Source: Limnomonas spitsbergensis (taxonomy: Eukaryota; Chlorophyta; Chlorophyceae; Chlamydomonadales). From it: a DNA stretch of 64,000 bases. A program made the translations under genes and the position numbers. The notes under the pieces are model-generated. The model saw only the letters and a list, made by a program, of their open reading frames with translations. It did not search any database and had not been told where the DNA came from. Positions 1 through 64,000 of this stretch are shown here, one piece after another. The stretch spans positions 6,850,501 through 6,914,500 of the forward strand of contig JAYJMM010000039.1 of assembly GCA_037349105.1 (NCBI GenBank), in the 5' to 3' direction. The number at the start of each line of letters is the position of its first letter. The stretch's first letter is position 1.

Positions 1-349
1 CATCCGGCCTCGATGGGTCCTCGACCGATGCACCAGCATGGTTCAGCTGGGCCTGACTGTCGCATGGCAGGCCGTGTTGCGAATGCTGATCCACAGCCAC
101 ACGGGCAATTAAGCTTCCTGGGCCAGCGAGGCGGAGCACACTTGCATGCAGCTTGTGCATCTGCCACAAATAGCTGTCGATAGCTTTCAGCTGAAATGCC
201 TTTAAGCTTGTCATCACTTCGCAGCTGTTGTCGCTGCCGGTGCCGCTGCTGCTGCTACAGCTGCTGCAACAGGTGATGGTCATGCCCACGCTTTCGCTTT
301 TGGCGCTGCCACCATTGTCAATCGCACATTCCTTATTGCTAGCTTTCAA

Positions 350-745
350 AGCAGCATGCCCGTCCAAAGCTGCATGCACTTCCAGAGCTGCCTGCACATA
401 CAGAGCTGCATGCTTGTCCAGAGCTGCATGCCCGCCCAGAGCTGCATGCCCGTCCAGAGCTGCATGCCCGTCCAGAGCTGGATACCCGCCCAGAGCTGCA
501 TGCCCGTCCAGAGCTGCATGCCCGCCCAGAGCTGCATGCCCGCCCAGAGCTGCATGCCCGTCCAGAGCTGCATGCCCGTCCAGAGCTGCATACCCACCCA
601 GAGCTGCATGCCCGCCCAGAGCTGCAAGCCCGCCCAGAGCTACATGCCCGCCCAGAGCTGCCCGCCCGTCCAGATCTGCATGCCTGTCCAGGTCTGCACG
701 CCCGTCCAGAGCTGTTGGTCCATCCAGAGCTGCATGTCCGTCCTG
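350..745. repeat. 18-bp minisatellite, about 21 copies
   Basis: Tandem units of the form AGAGCTGCATGCCCGTCC, with small variants, fill this stretch. Each unit has the palindrome GCATGC and a CCAG|AGCTGC step that looks like a splice acceptor. Because 18 is a multiple of three, several frames on both strands stay open and give Cys/Ser/Arg/Ala-rich hexapeptide repeats. These are a product of the repeat and I do not call them genes. No flanking exon was recognised, so whether the array is intronic is unknown. Confidence 0.9.
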
Positions 746-1415
746 ACCTGCAGGTCCTTTTTGCAGACCTGCATGCCCGTCCACCTCGTCGCAAGCCTTA
801 AGGCATTTCAGCATTCCGTGGTTCCGGGTAGGACACACCTTGATCTGGCAAACCACCTCTTCCCCATGCCAGATTTGTGAAATCGTAGGAATCTGCGGGA
901 TATTTGCGGCAGAAACGGGATCGACTGCTTGATCTGTGGCAGCTACTGGGTTGGCTGGGGGAGCAACCTTGGTCCCTGTTGCTGATCGTAGGCCGCCCTC
1001 CTCGACAGCTGAGTGGTATGTGGCTCCTTCTTGCACGCCAGTGGACGAGAAGTTGCGGATTCGGGTCATAAGTGCGACCAAAATAGACACGAGCCTTTCC
1101 ACCTCTTTGTTGGCTCTGCCTTTGATCTCCCTTGCACTCTGCTGTACGGGCTGTCCCTGCTGCTTCGGCAGCTTTGAAATGGAGCGTTTAGGCACCTTGC
1201 CCGCGCCATCCGTCAGCGCCTGCACGGAGGTTATCAGCCATGCCCGAATTAGGCGGCTCATGCGCACGAGGCTAGTGAGCGCACCGGATCTGACGGCAGA
1301 ATGGCACCAGACGGCAGATTGGATCCAAAGCTCCAGCTCAGCGTCTGTTGCTGAGGATCTAGCAGCAGATGCGCCCTGCTGGGCGTTGTGCTGTCGATAC
1401 GGCGGCAGCTCGTGA

Positions 1416-1628
1416 TTCGCGCTTGCTTGCGGCAGCTCGCGATCTTCAGCGCCGGACCCCATATCCAGCTTGGGCAGCCAGAGAAGCGTCTCACTCAACG
1501 TGGACATCAACCTGACGGACGCGGTTACGGCTGCTTTCGAGCGGGCACCCGCCGGTACCGTCAAGGACATGCTGGTGATGCTGGCGAGGGAAGCGACCTT
1601 CAAAAAGAAAGTGGAGGCAGTGATTTAA
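1416..1628 (+). CDS. Possible terminal exon of an unrecognised gene
   Basis: A frame open to the TAA at 1626-1628 encodes a protein-like C-terminus with NLTDAVTAAFERAPAGTVKD followed by a Met/Leu-rich helix and a lysine-rich end. Its composition looks more like real protein than the neighbouring frames. The same frame is also open from 936 to a TGA at 1413. Just around that stop the words GGCAGCTCGTGATTCGC and GGCAGCTCGCGATCTTC form a short tandem duplication, so an exon boundary could lie there. No start codon or family is recognised. It may be chance. Confidence 0.25.
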   Translation, partial: FALACGSSRSSAPDPISSLGSQRSVSLNVDINLTDAVTAAFERAPAGTVKDMLVMLAREATFKKKVEAVI

Positions 1629-2367
1629 TTTTTTTTTTTTTTAAGTCCGGCGAAGCATAATATTTGAATATTTCATGCATGGGACAGATGTCCGGAAACT
1701 GATTTGAGCACTGCAAAGCACATCAAAGAAGTAAGGGTCAGCTATGATGGGTGGTGATCAGGCAGCTGCAGGGAACCAAGAGCCCTTTCAGCTTTCCTTT
1801 CCTTATAGATGGTGATCAGGGAACCAAAGCAGGCATAAAATCACGTGCAGTCTAGAGCATGCAGGCTTGCTGAGCCTGAATTTCCAGCGGATTGGCAAAC
1901 TATGCGACACAATCGGACATGGGCTTTAGATGACAGTGACTTAATATTGTATGGTCATGCATGGTACCGGTATCATAGGCACAGGGAGGACCGCTCAGGT
2001 GCTCAGGGGAGGTACACCTTTGCCCAAGCAGGCCTTCTCCGTGGCATCACAGGATCTTGCCAGGTAAAAATCGGTATAGATTGTTTGAAAACAAGTAAAT
2101 CAGAAGAACCGTTTTAGGGGAGGGGACAGGCTCAATTCTGGCTCATCCCAGGCTCGATTTAGTTCCAGAGATGTTGCTTTGGAATAGATAATACGTCATT
2201 GTCCTGCATATTGCGTTCGCCTGCTGAATCAAGGTGGGAACTTAAGCCTGTTCAGGGAAGGGAATACCTTCCTTAGCTTGCAAATGTTCCGGCTTAAATA
2301 AATAATTGGCACTGGTGTGGACGTTTCTGGTTCAGTTTTGAAATGATAATTCATGGAATTTTTCAGA
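1629..2367. other. No gene recognised
   Basis: The stretch starts with a poly-T run near 1627-1642 and continues as AT-richer sequence with only short, unconvincing reading frames. I see no RNA gene or transposon end here. Confidence 0.5.
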
Positions 2368-5300
2368 TTAGGATGAAAAGTCATGGGATTTATGTTGCCA
2401 TGACAGCCCAAACACGAGGCTCCTCACCACTTCCCACATGCCACATCTGGTTGCTGATCTTAGACTGGCGGCGTCTCCTCCTTTCCCTTCGCATAAGGCT
2501 GGATGAGTCCACAGTACAGCATGAGCCACGTCCTGGGCCGCACTTGCAAGCCCCATGAATGATTCCTGTCTGAAGAAATCTGGACCTCCATGAACCGAGA
2601 GGGAGGGGCTTGAGCGAGCCTGTCTGGGGCGCACGCTTGAAGCAGCAGGTGGATCACTGGACAGGCCCCGCTTGCCTGCCTTTGACATCTCGTTGGCGGC
2701 TGCAGCGAGGGCCCAGCTCAGTGGCAGGAGTAGGTGTGCTGCAGTGGCCACGGTGTCCCGATGCGTTTCGGGCGATCCCCCACCATACATGCCCTTCCTG
2801 GATGCCGCTCTGGAGCCGGCGTGTGTAGCATCCTTGGACTTGAGGGTGTCAAGCAGCAGCTGCGAGCAGGCCTGGATGACTTCGACGAAGCAGAGGCGGC
2901 TGCCAGCAGGCAACAGCAGTGGCAGGCTTGCCGCCACCAGCTTTACCCTCATCTTTGCGAGCAGCCCGTGCATCGCTGCCTCAGAGGCGACAGCACTCGA
3001 CAGCAAAGCCGCATCGCTCAGAGGCGCTTTTCCTGATGGTGGTGCTGCTGTTACAGGTGCTGCTGCTGGTGTTGCTGGTGCTGAATTTACCAATGCTGCT
3101 GCTGCTGCTGTTCCTGCTGCCACTGACGCTGGTGGATCTGGAGAGGGAGTCCTGAGGCGTATGACGTCGCTGCTGGGGCCGACAGCGGAGCGGGCGGCTG
3201 CAGTGAGGTCTCGCAGCTCCATTCCCAGCCACGGGTGCGCACCGACCACCGCTGTCAGCATTGAGATGGTGTATGCTGGGTTCTCTAGCACTGCTGGGGG
3301 TGTCAAGGCACTGCCTGTGAGCAGGACATGGAGTGTAAATAATCAGTGGGATTCAGCAGTGCATCGAGATCTCAGGTCACTGCATGTTTTGCAACGTGTG
3401 CGTTGCAACGTGAGGCTGCGCTCATTGTTGGATACGTGAATGCCCTGTCTGTCAGCAGAACAGAGGGCGTTGGGAATCAGCAGGATTCAGCATGCTGTAT
3501 CAACGTTTGTGGCTGTTTCATGCCTTGTGCCGCGCACATGGAGATGGTGTATGGCTGTATGCTGCGTTCTCAGGCATTATCGGGGGAGTGAAGGGCCTGT
3601 CTGTCAGAAAGACAGAGAATCCGCAAAACGCATCATGCTGTATCAAGGCAAGTGGTCGTGTCTTGCCTCTTAAGCTGGGCATCTCTGCATTAGGCTGCAC
3701 ACACTGTTCATTCACTTTCTATTTAGGGTGCTTCAGCTACAATTTAGCTACACCGTGGCCTACGGCCGGGGGGGGACCTAGTTCCCCAAGCCCTGCTGCT
3801 TGGACCACCGGATGCAGGCTGGTCAAGGTTTGGTAGACACGAGCCCAGTGGTGCCTGAACAGCGGCCTGTCAACAATATCCTGGCGGTAACTGAAATAAA
3901 GAAATAACCAATCTCTTCATCGTTGCAGTAATACCATGCCAGCTGCAGTGTGGCACGGGCCCTGGCAGATTAAAGCAGAACTCGGATGCAAAAAACAACT
4001 TTTTTGAAGCTGCCGTGGAGCGGCTACCTCAAGAGGCGATTCATATTTACGATCTCATTTTCACGGCACCAGTTATTTTTGTACTGTGGCTTTCAAATTG
4101 TTTAAAAACATAATGACAAGTAGGGAGATCGCGTGGATACTGACCTGTGAGGAGAAAACCTATGATTTGGGAGACCTCCAGCAGCACGTCTGGGCCGTAG
4201 AAGACCTGTTGGCCATGCTTTATCATTTCTGTGATGGTCCACTCCATGTTCTTGAGCAGGAGGGGCGACAGCCGGGCCCTGGCAGCGGTCCCGCACAGCT
4301 GAAATGCCTCTGCAGCTGCTCGTAGGCTGCCACTGCAGCCCTTGGGTTGGTGCTGGACCATCCAAGGTAGCCCGGCTGAAAGCAGGCGAGTTGCAGCTTC
4401 CGCTGTTAGAATGTCCCCTCCTCGTTTGACCAGCTGACGCTCCTGATGCTCATGCTGCTCCTGCAGCCGCTGCCCGGTCTGTGATGGAAAAATTAGTTTG
4501 TTTTTTTTAGTGCGATTCAGCTTTACTTCAGCTACATCATGGACTTCTGCCAAGGGGGCCTGGTGCAGCAAGTCCCGCTGTTATGGCCACCGGCCGTAGG
4601 CCGTAAAAGGTTTGGCTTGATCATCCCTGTGGTGGCTGTCTGGCAGCCCACCAAAGGTGGTCTGAAAGTTAAATAAAGACGCATAGAGATGCCTGCCTCT
4701 GCAACCAGATATTAAATACATTGGGGGAGACAGCACTGGCTCCTCTGAGGCGATTGATCTACAAATGAGCTCTGGCAGGCGCTGCTATGCTGGTCGGTGC
4801 AGGCAATGCCATGCTGGCCGGGTTTTCGGTGCAGGCACTACTATGCTGGTAGGTTCAGGCACTGCTATGCTGGTTGGATGCAGTCATTCCGTGTGCGTGC
4901 CCTGATGGACTGTTAAGTTTATCTCTAGGCTGCCACATACCGGTATTTGAACCATGACATTGCGGAATGCAGGTTGAGGCCAGGGGGGCCCTGGTTGAGG
5001 CTATGATTCCGATGAGCAACAGTAAATCGTGAAATAAATCCCCTCCAATAATATATGCCTTTTCTTCTGAAGCATGTAATGAATGATCTCCCCCCTGCAC
5101 CGGGCCATAACTGCAGGGCGGCTGGGGAAACCAAGGGGAAACAAGTGGTGGGAACCACATTTGTTTACCACTGGGTCAAATGGGACCCAGCCATGATTGG
5201 CCTGCAGCCTAGGGCCCTATTATTGGTAACTAAGCATGTTGCGCCAACGCCCCCCCCCCAGCCGTAGACCAGAATTAAGCTGATAACCTGAATATTACTG

Positions 5301-5962
5301 GACGCACGCTCAAAGCAGAATTGGGGCGACTTCACTGTGAGGTCCACACTCACCTCTGGGAGGCCCGATCGTGGATAATTGTTTTCTTCCGAGGCAAGAG
5401 CCTCACGCCAGGTTTGTCTTATCTGTGGTCTCTCAGAGATGTAGGTCACCAGCATCAGCGCTCTTGCTGCCTGTGAGACACCTTCATCGAACGTCAGGTG
5501 GTCCACTATAAGGTATGGCTGGAAGCCCCACCCGAGGTCATGGACCCGATGCCCTACCGCTGACAGTGCATGGCAGAGGTGCTCCGTGGCAAAGCAGACA
5601 ATCTCTTTGCTGCAGATCAGCTCCTCGGACCGCAGCCCTAGAGCAGAGGCAGGGCCGTGAACCTTGGGGAAAAGATCACGAAAGGTTTGGAGAGCTCTGC
5701 ACAGCTTCTGGGGTGCTGTAAACAGCAGCTTGTCCAGGTCTCCCGAAGCTTCAGATCTGTCCACCCAACTCGGCGCGATGGTTCGCAGCTCGATACACGT
5801 TGTCATGAACAGGTTCACCAGGTCTGATAAAGCTTCCATGAGGGATGAGTCCATTCCTCGTGCAGCCGAGAGGAATTCCTTGTGCACCTGATGTGCGACG
5901 TCTTGCTGGCTGGATCCACAGGTATGCTTCTTGATGCTGGCTTCAGCGCAGTAGTCAAACAT
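2368..5962 (-). CDS. Unrecognised, mainly alpha-helical protein (3 exons)
   Basis: Three minus-strand exons join with consistent phases: 5962-5354 (ATG start, donor GAG|GTGAGT), 4478-4145 (acceptor ATCACAG, donor ACAG|GTCAGT) and 3293-2368 (acceptor CACCCCCAG, ending at a stop). They give 622 residues. The sequence is rich in Ala and Leu amphipathic helices, for example SLMEALSDLVNLFMTTCIEL and LLLKNMEWTITEMIKHGQQV. An Ala/Pro/Ser linker of about 45 residues lies in the last exon. It resembles an armadillo/HEAT-type helical protein in texture, but I do not recognise a family and assign no function. The start is uncertain, because possible exons at 6.4-6.85 kb on the same strand may belong to it. 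The 3' splice site of the last exon is copied in decayed form at 3.4-3.64 kb. Confidence 0.45.
3294..3645. repeat. Decayed tandem copies of the 3293 splice-acceptor region
   Basis: The words surrounding the minus-strand acceptor at 3293 (plus-strand text GAGATGGTGTATGCTGGGTT, then GGGGGTGTCAAGGCACTGCC) recur around 3541-3610 as GGAGATGGTGTATGGCTGTA and GGGGGAGTGAAGGGCCTG. A third, partial copy around 3437-3500 has CCCTGTCTGTCAGCAGAACA. The intervening GGATTCAGCA words also recur. This reads as an intron lengthened by tandem duplication of its own 3' junction. Confidence 0.6.
3728..3835. mobile_element. Dispersed foldback repeat, copy 1
   Basis: This is one member of a short interspersed family. 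It opens with TTCAGCTACAATTTAGCTAC, continues with GGCCTACGGCCGGGGGG, then CAAGCCCTGCTGCTTGG, and ends near CAAGGTTTGG. The GC-rich palindromic core GGCCTACGGCC and its reverse GGCCGTAGGCC suggest a hairpin. There is no coding capacity. At least seven related copies occur in this window; a MITE or SINE origin is possible. Confidence 0.6.
4517..4620. mobile_element. Dispersed foldback repeat, copy 2
   Basis: The copy begins CTTTACTTCAGCTACATCAT, continues with GGGGGCCTGGTGCAGCAAG and ends with GGCCACCGGCCGTAGGCCG and AAAGGTTTGGC. It lies in the intron upstream of the 4478 exon of the helical-protein gene, only about 40 bp from its acceptor. Confidence 0.55.
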
Positions 5963-6413
5963 TCTGGAAGTTGTGCAGGTCTAGCCCGCGACGGCCGGCG
6001 TAGCACGATGGGAGTGCAGAGACGGGGATTAAGGCAGGAGTGAGACAGTGAGCCATTGAGAGGTAGAGGAAACCAACCGAGTAAAAGATGATTCTTTGTT
6101 TGACTTTATCTGAAAGGGCAGATGAGAAATGCTGCCTTACAAGCCTATGTCAATCAATTTCGTTTAAATACCGGTATAATTGAAATTGATAATGATGAAA
6201 TTTGTCCTGGCTGGTGCGGCATTCAAGTTGTTCACAGATTACAAATGCAGTCGGGTAAAACAGCCAATCTTCGAAATCTGGGTGGGATTTTAAATGCTGT
6301 GATCAAATGATGTCATGAATAATACATGCAATATGTTGCAATCATGGTTTAAAAGTTAAACAGATCTGGCTCAGCCTTGCAGTGGCCAGAAAACATACCG
6401 ACACAGGATTTAC

Positions 6414-6851
6414 CTCGGCAATCACAGCGATTGAGAACACAAGTCTGCATTTGTGTCGAAGATCTTCAACGCCCTTGGTTGCCTGCAGTATGTTGTTAAG
6501 GACCTCGGGTGACTGCTTTGAAAGGGCTCTCCACACCTGGTAAAGAGGGAGAGGTGGGGCTGGATCCATGGAGACGGTGGAGGAGGGGAAGCTCGAGTAG
6601 GAGACTTGGTGGAGGAGGAGAATAGGCCAATCAGGATCTAGACGTCACCTCCACACCTGGCAAGCTACCTCGGGGCTGGGAGAATGTTGATGGCATTGAT
6701 CTGATATCTTGGCAGTGATATCAGCCAGCTGGTGTACACTCTGCCGGAACCTCTTGCCGTCGTCGTATGTTTTCGTGTCGTCCTTGCGAGTTTCAATTCG
6801 TTTTGCAGCTTTGATCCAAGATTTATGCAAATTTAAAAACCCACGGTCCAT
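6414..6851 (-). CDS. Possible exon pair of an unrecognised gene
   Basis: Two minus-strand blocks look coding. The block 6536-6414 is 41 codons in phase 0 (acceptor TACCAG|GTGTGG, donor GCCGAG|GTAAAT) and includes ALSKQSPEVLNNILQATKGV. The block ending at 6669 (donor CCCGAG|GTAGCT) includes DDGKRFRQSVHQLADITAKI. Both are helical and could be upstream exons of the 2.4-5.9 kb gene, but the phase into the 5962 exon does not match the simplest acceptor. The text CTCCACACCTGG at both 6529 and 6649 again shows a copied acceptor. No start codon or function is assigned. Confidence 0.35.
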
Positions 6852-8061
6852 TCGGGATGCTTGAGATATTTCCAGCCCTCGCTGTTCTTAATGTCGGCCC
6901 TTCATTTCATGTACGTGTGATGCAGGGGGTGTGTGCTTTGCGTTCCAGGCGCATTCCTGCCCTCTCCAGATCCAGCCTGCCCTGGACCCTGGGTGCTCGA
7001 ACCCCAAACCCTTCTTCTCAGCACGGACCAGTGTGCATCAATTGTCTCGGGGGCTGTCGTGTTCTTGCCCCACAGCCACTCGATCATTGCATTCGAAGAT
7101 CAATTCTGCTCCATGATTTATTTGAATAGCGGATTAAACATTTTCTGGTATTGATGATGGGGCAAGTCCTTGCTATGGGTCCATGCATTGTCCATGCATG
7201 GGTCCTTGCTATGGTCCATGCCATGGAAAACATCAGTAAGACTTGACTGCTTTCAACGGGCTTTTAACAGTAATCAGCGAGAGCCACTATGCTCTGGGCC
7301 CATACTACTGCGCACTTCTGTGATTTCAGAGACTCAAGAAATCACTCTTCAGGATTTATAAGTTGGGACTACATCAGTTGCCTGGATGCAGTCCCCAGGA
7401 AGCAATGTGAAAAACAAAAAGTCTGGAATGCTGCATTGTTACTTTGTGGGTGCACCAGAACACCTTTGGAGTCGGCCAGGAGGCCTTCACTGAGCCAATA
7501 TGAACCAAAACATGATGAAATCTAGGCTTACTGCAACAGGTCCGCGCGGCCGCCAGCTAGAACGGAGCTTTTGAGCACTGAAACAGCATGGCTTTCCTGT
7601 CAGCTGTTAGCGACCTCCTGTAACTCAACATTAGCCATACCACATAGCCTTGCCACATAAGTACACACATTCGATCATAATATCGGAATACCACTCTCAG
7701 ATCCTCAATCTCTATCCCACGCAGCCATTTAAGCATGGCGCGAGGCAGTAAATTGCCAACAATTGCGAACCCAGTCATTAACGCTCACTACGATACTCGG
7801 TCACAACAAAAATTCTCTTCCGCTGGACGATCTCCTGTGAAGATTGTAACCAAGAAGAAAGTTTCAAGCCCAGTACCTACATTTGCAGTGAGGGTGTACA
7901 GTGAGAGGTCATGAAACAAAACCAAGCACGACATATCCCCCTTTCCACACTCCCCATGGCTAATCTGTCAAAATTAGGAATCCACTTGTTTTGGTATAAA
8001 GAGTTAATTTAGCAGACTAAACAGGGCCAGAATTCAACAGTGCTTCACGACGGCCATCTCG
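6852..8061. other. No gene recognised
   Basis: Short frames only. One minus-strand stretch near 6980-7087, with MIEWLWGKNTTAPETIDAHW, has protein-like composition and could be another exon, but I could not connect it. The rest shows no RNA gene or repeat that I recognise. Confidence 0.4.
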
Positions 8062-10690
8062 TTAGGTTATGATTCGCCACCATATCTCCACATGCAGGAA
8101 ATATATTAGCCATCTGAAAGACAAGCCGGGTGACAGACAGAAAGACATTCAGGTGCAAAAAAAACCAAAGTGCAGCTACACCCCTCAGGGCCTGTCGTGA
8201 CAAGGTCTGGAACCCACCTGATTTTCTTCTTGGCAATCAGCTCCGTGACAGGCACTTCGTTCATCCTCGAGGCAATGATGAAGTCGTTTGTTGTAAGCCC
8301 GCCTGCGGTGCGGGTACGCAAAGCAAGGCATTCAAGAACATCGCTCGTCTGAGTACCAGGCTGCGTGTGGCCACCAGCATCATTTTTAGTGCACTCAGGC
8401 TGGGTTTCAACTACACCCTGTTCTATGGCCGGGGGAGGAACTTGCAGCAAGGCCTGAACACTTGCCCACCTGGCATGGCTCCCATGAGTCAGTCATCATG
8501 GTTTGGGCCCAATCCACCAGTAATGTCATGCCCGCTGCCCCCAAAAGAGATCTGGTGCATAATAATACATTACTGCATTACGTAATCGCACTCATGACTC
8601 ATCAGCTGTCAGAGTTTATGGCTGCATCTGTACAAATGCAAAGACCGCGGCCCACGTCTGAAGTTTTACTAGAAGCACGTGCTACCGGGGAGCAGAAGGC
8701 TAGGATGGCGGATGGCGCGAGTGCAGCCTAAGCTAGAGTTGTGCTTTTCTTATTCAGCCACATTTCAGGTACACTCGCACCCCAGGCCGGGGGCCCAAGA
8801 TGTGGTCATCCATGCTGCTTAGGCCGCCAGCCATGGTCTGGTCCAGGTTTGGTGCCAATTAGGTCTTTGGAGGCTTGCCAATGGTGGCCTCATAAGCCGA
8901 CAAATAACACTGGCCTGACCCTGCCTAGGCACGACAAGATCTTGGCCACAAAGCAAACACCTCGTGCTGGCGGCTTACCTCGTGACTCGGTGAAAAGCTC
9001 CACAAAGATGTTCTCCCCCTTCACTTCCATGACAGCCGGAGTGTAGTCATCCCCTGCCACGACTGATCCTAGCAGCTTCACAAGCTCTGCCGTCGACGCG
9101 GCGTCCTTGCCCTTCCACTCCTGCGTCAAGCTCTGCCGTGTGGCACTCTCAGCCACGCGCCAGCCCTGGACTTGGTTCATGTTCAGATCCACTTCCTTGT
9201 TTTCTAGGCGAGTTAGCTGCGCAAGCGGCTTGATCTTTTGGGCACCGATGCCCAGGAACCTCTTGGCACTGTCGGGGATCCTGCCATAAGGACAGCCGAA
9301 ACGATTAGTGAGGCAGAAGCAATGGCAATCACTGTTAAAGTGCATCAGCTACAATTCATTTACCTGGCCTACGGGCAACAGGGCTTGGTACAGCAGGCCT
9401 TGTTGCTGGGTTCACCGGCCGTAGGCCAATCATGCTTTGGTACCATTCAGCCCAGTGGTCTCCGCGCATCAGGCCCCTCCTAGTGGTCATGATTGCACTG
9501 TTATAAGCACTGCTAGCCAGCGGTTATGAGGCAGACAAGGTGGCTTGCACATCAGGAAGTGTACAACAGACAAAACACCATGCGACCTCACGCACGAAGA
9601 AGAGCCTTGCCAGCCACAGCCCATCCACTCCCAATCGGGGATTGCATCATGCGTGGTATCCTGAAAAAATCATCAAAATCCATCTTTCTCATAATCCATC
9701 CCCCCATGTCGGGGGATGCTGCATGCATGTCACCGTATCCCTGGACGACACGCACCATGTTGATGTTTCCCAGCAACCCCTTGATCCAGTTCAATCCCAG
9801 ATTTGCGGATGCTTCATACCTGTAACTTGACCTACCCTCACTTCATGATATGGGTCGTGTCCAAGTTTCCCAGAATTCCTCCCCATTTCCCACATGTGGA
9901 GGGTGCTTCATGCATGTGAACATGTCACCCTACCGGGAGGTGTGTCATGAATGCGGCCTCACCCTACCCTCAATTGAAGGCAAGCGCAGTGCTGAACTTT
10001 CCCAGGGCCCCTCTCCCCATGTCAGGGGATGCTTCATGCATGTGACCCAACTAAGCCTGCCCTCCCTTAAAGACCTGCACGGTGTCGAAGATTCCAAAGA
10101 TCCCTGCCCCTGTGTCTGGACATCCTGCTTGCGCTTGATTCTATCCTGCACTTGCTTGATGACCTAGGCTGTGTCAGTCTTCCCCTGGACCCCTACCCCA
10201 ACGTCTTCAGGGATGCTTCATGCATGCAACCCTGCATGCAACTCTCCACTCACTTGATCACATGCGCAGTGTCAAAATTTCCGAGCACTTTGTCGCTGAA
10301 ATTAGACTCGAGCTCTGCAGCAGTTGCATCTCGCGCGCCGAAGTTGTCCCCAAACATGGACTTCTCAGAGGCATTCTGCTTAGGGTCCGCCCAGCCTGCA
10401 TGCACAAATAAAGGTTCAGGACCCAAACCTAGTTCCCCATCAAGGGCGTAAGAAATGCTTCGGCAGCCTCTTATACTGCACTGGGCGCGGCAGCCCTCAC
10501 CGGTGCTGCGGATGATAACGTTGCGTTGCCGCACCTCCGTCAACACTGCCCTCGAGGGCCTTATAGGAGTGTCCTGGGGGAGTTATATTTCAAATTAAAT
10601 TGTCAGCGATGCATTCGGAGTTACAGGAGCACGCCCTAAGAAACACACCCGTGTCAGACGGCTGCCGTGGTAGGTTGCTGACTTCTGCAT
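8062..10690 (-). CDS. RAF2: Rubisco accumulation factor 2-like protein, plastid (PCD-like)
   Basis: Six phase-compatible minus-strand exons: 10690-10625, 10573-10501, 10395-10254, 9280-8979, 8302-8218 and 8113-8062, giving 239 residues. The first about 45 residues (MQKSATYHGSRLTRVCFLGR and on) are basic, hydroxylated and almost free of acidic residues, as in a chloroplast transit peptide. FGARDATAAELESNFSDKVL then matches the conserved N-terminal block of RAF2. The pterin-4a-carbinolamine dehydratase fold follows, with QGWRVAESATRQSLTQEW, then ENIFVELFTES, then GGLTTNDFIIASRMNEV across an exon junction. RAF2 is a plastid chaperone needed for Rubisco accumulation. The catalytic His-His-Pro of true dehydratases is replaced here by DYTP, as expected for a non-enzymatic RAF2. 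The last short exon (acceptor TCTTTCAG at 8114) is the least certain; read-through to a stop at 8106 is the alternative. Confidence 0.82.
8405..8470. mobile_element. Dispersed foldback repeat, copy 3 (degenerate)
   Basis: A degenerate copy with TTTCAACTACACCCTGTTCT, ATGGCCGGGGGAGG and CTTGCAGCAAGGCCTG. It lies upstream of the 8302 exon, inside a RAF2 intron. Confidence 0.4.
8757..8880. mobile_element. Dispersed foldback repeat, copy 4
   Basis: The copy has ACATTTCAGGTACACTCGCA, CCAGGCCGGGGGCCCAAG, CATGCTGCTTAGGCCGCC and TGGTCCAGGTTTGGTGCC, in the same order as the copy at 3.73 kb. It is intronic in the RAF2 gene. Confidence 0.5.
9340..9485. mobile_element. Dispersed foldback repeat, copy 5
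   Basis: This is the clearest copy. It has CATCAGCTACAATTCATTTA, CCTGGCCTACGGGCAACAGG, GGCTTGGTACAGCAGGCC, then CACCGGCCGTAGGCCAATCA and GCTTTGGTACCATTCAGCCC. The arms GGCCTACGG and CCGTAGGCC can pair. It lies just upstream of the 9280 exon in a RAF2 intron. Confidence 0.6.
9700..10250. repeat. Tandem decayed copies of a RAF2 splice-donor region
   Basis: The real minus-strand donor at 10254 reads, on the plus strand, CTCACTTGATCACATGCGCA then GTGTCAAAATTTCC. Degenerate versions recur at about 9839 (CTCACTTCATGATATGGGTC, GTGTCCAAGTTTCC), 9970 (AGTGCTGAACTTTCC), 10065 (GGTGTCGAAGATTCC) and 10150 (TGTGTCAGTCTTCC), and weakly near 9745. The spacing is roughly 85-130 bp. Each is followed by C-rich text and GGATGCTTCATGCATG. 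The intron appears to have grown by repeats of exon end plus donor. Confidence 0.7.
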
Positions 10691-11644
10691 TCCAAGCATC
10701 CTGACAGAGGGTGGTACTGGATTGGTCGAATGCAGATTATTGAAAACGACAGGGCTTGCAAGACAACCTCCTCTGCAATCCGGGCATACCTGATAATCCT
10801 TGGCAGGCCTACGCCTGTGCTGATTGTAGGGCTTGCCGTTATCTAGGCAACTGGTCGTGACTCGTGAGTCGTGACACCAGGGGGTGACACCAGGTGGGCC
10901 TGGGATTTCATGAATGACCTCCGTTCACATTATATCGTCTCATTTGATGTTTGGAGGTCCCAATTGATACAACGCATGGGCATTTAGCTGAACTTTCTTG
11001 AGTCGGACATCCTGAACCTGTCCGAGCCATGCGCCTCAGTGCACATTTTCATACTCTGACGAGGTTACTTGCATGAACTGACCAGCTGCTCAACCCCCCT
11101 GGTGCCTGACCTGATATGGAAGAACCAAGACACGGTGTGCAGAAGGTGAGTTGCATGGAATGCTGCATGCCAGTACTGTAAGTTGGCGGTTCGGTGAATC
11201 GCCGACTGCATGTACTGCAGTGTTACTTTTAGTGCGCATTTGACTACCATTGAGGGGGTTGCATGGAGGCCCCTACTGGGCTAATGGAGACCAATCTGTG
11301 AGTGGCCACTGGCCAACGGCTGGCGGTCCTGGCAGCAGGGCTTGCTTGCTGCATGCCCCCTCGGCAGTAGTCACTGATGCAGCAGAAGCAGGGGAGTAGA
11401 AGTGTATCAGAAGCACCCTTACACAAATGGTCATTCAGAAATAAGGAATGATGCACCATATACAGCTTAGGCTGTGTTTCGACTGACGATCAAGGTTGTT
11501 TTAATCAGGGGTGGTTTGAATACGGTTGGCCGCGACGTCTTAGTACTGTATGCTGCTGATGAAGTTCCAAGAAAACAAACAATCACCAGATTTCATGAAT
11601 TACCAGTTCCATACCAAAGATTTGAATTCTTTTGCTTGGACTTG
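10691..11644. other. Upstream of RAF2; no gene recognised
   Basis: This interval must contain the 5' region of the minus-strand RAF2 gene. I see no clear TATA-like or other promoter motif, and no protein with recognisable features. A short plus-strand frame begins near 11474 and runs into the inverted-repeat transposon, but it has no family resemblance. Confidence 0.4.
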
Positions 11645-12921
11645 GAGGCGATTCACACCGGCGAACTGAATGTGGCAGTTGGTCGAAGTGAACTCACGCT
11701 ATCTCGCGTTCCCAATCCGACCGATTCACACCAGATATATTCTCCAAAGTAGCGAAATTGTATTCCTCTTACTTCCAAGATGGGACATTCTATTGATTGC
11801 CTGCTTCCATTGCTACTTGTTGTTGTCGCGAGTCTACATCGTACCACTTTGATCGCCGTCATTGCTTGGGCCGTCCTGCCTGAACTGATTGACATCTCTG
11901 AGGCACCAGGATAGCGTGGGCTTTGCACAGGACATCTGACTTCTTCACTTTTCTAGGACCAAACCCCCCTTCTGCATATGTTCAGTATATGCCGTATAAG
12001 ACCGATTATCTCCAGCACGTGTCAGGTCCAATTCAGATACATCCCAGCCTATGGCCGTGGCGGCTTGCTGGTGCAGCATGCATGCCTTGCTTCTAGCAAC
12101 ACTTTAACATGTCCAATTCAGATACATCCCAGCCCATGGCCGTGGCTTGGTGCAGCAGGCATGCCATGTTGCCATGACTAATTTTACATGTCCAATACAG
12201 ATCCATCACGGCCTTTGGCTATGGCTTGGTGCAGCTTGCATGCCATGCTGCTAGGAATAATTTTACATGTCAAATTCAGATACATCCCGGCCTATGGCCG
12301 TGGCTTGGGGCAGCAGGCATGCCCTACTGCCAGGACTCATGTAAGATTCCATGCAGAGCCGCATGGAGACATAGCAAAACCAACTCACTTTTCTTCTTCA
12401 GTGCCGTGTTGACCTTTGCTGCAACATATAGCCACTTGCTCTCAATTTGATAGCATGTTTATCATCACCTAGCCTAAGCACCAGGCGAGTAAGCCGAACT
12501 GACAACACACACCTCGGCCCAGTGGTGTAACGTCATTGACACACCTCGGCTACAAGCCTCCTATTCGCCTTCCGTTTCTCATTCGATAGTGCCTTCTCCG
12601 GCCGCACCCTTCTCCGTCTGCTTTCGGTCACGTTTATTAGCCCTTTCTACATCGGCGTAACCATAACAACGGATGCTCTCGGCCACAGGATAAAGAGGCG
12701 ACAGGGCGGAGAAAGGGAAATGTAGGGGCGAAGGCAGATGGCTTTCGGAAATTGCCAATTTGGCGAAAGTGACCGACGCGAAGTGAATCTGGCTCAAAAT
12801 GCCATATTCAGTTGGCGTCGCCAATCCGGCCCCAAAGTGGTTGTTTTGGCGAAGCGAACCCATGCCACTTTCGGAGCGAAAGTGACCAATCTGACCAATC
12901 CGACCCGGTGTGAATCGCCTC
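11645..12921. mobile_element. Inverted-repeat DNA transposon or MITE, 1,277 bp
   Basis: A perfect 17-bp inverted repeat, GAGGCGATTCACACCGG at 11645-11661 and its complement at 12905-12921, bounds the element. Subterminal copies such as CCGACCGATTCACACC (about 11718) and CCAATCTGACCAATCCGACC (about 12887) resemble the ends. No transposase is visible, so it would be non-autonomous. I could not find a clear target-site duplication: the right flank is TTAA, the left is not. The superfamily is not assigned. Confidence 0.6.
12010..12340. repeat. Four tandem pieces related to the foldback family
   Basis: Four copies of roughly 80-90 bp carry CAATTCAGATACATCCCAGC, CCTATGGCCGTGGC, TTGGTGCAGCAGGCATGCC and a tail AATTTTACATGTC. 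They resemble the first half of the dispersed foldback repeat and sit inside the 11.6-12.9 kb transposon. Confidence 0.6.
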
Positions 12922-14150
12922 TTAACAAGCGGTGTACGGCATTTAAAATCCCGTATTCCTCAAGCCACGCTCAGGCGTTTTCTTTCTTTCTTTCTTTCAA
13001 GGTGTGAGGCCGGCCGCCCTTGGAATTGCCTTCCCTCAATGATGAATTCATTTTTATTGACCAAAACTTACAGCTTGCAACAGAAATGGGGCATCTGGGT
13101 GTTGAACAGCTGTAAGTCCCATTTTCTTCCATCCATCTTTGCTGGGCCATCTCTCGGCCTCCAAAGGGCAAATGGAGGCCAAGCCTTGACCAGACTAATT
13201 TTTTGGGGAGCAGTGATCTTGGTTTTCATTTTCCTTTCTTTGGGGGGGGAGGGTTCTTTTTCCTTGTTGTTCCTCTTTTGCTTCCTCCTCTCTTAATTTC
13301 CCCCTTAATCGGGCCTTGACTCTTCAGGGTCGAGGAACCTTCACACTGCCTTTCCTTGGGGGGGGGGGGGGGAGATTCTATCTCTTCCTTGTGTTCCTCT
13401 CTTTCTTTCCTTTTGCCGTTTAGAATTACTCTCCCTCACCCAACTTTTTGTGCAGGGCCCAGACGTGTAACGTCAGGTGTAACGTCATTGACATGTACGA
13501 GCTCAGAGTACGTAACATAAACATGCGTAGCACAAAAACGGTATTCCATAATTCAGTCAACCCATTGCGTGCCCGAAATTTAATTAACCTGCCTGGTCTT
13601 TCAGAGCAGGTTATAATTATATATTGGTGATCATGGACTGTAATAATCTAGCCTTTAATTGTCTCCACATCTCCACGGAGCGATACTTAGCACCCACTGG
13701 TGGACCCGAAAGTCCAACTTTTTCTCGACAGATCAGCGGAAGGTTTCTTTGCTTGGGATGGGTGACAGAAGTGACTGGTATGCGGCATCTATCATCATCA
13801 TCTATGTGTCACAGATTTATTTCACTCAATTCAATGATGAGGCCAACCTGCAGCAGCAACATGAAACATTTTCAATCCTGGAATCCTGAATGGGTGGCGA
13901 GGCAGGCATCCGGCAGTGACAGGTGCACTTGCAGGCGGTGCCTTGTAAGCAATACGGCTTTAGTTGCACTAAAATGAAGGCGCTGAAAATCACCAGATCA
14001 GGCCTAGCCGATACCGCGCGCCTTGAAAGCGCAGCTGAACCTGACTGAGAGGCTGAGACTGTAAACAATTCAAAATTGCATGTTGCACGAGGAGAGGAGG
14101 TGAAGTCAATCTAGCGGGTAACCCGTAAACCGGTTAATGCTACGGCGAAT
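12922..14150. other. No gene recognised
   Basis: The interval contains pyrimidine-rich text, a TTTC microsatellite near 12976-12998, a G run near 13359-13373 and AT-rich sequence. No conserved coding segment or RNA gene was recognised. The last part may be the 5' untranslated region of the LINE. Confidence 0.4.
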
Positions 14151-14267
14151 AGAGAGAGGAAGGGTTTGAGGGTGCTGAGCTGGAACATAGGGGGGCATCT
14201 TAGCACAATGCACCTGAGCCTTGATCTTCAGAAGATATGGGAAAAGTAGACTTAATCATTAATCATT

Positions 14268-15129
14268 TTGTCTCACACCGGTCATTACGTCTCTGATGTT
14301 GTCCCTGACCTATCTGGTTTCGCATGTGTCTCTTGCAATGCACGGACTTACGATGCACGGTCGGGTGGAGTTGCGGTCCATGCTAGGCAGCCTCTATCGG
14401 TGTCTTTAGTGCAGGATTCCCCTTCATATGGAATGACCTGGGTTACCATTCCTGCCTGCAATCTGTATGTTTGTGCGTGTTACCTGCCTCATGCGAATTC
14501 TTCCTATTTTAAACATGAAAATGGCCGGTTGGATGCTGCGGCCCACTATGATTTTCTTAGACAATCAGTTTCTAAATTTTCTGCGCTGGGGGAGGTTGTG
14601 ATCTCAGGGGATTTGAACTCTAGGACTGCATGCGTGGATGATCGCTGCGACATCATAGACATGCAAGAATGGGAGGGTGTGGGCGCAGCCAATTTGCCAA
14701 TTCCGTGTGACGCCATTAATTTGCATGCGTGTGCGCGCGCTGTCCCGCCTAGACATAATGAGGACGGGGTGGTTAATCCTAATGTGAAAAAAATGATAGA
14801 GATGTGCAAAGATCAAGGTTTGGTTATCCTGAATGGAAGGTTGTCTGGGGATATTGAAGGTACTTTTACCTATTTCCAACATGGCAAGAATGCTGGTGCT
14901 TGCAGTGTCATTGACTATTTCATATCAACCCCGTCCCTTATTTTTGATACGTCAGGGGCCATCAAGCCTGGGTGTGATATGCAGGTATCTCAATGTGCTT
15001 GTACCCCTGCACGTGCTGATGGGGGTAGGTTTGACCATGTTCCTATTTTCCTTACTGTTAGCCGGCCCGCCTTGGAGCCAAGCGCGTTCGCTAGGAGGGA
15101 AAAAGGAACCTTGCAGGGAAACGATGTGA
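14268..15129 (+). pseudogene. LINE endonuclease (EEP/APE) domain
   Basis: The reading frame carries the endonuclease/exonuclease/phosphatase signature order: SGGVAV, then GEVVISGDLNSRTA (the GDLN motif), then SVIDYFI, then GGRFDHVPIFLTV, equivalent to the terminal SDH block. This domain nicks target DNA for target-primed reverse transcription. The N-terminal strand WNIGG lies upstream in another frame, and the linker continues in a different frame after about 15130, so the protein is not intact. Confidence 0.85.
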
Positions 15130-15160
15130 CTATGAAGCAGGCTCGTGACGTAGTTTACAG

Positions 15161-16077
15161 ATGGAACCCGGATACCATAGTAGGGACTTTTACGTTACAA
15201 ATGTATGTACGTCTGCCTCGGTGGCGGAACATTTCGGAGCCATGTATCACCTTTCTGCATCAGTGCATGAAGTCTCCCAAAACTTTGGCCGCGCTATTGA
15301 GTGTGCCCTTATGGATTTACATAGATCGCAGGGTAAAGTTGCTTGCTATCCCAATGAGTCTAAAGTTATCAAGCAGGATAGGCCTTGCAATACTTGGTAT
15401 GATGACCGGTGCAAAGCTGCTAGGAAAACTTGTTTAGTGGCTGCCCAGTTTTGGGGTGCTGGTTCAGGAGAGGTTAAGTTGGCCATTAGGGAATATCGAC
15501 GTATAACTCAGGCTATCAAGCGTGAATGGGAGGGTGTACGAGCAGCGGATCTACTGTCAGATCTTCGGTGCCAGCCTAAGAATTTTTGGTCGGCTTATGG
15601 CAGTAACAGGAAGATCAGCCCTCTCACAGATGTGGGGGATTGGACTGAATACTTTAAAAAGCTGTTTGAACCTTCAGAGCATGTGCCTTGCCACAAAGCT
15701 GGGGATGAGACTATTCAGGCGTGTTTATTTCCTTTTCCTTTAGAATTTCATCTTTCTCAAGCAGAGCACCTAAATTGTGTTTTTACGGAAGCCGAGATTG
15801 TGAAAGCTTTGGAAAAGACTGTGAATGGAAAGTCTGCGGGTGTTGATGGTGTCCCTATGGAGTTTTTGAAACACGCGGTTATTGTGACTCCCAGGGGAGC
15901 TTTTTCTTAAGAGAAGCGGCAGTATGTTTTGGCAAATCAAATTACGTTTTTGTTGAATAGAGTTTGGCAGACGGTTACCCTAAGGAGTGGGGCATCGGAG
16001 CACTCGTTCCGGTACCTAAGCCAAAGGGCAGTCCTGGAATCAAAGACGATTATAGGGGTATTGCCGTTGGAACTGCC
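15161..16077 (+). pseudogene. LINE linker and first part of the RT domain
   Basis: One frame to the TAA at 15910 gives the linker and the pre-RT helix FTEAEIVKALEKTVNGKSAG followed by VDGVPMEFLKHA. After further frame breaks, PKEWGIGALVPVPKPKGSPG and DDYRGIAVG provide RT motifs 0-1. The coding sequence then stops abruptly at the insertion boundary after ...GGAACTGCC, and resumes at 19096. Confidence 0.85.
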
Positions 16078-16218
16078 TGTCGCACCATAAAGCAGTAAAC
16101 GCGCCAATATGGTAAACTCCGTAATGTCCGGTAAAGGCGCCTTAGAGAGGTGTCCTTCTACTCATAAACACGGTACATCACCATACACACAGGCTCCTTG
16201 TACTTCAGACAAGAGCTG

Positions 16219-17781
16219 TTAACTAGCTACTGCAAGGTTCAGCCCTAGCAGGAAGTCTCTCGCTTCTGATCTGGGCATTGGTGTTGGCGCGGCCCTTGCC
16301 TGCTGCTGCCACCTTTGGACCTCCCTGAGCTCCTCTGGCCGCTGCGCCACCGTTTCAAATCCTTCCCACTCTTGATCCTCCTCATCCTCAGGCTCAGATC
16401 CAGGTTCCTCCTGATCTCCTGTCACTCCGTTACACCATTCATCTGCGAAGGTCTTAACAGCCAGGGCCGCCTCGTGCTCCGCCCCTCCCTTGGACACTTG
16501 TCCAAGGGCGGCTAACAGCGTTGCCCTGTCCTGGCCTGTATGGGGAATACCCATCATGGCCTTTGTCGCCCACTCCCTCAGGTGATGGGCCTTGAACTCC
16601 TCAATTGCTGTGACCTGGTCACTGAAATGAGCAAACGTCCTGGAGCAAATCTGCTTCCACAGGTGCGTTGCCCATAGCAAGATTCTTGCCCAGCCAAACG
16701 GCTGCGGCTGTTCCTCCGTTGCCTCTTCCTCCTTCACCACGGTCCTGTCCCTGGATCTCTCTGGATCTCCTGGACTTTCCTCCTGTGCCCAAGCTGGGTT
16801 GTGAAAGAATCCATACAGGCTGTCCTTCTTGCTGGTGCTTGTCCGGATCTTGCTGCTTGATCCGGCCTTGGATCGCTGCGCCGGCTTACCCACACTGGGT
16901 GGGAACCTGGACAGTGGCGTTCCAAAGACTGTGGAACCTGCTCCCCTCCGAAACAGCATTCTGCGCTGTCGCAGTTGCTGCACAGGTCTTAGTCCTGCCT
17001 TGGATCTCTGCCCCCTTTCCTCCTGGACTGGATCTGACAGCTCTTCCTCGGATATCAGGTCAGCCCAAGGCTTTCCCACCGGCACCGCTGATTTTTTAAG
17101 TGCTGCCAGTGGCTCTGCACTGGCCTGCAAGACCTGCCTGGTCACCGCTGGCTGGGCAACTGCCCCCTCGCGCTTGACCACTGCAGGCACTCGCCTGTTC
17201 TCCATTGTCTCTCCACCTGGCTGAAATCTGTCACTGCCTGCAAAACCCCCTGGGGCTGCGGCGATCGCTGCACTGTATCCCGGCTGACAGGGCTCAACCA
17301 ATACCCGCTGCGCAACCCTCGTCACCTTGGACGGAATCTGTTGCGGAGCGGCATCTGGATCGCTGTCACGCCGTATGCCGCTGCTCTGGGACACCTCATC
17401 CACCTGATCCAAGATCAGATCCGGGGTTCCCGCCTGCGTCGGACCCTGCTCAAATTCCAGGCTGCTCCTGGAATCAGCGGGCAGTGGGCCTCCTCGCCCA
17501 ATGCCTGTCCTTATCACACACACAGCGCCATCGGCCAGCATTCCTGCCGCTCTGGGCAGGAAGCGGTCAGGTCCTGACACCTTGCAGGCCCGTGCGGCCG
17601 GATCCACTGGCCCTGCCAGTTTCTCCGCCATCCGCAGGGCTTCCTCTGCAATCAGTGAATCAGCCACCTCTATCAGGTCTGCACCTGGCTCCAGCCCCCG
17701 TACTCGCCCGCTGCGGCGCTGGGCGTCGGGGTGCTGGTGCCTATCAGGATGCAGGTTAATCTCTGCCATTCCTACTGGCAA
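16219..17781 (-). CDS. 520-aa ORF inside the insertion, function unknown
   Basis: This is the longest uninterrupted frame in the transposon, starting MPVGMAEINLHPD and ending LGLNLAVAS. The N-terminal two thirds are Pro/Ala/Gln-rich and low in structure. The last third has a helical block with WARILLWATHLWKQICSRTF and an acidic stretch GSEPEDEEDQEWEGF. I see no RT, integrase, transposase DDE, zinc knuckle or protease motif. It could be a gag- or ORF1-like structural protein of the mobile element, which is a guess from position only. It has no internal stop, whereas the host LINE is decayed, so the insertion is probably younger. Confidence 0.5.
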   Translation of the reverse strand: MPVGMAEINLHPDRHQHPDAQRRSGRVRGLEPGADLIEVADSLIAEEALRMAEKLAGPVDPAARACKVSGPDRFLPRAAGMLADGAVCVIRTGIGRGGPLPADSRSSLEFEQGPTQAGTPDLILDQVDEVSQSSGIRRDSDPDAAPQQIPSKVTRVAQRVLVEPCQPGYSAAIAAAPGGFAGSDRFQPGGETMENRRVPAVVKREGAVAQPAVTRQVLQASAEPLAALKKSAVPVGKPWADLISEEELSDPVQEERGQRSKAGLRPVQQLRQRRMLFRRGAGSTVFGTPLSRFPPSVGKPAQRSKAGSSSKIRTSTSKKDSLYGFFHNPAWAQEESPGDPERSRDRTVVKEEEATEEQPQPFGWARILLWATHLWKQICSRTFAHFSDQVTAIEEFKAHHLREWATKAMMGIPHTGQDRATLLAALGQVSKGGAEHEAALAVKTFADEWCNGVTGDQEEPGSEPEDEEDQEWEGFETVAQRPEELREVQRWQQQARAAPTPMPRSEARDFLLGLNLAVAS

Positions 17782-18445
17782 TTTATACGATCCACACGAT
17801 CCTGCAATGTGCTGGCAACACCAGAACAGGATCTGCTAACGCTCAGGCTTCTGCCTCTTGCACCTACTGCAGCCTGGTGAGGGCTTGCCAGTCAGGTCAA
17901 GCCGACAGGTACAGCAAAAAACAGGACAGGTCTGCCTTCCTGATTTTTCTTGCTAATAATCAGAATCTGGCGGAATCCTCCGTCGCCTTAACACTTCCCA
18001 CCTTTCTGGTCTGGGCAGCTGCTAGAAGTCGCACGCCCTGCGTGGATGGAGCTTCTTGCTTGGTGCCCGCTCTGCTCTGCGGTCCTGCGGGGATGCTTTG
18101 GCCCACCAGAAAAAAAATTAACCTTGGATCTTCTATCCACAAGTTCACTTCTGTCAATGATGACAGATTGGATCCACCTGATCACAATCTTCAATCACAC
18201 AGGTACAAATTGCTGGGTGTATAAATCCACAGCAAATTCTTCAAGCCTCTCCTGGACCCAGCACTGTGTTGCCACACACAGTGATTCACAGGATTTAACT
18301 TGGCAATCTCTCTCTGGAGATTACCTCAGCCAAATTGCAGTTCAAGCACCAAATTCCAGGCTGTTTGCTGACAAGCAAAATTCAAATTTTCGAAGCACAA
18401 ACACCTTCTGCAGGAACTGGCAAATCAGGCTGATCAGGCTCAATC

Positions 18446-18899
18446 TACTTCGTCCCTTTCAAAAGGACACGCGATGTGCGCTTCAGGTCCGTGGCGGACT
18501 TCTCCCTCACGACTGTGATGGGCGCCTACGGGCAGACTTCGTGACTACTCACTGGCTGCGGGTGCTCAACGAGTTAAGCTTCTAGATTTGTATTTGTATG
18601 TCAGGCAATAGCAAGGGTTGGCGCAGGCCTTCAGGCCGTCTGGTCGCGATCCAGCTGGGCAATCAGGTGCACTTACCGCGTCACACGCGGTGAGGGTACG
18701 GGATCGTAGACTGCGAACTACTGTTCTGCAGGGATCTCGTTCCTCAACTGAGGTCTTGTTCTCCTGCTATCTCAGCGGAGGCTGAGGTAGTCTTGACTTG
18801 TTGTAGGTACTGACTTAAGGAACACCTCGGGTCTCACGCACTGGGTGACGGCCGGGGCTTGTTACAGAAGAGGTCTGTCCTTTTGAAAGGGACGAAGTA
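18446..18899. mobile_element. Nested 454-bp foldback element, 24-bp perfect terminal repeats
   Basis: The sequence TACTTCGTCCCTTTCAAAAG plus GACA (18446-18469) is the exact reverse complement of 18876-18899. No coding frame is evident between them. The ends include TA on each side, compatible with a TA target duplication of a mariner-like or similar MITE. Alternatively they are internal inverted repeats of the larger insertion. Confidence 0.6.
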
Positions 18900-19095
18900 A
18901 CTAGTTTAGGCAATTGCCGGGATACAGGGATCCGGCAGGCCCAATTCAGAGTACGGGAAAGCTAAACCCCTGGCGTAAGCGGGTTTCTAGGTTCCTATTC
19001 AAATAAGGAGGATCCGCAGGGAAGCTGCGAAGTCTCCGCGGTCGCAAACTGCGGCCTCAACGGTTCTGGCACGTATACCGTAATATACCGTGACA

Positions 19096-20914
19096 TGCCC
19101 TATCTAAATTATATTCCCTCGTCTTATTGCAGCGTCTTGATTCTTGGGCAGAAAATCAGGGTTTCAGAGCCGATGGCCAGGCAGGTTTTCGGCATGGACG
19201 GGGAACACCTGATAATGCTTTCATTCTGAACCACATTATTGAAAAATACCATTCGGAGAAAAAAACGTTTTTTGCTGCTTTCATTGATTTTAGGAAGGCA
19301 TATGACTGCATTGACAGAGATTTACTGTGGCGGAGTTTACAGAGCATGGGCGTACACGGCCGGATTTTAGAAAGTTTGAAGGAGATGTATCAGGCTGTAA
19401 AAATCCGTGTACGGGTTGGTGGTAAACTGGGAGATAGTTTCTCCTCCTTTATGGGTGTTAAACAAGGAGACCCGCTGTCCCCTCTATTGTTTGGCCTGTT
19501 TATCGACCGTTTCGAGAAGTTTGTCGCTAGTGAGTGCCCTGATATTGGCGCCCGTATTTCACATGCTTTGGTCAGAGTTTTACTTTATGCTGATGATCGG
19601 GTGTTATTCGCTGAATCGCCGGATGATCTGCAAAAACTTATTGATGCTCTCCATATTTTTTGTCGCCACGATGCCTAGACAGTCAATAAACAAAAATCTG
19701 AAGCAGTTGTTTTTAACCAGAAATATTGCCGTCATTGGGCATCTCTGTCTTATGACGGAAGCGTTCTTGATATTAAGCCCTTTTTCATCTACTTGGGTAT
19801 GTTATTTGATGAGGCAGAGGGTATGAAGGGAGCAGGTAGACGTTGTGTCAACAAGGGGAGGGCAGCTTTGTATGCCATGGTCCGGAGATGTCATGAGCTT
19901 GACATGCACAATGTTCACATTAAATGTCATATTTTTTACTCTTTGGTGAAGCCTATTCTGTTTTATGGGTGTGAAATTTGGGGACCAGGTCTCCTTGCGA
20001 AAGGAGTCGGCTTGACAGATACTGGTTTCTCTAGAGATTTGGAGGTAATTCACAAGGGTTTCCTTAGGCAGTTTCTGGGTCTTCGCAAGTCTGTGGCCGA
20101 GTATGTTCTCATGAGTGAACTGCACCGTGAACCCCTTATCTTAAGTCTTTTTCAGCAGACCCTGAGTTTTTTGAATAGAATCAATCTGAGGCCTGACAAT
20201 GACCTTGTGAAAATGGCTATGCAGGAAAGTTGTGATTTGGCGAAGGCTGGCACTTCACTTTGTTGGGCTGGTTTTCTGTCTACGATATTGATGACTCTGG
20301 GTATTGCTTTATTGACTACTTCAGCCAATACCTCTTTGGATATTGAGGTCATTGTGAATTCAGCTAGGGATCAGTGGCTTTCCAAAATTTCCAGGGACAT
20401 GCCACGTACGGCCCTGTCAGTACGTGCTACTCTTGCCTCAGAACGCTCGGGGTTCAAATTGTTTACGTTCTCTAAGTGGTTCCAAATTAAACGTGATGTG
20501 AAGGAGACTTTCTGGTACAATTTGAGTAAGCCTAATATTAATTTCGCTGTAGCCCGGTATCGGATGGGGTCGCATTGGCTGAATGTTGAGACGGGGCGCT
20601 TTGAGAAACCCTGTGTGCCTCGTAGCGAGAGGATTTGTAGATGTTGCAATCTTAAATGTCGGGAGGATGAGCTTCACATGATTTACTGCTCGTTCTACAC
20701 AGACCTTCGTTTTCAGTTTAACCTTACTTTCCATACTTTCCTAGAGGACGAGGATGAGGCCATGAAACGGTACGCAAATGGAGTGTGGGGCAAACTAAAT
20801 GCAGCGGATTCTGCATATGTGTTCTGGAAGAAATTTGGTTGTTTTATCTTTCAGTGTATGATGAAAAGAGAGAATCATCTCAAAACTTTGCCAAAGTTCC
20901 TGTCTCCCCCCTAA
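19096..20914 (+). pseudogene. LINE RT catalytic core and C-terminal domain
   Basis: The core motifs are intact in sequence: motif A (AAFIDFRKAYDCIDRDLL), motif B (GVKQGDPLSPLLFGLFID) and motif C (LLYADD). One TAG at 19676 interrupts the frame, which otherwise continues unbroken to 20914. The C-terminal part has a thumb-like region and the knuckle RICRCCNLKCREDELHMIYC, which is typical of algal L1 elements. Apart from that one stop, this half is much better preserved than the 5' half. Confidence 0.9.
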
Positions 20915-22602
20915 CTCTCTATGCGGTGCTCAATCAAACTCTTTTGCACCCACGTCATGTTTTATGGCTGGGGCTTATCTTCTGCACTATTGCCCAGGGG
21001 GGTCACTGGTTTTCGCTTTCTGTCCTAGTGTATCAAGTGCCTGTACCGGTTTACGGGCACATGTCCCATGCATCAAGTGTGATGCTATGTTGGACTGTAA
21101 AAACTTCACTTCACATGTTGAACAGGCCGAGCTGCTTGAGGTGGGGGCGGGGGCGGCGATGTGGATGGCCTGACAGCGGTAGAGATTTTCAGTCAGTGCA
21201 TTCATTATAATGCGGCACAGATTGCGCACCTGCTGGTCTTGCTTAACGACCTCCTGATTAGGTGACTGTTCCCGTACGACATGAGCGCCGTGCAACCAGG
21301 GATGACCTCCAATCTGCCTCCAACTGCTGACGTTGGCGGGCGAAAAATGTCCAACTAACTACAGCATGCAGACGATGCCACGTTGCACCTTCAACAGTGC
21401 ATGCACAATGTCTGGAAGTCGAGAGCCTGAGTAGCTGGCTGTGCATCTCCATACGATGTTGCTGGCTGGCCTTGCAGAGTTTATCCTCGTTTGTATCATC
21501 TGCATCGGCGGAGCTTGTATCGCGGCATCCTTGACATCGAATAGGGCAAAGTTGAAGCACAGGTGTGATGTCAATGGATATTTTCCCATGTACCAAACCC
21601 AGCACCAGCTATCAGCACATGCCATGCTTGCGCTGGGAGCTTTGCGCGGGAGTGAGGGGTGGGATTGGACGACCTCGCCGATGCACCAGCAAGCTAGCAA
21701 GAGGCAAGGGATCCGTTTGAAAAGCGCTGAGGACTATGTTCCCGATTGATACTCGATCCCCTAATTCATAAGATACATCGACGTCGCCAGGGCCTACTGA
21801 CAATGGGCTCGGTCCCGTCCCAGGATGCTATCTCGTGCGCATTTGAGGGATGACTTGCTGGTAGCAGGGCGCCTGGACCTCTCATTTATGAAAGGCTCCA
21901 TATCCGAATCACAATGCTGCGTAGCTGAATGTGGAGATCTGCACCCATTAGCGATCACCCCAGAAGACATGTGTCTGCATGGCTCACCATGCGTCTTTGT
22001 TGTGACAGCATCATCACGACAACTTCACACGCCCAGGTCAAAAGTTTTGACAGGCAGCATACACTTTATTTATCTGATTAACCTCCCAAACCTGGGGTCA
22101 CCAGTTTTCCCCTCTGATGTGCATGGCGGTCCATGCCAGATCCCACCGCTGTCACCCACCCTCCTTCCCATGCCCATGAAATACCCACATGATTGTATCT
22201 GCCAGGTAACACCTTGCATATAATTTCTTCCACCTCTATCAACCCTGCCCATGCCCCCGGATCGTGTTCTCCTGCCATGCCCATACCCCTGATGGTACTG
22301 CATACGAATCCTCCGTATGCCGGTCTGCCCACTGAGGCCCATGCCCATGCCGATGCATATGCCCACATTATCATGATGTGCTGCCCATGCCACAAATCAT
22401 GTCCTGCTGCCATGCAGACGTGCACTTCTGGGCGCTCAAGCGCGATGGGAGCGAGAGGAGGCGGAGCTCCGGCTCGGCAGAGGGCCCCCAAGGTATGTTT
22501 GTACAATCTATGGGCTCAATGGCGCTCCAAAGTATAGATATCCCAAGTGTAGACAGCACCTTAAACAGCCCGAGATCTCTTGTGTACACCACCCCGTAAT
22601 AG
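20915..22602. other. No gene recognised between LINE and SMP gene
   Basis: The first few hundred bases may be LINE 3' untranslated sequence. A block around 22220-22390 is rich in CCCATGCC words. Only short, unconvincing frames occur. N-terminal exons of the SMP gene, including a membrane anchor, could lie here but were not identified. Confidence 0.4.
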
Positions 22603-25600
22603 CGTGAAATTCCCTGGGTAGACCGCCCTTGCTACATCAAGGAAGCTCAGGCTGAGCAGGAGGCACTGGAGGGCTCAGTACCTCATCTTCTGCTTGTTGT
22701 TGTGTTGTTGCGACCTCTGCAAAGTAGGCTGCAACATCACCTTGGCTTTACTGGGTACGCGGCTAATTAAGGGCAAAGCTCTTCAAGGGAAACAATGGAA
22801 AGAGGGATATCGATAGGATGCGGTCAAGGTACAACATTTGTTGAATCCATTGGTCTCTGTAGTGTTGCTATGCCCCCATCACTGCATGAAAGCCACCCTC
22901 CCAATGCCTGGGCAAAATCAGATCTCCTGTCTGCTGCCGGTCCTTTCAGGAAATGGGTTCGTATTTTGCATCTGGGTAGTGGCTCCCATGCAACCCCCCC
23001 GACACCGCACATACCTACACGTGCACACAAAAACACAACCCTGTCTGTTTCCCGCCCTTTCAGGGAACGAGGGCGGCTAGTGGATCTGGGCGGTGACTCC
23101 CACGCAGCCCCGGGAGCCAAGCCTGCCAGCAGCCATGCGCCGACAAGCAGCCTGACCGGCACAGGCATACCCTTGGGTGGCGGCAAGCCCAGCAGCATGC
23201 CCCCCGGCAGTGGCAAGCCCAGCGGCATGCCCGTTGTGATGGAGTCCTTCACACTAGGCTGGTTGAACATGGTGGTGCAGAGCATGTGGGGGCCGGTGAT
23301 CGAGCGATGGGTGTCAGGCATTGCGGCTGAGAAGCTACAGGTCATACTGAATGAGGTGCGTGGGTCAGCGTAGAGAGAGAGAAAGGGTATGTTTGCGCAT
23401 ACCTTGCATGTTGGTGCGCTGGTGCAGAGTACGTGGGGGGCGGTGATTGTGCGATGGGTGTCGGGCATCGCAGCTGAGACGCTACAGGTCATATTGAATG
23501 AGGTGTGTGGGCCCTGTGTGGAGAGAGAGAAAGAGTTTGCTTGCGCACGCCTTGCATGAAGAGAGTGAGATAAGGTGTGTGTGGCGAGGATGCGTATGTA
23601 TGCGTGGAGAGAGGGTGGGAGAGGGTATTTGTGTGCGGGCTTTGTGTGAGGAAGGAGGGTATGCATGCTCATGCCCTGAAGGGAGAAATAAGTTAGTCGC
23701 ACGTAGAGAGAAAGAGAGCTCGTATATATATGTGTAGAAAGGGAGATGGAGGTATGTGGGCGCGGGCCTGTCTGAAGAGCTCATATAATTGTAGAGAGAG
23801 AGAGACAGAGAGAGACAGAGAGAGAGAGAGAGGTATGTGTGCGCTGGCCTGCCTGGACAGAACGAGTGGATGTGTAAGTGCGCCCTTAGTGGAGAGCGGG
23901 AGGGTATGTATGTCCGGGCCTGCATGGCGGCTGGTGAGAGATAGAGAGAGTGATTTGCACTGTTCTTACTACTGCCATGCTCCCGATGGGAGGGAGCAGG
24001 GAACGGCAGTTTGATTGCTTCACTTATCCCGCACCTGCAGCTCAGATGCCCAATAGATCAGTCCCCTGTGACATGCTGTGGCAGCGTCATCGTTCTCACT
24101 GCTGTCTCCTGCCTAACCCCAGATCCTGAGTGAGCCCAGGTCCTGCCCGAGCCCAGGTTCTGCCTGAGCCCAGGTCTTGCCTGGGCCCAGGTCCTGCCCG
24201 AGCCCAGGTCCTGTCTGAGCCTAGGTCCTGCCTGAACCCAGGTCCTGCCTGAGCCCAGGTCCTGCCTGAGCCTAGGTCCGGTCTGAGCCCAGATCCTGCC
24301 TGAGCCCAGGTTCTGCCTGAGCCCAGGTCCTGCCTGAGCCCAGGTTCTGCCTGAGCCCAGGTCCTGCCTGAGCCTAGGTCCTGCCTGAGCCCAGGTCCTG
24401 CCTGAGCCCAGGTCCTGCCTGAGCCCAGGTTCTGCCCGAGCCCAGGTTCTGCCTGAGCCCAGGTTCTGCCTGAGCCCAGGTCCTGCCTGAGACCAGGTCC
24501 TGCCTGAGCCCAGGTCCTGCCTGAGCCCAGATCCTGCCTGAGCCCAGGTCCTGCCTGAGCCCAGGTTCTGCCCGAGCCCAGGTCCTGCCTGAGCCCAGAT
24601 CCTGCCTGAGCCCAGGTCCTGCCTGAGCCCAGGTCCTGCCTGAGCCCAGGTCCTGCCTGAGCCCAGGTCCTGCCTGAGCCTAGGTCCTGCCTGAGCCCAG
24701 GTCCTGCCTGAGCCCAGGTCCTGCCTGAGCCTAGGTCCTGCTTGAGCCCAGATCCTGCCTGAGCCCAGGTTCTGCCTGAGCCCAGGTCCTGCCTGAGCCC
24801 AGATCCTGCCTGAGCCCAGGTCCTGCCTGAGCCCAGGTCCTGCCTGAGCCCAGGTCCTGCCTGAGCCCAGATCCTGCCTGAGCCCAGATCCTGCCTGAGC
24901 CCAGGTCCTGCATGAGCCCAGGTTCTGCCTGAGCCCAGGTCCTGCCTGAGCCCAGGTCCTGCCTGAGCCCAGGTCCTGCCTGAGCCTAGGTCCTGCTTGA
25001 GCCCAGATCCTGCCTGAGCCCAGGTTCTGCCTGAGCCCAGGTCCTGCCTGAGCCCAGGTCCTGCCTGAGCCCAGGTCCTGCCTGAGCCCAGATCCTGCCT
25101 GAGCCCAGGTCCTTAACTTGTGGGTGACTGCTAGCCCTGGCAATTCCCTGGCACCAAAATAAGTGATTTATATTTAAGACCAGCCACTCCCCTGTCCCCT
25201 GCCAGCTCCTGAAAATTGTGGGCGACGGCAAGACCCGGTTCCAAAATGTACAATTAATGTTTAAGACCGGCTCTACCCCTTTGTCACCCTCCTCCTACCT
25301 GGAGCTGATAATACCCTTCCCCTGCTACCCTGTACCTGCCACCTCCCAGGTGACCCCTGCAGGTGTTGAACACGTTGGTGATGGCAATATACACCCCAAT
25401 ATACGTGACCAATACTGGTTAACTAGTCTTTTGTATGGACCCTAAACCTCTCTCCCCTGTCTGAGCCCATGTGCAGAGAAATGTGTCACCGTAAGCCCTA
25501 GAAGTGCATTGACGCCAATATATTAGGGTTAAGATTGAAGACCATCCCACCCACTACACTCACCCTCCATCACACAGGTCCTGCAGGAGGTGGGCGACCG

Positions 25601-28600
25601 CAGCATGCGAAAACAATTATGCGTGCCAGACAGAGGGAGAAAATACCACACCTCCCAACTGATCTTGACCAATAGACCACACCTCCCAACTGATCTTGAC
25701 CAATAGACAACACCTCCCAACTGATCTTGACCAATAGACCACACCTCCCAACTGATCTTGACCAATAGACAACACCTCCCAACTGATCTTGACCAATCGA
25801 CAACACCTCCCAACTGATCTTGACCAATAGACAACACCTCCCAACTGATCTTGACCAATAGACAACACCTCCCAACTGATCTTGACCAATAGACCACACC
25901 TCCCAACTGATCTTGACCAATAGACAACACCTCCCAACTGATCCTGACTAATAGACGATGACTCCCAGACCCTGCGTTGTACCGGCAGCTGGGCACCTTG
26001 CCGTCTCTCTCTCTGTTATTGGACTAGCCGGATGCCCTTATACCCTCGTCTTCCGCCCACATGCAGGTGCTGAAAAAGGTGGGCGACCGCAAGCTTTGGA
26101 AGTACATTGACACTGTGGCCGTGGAGGGCCTGACGCTCGGGTTGGCGCCGCCGCATTTCCAATTTGCCAATGCCAAGTATGACCCCGTGCGGCAGTACCT
26201 CAGCATCCAGACGAATGTGCGGTACAACTCATCGGGCTTCCAGGCTGTGGTGAGAGGCTGGTGGCAGAGAGAGGGAAGATGCGGGGCCCAACTGTCACTT
26301 ATCCTCTGGCTGGCAGCATACAAATTTTGGATTAAATTACAGTAAATCAGTGACATCACAACTACTGATGCTTTGGTAGTTGGTGTACCTGGTTTGATTA
26401 CCGGTATATCTAAATGCAATCAGACAATGAAAAGGTAACAAAACAAACTCCCCGATGCACGAGCTCATGCTCATGCCCGCGCTCATGCTGATGTGTTTGT
26501 GTTGAAAGAGGCTTGACCCCCCCCGGTCAAGCGTGTGCGCCCCCAACCAGGCATTTAGAAGCTCAAGGGCGCAAGACCATAGACCACAAACCCTCATACT
26601 GTAGATTTGATTTGCCGTCCCTCGGGTATGAAAACACAATTTTGTTCAATGCTGCCCTCGGGGCAATTATCGACCAAAACTCTTAATTTCTGACTTTAAA
26701 CTGGCGTTGACAATCGATCATGAGTATATTTATGGATCCCTGAACCCCAAACAACAATAATTATGAGAGAAGGCAAAGCAACTCTACAGGAAAGTCAGAT
26801 GCAAGATTTATTTTGAGGGGTAGGGGACCCTCTTACCGGCTACAGGGCACGTCCTTTGTGTCACGAAACATTGACCTATAAACCCTTTTGACTTTTGCAA
26901 GCACATGCAAAGCTCCCCGCCCCCCCCTCCCCCCCCCCGCCCCCTCTGCAGCTGAACCTTACCCACCCCACATCTCCGCAGCTCATCCCAGGACGCTGCA
27001 GATACACTCTTACCCCCTTGACCTAAAACCTGCTCCCCACCTCTCTTGCATCCCTGTAGCTGCCTCCCGCATGCAGCAGATCGGACCAAACCCCGCTAGC
27101 TCTATGCCCCTCCCCGCTCCTCCTATGCATCCTTATCTTAGCTGACCGCTTGAGTTCGGCAGATGGGCCCTACCCCCTTTACCTTGAACCCCGCACCCCC
27201 CTTGCCTGCAAATCTGCATTTGACCCCAGGAGAGCGGCAGGTTGGTCCTAACCCTAAACTCCTCCCTGCCCTTTGCCTTCCCCTTCGAAACATCCCCTCC
27301 CCTGCGTCCCTGCAGTTGACCCCCCGAGTGCGGCAGATAGGCTTGGTACGTCCTTTCAGCTTCCGCCTTGAGATCACGCACTTGCTGCTGGCCGGTCGGC
27401 TCAGCCTGGGCATACAGCTCTGTCAGGAGGCACCAGGCATCAAGGGCATTGAGTACAGCTTCCTGCAGGTGGGGATGAACCTGGCCTGCTGCTGTCTATT
27501 GTAGGGTCAGGAGTTAAGGGTTAGGGGTTGAGGGTTGAGAGTATAAGCCTTCCCTCCCACTAGACCTTACTGCCCCATTGCCCCCCTCCTGCCTGCTGCA
27601 GTTTATTTGAGGGTTAAGAGTTAGGGTATAGCCCCCCCCCCTCCTGTCTGCAGCTGTCTATTTTAGGATTTAGGTTTCAGGCCCTTCCTCTGTCCGTTGT
27701 CCCCCCCCCCCCCCTCCGCCCGCTGCTGTTTATTTGAGGGTTAAGAGTTAGGGTATAGCCCCCCCCCCTCCTGTCTGCAGCTGTCTATTTTAGGATTTAG
27801 GTTTCAGGCCCTTCCTCTGTCCCTTGTTCCCCCCCCCCCCCCCCCCCCTCCGCCTGCTGCTGTTTATTTGAGGGTTAAGAGTTAGGGTATAGCCCCCCCC
27901 CCCCCTCCTGTCTGCAGCTGTCTATTTTAGGATTTAGGTTTCAGACCCTTCCTCTGTCCCTTGTTCCCCCCCCCCCCCCCCCCTCCGCCCGCTGCTGTTT
28001 ATTTGAGGGTTAAGAGTTAGGGTATAGCCCCCCCCCCCTCCTGTCTGCAGCTGTCTATTTTAGGATTTAGGTTTCAGGCCCTTCCTCTGCCCCTTGTTCC
28101 CCCCCCCCCCCTCCGCCCGCTGCTGTTTATTTTACGGGACTCTTCAGCTACAATTTAGCCATGGCATGGCCAGTGGTGGGGAGGGCCTGGTGCAGCATTC
28201 TCATGCTGAAGTTTTATATATTTCTGGCCCCATTCAGGCCAGTGGTGGCTGCCCGGCAGCCTGCCAACGTCAGTCTGTTGCGCACTAGAAAACACGACAC
28301 AGTAACACCCTGGACTCAGTTTTAACGGTGAAGTTAAAATTGGCCTCTGCAGTCGACCCAGAGGGGTTGTGCAAAGTCTGCTTAAGAGCCTGAAGGTTAC
28401 AGCTGTTGCTGCAGCATCAATGCATCCAGACAGCAGCCCTTTTTTGGAAACAGCCTGGCGGTACAAACCAAAAGAGTGAGGGAAGTTCGAGAGGGCAAGA
28501 CCACCAAGGGAAGCATTAGCGGCAATATACAGCATTCTCCCACCTGGCGTGTTTTCTCTTGAACCCTTAACCCAATGCCCTGATGAGTTTTCTGTCATCC

Positions 28601-31600
28601 TGCCATGTCTGCCACAGGAGCCCGAGTTTGAGATCCAGGCAAGCCCTCTCGGGCTCAGTGGCCTGGCGGGAGACCTGCCTGGTCTCATCAGCACGCTCAG
28701 AGGCGCGCTACTGAAGGTAGGGTTTAAGGCCGCGCTGCTGAAGACAGGTTTTATGGTTACGGGGGGGTTATGGGGAGTGCCAATAGGTTCCCAGAACAAG
28801 CAGGTGCTGTCAAAAAGCGCGGGAGTTGTGAGGTGCGTTAGCCATTGTTGGAGGGGACAGTGTACAGGAGGACTAGGCAAGTTGGACCTGCCGTGTCTCA
28901 GCTGGCAGGCGGCAAAAAATGCAAAACAACTTGTTGGACTGCTGTCAGGCTGCTCTGTTCATCATATACCCTCTGGTGGAGCTAACTATGACGGGCACTC
29001 CCTCGTCCCGTCTGTTAGGCCAGCCCTGTCTCGTACTGCCTAGTATGGACTCGTACTGCCTGAGACCACCCGATGCCTCCTGACTTGCTGGCTCATTCCG
29101 AGAAAGAATGGCGAGCAGTTCATTGTGTCTGGCCCTTTCGAAAAAGGCCATGAGTGGTTGTGTTGACTCCGTAATAACCAGGGGTAATAACCAGGGGTAA
29201 TAACCAGGGGTAATAACCAGGGGTAATAACCAGGGGTAATAACCAGGGGTAATAACCAGGGGTAATAACCAGGGGTAATAACCAGGGGTAATAACCAGGG
29301 GTAATAACCAGGGGTAATAACCAGGGGTAATAACCAGGGGTAATAACCAGGGGTAATAACCAGGGGTAATAACCAGGGGTAATAACCAGGGGTAATAACC
29401 AGGGGTAATAACCAGGGGTAATAACCAGGGGTAATAACCAGGGGTAATAACCAGGGGTAATAACCAGGGGTAATAACCAGGGGTAATAACCAGGGGTAAT
29501 AACCAGGGGTAATAACCAGGGGTAATAACCAGGGGTAATAACCAGGGGTAATAACCAGGGGTAATAACATGTACTTGGTGAGGTAGAGAAGAGGTCGGGC
29601 GTTTACTCCCTCCTGTTGGTCTGACCTATGCCGCTCGCCCGGCCTTTGACGTTCAGTGAACATGCCGTATTGAACATGTCGTATTTTAGCTGTACAATTT
29701 GCTTGATGGCAGGACATAGAGAACTTTTGCCGTACCATTCCTTCTGCGTCCTAAAGTAGCCGATCAACAACAACTAGCGTGGCCAGGTAACTGCCTCGGA
29801 CTGTCATGCTTGGTGCTGCCTGTGGACTCATGCCTCTTTTTTCATATATGCGGGAGCCAGAGGCCAGTTTTACTCCTCCCTTGTATCGCCCGTGTTGTAG
29901 CGCTGACCTCTTCCTGCACTTCAAATGCCAGTGTTGGTACGGTCATCATGTACAGCCTTGATGTACATTCGTGATGTGCAATCATGTTGCACAGTCATGT
30001 TGCATGCCAATGTGCGGTACTGCGGTCATGAAGCTGTCCTGCATATATTTCGTGCCGCAAGCACTTCTGACATTCTGAGCACTTGGACCCGTTATCAGTT
30101 GTAATGCCAAAGATCTGAACCCTTTCTCAGCTGCCTAGGTCGAGGACTGTTGTAATGCTGAACCTTGCCATGCTGAACCCTTTATCTGTTGAAATGCCAA
30201 ACATCTGAACCCTTTATCAGCTGCCTAGGCTGAAAACTGTAGCAATGCTGGGCGTTGCCGAGGACTGCTGCAATGCTGAACCTTCCCCGCTCATATGCTA
30301 GGCACCCGTGCCTGTTGACCTCCTTTCCTGTTGACCAGGCCATGGCTAAGAAGCTGAACACAAAATGCCGCACACAAAATGAACACAAAAGTGCCGCACA
30401 CAAAATGAACACAAAATGCCGAACACAAGAACCTTGCTACCCCCTTAGGCCATGTCCAAGAAAGTGGTGGAGCCCAACAGAAGATTTGTGGACATACTGA
30501 AGATCTACCGAAGCAAGTTTGTCGCCAAGGTACATGCTGAAATACGCCTCCAGGGGTGGTTCGATTGTTGGAAGCAGCCGCACGTGTTAATACGCTTGCA
30601 GGAGGGGGTTGAAAGCAGACAACCATATCAATATGCCCTGTAGGGGTGATTGAGAACAGACAACCATATGAATATGCCTTGAGGGGTGGTTGAAAGCAGT
30701 CACACGTGTTAATATGCTTGCAGGGGTGATTGAAAGCAGATAACCAAACTGTATGAATATGCCTTTAGGGGTAATTGATAGCACCATTTCTTATCCCGCC
30801 TGTGGCATTGCTGTGAGACACAGAACTGTACAGCACAGTACAGCACCGTACAGTACCGTGCAGTACAGCACAGCACAACGCAACACAGTGCAACAGACTA
30901 CAGTACAACAAAGTACAGCACAACGAAACATAGAACAACGAAAGTACTCCTTAGAACAGCTGTGATGTGATGTGATGTGATGTGATGTGATGCTGCGACG
31001 GGTGCCTCACTTTCTTTCAGGGAATGTGCCACGATGCGAAGCTGACTCCAAAGGTATGCTACCCGACTATCTGATGGCAACTCCTCTTACTGGCTTATTT
31101 ATGCATCGCCTGAACTCCAAAACCTACATCATCACCTCGATACCTGAATCCGTAACCCTCAAACCCGACCCGCTAACTTTCGATCGGGACATACCGGTAG
31201 TCTATCTCCTGTGGGCAGATTCATACCATGGCAAGAATACGAACATAATTATAATTATCAAACCGGTAATTCTAATTATGATCATGCTCGTAATTCTGTT
31301 TTTTGTATCGGAATTGTAGCTGGTGTTTCCTTTCTTGAAGTTTTGCAATCATGGACGGTCATGCGCATGTGTACAGGCCGGCGGTCCTGGCGGTCTTGTG
31401 ACCATCATGGTGGTAGGAGGGCGTGATGTGGCGGGAGGCCGCAAGGCGAGAGCCACAACCAGGGCCGGGACGGCAGGCGGCATGGGGACGCTTGAGCGAG
31501 ACATCGGTCAGGCCGGGAAGCTTGGCCGCTCGGCCGGCGGCACGGGGGCCTCCGTGGGGGGAGCAGCCCGGGCAGTGTCACACTCTGGGAGCGTTGTGGA

Positions 31601-34600
31601 CCCGTTTGTGGAGCTGCGGTTCGGACGCGAGGTGTGTAGGAACACGCAGCACGAGGATATGTATGAGGGGGGGGGGAGGGAGAAGGAGGGGAGAGAAGGG
31701 GGAAGGAGGGAGACGGGGGAGCAAGATGGTGCATGATGGGGAAGGCGGGACATGAGGGGGAAGGACGAGGGGAAATAGGGGGGGGGGGGGATGTCGTATG
31801 AGGAGGGGGAGGGAGGAGGCAGGATGGTGCATGGTGGGGAAGGAGGGGAAAGAGTGGAGGGGGGGGTGTAAGAGGGGACAGGAGGAAGGCTGGACTGAGC
31901 TGCTGCGTACCCTGGCTCTTTGTACCCACCTTTGCAATGTCTGTCAATTTGTTTGATGTACTGTCCGATTTGTTGTTACGCGCTATCTTTCCCCGCTTGT
32001 ATTCACATGCCAATAATCTGCACACCTTTTTTTTTTATCAATTGTGTGTGTTCGAGTCAAACCAAAAGCAAACAAAAGGAAAATATGTTAATTGTCGACT
32101 GATTTTGCGTATGTTTATGTTCATGTGCCTTCCGTATGCCGCGTTAGCTTCCTCTGCCCCAGCCACAGGGCCCGCTCCACCGCACACACGTTGTTTTGCG
32201 CAACAAGCGCATTGTCCCTGCCTCTGCCTCTTCACAGATCCACCGCGCGCCCCTTGCGCACGACAACACATCTGACAGTGCAGATCCACCGTGCAGATCC
32301 ACCGTGCCCTCTTTTTGCACAATAACACATTGTCTCTGCTGGCGCACACATCCACCCACTCCACCGCACACACATTGTCCCTGCCCCTGCCCGTACACAG
32401 GTCAACCCACTCCACCGCACACACATTGTCCCTGCCCCTGCCCGTGCACATGTCAACCCACTCCACCGCACACACATTGTCCCTGCCCCTGCCCGTGCAC
32501 AGGTCAACCCACTCCACCGCACACACATTGTCCCTGCCCCTGCCCGTGCACAGGTCAACCCACTCCACCGCACACACATTGTCCCTGCCCCTGCCCGTAC
32601 ACAGGTCAACCCACTCCACCGCACACACATTGTCCCTGCCCCTGCCCGTGCACATGTCAACCCACTCCACCGCACACACATTGTCCCTGCCCCTGCCCAT
32701 GCACAGGTCAACCCACTCCACCGCACACACATTGTCCCTGCCCCTGCTCCTGCACAGGTCAACCCACTCCACCGCACACACATTGTCCCTGCCCCTGCCC
32801 GTGCACAGGTCAACCCACTCCACCGCACACACATTGTCCCTGCCCCTGCCCGTGCACAGGTCAACCCACTCCACCGCACACACATTGTCCCTGCCCCTGC
32901 CCGTGCACAGGTCAACCCACTCCACCGCACACACATTATCCCTGCCCCTGCCCGTGCACAAGTCCACCCACTCCATTGCACACACATTGTCTCTGCCCCT
33001 GCCCGTGCACAGGTCCACCGCACACCCCTAGTGCACGACAACGCTTCAAGCCCCATCTGGAACTGGCAGTTCCATGTGCGGCTTGCTGCGGATATCCCGG
33101 GCTCCTTCACCGCTGCCGCCACCTCTTCCACGGCGTCGGTGGCAGGGGCAGCAGGGCCTGGTCCCAGTCTGGTCCTCAAGGACGACGTGCTGAGGTTCTC
33201 TGTGCAAAATGCGATGACAATCGGAGAGCCAGAGCTGCTCTGTTCCTGCCAGGTAGGATTAAAAGGTTTCGGAGCTAGAGCTGCTGTGTTCCTGTCAGGT
33301 AGGGTTTATGGATTACGGAGCCCGCTCCGGGAGCCAGATCTGAAATGTTCCTGTCATATAGGGTTTAGGGTTGAAGGAGCCAGAGCTGCTTTGCTCCTAC
33401 AATATAGTGTTGTAGGGTTTAGATTTGAAGGAGCCAGAGCCCAGAGCTGCTTTCCTCCTACCACATAGGTGTAAATGGTGTTAATGGAATTATAGCTGTG
33501 GCCCCCCTCCCTCTCATGAGCAGCGCCACCCCTTCCTCTCCCTTGCAGGTGCGGCTACGGGACATTGGGCTGCACCCAAACGGGGAGGCGGTGCCGCTGA
33601 TGCTCCCACTTAAAGGACCCAACGGACGGCCTCAGGGTAGCTTGCAGGTATGGTGACAGCGGGGGGCGGGGGCTGTGAGAGGGGGGCGGGGTGAGGGAGG
33701 CTGGGAGAGGGGGCAGGGTGAGGAAGGCTGTGTGAGGGGGGCAGGGTGAGGAAGGAGGTCAGCTTGCTAGTGCGGTGATAACAATGGGCACTCTTGTTCA
33801 CACCCTCTAACATCCAGCATCCACACTCTTGTTCACACCGACCAACGTATAGCACCACACTCTTGTTCATACCGTCTAACACATCTAGCATCCACACCCT
33901 TGTTCACACCGTCTTAAGTACAACGCTGTGTGTTTGCATTGCCTCACAATATGTCTTCCTTCTCTTAGAGCCTAAACTCTTGGCTTTAGGCCTTAGAAGC
34001 ATTCCCTAGGAAGGAGAAGCATAAACGCTAGGCTTCAGAAGCATCATTTTGAGGGTTCAGAAGCATCTGCACTATCAAGATCTCTAGTCTTGTATGAATT
34101 TGTCTTGGAACGATGGTTTTGGGTTTAGTATTCAAGTTCCCAACAATTATGTTAAGGGTCTGCAAGCAAAGAGTTTGCTGTGTAGGGTTTAGGTTCCAGA
34201 CGATGATCTATTGGGTTAAGAGCTTCGCAACCAACAGTGGCGGCTACCGTCACACTTTAGCCGCCAGCCTGGTAGAGCCTGCCAATACTGCCTATCATCG
34301 TCTCAGGTACAAGTCAAATGGACGAAGAACGCCCCAAAACCCAAGGTTTTCTCCGACGTTGTTGAGGAGAAGCCAAAGCACGGAGCCCCCGCCGATCACC
34401 CACATGCTCGGAACCATTCGGTTAGTGCCAGCAACAACGTCGGCACCGCCGCTGGCGTGTCGTCGTCCACCGGCACCGGCAGCAGCGCCGCGTCTCATCC
34501 CGCGCATCCGGCGGCTCCCCAGAGGGGCAAGCCCTCTGCCGGCCGAGGTGGCGGTGGTGCAGCCGCCGCCGCCTCGATGAACTCTTCGCCGGCGTCGGTG

Positions 34601-37600
34601 AGCTCGTTCATCGCGAACGCCTCGCCGGCGCCCACAGCGGCCAGGAGGGCGGGGGCGGAGCACCCGGCTGCCTCGCCATCCGGCGACGCTGCGGCTCCGG
34701 AGCTCGCGCGGGCCGGCCGGGTCAGCCAAGGTGGCTGGGTTTCACGCTTAACACACCACTTCCGAGCGCAACAGCAGCGAAGCTCGGCAGAGTATGCCAA
34801 CGTCTTTGGCTCATCCGCCACGCATTCCCCGCCCGCAAGTGTCAGACACAGCCTACCCGTCAGCTTTTCCCGAATATCTGATGTACGGGCAGCCGCGGCA
34901 AGCGGCGCCTTCGCGGCCCCTGTGCCTGCGAGCGACGGGCTGCGCGCCGCGCTATTCGGGCTCCACGGCCTGGTTTCGGGGCTTAACCCAACCATGTCCT
35001 GCGACACAAAGTGCTTGAGGACGGCCGATGTCATATCAAACTCTGATGCGAGTGCGGCACCTGACGCCGGCCAAGCGGCGCCCACCGGTCCGCTGAAGTC
35101 TCGATGGGGGTTCTTGTCCCGACACAAGCGTGCGGCCTCCGAGTTCCCCGCAGTGCTGCTGGGCTCCCCAATCAAGCCCGTCTTGCCTGCGGCTGCCGTC
35201 AGAGCGCCCCCCGCTCCCGGCGCCGTCGAAGCCCGAGTAGCTGTAACTACTCCGCCTGTGGGGAGCGGCAAAAAGGCGCAAAGTGCCCAGCTGCCCCTGC
35301 TGCAGCCCGCATCTGACAGCTCGTGTGGTACCCTGAGCGGGCTGCGGGTCTGCAGCAGCAGGGAAGGCCGGCAGGCAAGGATCAGCGGGGACGGCCGGCC
35401 GCCTGGCATCGGGGACGGCGTTGAGTTGCACTCTGCTGGGCTTAGCGGGCTTCGGGGAGGTAGCCCTGGGGGCATCTGGGAAGCCCGGCCCGCGGTCATT
35501 AGTGAGGATGGCCGACTGATGGAGAGCATTGTGGACGGCGGCGGGATGCCCCCTGGTGCCGCTGGCGCCGTCCCATCGGTGGAGATAACGCTGGGCTGCG
35601 CGGAGCCGGGTCTGCCGCCGCTGCCGCGCAGCACGCGTCGCAATGTCACCTCGGAGATCCAAGCTGCTGCCGTCGAGGAGGAGGCGGAGAGGGAGCAGGG
35701 CGAGATTGTCAAAGAGGCTGCGGCAGGCGCAGAGGAGGAGGGTTGGGACATGGCCGAGGAGGACGAGGAGGAGGGCGCGATGGTGGACGAGCTAGCAGCA
35801 GCAGCCGCTGTCGATGTAGCGGTTGGCGGCATTCTGTCCTTGCCCCCGCTTGATTTGGCTGACGGACGCGATCAGGCTGTCCCGTTGCCTTTGGCGAGCA
35901 CGCCCGTGCCCTCACCCAAGGCACATACCTGGGGCGGGGCAAAGCAGGAGGCCTCGGGCGGTGGCGCCAGGGCTGAGCACAGCAGCACTTGGGGCGGCGG
36001 CGGGGACGCCGGCGGCGGTGGAGAGGAAGAGGTGGTTGGTGATGTGTTGAAGCCGTGGGGGTTTGGCAGCGTCGGCCACCTGGACGGTGCAGCTTCGGTA
36101 GGACGCTCTCCTTCAATCACTTCTCCTCGCCCCGGCCAGCCTCTCCTCCGCCGCAGCCTAAGTCTCTATGCCGTAAAGCTTCGGGAGGACAGCAAGCAGC
36201 AACAGGAGCAGAAAGAGCAGCAGCCAAAGCAGCATTTCCCCGAGATAATCACCCCACCCAAGCAGCCACAGGAGCAGCAGCAGCTGCAGGTTTCCACGAC
36301 CGAGGCTGCGCTGTCGGCACCCCGCAGGGCCAATGGTTCCGAGCAAGACGCCTCGACGCCGCGCGTCGGAAATGCGAGCTTCCTTCTCGGCGGCGGGTTC
36401 GGCTCGCTCAGCCCAATGGCCGCGTTCGGGTCAGACACGAGCCTACCTGCGGTGTCCACAGTGCTGGCGGAGATGTTTGGAGGCGGTGAGGATGCCAACG
36501 CCGCGGGACGGAGCGGGTTCAACGGGGCGCTGCAATGTCTGGCTCAGGTTGGTGCTGTGCATCATGGCAGGTGCTGCCCGCAGCTTGTCCTCAATGTTAA
36601 TTCCTTCCTCCACCTCCTGTACATCGGCCCCTAGGTGGTGCGCATGCAGGCCACTCTGGACGAGGAGCGTGCCGCGGCCAGGGAGACGACCCAGAAACTG
36701 GAGGAGCTGCAGTTGCAGTACAGAGCTATCATGAGGTGCGGTACAGAGCTGTCATGAGGTGCTCGGACTTATGCTGCCAAGTTCAGCGTTGAGAGTTAGG
36801 AGTTACGATTTAAAGGTATAGAGTTCAGGGATTTGAGCTGAAGATTCAGATTTCTTGTCGATGTAGATTGATGTGGCAGCTGTGCGCATGCTTCAGCAGC
36901 AGCAACATCCAGCGACGGCAGCAACGTACCGTTGCATATTTCACCCTATTTTAACATGTTTGACTATATGTCACCATACTTGGCCATACTTGAGAATGTG
37001 TGACCATATTTGACCATGTTTGACCACACTCGGCAATATTTGACACAATTGAACATAGATGACCATGTTGGAGCTTTGCATTCGAACACCTGCAGGCTGA
37101 GGCAGCTAGAGATCCGCCGAGCACTCAAGGAGGGCGCCCGATTCTTGATGCATGGGCCCTCCCCTCAGCAGAAAGGCAAGCAACAACAGCAACAACAGCA
37201 ACAACCGCAGCAACAGCCATCACGGCAACGTGCAGTCATCGCCCAGTATGATGAGTCGACGTGTGCGGTACACTTCTTCCCGGCAGACGACCGCGGCTTG
37301 TTGCAGTTTGCCATTCCGGCGGCAGCGGTGTGCGACGTCAAGCTCGGGTGTGGACCTGGTCCCTGTTGAAAGTGGGCCGATGGGGATTTAACATTGTTCG
37401 GCCTACAACCGGGGGCTTTAGCAAGCAGGGCTTGCTGCACTCGGCCCCCGGTCAGTCGGTCGTAGGCCGTTGTGTCGCTCAAGTGTAGATGTGAGCTAGG
37501 ATGGGCACATGTCATAACCTAGATGGGCTCAGGATTGTTTTATTCTTGAACTAGGTGCTGGAGTCTGACAATTACTCTGGTGCATGGCCATCTCTTGTCT

Positions 37601-38432
37601 CAGCCCTGTAACCTGCAAGCCCTAAAAGATGTCTAGCCCTAAAATTCCTGTCTCTACCCCAAATAGCTGCAAGCCCTAAATCCCCAAAAATATGTTCCCT
37701 TTTTTCAGGTGCATGCTGTTCCCGGGCCCCGTGTCGGCCACAGCCGCCAGCGAGGGAGGTTTCGCCGCCAGAATAGGCAGCTTGTTTACGTCGGTGGGTG
37801 GCGGCCCCGAGGCCGCCGCCTCCGCTATCGCCGCCGAGGAACAAACGTTCGAGGCGGCCGACCTCCGCTGCTTCACGCTGGTGCTGGACGCGTCGGCCGC
37901 GATGTCGCCCGACGGCGCGTCGCGGACGGGGATCAAGGCTAGGCGACGCATGGCGCGGTGGGGCAGCATGGACCGCCGCGCGGAGCCGGCAGAGGGGGCG
38001 CTGCGCTCCCATGCAGACGACCGGGCTGCAGCAGGGAACTGTTTGTTGCACCTGCAGGTTGGTGTGTATCCGTTTGTGTGACATGCTGCCATGCAGTCGT
38101 AGAGGGGCCAGACCGCGAATCTGCCGCCACGAAAAACAAGGGGACTTTGGTCCTGATGTGCCTGGCAAGGGTATAGTGTAATAGTGTAATAGTATGTAAC
38201 CAGGTGCAGCACAAAGCTCCCACGCTAATGATTGGGCTGCTGTGAGCAGGTTCATGTTGCCTTTGTGGGAGTGCAGCAGGGATGAGTGGTTTTCAACCAC
38301 GGTTGTATTTTTTCAACTGACGGTTCCCATCTCGCCTGCCTGCAGGTGCCGGCCGGTGGCAATGGGCGCAGCAGGGATGAGTGGGTTCACGGCTTTCTGG
38401 ACCTCAGGGAGCACAATAAGTGTGAAGTGTGA
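22603..38432 (+). CDS. SMP-C2-PH lipid-transfer protein (E-Syt/tricalbin/plant SYT-like)
   Basis: Exons: 22603-22754 (tentative), 23064-23355, 26067-26249, 27316-27468, 28618-28716, 30449-30529, 31021-31053, 31377-31631, 33013-33252, 33549-33647, 34307-36547, 36635-36735, 37096-37347, 37709-38057 and 38346-38432 (TGA at 38430). All phases agree, giving about 1,538 residues. Most junctions are phase 0. The order SMP then C2 is that of extended synaptotagmins, tricalbins and plant SYTs, which sit at ER-plasma membrane contacts and move glycerolipids. The N-terminal membrane hairpin of that family is not clearly seen. The tentative exon holds a hydrophobic run VPHLLLVVVLLRPLQ that might serve; otherwise it lies upstream. 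An alternative model starts at the ATG at 22795 and reads through 23064. The introns carry many minisatellites derived from the gene's own splice junctions. Confidence 0.8.
22926..23000 (+). repeat. Decayed copy of the 23064 acceptor and exon start
   Basis: CCGGTCCTTTCAG|GAAATGG, then TGCATCTGGGTAGTGGCTCC and CATGCA, parallels the real junction CCGCCCTTTCAG|GGAACGAG, then TGGATCTGGGCGGTGACTCC and CACGCA, about 100 bp downstream. The upstream copy may itself be an alternative acceptor. Confidence 0.65.
23064..30529 (+). CDS. SMP domain exons of the SMP-C2-PH gene
   Basis: Five exons build the lipid-binding SMP module. 23064-23355 ends with the signature helix SFTLGWLNMVVQSMWGPVIE and a second helix to ILNE. 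26067-26249 gives DTVAVEGLTLGLAPPHFQFA and a beta segment. 27316-27468 gives FSFRLEITHLLLAGRLSLGI and IKGIEYSFLQ. 28618-28716 gives EPEFEIQASPLGLSGLAGDL and PGLISTLRGALLK. 30449-30529 gives KKVVEPNRRFVDILKIY, the usual closing strand. These match, in order, the WLN..WP, LG..PP, P-[ED]-[FL]-[DE] and closing P.[RK]..VPI-type blocks of the family. SMP dimers form a hydrophobic groove for lipid transport. About 60 residues of Gly/Pro/Ser linker precede the domain. Confidence 0.85.
23420..23534 (+). repeat. Duplicated SMP helix exon segment and donor
   Basis: The last about 83 bases of the 23064-23355 exon, plus donor and 30 intron bases, are repeated 147 bp downstream. Copy one reads SMWGPVIERWVSGIAAEKLQ; copy two reads STWGAVIVRWVSGIAAETLQ with the frame still open. 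Both end AATGAG|GTG[CT]GTGGG. Copy two has a possible acceptor GGTGCAG at 23421-23427. It could be a relic or an alternative segment. Confidence 0.8.
23700..23960. repeat. GA-rich microsatellite in SMP-gene intron
   Basis: AGAGAGAGACAGAGAGAGAC and related GA runs are scattered here, densest at 23790-23832. This is simple purine sequence within the first large intron. Confidence 0.85.
24118..25115. repeat. 17-bp minisatellite, about 58 copies, acceptor-like unit
   Basis: The unit is GAGCCCAGGTCCTGCCT with variants. Its core CCCAG|GTCCTG resembles the acceptor and first codons of the downstream exon at 26067 (TGCAG|GTGCTGAAA). The array ends in CCCAGGTCCTTAACTTGTGG GTGACTGC, which aligns with the exon start for about 25 bases. 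I infer that the array grew from a copy of the splice acceptor. The long minus-strand frame here is a repeat artefact. Confidence 0.85.
25105..25620 (+). repeat. Five decayed copies of the 26067 exon start
   Basis: The real junction reads GCAG|GTGCTGAAAAAGGTGGGC then GACCGCAAGCTTTGGAAGTA. Decayed versions occur at about 25110 (CAGGTCCTTAACTTGTGGGT), 25203 (CAGCTCCTGAAAATTGTGGG), 25361 (CAGGTGTTGAACACGTTGGT), 25470-25510 (CACCGTAAGCCCTAGAAGTG) and 25576 (CAGGTCCTGCAGGAGGTGGG). Similar C-rich tracts and ATTTAAGACC-type words precede several of them, so whole intron-plus-exon units were copied. Confidence 0.7.
25648..25955. repeat. 31-bp minisatellite, about 10 copies
   Basis: Units run CACCTCCCAACTGATCTTGA then CCAATAGAC[CA]A. 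They differ at only one or two positions, so expansion is recent. The array lies between decayed exon copies and the true exon at 26067. Confidence 0.95.
26940..27315 (+). repeat. Decayed copies of the 27316 acceptor and exon start
   Basis: The real junction is CTGCAG|TTGACCCCCCGAGTGC then GGCAGATAGGC. Copies at about 27222 (CTGCATTTGACCCCAGGAGA, GCGGCAGGTTGG), 27138 (CTTAGCTGACCGCTTGAGTT, CGGCAGATGGG), 27053 (CTGTAGCTGCCTCCCGCATG, CAGCAGATCGG) and 26978 (CGCAGCTCATCCCAGGACGC) are spaced about 75-95 bp, each followed by C-rich text that serves as the next pyrimidine tract. Confidence 0.75.
27590..28135. repeat. Four to five 126-148-bp units with poly-C tracts
   Basis: Each unit holds GTTTATTTGAGGGTTAAGAG, TTAGGGTATAG, a run of C, CTGTCTGCAGCTGTCTATTT, TAGGATTTAGGTTTCAG and a second long C run. 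Unit starts are near 27601, 27727, 27861 and 28009. Length differences come from the C runs. The word CTGCTGTCTATTGTAGGGTC just after the donor at 27469 suggests the unit began as the 5' part of this intron. Confidence 0.9.
28143..28262. mobile_element. Dispersed foldback repeat, intronic copy
   Basis: TTCAGCTACAATTTAGCCAT, GGCCAGTGGTGGGGAGGGCC, TGGTGCAGCATTCTCATGC and ATTCAGGCCAGTGGTGGC follow the order of the other copies in the window. It sits in the intron before exon 28618. Confidence 0.55.
29171..29575. repeat. 13-bp minisatellite, about 31 near-perfect copies
   Basis: The unit TAATAACCAGGGG repeats almost without error and ends at GGTAATAACATGTAC. Near-identity implies recent expansion or homogenisation. 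The minus-strand frame (Leu/Pro/Val/Ile/Thr/Tyr/Trp repeats) is a by-product. The array lies in the intron between exons 28716 and 30449. Confidence 0.95.
30320..30448 (+). repeat. Duplicate of the 30449 acceptor and exon start
   Basis: GACCAG|GCCATGGCTAAGAAGCTG at 30338-30356 parallels the functional TTAG|GCCATGTCCAAGAAAGTG at 30449. After the first copy the sequence slips into AACACAAAATGCCGCACACA repeats, so only the second continues the SMP coding frame. Confidence 0.7.
30530..31012. repeat. Intron with about 60-bp units, then CAGTA and TGTGA repeats
   Basis: After the donor at 30530, units with AATATGCCTTGAGGGGTGG, TTGAAAGCAGACAACCATAT and similar text recur three to five times to about 30780. 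Irregular GTACAGCACA runs follow (30825-30950), and finally TGTGATGTGA repeats (30961-30992) lead to the acceptor TTTCTTTCAG at 31020. Confidence 0.75.
31021..33647 (+). CDS. C2 domain exons of the SMP-C2-PH gene
   Basis: A 33-nt microexon (31021-31053, GMCHDAKLTPK) leads to 31377-31631, 33013-33252 and 33549-33647. Together they spell a C2 domain: GGLVTIMVVGGRDVAGG, an inserted Gly/Ala/Arg loop of about 45 residues, VVDPFVELRFGREV joined to HRTPLVHDNASSPIWNWQFH, then DDVLRFSVQNA, then VRLRDIGLHPNGEAVPLML and the closing GSLQ. The next exon supplies VQVKWTKN. The DPFVEL and SPIWNW.F blocks are diagnostic. Of the usual calcium-binding aspartates, the DPF one is kept; the others are not obvious, so calcium binding is doubtful. 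The domain is interrupted in its middle by the intron that carries the 51-bp array. Confidence 0.85.
31650..31880. other. G/A-rich low-complexity intron segment
   Basis: GGGGAGGGAGAAGGAGGGGA-type purine text fills the 5' part of the intron after exon 31631. Copies of GGATGGTGCATGATGGGGAA and AGGATGGTGCATGGTGGGGA suggest short tandem duplication. No coding signal. Confidence 0.8.
32150..33000 (+). repeat. 51-bp minisatellite made of the 33013 acceptor and exon start
   Basis: About twelve 51-bp units (32376-32980) contain CTGCCCCTGCCCGTGCACAG then GTCAACCCACTCCACCGCAC. The true junction is CTGCCCGTGCACAG|GTCCAC then CGCACACCCCTAGTGCACGA. Upstream, at 32221-32275, an older copy reads CTCTTCACAG|ATCCACCGCG then CGCCCCTTGCGCACGACAAC, nearly the real exon start. 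Every unit therefore carries a pyrimidine tract and an acceptor. The coding frame of exon 33013 is also open through the units, which would encode VNPLHRTHIVPAPARAQ. Confidence 0.85.
33253..33475 (+). repeat. Four decayed copies of the 33252 donor region
   Basis: The functional end is GAGCCAGAGCTGCTCTGTTC then CTGCCAG|GTAGGATT. Copies follow directly: GAGCTAGAGCTGCTGTGTTC with CTGTCAG|GTAGGGTT, then GAGCCAGATCTGAAATGTTC with CTGTCATATAGGGTT, then GAGCCAGAGCTGCTTTGCTC with CTACAATATAG, then GAGCCCAGAGCTGCTTTCCT. The donor GT is intact only in the first copy; decay increases with distance. Confidence 0.85.
34307..36547 (+). CDS. Long exon: disordered region of the SMP-C2-PH protein
   Basis: This single 747-codon exon starts VQVKWTKNAPKPKVFSDVVE and is then almost wholly low-complexity. 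It has Ala/Ser/Pro/Gly tracts, a strongly acidic stretch around exon residues 457-500 (with EEDEEEGAMVDELAAAA), and a Gln-rich stretch around 625-665. Near its end a hydrophobic segment, GSLSPMAAFGSDTSLPAVST, leads to LNGALQCLAQ-like text and the donor CAG|GTTGGT at 36548. Such a long linker between C2 and a distal PH-like domain is unusual for the family and could act as a spacer across a contact site. Confidence 0.75.
36635..38432 (+). CDS. Coiled coil and PH-like domain, C-terminal exons
   Basis: Exon 36635-36735 encodes MQATLDEERAAARETTQKLE, a heptad-like coiled coil. Exons 37096-37347, 37709-38057 and 38346-38432 follow through two phase-2 introns and one phase-0 intron. They give EGARFLMHG, RAVIAQYDESTCAVHFFP, LQFAIPAAAVCDVKLG, ADLRCFTLVLDASA, CLLHLQVPAGG and the final helix GRSRDEWVHGFLDLREH. 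Together these look like the seven strands and terminal helix of a PH-like domain with poly-Gln and Ala/Arg-rich insertions in its loops. The conserved Trp of the last helix is present. PH domains often bind phosphoinositides, which would suit the membrane-tethering role. The match is by pattern, so moderately certain. Confidence 0.65.
37385..37480. mobile_element. Dispersed foldback repeat, inverted-arm copy
   Basis: TTCGGCCTACAACCGGGGGC, CAAGCAGGGCTTGCTGCACT and CGGCCCCCGGTCAGTCGGTC with GTAGGCCG form nearly self-complementary arms. It lies in the intron after exon 37347. Confidence 0.55.
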
Positions 38433-40163
38433 AAGGTTAAGGGTTAAGGGGTTAACGACATCATGAAGCATAGGCAGCATGAGTAGGTTGAAAGGTCAAA
38501 AGGCCTCTTGGCGTGGAGAAAGCACATGGAGGGGCGGCGGCCGCGGTTGTTGGGGGGTGCCGGTGCCGGGCAAGTGTTTCTAGGATTGTTTTGGATTTTC
38601 TGGCATGGGCGCCTGCCGCATATCAGTTTGACATGGCATCGCTTGTGCTGCAATGTGTGACGCTTTATTCATGGAACATTTTAACATTCTAGGTATAGTA
38701 CCAAGCGTGTTGCCATCAATAGCACACCTATGCTTGACCACACCTGCGCTGACAGATGCGGCGTCCAACTACTCATGCAGTCAGTCATACCATTGGCTGC
38801 GGCTGTATCTCCATACTTGGTCTGGACTTACTTCGTGACCTGGCGATATATTTTTTGACATAAAAAGGGAGCATGGCATGCTTGCATGGAGTGCATGCAG
38901 GGTGCCTGCTTCCTTGGCTGCTAGCATCATTTTCATGTTGCTTTCGTGGAGGGCCTGCCTGGTGATCTCTAGCCTGTGTTGACATTGAACATACATTGGA
39001 GACCACGGTCCTGGACTACCTAAGGAAACTTTTCGGTCCCATGAGGGGACGCTGTTTTCGGTTGTATGCCTGTACATCTATCTGTGCCGGCATGGGTTTG
39101 CGGAAGCGAGCTCCATGGGCCTTTTCGACGCCCAACGTTATGGAATAAATCTGAGGGAGACTGTACATCTGACGTGGTCTTGCCCTTATGTACTATGGCA
39201 TCCTATCTCTGTGCCTGTTGTGGGCAGTACAATAGGCCATATACCAGTACTATGTCATGCGATCATGCAAGTCCTGGCTGATGCTGTCTAGCTCGTTGTC
39301 CTTATCTGGCTAACAACAAAGAGTACTGATGATGACATGCCGGTAACGAAAAGTTGCCTTCATTGAGTCTGCATAAGTAATTGCAGACATGGGAGTTGCC
39401 TCGATTCGCTCGCATGGTCAGGGCGTTCAAATTTACCCCCTCCTCCATCCCTCGGGCTACAGCGCCCTATATAAGTCCCCCAAGTCGATACTAATGGGCC
39501 GTATCGATTGCATGCCTCATTCCAGCAGTGCACAACCAGTCCCGGAAACAATGCCCCTCACAATCCCACAAACATGCACATATTATTCAAAGCATAAACC
39601 GCAAACGTCCTACATCCAGGGTCCTTTTAGATCCTAGATTTGGGGCCCAAAAGCCCCTCCTCCCCCAACGACCTCCGACTTCGGAAGAAGACTAGTGAAG
39701 AAAACATTCTCTCCCCCAACCCACGGCACCCTCCACAGATCGGGGGGGCATGCAGCTTTATCCCTCTCTCCAGTGTGCAGTAGACGAGCTGCTCAAGACC
39801 CTGCTAAAAAGGCTCAATCGCGCCTTCGGCAGGTCTAAGAGGTGCACCCTCTCTCCAGACTGCAATAAAAGAGCAGCTGTGCCTCCACATCAGGGGCGGC
39901 GGTGCAGCTCTCATCTGGCGCTGCCACTACATCAGTTGCAGCAGGCAGCTCGCGTCTGGCTCTGCATCAACAGTGGAGTGAGGTGGTGCAGCTCTTGTCT
40001 GGCTACGAATCAGCAACAGGTGTGGCGTAGTGGATGTCTTCTGGCTCAGTCTCTCCTGGCTCAGCCTCTATGGCGGATGTGGCATAATAGCTGTTTCCTG
40101 TCTCTGTCCCTACGGCGAATGCGTGGTAGCAGTTTCCTGGCTGAGTCTCTCCTGGATCAGCCT
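38433..40163. other. Convergent intergenic region
   Basis: The plus-strand SMP gene ends at 38432 and the minus-strand paladin gene ends at 40164, so both 3' untranslated regions lie here. No third gene is recognised; the frames present are short. I did not find a convincing polyadenylation motif or RNA gene. Confidence 0.5.
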
Positions 40164-43100
40164 CTACTGCAGCGTCAGGTGGTGCAGCAGGTGCTCCAGC
40201 TCTGGCTGCGTGTGCACCCACTCGTCAAAGGTGCGTGTGAACTGCAGGCCCGGAGAGTCCAAGTAGGTCCTTTATGGAGGCAGGAGGGAGAGGGGGGAGG
40301 GAAGAATTAGGATAATAACTAGAAGGGTGGACTGCAGGCGGAGAGGGTCCAGGTTTAACTTTTTATAGAGTAGGTGTGAACTGCAGGCTGAGAGAGTCCG
40401 AAACATGTGGTAGGAGGGACAAGAGAGAGAGAGACAGGGAGGGAAGGTAGGGTTTAACAAACTAGACCCGGGCGCTCCCCCAACCCCACCCACACACCAG
40501 ACTATCGACTCCGTCAGGTATTTTCTGCATCATGAGGAGAGGGAAGTTGTGGCAGCTTCCTGGGACGGCATCTTTAGGATCTCAGTTCGATTAACGTGGC
40601 CCTAGTATTCCCCCCAACCCGTCACCCCCCCCTCTATCAGCAGCAGATACGCAGGAAGTGTCGCTCGAGGAAGTGCACACCCAGCTGCCCCGGTGGCCAC
40701 CCACTGGGACGACATCTTTGGAATCTAGGCTAAACAAACTGGGCCCCAGGACCTCCCCGCTTCCCCCAATCACCTGTAGCAGATAAGCAGGAAATACCGC
40801 TATAGGCAGTGAATCCTCCAGCTGCCCCGGTTGCAACTCAATGGAGAACCTTCTTTAGTATCTAGGTTAATTTACCCCTGGCCCTGGCTCCCCCCCTGCC
40901 CAACACCCACCTGTAGCAGATAAGCAGGAAGTACCGCTTGAGGTAGTGCACCCCCAGCTGCCTCGCGGCAAACTGCAGCGTGTCAGCGCCCTTGCTGGTG
41001 GCACTGGCGTCATGGTCAGCCTCGCGGCGGGCGGCCTCAGCTGCCTCGGCGGCGGCGCGCTCAGCCGACTTCTTCTCCTCGGCCGCAGAAGGCGATGGGG
41101 CCGTGCCAGAGGCCTCAGCCTCACCCTACAGTGTGAGACAGTGGGGCTCAGAGCAGAGAACATGGCTCAGGGAAGAGACCAGGGCTTGGGGCAAAGACAA
41201 CAGGGCGTTTGGCAGACTAGAGTCACAGAGGGCGGTGGGGCGGTGCCCAAGGCCTCAGCCTCACCCTGTGGAATGAGACAAAAATAAATCAGGGCAGAGA
41301 ATGCGGCTCAAGGAAGAGACCAGTAAGAGGGCAGGGCTTGAGGCAGAGAGACCAGGGCTTAGGGCAGAGATAACGGGGCTTTTAGCAGATAAACGTCGCA
41401 GACGCTGAGGGGGCCATGCCTGAGGCAACAGCCTCTCCCAGCAGGATGAGATAATGGCCAACAGTACTGCACCCAGCAGTGCCGCATTCTACACCAGCTG
41501 TACCGCACCCTGCACCAGCAGTGCCGCAATCTACACCAGCTGTACCGCACCCTGCACAAGCTGCACTGCACTAAAGAACTGGCCCAGTCCGCATGCACGA
41601 CCACCTGCCCACTCTGCTCACCGGTCCAACCGGCAACGAAGCAGCCGGCCCTGCAGACGTCTTCCCGGTCTGGAGGCGGCACTTATGGATGTCAGAGAGC
41701 AAGTTGCCGATCTGGGTGCAGCAAGTGATGGCACTGTCCACGGTACACTTGGCATCGAAGCCTCCGGGGAGCAGCCTGCGGCGCAGCCGGGGGGAGAGGG
41801 AGCGCAGGAGTTGTAGCGTGCGTATACAAATGTGGATGGGAGTGTGGAAGTGTGTGGATAGGTGTGGAGGAGGAGGGACGGGGAGTACTAGGCCCCTGCA
41901 GCTGTCTCTAGTCTGCCCGGGTGAAAGAAGAACATTTCCATTTTATGATTTGAAAAAATAATGATCCTGCCTTCAGATTCCCCCTCTGGATCTCCTGTCC
42001 AGATCTAATCTTGCTTGAGGCCTCCGCCTGGACGCCGATAGGTAGCTGAAGAGTAGCTGGACGGCACGAAACAGAAAACTGCGCACAGCTGCACAAGGGC
42101 ATGTTTCCAGAGTTTACTCCCCGGTCTCCAGGGTTCAGCCTATCCCCCCTCCCCCGCCTCCCTCAAGAACTCTGGATCAAGGGTTCAGCCCATGCACCCT
42201 AAACTCCCCCCCACCTGCACAAGGAAATGATGCCGCAGTACTCCCTGGACTGCAGGGTCCAGCCTAAATCTCCACACCCCTCCTCCTGCAATCCGGATCA
42301 AGGGTTTAGCCCATGCACCCTAAACTCCCCCCCCCCACCTGAAGAAGGACATGTTGCCAGGATATACTCCCCGGACTCCAGGGGTCAGCCTTTCCCCCCA
42401 CCCCACCCCTCCCACAAGATTTCCGGATCAAGGTTTCATCCTAGTACCCTACCCCCCAGCCCCCACCTGCACAACGACATGATTCCGCGGTACTCCCCGG
42501 ACTCCGGATCCAGGCTCTTGGCCGGTGTGCCGCCCCCGCAGCTCACGCCACCCAGCGGTGAGCCTAGAGGGGACAGGCCACTGGGGGCGCTGGATGTGCG
42601 TGTGGGCGGCACGTAGAAGCTGGCCAGAGCCGACGCAACAAACCTGCGGGGAGCGGGAGGGGGCAGATCCATGTGCGTGCCTGTGTGCATGTACATATGT
42701 GCCTGTGCATCATTTGCATGTGCGTATGTACAATGTACATATGTGCCAGTGTGCGGATGTGCGTGCCTGTGTGCATGTACACATGTGATATGTGCATGTT
42801 CATATGTGCGTGTGCATCGAGCCCATGTCCCACACCCACAGCCCCGTGCACTTGCTCCATACTTATCCTACCCACCCAAGTGCTGCATGCATCATGCATA
42901 TGGATGTGTGAGTGAAATAGGCATAATAGGTGCGGAACGCCTTTCCTCGCCAGCCCTGCCTGTCCCATACCTTTCCTACTTCTTCCACGCTCATCCTGCC
43001 GTACCCAAGCATATTCCACACATATCCAACCTGTCCCACCTATCCATACCTATACCTCGCCTATCTGTCACATGGGCTGCTGCCTGTCGCAATCCTGGGC

Positions 43101-46100
43101 AGGATGACCTGGGCCAACTTACTCAACACTTAATCCACACCTTTCACACCGATTCCTCACCTGAATGCTGCGGGTCGCGTTCCTTGACCACCTTACTTTA
43201 CACTTACTCAACACCTTTCGCACCTATTCATCACCTGCTGCTGACAGTCGCGGTCCTAAACCGGACGAGTTGGACGACGCTAACTGAACACCTTTCACAC
43301 CAATTCCACACCAATCTCCATTACCTGGCGCTGCTGCCTGTTGCGGTCCTGGATAGGATGAGGTGGACCACCTTATTGACTGAGCCTGTCATCCTCAGGG
43401 CAACCGCCTGAGAAACAATAGCAGGGGGAAACACAGGGGGGGACATTGGAGAAACTTCAGAACTTGGGGGAAATGTTTTGGAGCGAGACGACGGAAGACC
43501 TTAGTTGCTGCTGAACATGCCAATTGCCACATGATGACACGAGTAAGGTGAAAAATGATGGGCCACACACGATGTACCGCTTTGAACTGCCAATAATCAC
43601 ACATATTTCTCGAGGCACCTCCCATTTCACTGATATACATCCCGCGGAATTCTGTCCACCCAGCGGTACATTTACCCCAATCCAACTAACCGTCCTGCGT
43701 TGCGGTGCAGTACGGTGCGGTACAGTCCCCCCTCCGCCCCCCCGCTCCCTCACTGTTAATCCCGCTCCCCCCCCCATCCCCTCTGCGCGCACCTGCGCCA
43801 GCTCGCGGTGCAGCTGGGCAATGTCGAACGCCTCTGGCGTGCGCTCGCGGGACAGCGGGATGCGGCAGTACGACAGGCTGTAGCCCTCCGCCACCAAGCC
43901 CTCCGCCATCTGGCGGGGCGAGCAGAGCGCCACACCGCTATGGGGGTCCACGGCCTCCCAGAAAGGCGCAACGGCAGCACCTTGGGATATAGGAAGGATA
44001 GGTGTGGGGAGGTGTGGAGATAGGTGTGCGGGTACACCACGGCAGCACCTTGGGATAGGGGGGAGGCTTTAATATAGCCCACATCTTTGTTGTAACAGAC
44101 TCGTTGACGTAGCGCGGGTTCTGGGCCTGGGTCAGTGCCTGGGTGAAGGGGTAGTGACATATTTATCCATTCGTCAGGTTGAGGCCCAAATACTGAGAGG
44201 GCATTTCAGGATTACAAAGTTTAATACCGGCTGAAGGTTCGGGCAGTCGGGAGTCTCATCCAAGGGATCCACTGGGCGGTCACGCCCCCCCCAAGGGTAA
44301 AGCACTGGGCTCCCCGGCGCTGACACCCCCCAGGCGCATGCATTGCCCCCCACCCCCCCTCCGCCTCCTCACCTCCCGGCCCACCCAGGCACAAACTCGC
44401 CGCCCACTATAGACGCATCCCCCCTCCTGCCCTCCCCCCCCCTCCACCTCCTCTCAACCAAGTTCTTATCCACCAGAGCCGCAACATCTTGTCTCCCTTC
44501 ACGCCCACCGTCAAGCCACCCACCCTCTGGCCGAAGAGCTTCATCCCTCCCAAGTGCACGCTCCCCAACAACCAGAAGCAAAATCCCCGCCCACCCAGGC
44601 ACACGCTCTCCGCCCACTAGACGCAACCCCCATCCTGCCCTCCCGGCACCCACCTCCTCTCCCCCGGGTTTCTATCCACTAGAGCGGTCATGTCGTCTCC
44701 CGTCGCACCCCCCTCCAGGCCGCCCTCCTTCTGGCCGAAGAGCTTTACCCACCCAGGCACGCTCCCCTTTCACCCCGACGCAAGCTCCCCGCGCACTAGA
44801 CGCCCCCCCTCCGACCTCCCTCCTCTTACCCGGGTTTCTGTCTACTAGAGCCGTCACGTCGTCTCCCGTCAAGCCGCCCTCCTTCTGGCTGAAGAGTGTG
44901 GCACCTCCAGGCACACCCGTGCCGGGGGGTTTGGCGATGGAGGCGCCGCTGCCAGGCGCGCCGGGCTGCTTGTCAAAGGGGGGGAGCTCCTTTGTGGAGG
45001 AGGGAGGTTTGGGGAGAAGTGTGGGTGGGGGAGGTGTGGTGTGAAGTGTGTGTGTGGTGGGAGAGGTGTGGCAAACAAGTGTGTGGGGTGGGGGAGGTGC
45101 TGCAGTCTCCTTCTTTGCCACCCCCTCTCCCACCTGACACGGCAAGCCCCTGTCTCCCCATCTTCATTGTCACCTTGCGCCACCTTGTCATTCGGTCTCC
45201 CCTCCTCCCTCACTCCCATTCTCCCCCCTCGTACAGTAGGATCCTCTTCCTCCTCATGGTAACCTTGCGCCACATTGCCATTCAGTTTCCTGCCGTCTCT
45301 CCCTGCCCCACCCCCACCTGGCGGGACAAGACCTCTCCCCCCCTCCCCCCCATTCAGTTTCCTGCCGTCTCTCCCTGCCCCACCCCCACCTGGCGGGACA
45401 AGACCTCTCCCCCCCTCCCCCCCATTTTTCACACATTGTGCAGTTAGATCTCTTTATTCCCCCTCTCCCCCCTCCTTGTCCCACATGTTGCAACAGAATC
45501 CTGCCCCCCCCCCACCTCATGGTACCTAGCCCCACATTGCCATTCAGTCTCCCTGCCTTCTCTTCCTGTCCCTAACCCTCCTGGTGGAAGGAGTGGAACA
45601 AGACCTCACCTCCCTCCCCCCCCCCCCCCCTTTCTCCCAGGCTGTGAAGCATTATCTCTTCATCCCTCCTCTCCCCCCTAGCTGTCTATCCCCCCTCTCC
45701 CCCCTTGTCCCACCTGATGCAACAGGATCCTGCCTCCCCAGCTGCCAACCTCGTCCTGAACATCCTCCTTGAGCAGCAGCTCCAACTCCTCCAGCTGCAA
45801 GCAGAGCAAGCAGAGTAAGCAGCAGGCAACAAGATAAATACAAACACAATGTGCATCAAAATCAAGTTACTGTCAGTCGGAGCTAACAGCAGCTCCAACT
45901 CTTCCAGCTGCAAGCAGAGCAAGCAGCAGGCAGCCAGGCACCATGCTAAAACACGCAATGTGCACCAAATTCAAATAGCTGCAAGCTGCAGCTAACAGCA
46001 GCTCCAACTCCTCCAGATGCAAGCAGAGCAAGCAGCAGGCACCGAGTTCAAAATGAAACGGGCATCGCATTTCAGCAGCTGTAAGCAGAACACACATCAG

Positions 46101-49100
46101 GCATCACATTTCAGCATTTGAAGGACAAGTAGCAGTGGGATGAAAAGGAGGCATCACTTTCTGAGCAGCTCGAACCCCTGCAGCAGCGAGGAGGGATAAC
46201 AGCAAACAACCACTTGGGAGGTAACAAGGTAGTTGCCAGAAAGAGCGAGTGCCACATGAAAAGAAATGGGCATCGCATTCCACTGCTCCAGGGGAAAACA
46301 GCGGAGGGCATCATATGATCAATGAAGGATAAGATCTGGTGAAGCACGCAGGCTTGAGTGGGCGTTTAAGAGTTTCTTATTTGGGTCAGGAAGCTGGCTC
46401 CGGAGCTGGTTCTGCTCCTGCACCTGCTGCTTCCGGAGCTGGTTCTGCTTCCTCTGGAGCTGAGTCTGCTGGTTCTGCTGCAGGCAATGGTGGTTACGGA
46501 GCTGGGTCTCCTGCTTCTGGAGCTGGGTCTGGAGCCTGGGCTAATCTTTTACCAGAAGATCAACGAGTCAGCTTATATAAGAGAACAAAGCACACACATT
46601 TTCAATTGTCCAGTTTGCCGCTAGTCTGTAGGTATGTTGATGTGGGTAACTATCGAGGGGCGCGCTGATATCAGGTGCTGGAAAACAGCACTCCTCACTG
46701 AATTGACACGACACCGCCGCTTACCCTCTCCTACCTGCTTTGCTGGGAAATGCAAGGCATGTTGCCAGGGCCCATACTTATTCACACCTTGCTGTCACGG
46801 TGCAGCACTTAAATGACTGAATCACTGCACAAAGGCATACCGGGCTAAAAATCTGGTATGGAATCACATACGGTATACTCACGGGCTTGCGGTGAATTCA
46901 CACATTAAATGAAAACATGTCACCCACCTGCTTTGCGTGGATGCCGGCGTGGTGCAGCGCCGCAGCGGGCATCTCTAGCTCGCGCCTGGGACACAATTGG
47001 AGCAGCAGGGGGCAGGGTGGAGAGTGATGGATGCAGGTTTCGCGACCTCAACCCAGGTCCCAATGCTGTAGACCTTGACAAGGTCCAGGTTTGGGGTTTA
47101 GACCCTACACCCTAAACCTCAACCACGTTATAATGCAGTAGACCCTAACATGGTCCAGGTTTCGGAGCTAGTGGCTCTGGAGTTGATTGACCTCAGTCTC
47201 CTTGCCAGGTTTGGGGGTCAATACCATATTCCCCCCCCCTCCCCCCCTATCCTCCTCTCCCCATGCGCAGGTCCCCCCTACCCCCCCGCCTATTTTCCCA
47301 TGCACCTGGCCTGCCATTGATGTACACACTTATGTGCACTGGCAGTACAGGGTTGGCAATACATGCCATAACCCTCAATTCCCACTTTTAGCCATGGCCT
47401 ATGGTTGACACACCATCCCAGATTTGGGCTAAGCACATACATCGGGGGTTCAGGACTTCAGGGTTCAGCAGTCAGCACAGGAAACTATGTTTGAAAAAAC
47501 CAAACCCTTAACCCACCTGGTGTACGGTGTGCCATTGATGTACACTGCCAGCTCCTCCCTCACGTCCGTTATGACGACGTATGTGGACTTTCCGCCATCG
47601 GTGCCGTTGAGGCAGCCGAGGTCATTGAGCAGGGAGCGCATCTCCTCGGCAGTGACGTTGCCTGGAGGGGTAACGATGGGCGAGGAAGTGTGAAAAAAAC
47701 GTTGAGAATTGTAAGGACGTGTGAAGGGGTGAGGATGTGTGAGGCCTGTGAACGAGCTGCCTTTGAAGCCACAGAGTCAGATGAGGTTGCGTGAAGGGGC
47801 ATCGTTCTTTTGAAGGTGGGTATTTAGAGTTTCCCCCCGTTCAGGATCTAGGTCCCCCTGTCCTGGGCCCCCCTGTCTATAAGGTGGGTCCCCCCTGTGT
47901 AGCAGTGTGACAAAATGTGACGGTGTGTGTGATGTAAATGGAGTGGGTGAAGTGGGGCGGGTGAGTGGCTGAAGGTGGTGGAGTGTGTGAAGTGTGAAAC
48001 ATGGAGTGTGAGAAGTGGGGAGGGTGAGTGGCTGAAGGTGGTGGAGTGTGTGAAGGGTGAAACATGGAGTGTGAGAAGTGGGGAGGGTGAGTGGCTGTAG
48101 GTGGTGGAGTGTGTGAAGGATGAAACATGGAGTGTGAGAAGTGGGGAGGGTGAGTGGCTGAAGGTGTAGCTGATCGGTGATTTTCAGCGGCAGTAGAAGC
48201 ACGGGGAGCGAAGGAGGAACCTCGTACCCCCCTGCAAGGCGGCAACATGAGACATAGGGGAGGGGGGCTCACCCCCATAAGAACAGTAGCAAAAGGTGGC
48301 AATGGGAGGGGGGAGGGGTAGGACCATGAAGACCCGGGGTGGAAGATACGTGGGGACAGGATCCTCATAAAGCCCAAGCGGGAGACAGGTGGGTGAGGGG
48401 AAGACCCTCAGGACCCCCAGAAGAAAACCAGCGGCGCGCTCACAGACTGAGAAGATGTGAAGGCCGAGCGCTTGCCGCACATAATCAGCGGCAGCAGCAA
48501 CATCAGAAGCAGAAGCAACAAAGGCAGCAGCGGTGTGCGTTTTGGGGGGGGGAGGGGGGCAGGACGCTCACTCACCGACTGAGAAAATGGGCAGGTCGTT
48601 GGCCTGCCTCACAATCTTCCGTGTGGAGGGGGAGAAGCTGATGGAGGTCTGGAGGCTGGCGGGCTGAACCTGAGCAGGATGAGGGTTTAGGAGTGTGGGT
48701 TTAGGGTTTAGGGTATACGGGCGAGGGTTAAGGGTTTTAGGGGGCTGGGGTGAGGGGGGGGGAGATGAGGGCCAGTATCAGGGGCTGACGTGGATGAGGG
48801 CAGGCTACACACCCGTTTAAGGGGTTTGGGTGTGTGTGTGTGTGGTGGAGGGGGGGGGGGTGAGGGTTTAGGGGTGAGGGTTCAGGGATAGGAGGGTTAA
48901 GGTGAGGGGTGAGGGGTGAGGGGGGGGTGGGGGTGGGGGGGTGAGGGCCAGTATGAGGGGCTGATGTGGATGAGGGCTGGCTGCACACCTGTGTAAGGGG
49001 CGTGTGTGTGTGGGGGGGTGAGGGTTTAGGAGTAAGGATTTAGCGGTGAGGGTTTCAGGGTGAGGGTTCGGGGATAGGAAGGCTGGGGTGAGGGGGGGGT

Positions 49101-52100
49101 GAGGGCCAGTATGAGGGGCTGATGTGGATGAGGGCTGGCTGCACACCTGTGTAAGGGGCGTGTGTGGGGGGGGGGCTGAGGGTTTAGGGGTGAGGGGGCC
49201 GGGGTGATGGTTAAGGGGTAGGGTGGCTGGGATGCGAGGGGGCCGGGTGAGAGGGTTAGAATGAGAGGGCTGATATGGAGAAATTGTGGAGAAAACCCTC
49301 CCCTCTCCCCTGACCCCTCTCCCTCCTCTTGCCTGCGGGTGGACGTAGGACTTGAGGATGGTCCTGCGGGTGATGGTGCGTCCGCGCCTCTTGCTCAGCA
49401 CGCGGCCCTGCTCCTCCAGATCCACTGCTCCCTCAGCAGCCTGCATGGGAGGAGGCGGGGGCAGGGTGGGATGGGGGCGGGGGCGGGACGGCAGGCATAT
49501 TGAGGCTTGGGAGAGAGAGCTTGCCCTTCTCCTCGAGGTCCACTGCGATCTCAGCGTCCCTAGGAAGGAATTGTCACCTGCTGATGTGAGCAAACTGCCA
49601 GCAGCCGGGCCATGGGTAGGGGCGCCAGGGCAGCTGCTGTATCACCCAATACAGCACCCTTGTCACTGATAGAAGGAACCGCCTAAACCCTAAAACCCAG
49701 TAGTTGTCGTACCTGCTGGGGTGTGTACACTGCCAGCAGTCGGGCCATGGGCAGGGGTGCCAGGGCAGCTGCAGGGTTCTGTTGGATGGCTTCTATGGCG
49801 GCCTTGAGGTCCGGGCGGCTCTCCATCCAGCTGCTGAAGGGCTCTGAGAGGACAGGGGATCGAGAGGGGTGAGGGAATGGCTCTGAGACTGGGAAAGGGG
49901 ATCAAGAGGGGTGAGGCAGGCAAACAATGCCCTTCACGTATGGCAGCAATTCACTGCTCTCTGGTCTGGTAATGTGGGGAGAAAGACCAGCCTGTATATA
50001 AACATATTTAAGAGATAAACGCCTCCGCTGTGATAAGTGCAGCCCTGTGCCTCTCACAGCTTTCTGGTCCAATGACGTCCAGGTGAAAGCCCAACGCACT
50101 CGAAAAAACAGGGAGGGTAGAGAGCCCGACCCACTTGAGAAAATCACATACAGCAAAGAATTAACCCCTCTCTACCTCTGCTCTCAACCGTGCAACTCTG
50201 TGCCCCTCACAATTTTTGGGTCCAATATGCTCCGGTTGAGAGCCTAACCCACGTGAACAAGGGCCCCCCTGCTGTTTAAACCTAAGGCACCGCATACATA
50301 TCTGCTCCAATGTGCTGAAGGCAACAGCCAAACCCATTTCAAACACGCACAACAAATATAATTTAGGATGAACACAGTGTCCTTCTGTTAGCTGGGCAGG
50401 AGCCCTGTGGCACACAAGGCTTGCTGGTCAGATGTGCCGCAAGCAAAAGTCCCTCCCTCTCAAATATAATTCAGGATGCAACACGCCTTCCCTCTATCAG
50501 CTGTGCAAGAGCTCTGTGGCACACAAGCATTTCGGGTCCGATATGCCGCAAGGCTTTCTGGTCGGATGTGCTGCCGGGGTCAGGGAAGGGGCCTCCTTGA
50601 GAGGAGCAGTGACAGCCAGCAGGGGCGCTGATGAATAGTGTGGGTGTGGGGCTTTCAGGTCGGATGTGCCGCAAGCAAAAGTCCCTCCCTTTCAAAATAT
50701 GAGGACTGAGGATCTGATGACCCTGTGAACAAAAGGTATTGTGCAATGAAGCCTGCACTGCTCACGGCTCTTTCGTCCTACATGTTCCAGGTAAAAGCTG
50801 GAAACAGTTCTACAAAGTATTTATAATCCTAACTGTACACAACAAATGTCTCTTCATACTCTAAGTACCCGAACATCAAAATGTCTCGTGCTCAACCCTT
50901 AACAACAAAGCCACCACGCTGGAAGGGCTTGCAAACGAAAGATCAGTGCCTTCACACTCAAAGGGTTTGCAAACAAAAAAATCAGTGCCTTACCGCTTGG
51001 GAGCTTGCAAAGAAAGACCCTGTGTGCCACTCACGGGTCTCAGGTCCAATGTGTTCCAGGTAGAAAGCAAACGCGATCAGGATGCAGTACCGCTCCAGGT
51101 ACGCGCTGCCTTTCTTGAATGCAGCAGTGCGCTGCTGCAGCTCGGGTCGCATGAACTTGTAGCTGTTGCGCGGCTTGCGGTACCTGCAGCACCACGGGGT
51201 GAGGATGCAGGTGTTAAGGAGGGGGTATGGATTGTCTGTTTTCCGATCTCAGGTTGCATGAACTTGTAGCTGTTACGCGGCTTGCGGTACCTGAAGCACC
51301 ACGGGGGGGGGGCACAGGTGTATGGAAGGGCTAGTTTCTACGGTCTGGGTCACCTCAGGTCACAGGCGCCTTCCCCTCCCCTTTCCCCTCCCCTCCCCTC
51401 CCTGACCCCTCCCCTCCCTGACCCCTCCCCTCCCTGACCCCCCCCCCCTGCCTCCCCTTTCCCTTCCCCCCCTGACGCCCCCTCGTCCTCTCCCCTCCCC
51501 CTGTTGTTTCTCACTTCATGATCTCCACGCGCAGGTTAATGAGGTCACTGGCTGCATCCGCCATCTTGTCCACCACGGCCTTGCTGCGCTCCCCCTCCTC
51601 CAGCAAGCGAACCTAAGAGAAAGGAAATCAACAGATAGGCACATCTGAACAAGAATGGGCATCATGTTACACTTCATCATTTGGCATGTCAGGATAGGCC
51701 TTGAAGGTCGCTGCCCTCCCCCTCCTCCAACTGGACCACCTATCAGGACACATGGTTGGACGCATGACTCTTGCAGGGGCACATCAACATCGATAAGTAA
51801 ATGGGATTGCATGGACGGGCATGTTCGAATTGGCATGAAAGGATGGACATGCACACTATTGAGCGCTTGAGGTACGAATCCTAGGCGCGCATCAGGCACA
51901 GGTTGTGAACTTGGCCAGGGCCACGCGCCCAAGAGCAACTGCACGTGCTTCCATATGAAATATATCCATCCTTGCACTGGATCCAGATGGTCTGGAACCA
52001 GATCTAAATCCATCAATGCCGTGGATCTGGATCTAATGAATCCATCCATGTGCCAAGCTTCCGGGTCGAATCCATCCATGCCCTAGATCCAAACCTAGAT

Positions 52101-52211
52101 CCAAACCTGCCCTAGATCCGAATCTTCACTCACCACACGCCTCACACCAACGTAGCCTCCCGCGGCCAGTGTCCGCTGCTCCTCCAGCTGCTCCGGCTCC
52201 AAATCCCAAAC
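40164..52211 (-). CDS. PALD1: Paladin-like protein (PTP-like phosphatase fold), C-terminal 650 aa
   Basis: Sixteen minus-strand exons, all phase-compatible: 52211-52134, 51612-51515, 51183-51035, 49843-49713, 49440-49333, 48669-48576, 47661-47517, 46985-46928, 45794-45750, 44989-44830, 43980-43793, 43371-43325, 42643-42467, 41775-41622, 41125-40911 and 40269-40164 (stop). The paladin pattern occurs twice. The tail of one unit is VVRLLEEGERSKAVVDKMAD, LINLRVEIMKYR and AYLERYCILIAFAFYLE. A whole last unit follows: GRTITRRTILKSYVHPQ, STYVVITDVREELAVYINGT, GYSLSYCRIPLSRERTPEAF, the P-loop position LILSRTATGSSARF, GIMSLCRLLPGGFDAKCTVD and LGVHYLKRYFLLICYR. The P-loop lacks the catalytic Cys and the GRTT of active units, so this last unit is probably catalytically dead. 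The 5' part lies beyond the satellite array or is lost. One intron (after 49333) uses a GC donor. Confidence 0.85.
40320..40415 (-). repeat. Two decayed copies of the 40269 acceptor region
   Basis: Plus-strand text around the real exon start is GTGTGAACTGCAGGCCCGGA then GAGTCCAAG. Copies at about 40326 (GGTGGACTGCAGGCGGAGAG) and 40373 (GGTGTGAACTGCAGGCTGAG, AGAGTCCG) lie upstream in the intron. Confidence 0.7.
40500..40832 (-). repeat. Decayed copies of the 40911 donor region
   Basis: The donor region of exon 41125-40911 reads, on the plus strand, CACCTGTAGCAGATAAGCAG then GAAGTACCGCTTGAGG. Copies near 40771 (CACCTGTAGCAGATAAGCAG, GAAATACCGCTATAGG) and 40635 (ATCAGCAGCAGATACGCAGG, AAGTGTCGCTCGAGG), and a weak one near 40512, are about 135 bp apart. 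Confidence 0.75.
41126..41455 (-). repeat. Copies of the 41125 acceptor region
   Basis: GGGGCCGTGCCAGAGGCCTC then AGCCTCACCCTACAGTGTGA at the functional acceptor recurs at about 41237 (GGGGCGGTGCCCAAGGCCTC, AGCCTCACCCTGTGGAATGA) and 41411 (GGGGCCATGCCTGAGGCAAC, AGCCTCTCCCAGCAGGATGA). CAGGGCTTGGGGCAAAGAC-type filler separates them. Confidence 0.75.
41456..41580. repeat. ACCAGCTGTACCGCACCCTGC-type repeat in paladin intron
   Basis: Short alternating units (ACACCAGCTGTACCGCACCC, TGCACCAGCAGTGCCGCA) repeat about four times with period near 30-33 bp between exon 41622 and the decayed acceptor copies. Confidence 0.7.
42085..42465 (-). repeat. Three decayed copies of the 42467 donor region
   Basis: The functional donor region reads CACCTGCACAACGACATGAT then TCCGCGGTACTCCCCGGACT on the plus strand. 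Copies start near 42337, 42212 and 42085 (for example CACCTGCACAAGGAAATGAT then GCCGCAGTACTCCCTGGACT). All are about 125 bp apart and each is preceded by GCACCCTAAACTCCCCC text. Confidence 0.8.
42666..42820. repeat. GTGCATGTACATATGTGC-type repeat in paladin intron
   Basis: Alternating GT/CA-rich words such as GTGTGCATGTACATATGTGC recur several times, part of the intron between exons 43325 and 42643. Confidence 0.7.
43067..43275 (-). repeat. Three decayed copies of the 43325 P-loop exon donor
   Basis: The 47-nt P-loop exon reads, on the plus strand, TGCTGCCTGTTGCGGTCCTG then GATAGGATGAGGTGGACCAC. Copies lie at 43217-43272, 43157-43203 and 43067-43122 (for example TGCTGCCTGTCGCAATCCTG then GGCAGGATGACCTGGGCC). 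Separators of ACACCTTTCACACC type recur too. Confidence 0.75.
44030..44062 (-). repeat. Decayed copy of the 43980 acceptor
   Basis: CGGCAGCACCTTGGGATA occurs at the real acceptor (43972-43989) and again at 44040-44057, so an 18-base copy of the junction lies 68 bp further into the intron. Confidence 0.7.
44440..44750 (-). repeat. Two large decayed copies of the 44830 donor and exon end
   Basis: The last about 75 bases of exon 44989-44830 (plus-strand CGGGTTTCTGTCTACTAGAG, CCGTCACGTCGTCTCCCGTC, GCCGCCCTCCTTCTGGC) are repeated near 44665-44740 (CGGGTTTCTATCCACTAGAG, CGGTCATGTCGTCTCCCGTC) and 44455-44550 (AAGTTCTTATCCACCAGAGC, CGCAACATCTTGTCTCCCTT). CACCTCCTCTC-like donor text precedes each. 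Confidence 0.85.
45281..45425. repeat. Two identical-looking 69-72-bp tandem units
   Basis: CATTCAGTTTCCTGCCGTCT, CTCCCTGCCCCACCCCCACC and TGGCGGGACAAGACCTCTCC occur twice in direct succession within the intron between exons 45750 and 44989. Less similar versions lie around 45150-45250 and 45530-45640. Confidence 0.85.
45880..46110 (-). repeat. Copies of the 45794 acceptor and exon start
   Basis: CAGCAGCTCCAACTCCTCCA then GCTGCAAGCAGAGCAAGCAG is the functional junction on the plus strand. Copies at about 45888 and 45997 are almost unchanged (one to three differences over 40 bases); a weak one is near 46075 (CAGCAGCTGTAAGCAGAACA). Confidence 0.85.
47930..48165. repeat. 63-bp minisatellite, about 4 copies
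   Basis: Units contain GAGTGTGAGAAGTGGGGAGG, GTGAGTGGCTGAAGGTGGTG and GAGTGTGTGAAGGGTGAAAC. Copies are nearly identical. The array sits in the paladin intron between exons 48576 and 47661. Confidence 0.9.
48430..48490 (-). repeat. Decayed copy of the 48576 donor region
   Basis: GCTCACAGACTGAGAAGATG then TGAAGGCCGAGCGCTTGCCG resembles the real CTCACCGACTGAGAAAATGG then GCAGGTCGTTGGCCTGCC, 135 bp away. Confidence 0.65.
48670..49250. repeat. G-rich intron with three about 190-bp units and TTTAGGG motifs
   Basis: GAGGGCCAGTATGAGGGGCT, GATGTGGATGAGGGCTGGCT and GCACACCTGTGTAAGGGGCG recur near 48768, 48944 and 49104. Between them are GGGTTTAGGG and GGGTTAAGGG words resembling green-lineage telomere repeats. 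Confidence 0.8.
49505..49650 (-). repeat. Decayed copies of the 49440 acceptor and 49713 donor
   Basis: The text at 49517-49560 (CTCGAGGTCCACTGCGATCT) copies the 49440 exon start (CTCCAGATCCACTGCTCCCT). The text at 49572-49640 (CAGCAGCCGGGCCATGGGTA, GGGGCGCCAGGGCAGCTGC) copies the 49713 donor side (CAGCAGTCGGGCCATGGGCA, GGGGTGCCAGGGCAGCTGC). The intron between these two exons is thus built largely from their own ends. Confidence 0.85.
50050..50810 (-). repeat. Series of decayed copies of the 51035 donor region
   Basis: The functional donor side reads GGTCTCAGGTCCAATGTGTT then CCAGGTAGAAAGC. Related blocks occur near 50060 (TTTCTGGTCCAATGACGTCC), 50213 (TTTTGGGTCCAATATGCTCC), 50302, 50420 (TGCTGGTCAGATGTGCCGCA), 50530, 50655 (TTTCAGGTCGGATGTGCCGC) and 50768 (TTTCGTCCTACATGTTCCAG), at roughly 100-150-bp spacing. 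Each is usually preceded by CTCTGTGGCACACA or CTGTGCCCCTCACA. Confidence 0.75.
51244..51310 (-). repeat. Near-identical copy of the 51183 acceptor and exon start
   Basis: GCATGAACTTGTAGCTGTT[AG]C, GCGGCTTGCGGTACCTG and CAGCACCACGGGG at 51140-51199 are repeated at 51247-51306 with about four differences in 59 bases. This is the youngest junction duplication seen in the paladin gene. Confidence 0.9.
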
Positions 52212-52359
52212 CTAAGAAGTTGTACATTGCCAATCACTAAAATCAGAGGAGCCAGAGAGAGCAGCGAATAGATGGTGCGGCCATGCTGATGCTGTCAATA
52301 TCTATCTTATTTTTGCTCCACAGTCTATCGCGCGTTTCTTCAACCGCTTCCAACCGTCA

Positions 52360-55300
52360 CCACAAAGCTTCTGCCTCCAATCGCTACTTTCAGCCACCCT
52401 GCCTCCAACCACCGGCACAAAACTACCATCACCAGCCCCCCCCTCCACCCCTTCCAACCACCGGCACAAAACTACCATCACCAGCCCCCCCCTCCACCCC
52501 TTCCAACCACCGGCACAAAACTACCATCACCAGCCCCCCCCTCCACCCCTTCTAACCACTGGCACAAAACTACCATCACCAGCCCCCCCCTCCACCCCTT
52601 CCAACCACCGGCACAAAACTACCATCACCAGCCACCCCCTCCACCCCTTCCAACCACCAGCACAAAACTACCATCACCAGCCCCCCCCTCCACCCCTTCC
52701 AACCACCGGCACAAAGCTACCATCACCAGCCACCCCCTCCACCCCTTCCAACCACCGGCACAAAACTACCATCACCAGCCACCCCCTCCACCCCTTCCAA
52801 CCACCGGCACAAAACTACCATCACCAGCCACCCCCTCCACCCCTTCCAACCACCGGCACAAAACTACCATCACCAGCCACCCCCTCCATCCCTTCCAACC
52901 ACCGGCACAAAACTACCATCACCAGCCCCCCCCTCCACCCCTTCCAACCACCGGCACAAAACTACCATCACCAGCCCCCCCCTCCACCCCTTCCAACCAC
53001 CGGCACAAAACTACCATCACCAGCCACCCCCTCCACCCCTTCCAACCACCAGCACACAACTACCATCACCAGCCACCCCCTCCACCCCTTCCAACCACCG
53101 GCACAAAACTACCATCACCAGCCACCCCCTCCACCCCTTCCAACCACCGGCACAAAACTACCATCACCAGCCACCCCCTCCACCCCTTCCAACCACTGGC
53201 ACAAAACTACCATCACCAGCCACCCCCTCAACCCCTTCCAACCACCGGCACAAAACTACCATCACCAGCCACCCCCTCCACCCCTTCCAACCACCGGCAC
53301 ACAACTACCATCACCAGCCACCCCCTCCACCCCTTCCAACCACCGACACAAAACTACCATCACCAGCCACCCTCTCCACCCCTTCCAACCACCGGCACAA
53401 AACTACCATCACCAGCCCCCCCCTCCACCCCTTCCAACCACCGGCACAAAACTACCATCACCAGCCACCCCCTCCACCCCTTCCAACCACCGGCACAAAA
53501 CTACCATCACCAGCCCCCCCCTCCACCCCTTCCAACCACCGGCACAAAACTACCATCACCAGCCCCCCTCTCCACCCCTTCCAACCACCGGCACAAAACT
53601 ACCATCACCAGCCCCCCCCTCCACCCCTTCCAACCACCGGCACAAAACTACCATCACCAGCCCCCCCCTCCACCCCTTCCAACCACCGGCAAAAAACTAC
53701 CATCACCAGCCACCCCCTCCACCCCTTCCAACCACCGGCAAAAAACTACCATCACCAGCCACCCCCTCCACCCCTTCCAACCACCGGCACAAAACTACCA
53801 TCACCAGCCCCCCCCTCCACCCCTTCCAACCACCGGCACAAAACTACCATCACCAGCCACCCCCTCCACCCCTTCCAACCACCGGCACAAAACTACCATC
53901 ACCAGCCACCCCCTCCACCCCTTCCAACCACCGGCACAAAACTACCATCACCAGCCCCCCCCTCCACCCCTTCCAACCACCGGCACAAAACTACCATCAC
54001 CAGCCCCCCCCTCCACCCCTTCCAACCACCGGCACAAAACTACCATCACCAGCCCCCCCCTCCACCCCTTCCAACCACCGGCACAAAACTACCATCACCA
54101 GCCCCCCCCTCCACCCCTTCCAACCACCGGCACAAAACTACTATCACCAGCCCCCCCCTCCACCCCTTCCAACCACCGGCACAAAACTACCATCACCAGC
54201 CACCCCCTCCATCCCTTCCAACCACCGGCACAAAACTACTATCACCAGCCCCCCCCTCCACCCCTTCCAACCACCGGCACAAAACTACCATCACCAGCCA
54301 CCCCCTCCACCCCTTCCAACCACCGGCACAAAACTACTATCACCAGCCACCCCCTCCACCCCTTCCAACCACCGGCACAAAACTACCATCACCAGCCCCC
54401 CTCTCCATCCCTTCCAACCACCGGCACAAAACTACCATCACCAGCCCCCCTCTCCACCCCTTCCAACCACCGGCACAAAACTACCATCACCAGCCACCCC
54501 CTCCACCCCTTCCAACCACCGGCACAAAACTACCATCACCAGCCACCCCCTCCACCCCTTCCAACCACCGGCACAAAACTACCATCACCAGCCCCCCCTC
54601 CATCCCTTCCAACCACCGGCACAAAACTACTATCACCAGCCACCCCCTCCACCCCTTCCAACCACCGGCACAAAACTACCATCACCAGCCACCCCCTCCA
54701 CCCCTTCCAACCACCGGCACAAAACTACCATCACCAGCCACCCCCTCCACCCCTTCCAACCACCGGCACAAAACTACCATCACCAGCCACCCCCTCCATC
54801 CCTTCCAACCACCGGCACAAAACTACCATCACCAGCCCCCCCCTCCACCCCTTCCAACCACCGGCACAAAACTACCATCACCAGCCCCCCCCTCCACCCC
54901 TTCCAACCACCGGCACAAAACTACCATCACCAGCCACCCCCTCCATCCCTTCCAACCACCAGCACAAAACTACCATCACCAGCCCCCCCTCCATACCTTC
55001 CAACCACCGGCACAAAACTACTATCACCAGCCACCCTCTCCACCCCTTCCAACCACCGGCACAAAACTACCATCACCAGCCCCCCCCTCCACCCCTTCTA
55101 ACCACCGGCACAAAACTACTATCACCAGCCACCCCCTCCACCCCTTCCAACCACTGGCACAAAACTACCATCACCAGCCCCCCCCTCCACCCCTTCCAAC
55201 CACCGGCACAAAACTACTATCACCAGCCACCCCCTCCACCCCTTCCAACCACCGGCACAAAACTACCATCACCAGCCACCCCGTCCATCCTTCCAACCAC

Positions 55301-58300
55301 CGGCACAAAACTACCATCACCAGCCCCACCCTCCACCCCTTCCAACCACCGGCAAAAACTACTATCACCAGCCACCCTCTCCACCCCTTCCAACCACCGG
55401 CACAAAACTACCATCACCAGCCCCCCCCTCCACCCCTTCCAACCACCGGCACAAAACTACCATCACCAGCCACCCTCTCCACCCCTTCCAACCACCGGCA
55501 CAAAACTACCATCACCAGCCACCCCCTCCACCCCTTCCAACCACTGGCACAAAACTACCATCACCAGCCACCCCCTCCACCCCTTCCAACCACCGGCACA
55601 AAACTACTATCACCAGCCACCCCCTCCACCCCTTCCAACCACCAGCACAAAACTACCATCACCAGCCCCCCCCTCCACCCCTTCCAACCACCGGCACAAA
55701 GCTACCATCACCAGCCACCCCCTCCACCCCTTCCAACCACCGGCACAAAACTACCATCACCAGCCCCCCCCTCCACCCCTTCCAACCACCGGCACAAAAC
55801 TACCATCACCAGCCACCCCCTCCACCCCTTCCAACCACCGGCACAAAACTACCATCACCAGCCACCCCCTCCACCCCTTCCAACCACCAGCACAAAACTA
55901 CCATCACCAGCCCCCCCCTCCACCCCTTCCAACCACCGGCACAAAGCTACCATCACCAGCCACCCCCTCCACCCCTTCCAACCACCGGCACAAAACTACC
56001 ATCACCAGCCACCCCCTCCACCCCTTCCAACCACCGGCACAAAACTACCATCACCAGCCACCCCCTCCACCCCTTCCAACCACCGGCACAAAACTACCAT
56101 CACCAGCCACCCCCTCCACCCCTTCCAACCACCGGCAAAAAACTACCATCACCAGCCACCCCCTCCACCCCTTCCAACCACCGGCACAAAACTACCATCA
56201 CCAGCCCCCCCCTCCACCCCTTCCAACCACCGGCACAAAACTACCATCACCAGCCACCCCCTCCACCCCTTCCAACCACCGGCACAAAACTACCATCACC
56301 AGCCACCCCCTCCACCCCTTCCAACCACCGGCACAAAACTACCATCACCAGCCCCCCCCTCCACCCCTTCCAACCACCGGCACAAAACTACCATCACCAG
56401 CCCCCCCCTCCACCCCTTCCAACCACCGGCACAAAACTACCATCACCAGCCCCCCCCTCCACCCCTTCCAACCACCGGCACAAAACTACCATCACCAGCC
56501 CCCCCCTCCACCCCTTCCAACCACCGGCACAAAACTACTATCACCAGCCCCCCCATCCACCCCTTCCAACCACCGGCACAAAACTACCATCACCAGCCAC
56601 CCCCTCCATCCCTTCCAACCACCGGCACAAAACTACTATCACCAGCCCCCCCCTCCACCCCTTCCAACCACCGGCACAAAACTACCATCACCAGCCACCC
56701 CCTCCACCCCTTCCAACCACCGGCACAAAACTACTATCACCAGCCACCCCCTCCACCCCTTCCAACCACCGGCACAAAACTACCATCACCAGCCCCCCTC
56801 TCCATCCCTTCCAACCACCGGCACAAAACTACCATCACCAGCCCCCCTCTCCACCCCTTCCAACCACCGGCACAAAACTACCATCACCAGCCACCCCCTC
56901 CACCCCTTCCAACCACCGGCACAAAACTACCATCACCAGCCACCCCCTCCACCCCTTCCAACCACCGGCACAAAACTACCATCACCAGCCCCCCCTCCAT
57001 CCCTTCCAACCACCGGCACAAAACTACTATCACCAGCCACCCCCTCCACCCCTTCCAACCACCGGCACAAAACTACCATCACCAGCCACCCCCTCCACCC
57101 CTTCCAACCACCGGCACAAAACTACCATCACCAGCCACCCCCTCCACCCCTTCCAACCACCGGCACAAAACTACCATCACCAGCCACCCCCTCCATCCCT
57201 TCCAACCACCGGCACAAAACTACCATCACCAGCCCCCCCCTCCACCCCTTCCAACCACCGGCACAAAACTACCATCACCAGCCCCCCCCTCCACCCCTTC
57301 CAACCACCGGCACAAAACTACCATCACCAGCCACCCCCTCCATCCCTTCCAACCACCAGCACAAAACTACCATCACCAGCCCCCCCTCCATACCTTCCAA
57401 CCACCGGCACAAAACTACTATCACCAGCCACCCTCTCCACCCCTTCCAACCACCGGCACAAAACTACCATCACCAGCCCCCCCCTCCACCCCTTCTAACC
57501 ACCGGCACAAAACTACTATCACCAGCCACCCCCTCCACCCCTTCCAACCACTGGCACAAAACTACCATCACCAGCCCCCCCCTCCACCCCTTCCAACCAC
57601 CGGCACAAAACTACTATCACCAGCCACCCCCTCCACCCCTTCCAACCACCGGCACAAAACTACCATCACCAGCCACCCCGTCCATCCTTCCAACCACCGG
57701 CACAAAACTACCATCACCAGCCCCACCCTCCACCCCTTCCAACCACCGGCAAAAACTACTATCACCAGCCACCCTCTCCACCCCTTCCAACCACCGGCAC
57801 AAAACTACCATCACCAGCCCCCCCCTCCACCCCTTCCAACCACCGGCACAAAACTACCATCACCAGCCACCCTCTCCACCCCTTCCAACCACCGGCACAA
57901 AACTACCATCACCAGCCACCCCCTCCACCCCTTCCAACCACTGGCACAAAACTACCATCACCAGCCACCCCCTCCACCCCTTCCAACCACCGGCACAAAA
58001 CTACTATCACCAGCCACCCCCTCCACCCCTTCCAACCACCAGCACAAAACTACCATCACCAGCCCCCCCCTCCACCCCTTCCAACCACCGGCACAAAGCT
58101 ACCATCACCAGCCACCCCCTCCACCCCTTCCAACCACCGGCACAAAACTACCATCACCAGCCCCCCCCTCCACCCCTTCCAACCACCGGCACAAAACTAC
58201 CATCACCAGCCACCCCCTCCACCCCTTCCAACCACCGGCACAAAACTACCATCACCAGCCACCCCCTCCACCCCTTCCAACCACCAGCACAAAACTACCA

Positions 58301-61300
58301 TCACCAGCCCCCCCCTCCACCCCTTCCAACCACCGGCACAAAGCTACCATCACCAGCCACCCCCTCCACCCCTTCCAACCACCGGCACAAAACTACCATC
58401 ACCAGCCACCCCCTCCACCCCTTCCAACCACCGGCACAAAACTACCATCACCAGCCACCCCCTCCACCCCTTCCAACCACCGGCACAAAACTACCATCAC
58501 CAGCCACCCCCTCCACCCCTTCCAACCACCGGCACAAAAGTACCATCACCAGCCCCCCCCTCCACCCCTTCCAACCACCGGCACAAAACTACCATCACCA
58601 GCCACCCCCTCCACCCCTTCCAACCACCGGCACAAAACTACCATCACCAGCCACCCCCTCCACCCCTTCCAACCACCAGCACACAACTACCATCACCAGC
58701 CACCCCCTCCACCCCTTCCAACCACCGGCACAAAACTACCATCACCAGCCACCCCCTCCACCCCTTCCAACCACCGGCACAAAACTACCATCACCAGCCA
58801 CCCCTTCCACCCCTTCCAACCACTGGCACAAAACTACCATCACCAGCCACCCCCTCCACCCCTTCCAACCACCGGCACAAAACTACCATCACCAGCCCCC
58901 CCCTCCACCCCTTCCAACCACCGGCACACAACTACCATCACCAGCCACCCCCTCCACCCCTTCCAACCACCGACACAAAACTACCATCACCAGCCACCCT
59001 CTCCACCCCTTCCAACCACCGGCACAAAACTACCATCACCAGCCACCCCCTCCACCCCTTCCAACCACCGGCACAAAACTACCATCACCAGCCCCCCCCT
59101 CCACCCCTTCCAACCACCGGCACAAAACTACCATCACCAGCCACCCCCTCCACCCCTTCCAACCACCGGCACAAAACTACCATCACCAGCCCCCCCCTCC
59201 ACCCCTTCCAACCACCGGCACAAAACTACCATCACCAGCCCCCCTCTCCACCCCTTCCAACCACCGGCACAAAACTACCATCACCAGCCCCCCCCTCCAC
59301 CCCTTCCAACCACCGGCACAAAACTACCATCACCAGCCACCCCCTCCACCCCTTCCAACCACCGGCACAAAACTACCATCACCAGCCACCCCCTCCACCC
59401 CTTCCAACCACCGGCACAAAACTACCATCACCAGCCACCCCCTCCACCCCTTCCAACCACCGGCACAAAACTACCATCACCAGCCCCCCTCTCCACCCCT
59501 TCCAACCACCGGCACAAAACTACCATCACCAGCCACCCCCTCCACCCCTTCCAACCACCGGCACAAAACTACCATCACCAGCCACCCCCTCCACCCCTTC
59601 CAACCACCGGCAAAAAACTACCATCACCAGCCACCCCCTCCACCCCTTCCAACCACCGGCACAAAACTACCATCACCAGCCCCCCCCTCCACCCCTTCCA
59701 ACCACCGGCACAAAACTACCATCACCAGCCCCCCTCTCCACCCCTTCCAACCACCAGCACAAAACTACCATCACCAGCCCCCCCCTCCACCCCTTCCAAC
59801 CACCGGCACAAAACTACCATCACCAGCCCCCCTCTCCACCCCTTCCAACCACCGGCAAAAAACTACCATCACCAGCCACCCTCTCCACCCCTTCCAACCA
59901 CCGGCACAAAACTACCATCACCAGCCACCCTCTCCACCCCTTCCAACCACTGGCACAAAACTACCATCACCAGCCCCCCCCTCCACCCCTTCCAACCACC
60001 GGCACAAAACTACCATCACCAGCCCCCCCCTCCACCCCTTCCAACCACCGGCACAAAACTACTATCACCAGCCACCCCCTCCACCCCTTCCAACCACTGG
60101 CACAAAACTACCATCACCAGCCCCCCCCTCCACCCCTTCCAACCACCGGCACAAAACTACTATCACCAGCCACCCCCTCCACCCCTTCCAACCACCGGCA
60201 CAAAACTACCATCACCAGCCACCCCCTCCACCCCTTCCAACCACCGGCACAAAACTACTATCACCAGCCACCCTCTCCACCCCTTCCAACCACCGGCACA
60301 AAACTACCATCACCAGCCCCCCCCCTCCACCCCTTCTAACCACCGTCACAAAACTACTATCACCAGCCCCCCCCTCCACCCCTTCCAACCACCGGCACAA
60401 AACTACTATCACCAGCCCCCCCCTCCACCCCTTCCAACCACCGGCACAAAACTACCATCACCAGCCACCCCCTCCACCCCTTCCAACCACCGGCACAAAA
60501 CTACCATCACCAGCCACCCCCTCCACCCCTTCCAACCACCGGCACAAAACTACTATCACCAGCGACCCCCTCCACCCCTTCCAACCACCGGCACAAAACT
60601 ACCATCACCAGCCCCCCCCTCCACCCCTTCCAACCACCGGCACAAAACTACTATCACCAGCCCCCCCCTCCACCCCTTCCAACCACCGGCACAAAACTAC
60701 CATCACCAGCCACCCCCTCCACCCCTTCCAACCACCGGCACAAAACTACCATCACCAGCCCCCCCCTCCACCCCTTCCAACCACCGGCACAAAACTACTA
60801 TCACCAGCCACCCCCTCCACCCCTTCCAACCACCGGCACAAAACTACCATCACCAGCCACCCCCTCCACCCCTTCCAACCACCGGCACAAAACTACCATC
60901 ACCAGCCCCCCCCTCCACCCCTTCCAACCACCGGCACAAAACTACCATCACCAGCCACCCCCTCCACCCCTTCCAACCACCGGCACAAAACTACCATCAC
61001 CAGCCCCCCCCTCCACCCCTTCCAACCACCGGCACAAAACTACTATCACCAGCGACCCCCTCCACCCCTTCCAACCACCGGCACAAAACTACCATCACCA
61101 GCCCCCCCCTCCACCCCTTCCAACCACCGGCACAAAACTACTATCACCAGCCCCCCCCTCCACCCCTTCCAACCACCGGCACAAAACTACCATCACCAGC
61201 CACCCCCTCCACCCCTTCCAACCACCGGCACAAAACTACCATCACCAGCCCCCCCCTCCACCCCTTCCAACCACCGGCACAAAACTACTATCACCAGCCA

Positions 61301-64000
61301 CCCCCTCCACCCCTTCCAACCACCGGCACAAAACTACCATCACCAGCCACCCCCTCCATCCCTTCCAACCACCGGCACAAAACTACCATCACCAGCCCCC
61401 CCCTCCACCCCTTCCAACCACCGGCACAAAACTACTATCACCAGCCACCCTCTCCACCCCTTCCAACTACCGGCACAAAACTACCATCACCAGCCCCCCT
61501 CTCCACCCCTTCCAACCACCGGCACAAAACTACCATCACCAGCCACCCCCTCCACCCCTTCCAACCACTGGCACAAAACTACCATCACCAGCCCCCCCCT
61601 CCACCCCTTCCAACCACCGGCACAAAACTACTATCACCAGCCACCCCCTCCACCCCTTCCAACCACCGGCACAAAACTACCATCACCAGCCACCCCCTCC
61701 ATCCCTTCCAACCACCGGCACAAAACTACCATCACCAGCCCCCCCCTCCACCCCTTCCAACCACCGGCACAAAACTACTATCACCAGCCACCCTCTCCAC
61801 CCCTTCCAACCACCGGCACAAAACTACCATCACCAGCCCCCCCCTCCACCCCTTCCAACCACCGACACAAAACTACCATCACCAGCCACCCCCTCCACCC
61901 CTTCCAACCACCGGCACAAAACTACCATCACCAGCCACCCCCTCCACCCCTTCCAACCACCGGCACAAAACTACCATCACCAGCCACCCCCTCCACCCCT
62001 TCCAACCACCGGCACAAAACTACCATCACCAGCCCCCCTCTCCACCCCTTCCAACCACCGGCACAAAACTACCATCACCAGCCACCCCCTCCACCCCTTC
62101 CAACCACCGGCACAAAACTACCATCACCAGCCACCCCCTCCACCCCTTCCAACCACCGGCAAAAAACTACCATCACCAGCCACCCCCTCCACCCCTTCCA
62201 ACCACCGGCACAAAACTACCATCACCAGCCCCCCCCTCCACCCCTTCCAACCACCGGCACAAAACTACCATCACCAGCCCCCCTCTCCACCCCTTCCAAC
62301 CACCAGCACAAAACTACCATCACCAGCCCCCCCCTCCACCCCTTCCAACCACCGGCACAAAACTACCATCACCAGCCCCCCTCTCCACCCCTTCCAACCA
62401 CCGGCAAAAAACTACCATCACCAGCCACCCTCTCCACCCCTTCCAACCACCGGCACAAAACTACCATCACCAGCCACCCTCTCCACCCCTTCCAACCACT
62501 GGCACAAAACTACCATCACCAGCCCCCCCCTCCACCCCTTCCAACCACCGGCACAAAACTACCATCACCAGCCTCCCCCTCCACCCCTTCCAACCACCGG
62601 CACAAAACTACTATCACCAGCCACCCCCTCCACCCCTTCCAACCACTGGCACAAAACTACCATCACCAGCCCCCCCCTCCACCCCTTCCAACCACCGGCA
62701 CAAAACTACTATCACCAGCCACCCCCTCCACCCCTTCCAACCACCGGCACAAAACTACCATCACCAGCCACCCCCTCCACCCCTTCCAACCACCGGCACA
62801 AAACTACTATCACCAGCCACCCTCTCCACCCCTTCCAACCACCGGCACAAAACTACCATCACCAGCCCCCCCCCTCCACCCCTTCTAACCACCGGCACAA
62901 AACTACTATCACCAGCCCCCCCCTCCACCCCTTCCAACCACCGGCACAAAACTACTATCACCAGCCCCCCCCTCCACCCCTTCCAACCACCGGCACAAAA
63001 CTACCATCACCAGCCACCCCCTCCACCCCTTCCAACCACCGGCACAAAACTACCATCACCAGCCCCCCCCTCCACCCCTTCCAACCACCGGCACAAAACT
63101 ACTATCACCAGCGACCCCCTCCACCCCTTCCAACCACCGGCACAAAACTACCATCACCAGCCCCCCCCTCCACCCCTTCCAACCACCGGCACAAAACTAC
63201 TATCACCAGCCCCCCCCTCCACCCCTTCCAACCACCGGCACAAAACTACCATCACCAGCCACCCCCTCCACCCCTTCCAACCACCGGCACAAAACTACCA
63301 TCACCAGCCCCCCCCTCCACCCCTTCCAACCACCGGCACAAAACTACTATCACCAGCCACCCCCTCCACCCCTTCCAACCACCGGCACAAAACTACCATC
63401 ACCAGCCACCCCCTCCATCCCTTCCAACCACCGGCACAAAACTACCATCACCAGCCCCCCCCTCCACCCCTTCCAACCACCGGCACAAAACTACCATCAC
63501 CAGCCACCCCCTCCACCCCTTCCAACCACCGGCACAAAACTACCATCACCAGCCCCCCCCTCCACCCCTTCCAACCACCGGCACAAAACTACCATCACCA
63601 GCCACCCCCTCCATCCCTTCCAACCACCGGCACAAAACTACCATCACCAGCCCCCCCCTCCACCCCTTCCAACCACCGGCACAAAGCTACCATCACCAGC
63701 CACCCCCTCCACCCCTTCCAACCACCGGCACAAAACTACCATCACCAGCCACCCCCTCCACCCCTTCCAACCACTGGCACAAAACTACCATCACCAGCCC
63801 CCCCCTCCACCCCTTCCAACCACCGGCACAAAACTACTATCACCAGCCACCCCCTCCACCCCTTCCAACCACCGGCACAAAACTACCATCACCAGCCACC
63901 CCCTCCATCCCTTCCAACCACCGGCACAAAACTACCATCACCAGCCCCCCCCTCCACCCCTTCCAACCACCGGCACAAAACTACTATCACCAGCCACCCT
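52360..64000. repeat. 49-bp satellite array, about 237 units, runs off the window
   Basis: The unit reads CCACCGGCACAAAACTACCA then TCACCAGCC[AC]CCCCCTCCAC and CCCTTCCAA. Variants differ by single bases (A/C after CAGCC, TCT for CCT, CTACTATC, GGCAAAAAAC) and allow higher-order repeats to be seen. Two adjacent copies of a 2,397-bp block lie at about 53737-56133 and 56134-58530. Another block is repeated with a 2,549-bp offset, roughly 59.4-61.5 kb onto 62.0-64.0 kb. There are no unique spacers, so it is not CRISPR-like. All frames inside it are artefacts. The left edge is ragged from 52280. Confidence 0.97.

Follow-up and report, generated by a model that had tools for sequence, protein, structure and literature searches.

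Local tandem copies of splice junctions in introns of the snow alga Limnomonas spitsbergensis

The introns of the Arctic snow alga Limnomonas spitsbergensis have a mean length of 788 bp in the merged annotation, as given in the available part of the genome description (PMC11228838). That description also reports IsoSeq reads and groups the alga in one clade with Chlamydomonas ICE-L, UWO241 and C. eustigma. In a 64-kb stretch of its DNA, the whole of which is here called the window, several exon-intron junctions are repeated within the adjoining introns, and a sequence-only reading of that stretch attributed the repeats to intron growth by duplication anchored at exon edges. The question is thus whether splice junctions are singled out for copying or are copied along with everything else. 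We favour the second answer, to which we assign a probability of about 0.8: these repeats, which resemble the 'mirages' of amphioxus, are the remains of ordinary, largely splice-blind local tandem duplication.

Junction copies in the window

Direct alignment revealed junction copies at each of six junctions, which lie at three loci and, as had been claimed, on both strands (Table 1). At five of these the exonic 24-mer has a match in the next 500 bases that was reached by none of 500 shuffles of those bases. The 43980 acceptor is the weakest of the six; its exonic 24-mer alone finds a match of 14/24, equalled by 181 of 500 shuffles and hence not above chance, and the case for it rests on the bases that match across the junction. 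At the plus-strand donor 33252 the exon ends in CCTGCCAG, followed by the donor GTAGGA, and the intron holds four degraded copies comprising exon end and intron start.

The minus-strand gene D is termed paladin-like because other stretches of that strand match PTPlike_phytase weakly, at E 6.8e-5 and 2.7e-4, which does not reach the curated cut-off. The gene finder predicted too many genes in the window and was used for leads only, and a PDB search with one open reading frame from the window returned no match. No second copy of gene C was present among the matches listed in a genome search with 32200-41000. Directly upstream of the exon that ends at 33252 is an array of 13 copies of a 51-bp unit (32354-33019); the unit contains CACAGGT, and the array may therefore be a many-copy acceptor series.

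Table 1. Working exon ends and junction copies in the 64-kb window. Matches are to the working junction; offsets are in bp.
Feature	Position	Strand	Basis
Working exon end, gene C, donor GTAGGA	33229..33252	+	alignment and shuffles
33252 donor-junction copy 1, GT intact	33269..33318	+	38/50, offset 46
33252 donor-junction copy 2, GT lost	33328..33377	+	33/50, offset 105
33252 donor-junction copy 3, GT lost	33374..33423	+	34/50, offset 151
33252 donor-junction copy 4, GT lost	33435..33484	+	31/50, offset 212
Working exon end, gene D (paladin-like), donor GTAAGA	44830..44861	-	alignment and shuffles
44830 donor-junction copy 1, GT lost	44650..44695	-	38/46, offset 166
44830 donor-junction copy 2, GT lost	44444..44489	-	31/46, offset 372
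49713 donor-junction copy (single), gene D, GT intact	49576..49627	-	44/52, offset 135
51183 acceptor-junction copy (single), gene D, AG intact	51261..51310	-	46/50, offset 107
43980 acceptor-junction short copy (single), gene D, AG intact, weak	44037..44060	-	21/24 across junction, offset 68
23340 donor-junction copy (single), GT intact	23458..23507	+	44/50, offset 147

Prevalence in three gene families

Outside the window, chaperonin (Cpn60/CCT), kinesin and dynein heavy chain genes were sampled from the assembly (260,226,709 bases in 124 contigs). Exons were found by Pfam search and introns were placed by spliced alignment, to PDB templates at seven chaperonin loci and to the loci's own matched pieces at the rest. 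Working junctions in these models were placed by protein continuity only, from which we infer that the exon-proximal site is the one chosen in splicing. The sample comprised 164 introns and 328 junctions at 51 loci: 70 introns from 12 chaperonin loci, 42 from 18 loci of a first kinesin set, 17 from 13 loci of a further kinesin set and 35 from eight dynein loci (8 of 17 regions). Four of 16 chaperonin loci (L006, L017, L018 and L019), whose models were unreliable or missing, were left out, and at L007, L010 and L011 only the first intron was kept; in the chaperonin set, bridging exons shorter than 20 nt were removed by hand together with the adjoining introns. Introns above 3500 nt and one doubtful GC intron in L027 were excluded, and 2/20 and 1/14 kinesin loci (L037, L038 and L056) had no usable intron.

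Each exon-edge 24-mer was compared with the adjacent intron and with 100 dinucleotide shuffles of that intron. A same-strand copy that beat all 100 shuffles was present at 65 of the 328 exon edges, where about three would be expected by chance; the loci include paralogs and so the junctions are not fully independent. Copies were found in every set (chaperonin 20/140, first kinesin 24/84, further kinesin 3/34 and dynein 18/70) and beside both kinds of splice site, at 41/164 acceptors and 24/164 donors. They are direct repeats, matches of at least 17/24 numbering 63 on the same strand and two on the opposite strand across the 328 junctions. The phenomenon is genome-wide, affecting around one-fifth of the sampled junctions. 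Thus, the claims that introns carry copies of their own junctions, and that 5' and 3' junctions are both affected, hold well beyond the genes in which they were made.

Spacing, rate and age of the duplications

The copies lie close to the junctions that they resemble. In 22 chaperonin alignments the offset was 97-142 bp in 14, the gap between the two copies was at most 21 bp in nine and at most 57 bp in 19, and the exonic part was always 77 nt or less, with the best alignment wholly intronic in five. A 38-nt test, applied to introns of at least 80 nt in two sets, chaperonin and first kinesin, identified copies at 41 junctions, the nearest at a median of 121 bp and, at 33 of the 41, at 57-196 bp, close to the 60-190 bp originally suggested. 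Series contain between one and 19 copies, the L009 satellite set aside; the copies are tandem, as in the sequence-only reading, which gave 1-8. The decay with distance described in that reading also stands overall, as the nearest copy is more similar to the working junction than the farthest in 16 of 21 series, less similar in four and equal in one; in its example at 33252, similarity falls overall and not step by step. The seven copies at the L035 donor match 50, 47, 46, 45, 45, 42 and 30 of 50 bases and the five at the L032 acceptor 44, 39, 33, 30 and 30 of 50, while 18 of the 19 copies at the L030 acceptor, which are nearly identical to one another, match the working junction at 40 or 41 of 50. 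The 2520-nt intron of L009 holds a satellite with a 41-bp unit similar to the donor junction; 56 copies were scored, and the two most exon-like are at its far end.

It might be supposed that such series arise because duplication is directed to splice junctions, for instance where nascent splice sites are nicked or form R-loops, so that introns grow from their edges. The comparison proposed by the sequence-only reading, that of duplication rates at exon edges and in mid-intron, was made, one-sided, in the 137 introns that reach 200 nt; the satellite intron of L009 and 24-mers of low complexity were excluded. The pooled edge to mid-intron ratio was 1.17 (CI 0.87-1.56), and junctions are therefore copied at approximately the mid-intron rate. 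Donor edges had copies at a frequency of 0.144 against 0.171 in mid-intron (ratio 0.84, 0.54-1.20), and acceptor edges at 0.248 against 0.164 (1.51, 1.07-2.07), a mild excess. The sets disagree, with ratios of 1.62, 1.20, 0.26 and 1.31, of which 0.26 comes from the further kinesin set with its 15 introns, and simulated splice-blind duplication, in which the exon copy was more or less conserved, yielded 0.88-1.30, a range that covers the pooled value. In the chaperonin set (54 introns of 200 nt or longer), a copy was present for 21% of mid-intron windows, for 12% of the windows across a donor and for 20.5% of those across an acceptor.

The points in favour of direction to junctions are the acceptor excess and the arrays detected by TRF (periods below 30 left out). 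Across the four sets 27 of 80 arrays span a junction, 1.50-fold over the 18.0 expected from the placement model (P=0.014); the figures in two of the sets were 17/43 and 9.0. Splice-blind simulation, however, itself produced a 1.14-1.17-fold excess, and with a bias of 1.15-fold allowed for, P rose to 0.07. An excess specific to acceptors was suggested by the chaperonin set (acceptor/mid-intron 2.67) and was not repeated in the kinesin sets (1.24, 0.59-2.30, and 0.44, 0-1.10); the dynein ratio was 1.63 (0.79-3.17). Anchoring at exon edges is thus not clearly supported, although the acceptor excess and the TRF arrays leave room for a mild effect, and of the intron growth originally proposed it is the enlargement of introns by local tandem duplication that is supported. 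We regard direction to junctions as unlikely. The same low estimate applies to a more specific version, in which duplication would be mildly directed to 3' splice junctions, transcription or splicing would seed intron growth, and the spliceosome would use the exon-proximal site against eight copies at the L026 donor or 19 at the L030 acceptor.

Copying of this type also occurs outside the introns tested. Direct duplicates no more than 400 bp apart were present in 18.3% of intron windows and 6.1% of exon windows, inverted duplicates in 1.1% of intron windows. Seven unannotated stretches of the 64-kb window, lying outside the named genes and a retroelement, were also scored. In four of these (21-24 kb, which holds the 23340 donor, 26-29, 29.6-32.3 and 41.6-43.4 kb) duplicates made up 13-30%, and in the other three 8% (10.5-14 kb), 0% (0.8-2.4 kb) and 0% (6-8.1 kb), indicating that the process extends beyond the tested introns in a patchy manner. 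The retroelement (14200-21000), which encodes a reverse transcriptase (RVT_1, E 1.8e-22), is nearly devoid of local duplicates (2/1097 windows, 0.2%). Other features of the window are a 49-bp satellite of approximately 237 copies at 96%, which lies at 52404-63999, runs to the end of the window and contains long plus-strand open frames of up to 3532 codons; a 13-bp unit repeated 30.6 times with 100% matches (29171-29568), and therefore probably expanded very recently; and a weak match to pterin-4a-carbinolamine dehydratase on the minus strand (8890-9348, E 1.2e-4, below the cut-off).

Paralogs provide a view of when the copies arose. Two kinesin genes about 15 kb apart, L026 and L027, have larger aligned blocks that are 82-94% identical, and one 85-bp block at 74%. 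In the L026 intron the donor junction occurs nine times (the working one and eight more) with a period of 89 bp and 96-99% identity, whereas L027 has the same junction once and no internal repeat at E 1e-8. Copy number therefore differs between the paralogs, nine against one, in the single haplotype represented. In the chaperonin pair L004/L005 the exonic parts of some junction copies agree in length (63/63 and 72/73 nt); these copies are probably common to both genes, and others are not. Taken together, the two pairs indicate that duplications are both old and recent, the L026 array being at least one recent case. More generally, the chaperonin genes form diverged pairs whose members are on separate contigs (L004/L005, L006/L007, L010/L011 and L017/L018), a hint of an ancient large-scale duplication.

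Origin and significance of the copies

Splice-blind tandem duplication would account for these features as follows. Units, mostly of about 100-140 bp, would duplicate beside themselves largely regardless of splice sites, through a DNA-level cause such as slippage, unequal exchange or microhomology repair. Where the unit lies across a donor, the end of the exon and its GT would remain on the exon and the extra copy would land in the intron; where it straddles an acceptor, the last copy would remain joined to the exon. The mRNA would be unchanged while the exon-proximal site is used, and duplications at junctions, being presumably neutral, can thus survive where many within exons would not. Arrays would arise from repeated events. 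In an array that grows one unit at a time, the k-th unit shares with the end unit an ancestor that can never be younger for larger k, so that similarity would fall with distance; the end position is occupied by the working junction, and the decay therefore needs no mechanism aimed at exons. Consistent with this, when series were simulated such that any unit may duplicate and the end unit is conserved, the nearest copy was the more similar in 1359 of 2000 series, the less similar in 419 and equal in 222.

The copies might alternatively be functional, acting as alternative or recursive splice sites under selection. They do create decoy sites, as the sequence-only reading had noted: in two of the four sets, with 56 L009 satellite copies left out, the splice dinucleotide is that of the working site in 77 of 100 copies, more than the 65.9 expected from flank identity, and among nearest copies in 32 of 41 against 26.5 expected. 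Function would, however, sit poorly with the decay of the copies, with offsets that show no frame preference (multiples of three at 13 of the 41 junctions) and with the window itself, where only five of the ten copies keep the dinucleotide, all five losses of GT being at the 33252 and 44830 donors; we consider it very improbable. Selection against decoy sites, for its part, is not supported.

Introners carry splice signals and may end in direct repeats, and they are dispersed between genes. The repeated splice sites might also be produced by introner-like mobile elements or by intron gain, and a G-rich repeat in a gene C intron (33659-33760) has relatives on other contigs (C38, C41, C101 and C103). 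The junction copies differ in being local and gene-specific: each is the gene's own junction, adjoins it, and belongs to a unit of one of many lengths. Moreover, the copies at 33225-33484 were touched, the self-match aside, by none of the 31 matches listed in the genome search with 32200-41000, in which 40 of 97 candidates were scored and simple repeats were skipped. Either origin is highly doubtful. That long reads were collapsed or stuttered in assembly is scarcely credible, since divergence from the working junction is 10-35% in many copies, which stuttering would not generate, and the assembly is, from the accessible text of its description, of PacBio long reads with Illumina polishing (PMC11228838), although the copies in L026 and L030 are nearly identical and their number could be misassembled.

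The view in the sequence-only reading that no described family of elements behaves in this way is not supported. Amphioxus genes contain repeats of this structure known as mirages, for which the original paper is said to be Canestro 2002. As set out in the available portions of two reports (PMC3087553, PMC3902484), mirages are minisatellite-like tandem duplications across the exon-intron boundary, at 5' and 3' junctions, in Adh3, the globins BflGb6 and BflGb9, TnC and PGBD5; their units measure about 10 to 160 bp, AG or GT is retained in many of the copies though not in every one, and splicing was regular by RT-PCR. The alga and amphioxus thus have in common a tandem unit that spans the boundary at either end of the intron, with many copies keeping GT or AG. 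In amphioxus, however, mirages were described gene by gene with RT-PCR, whereas in this green alga they were counted in DNA, at 65 of 328 junctions. Duplication across a junction has also been linked to the birth of introns. Rogers 1989, as cited in the part of PMC3087553 available, proposed that a tandem duplication crossing an intron-exon boundary yields a new intron, and in potato, in the portion of PMC4974935 available, a junction-crossing duplication created one; the event proposed by Rogers is alike, the difference being that there a new intron results and here existing introns lengthen. Our search of the open-licence literature, including the accessible text of PMC11228838, yielded no description of duplicated junctions from any alga. 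The kind of repeat is therefore already known, and its scale and host are new as far as that search reached.

This study extends a structure known from a few amphioxus genes to about one-fifth of the sampled junctions of an alga, which suggests that junction echoes follow wherever local tandem duplication is rampant. The arrays constitute natural competition experiments on splice-site choice among look-alikes, with nine near-identical donors in L026 and 19 acceptor copies in L030, and through them one way in which introns lengthen can be dated, one copy at a time.
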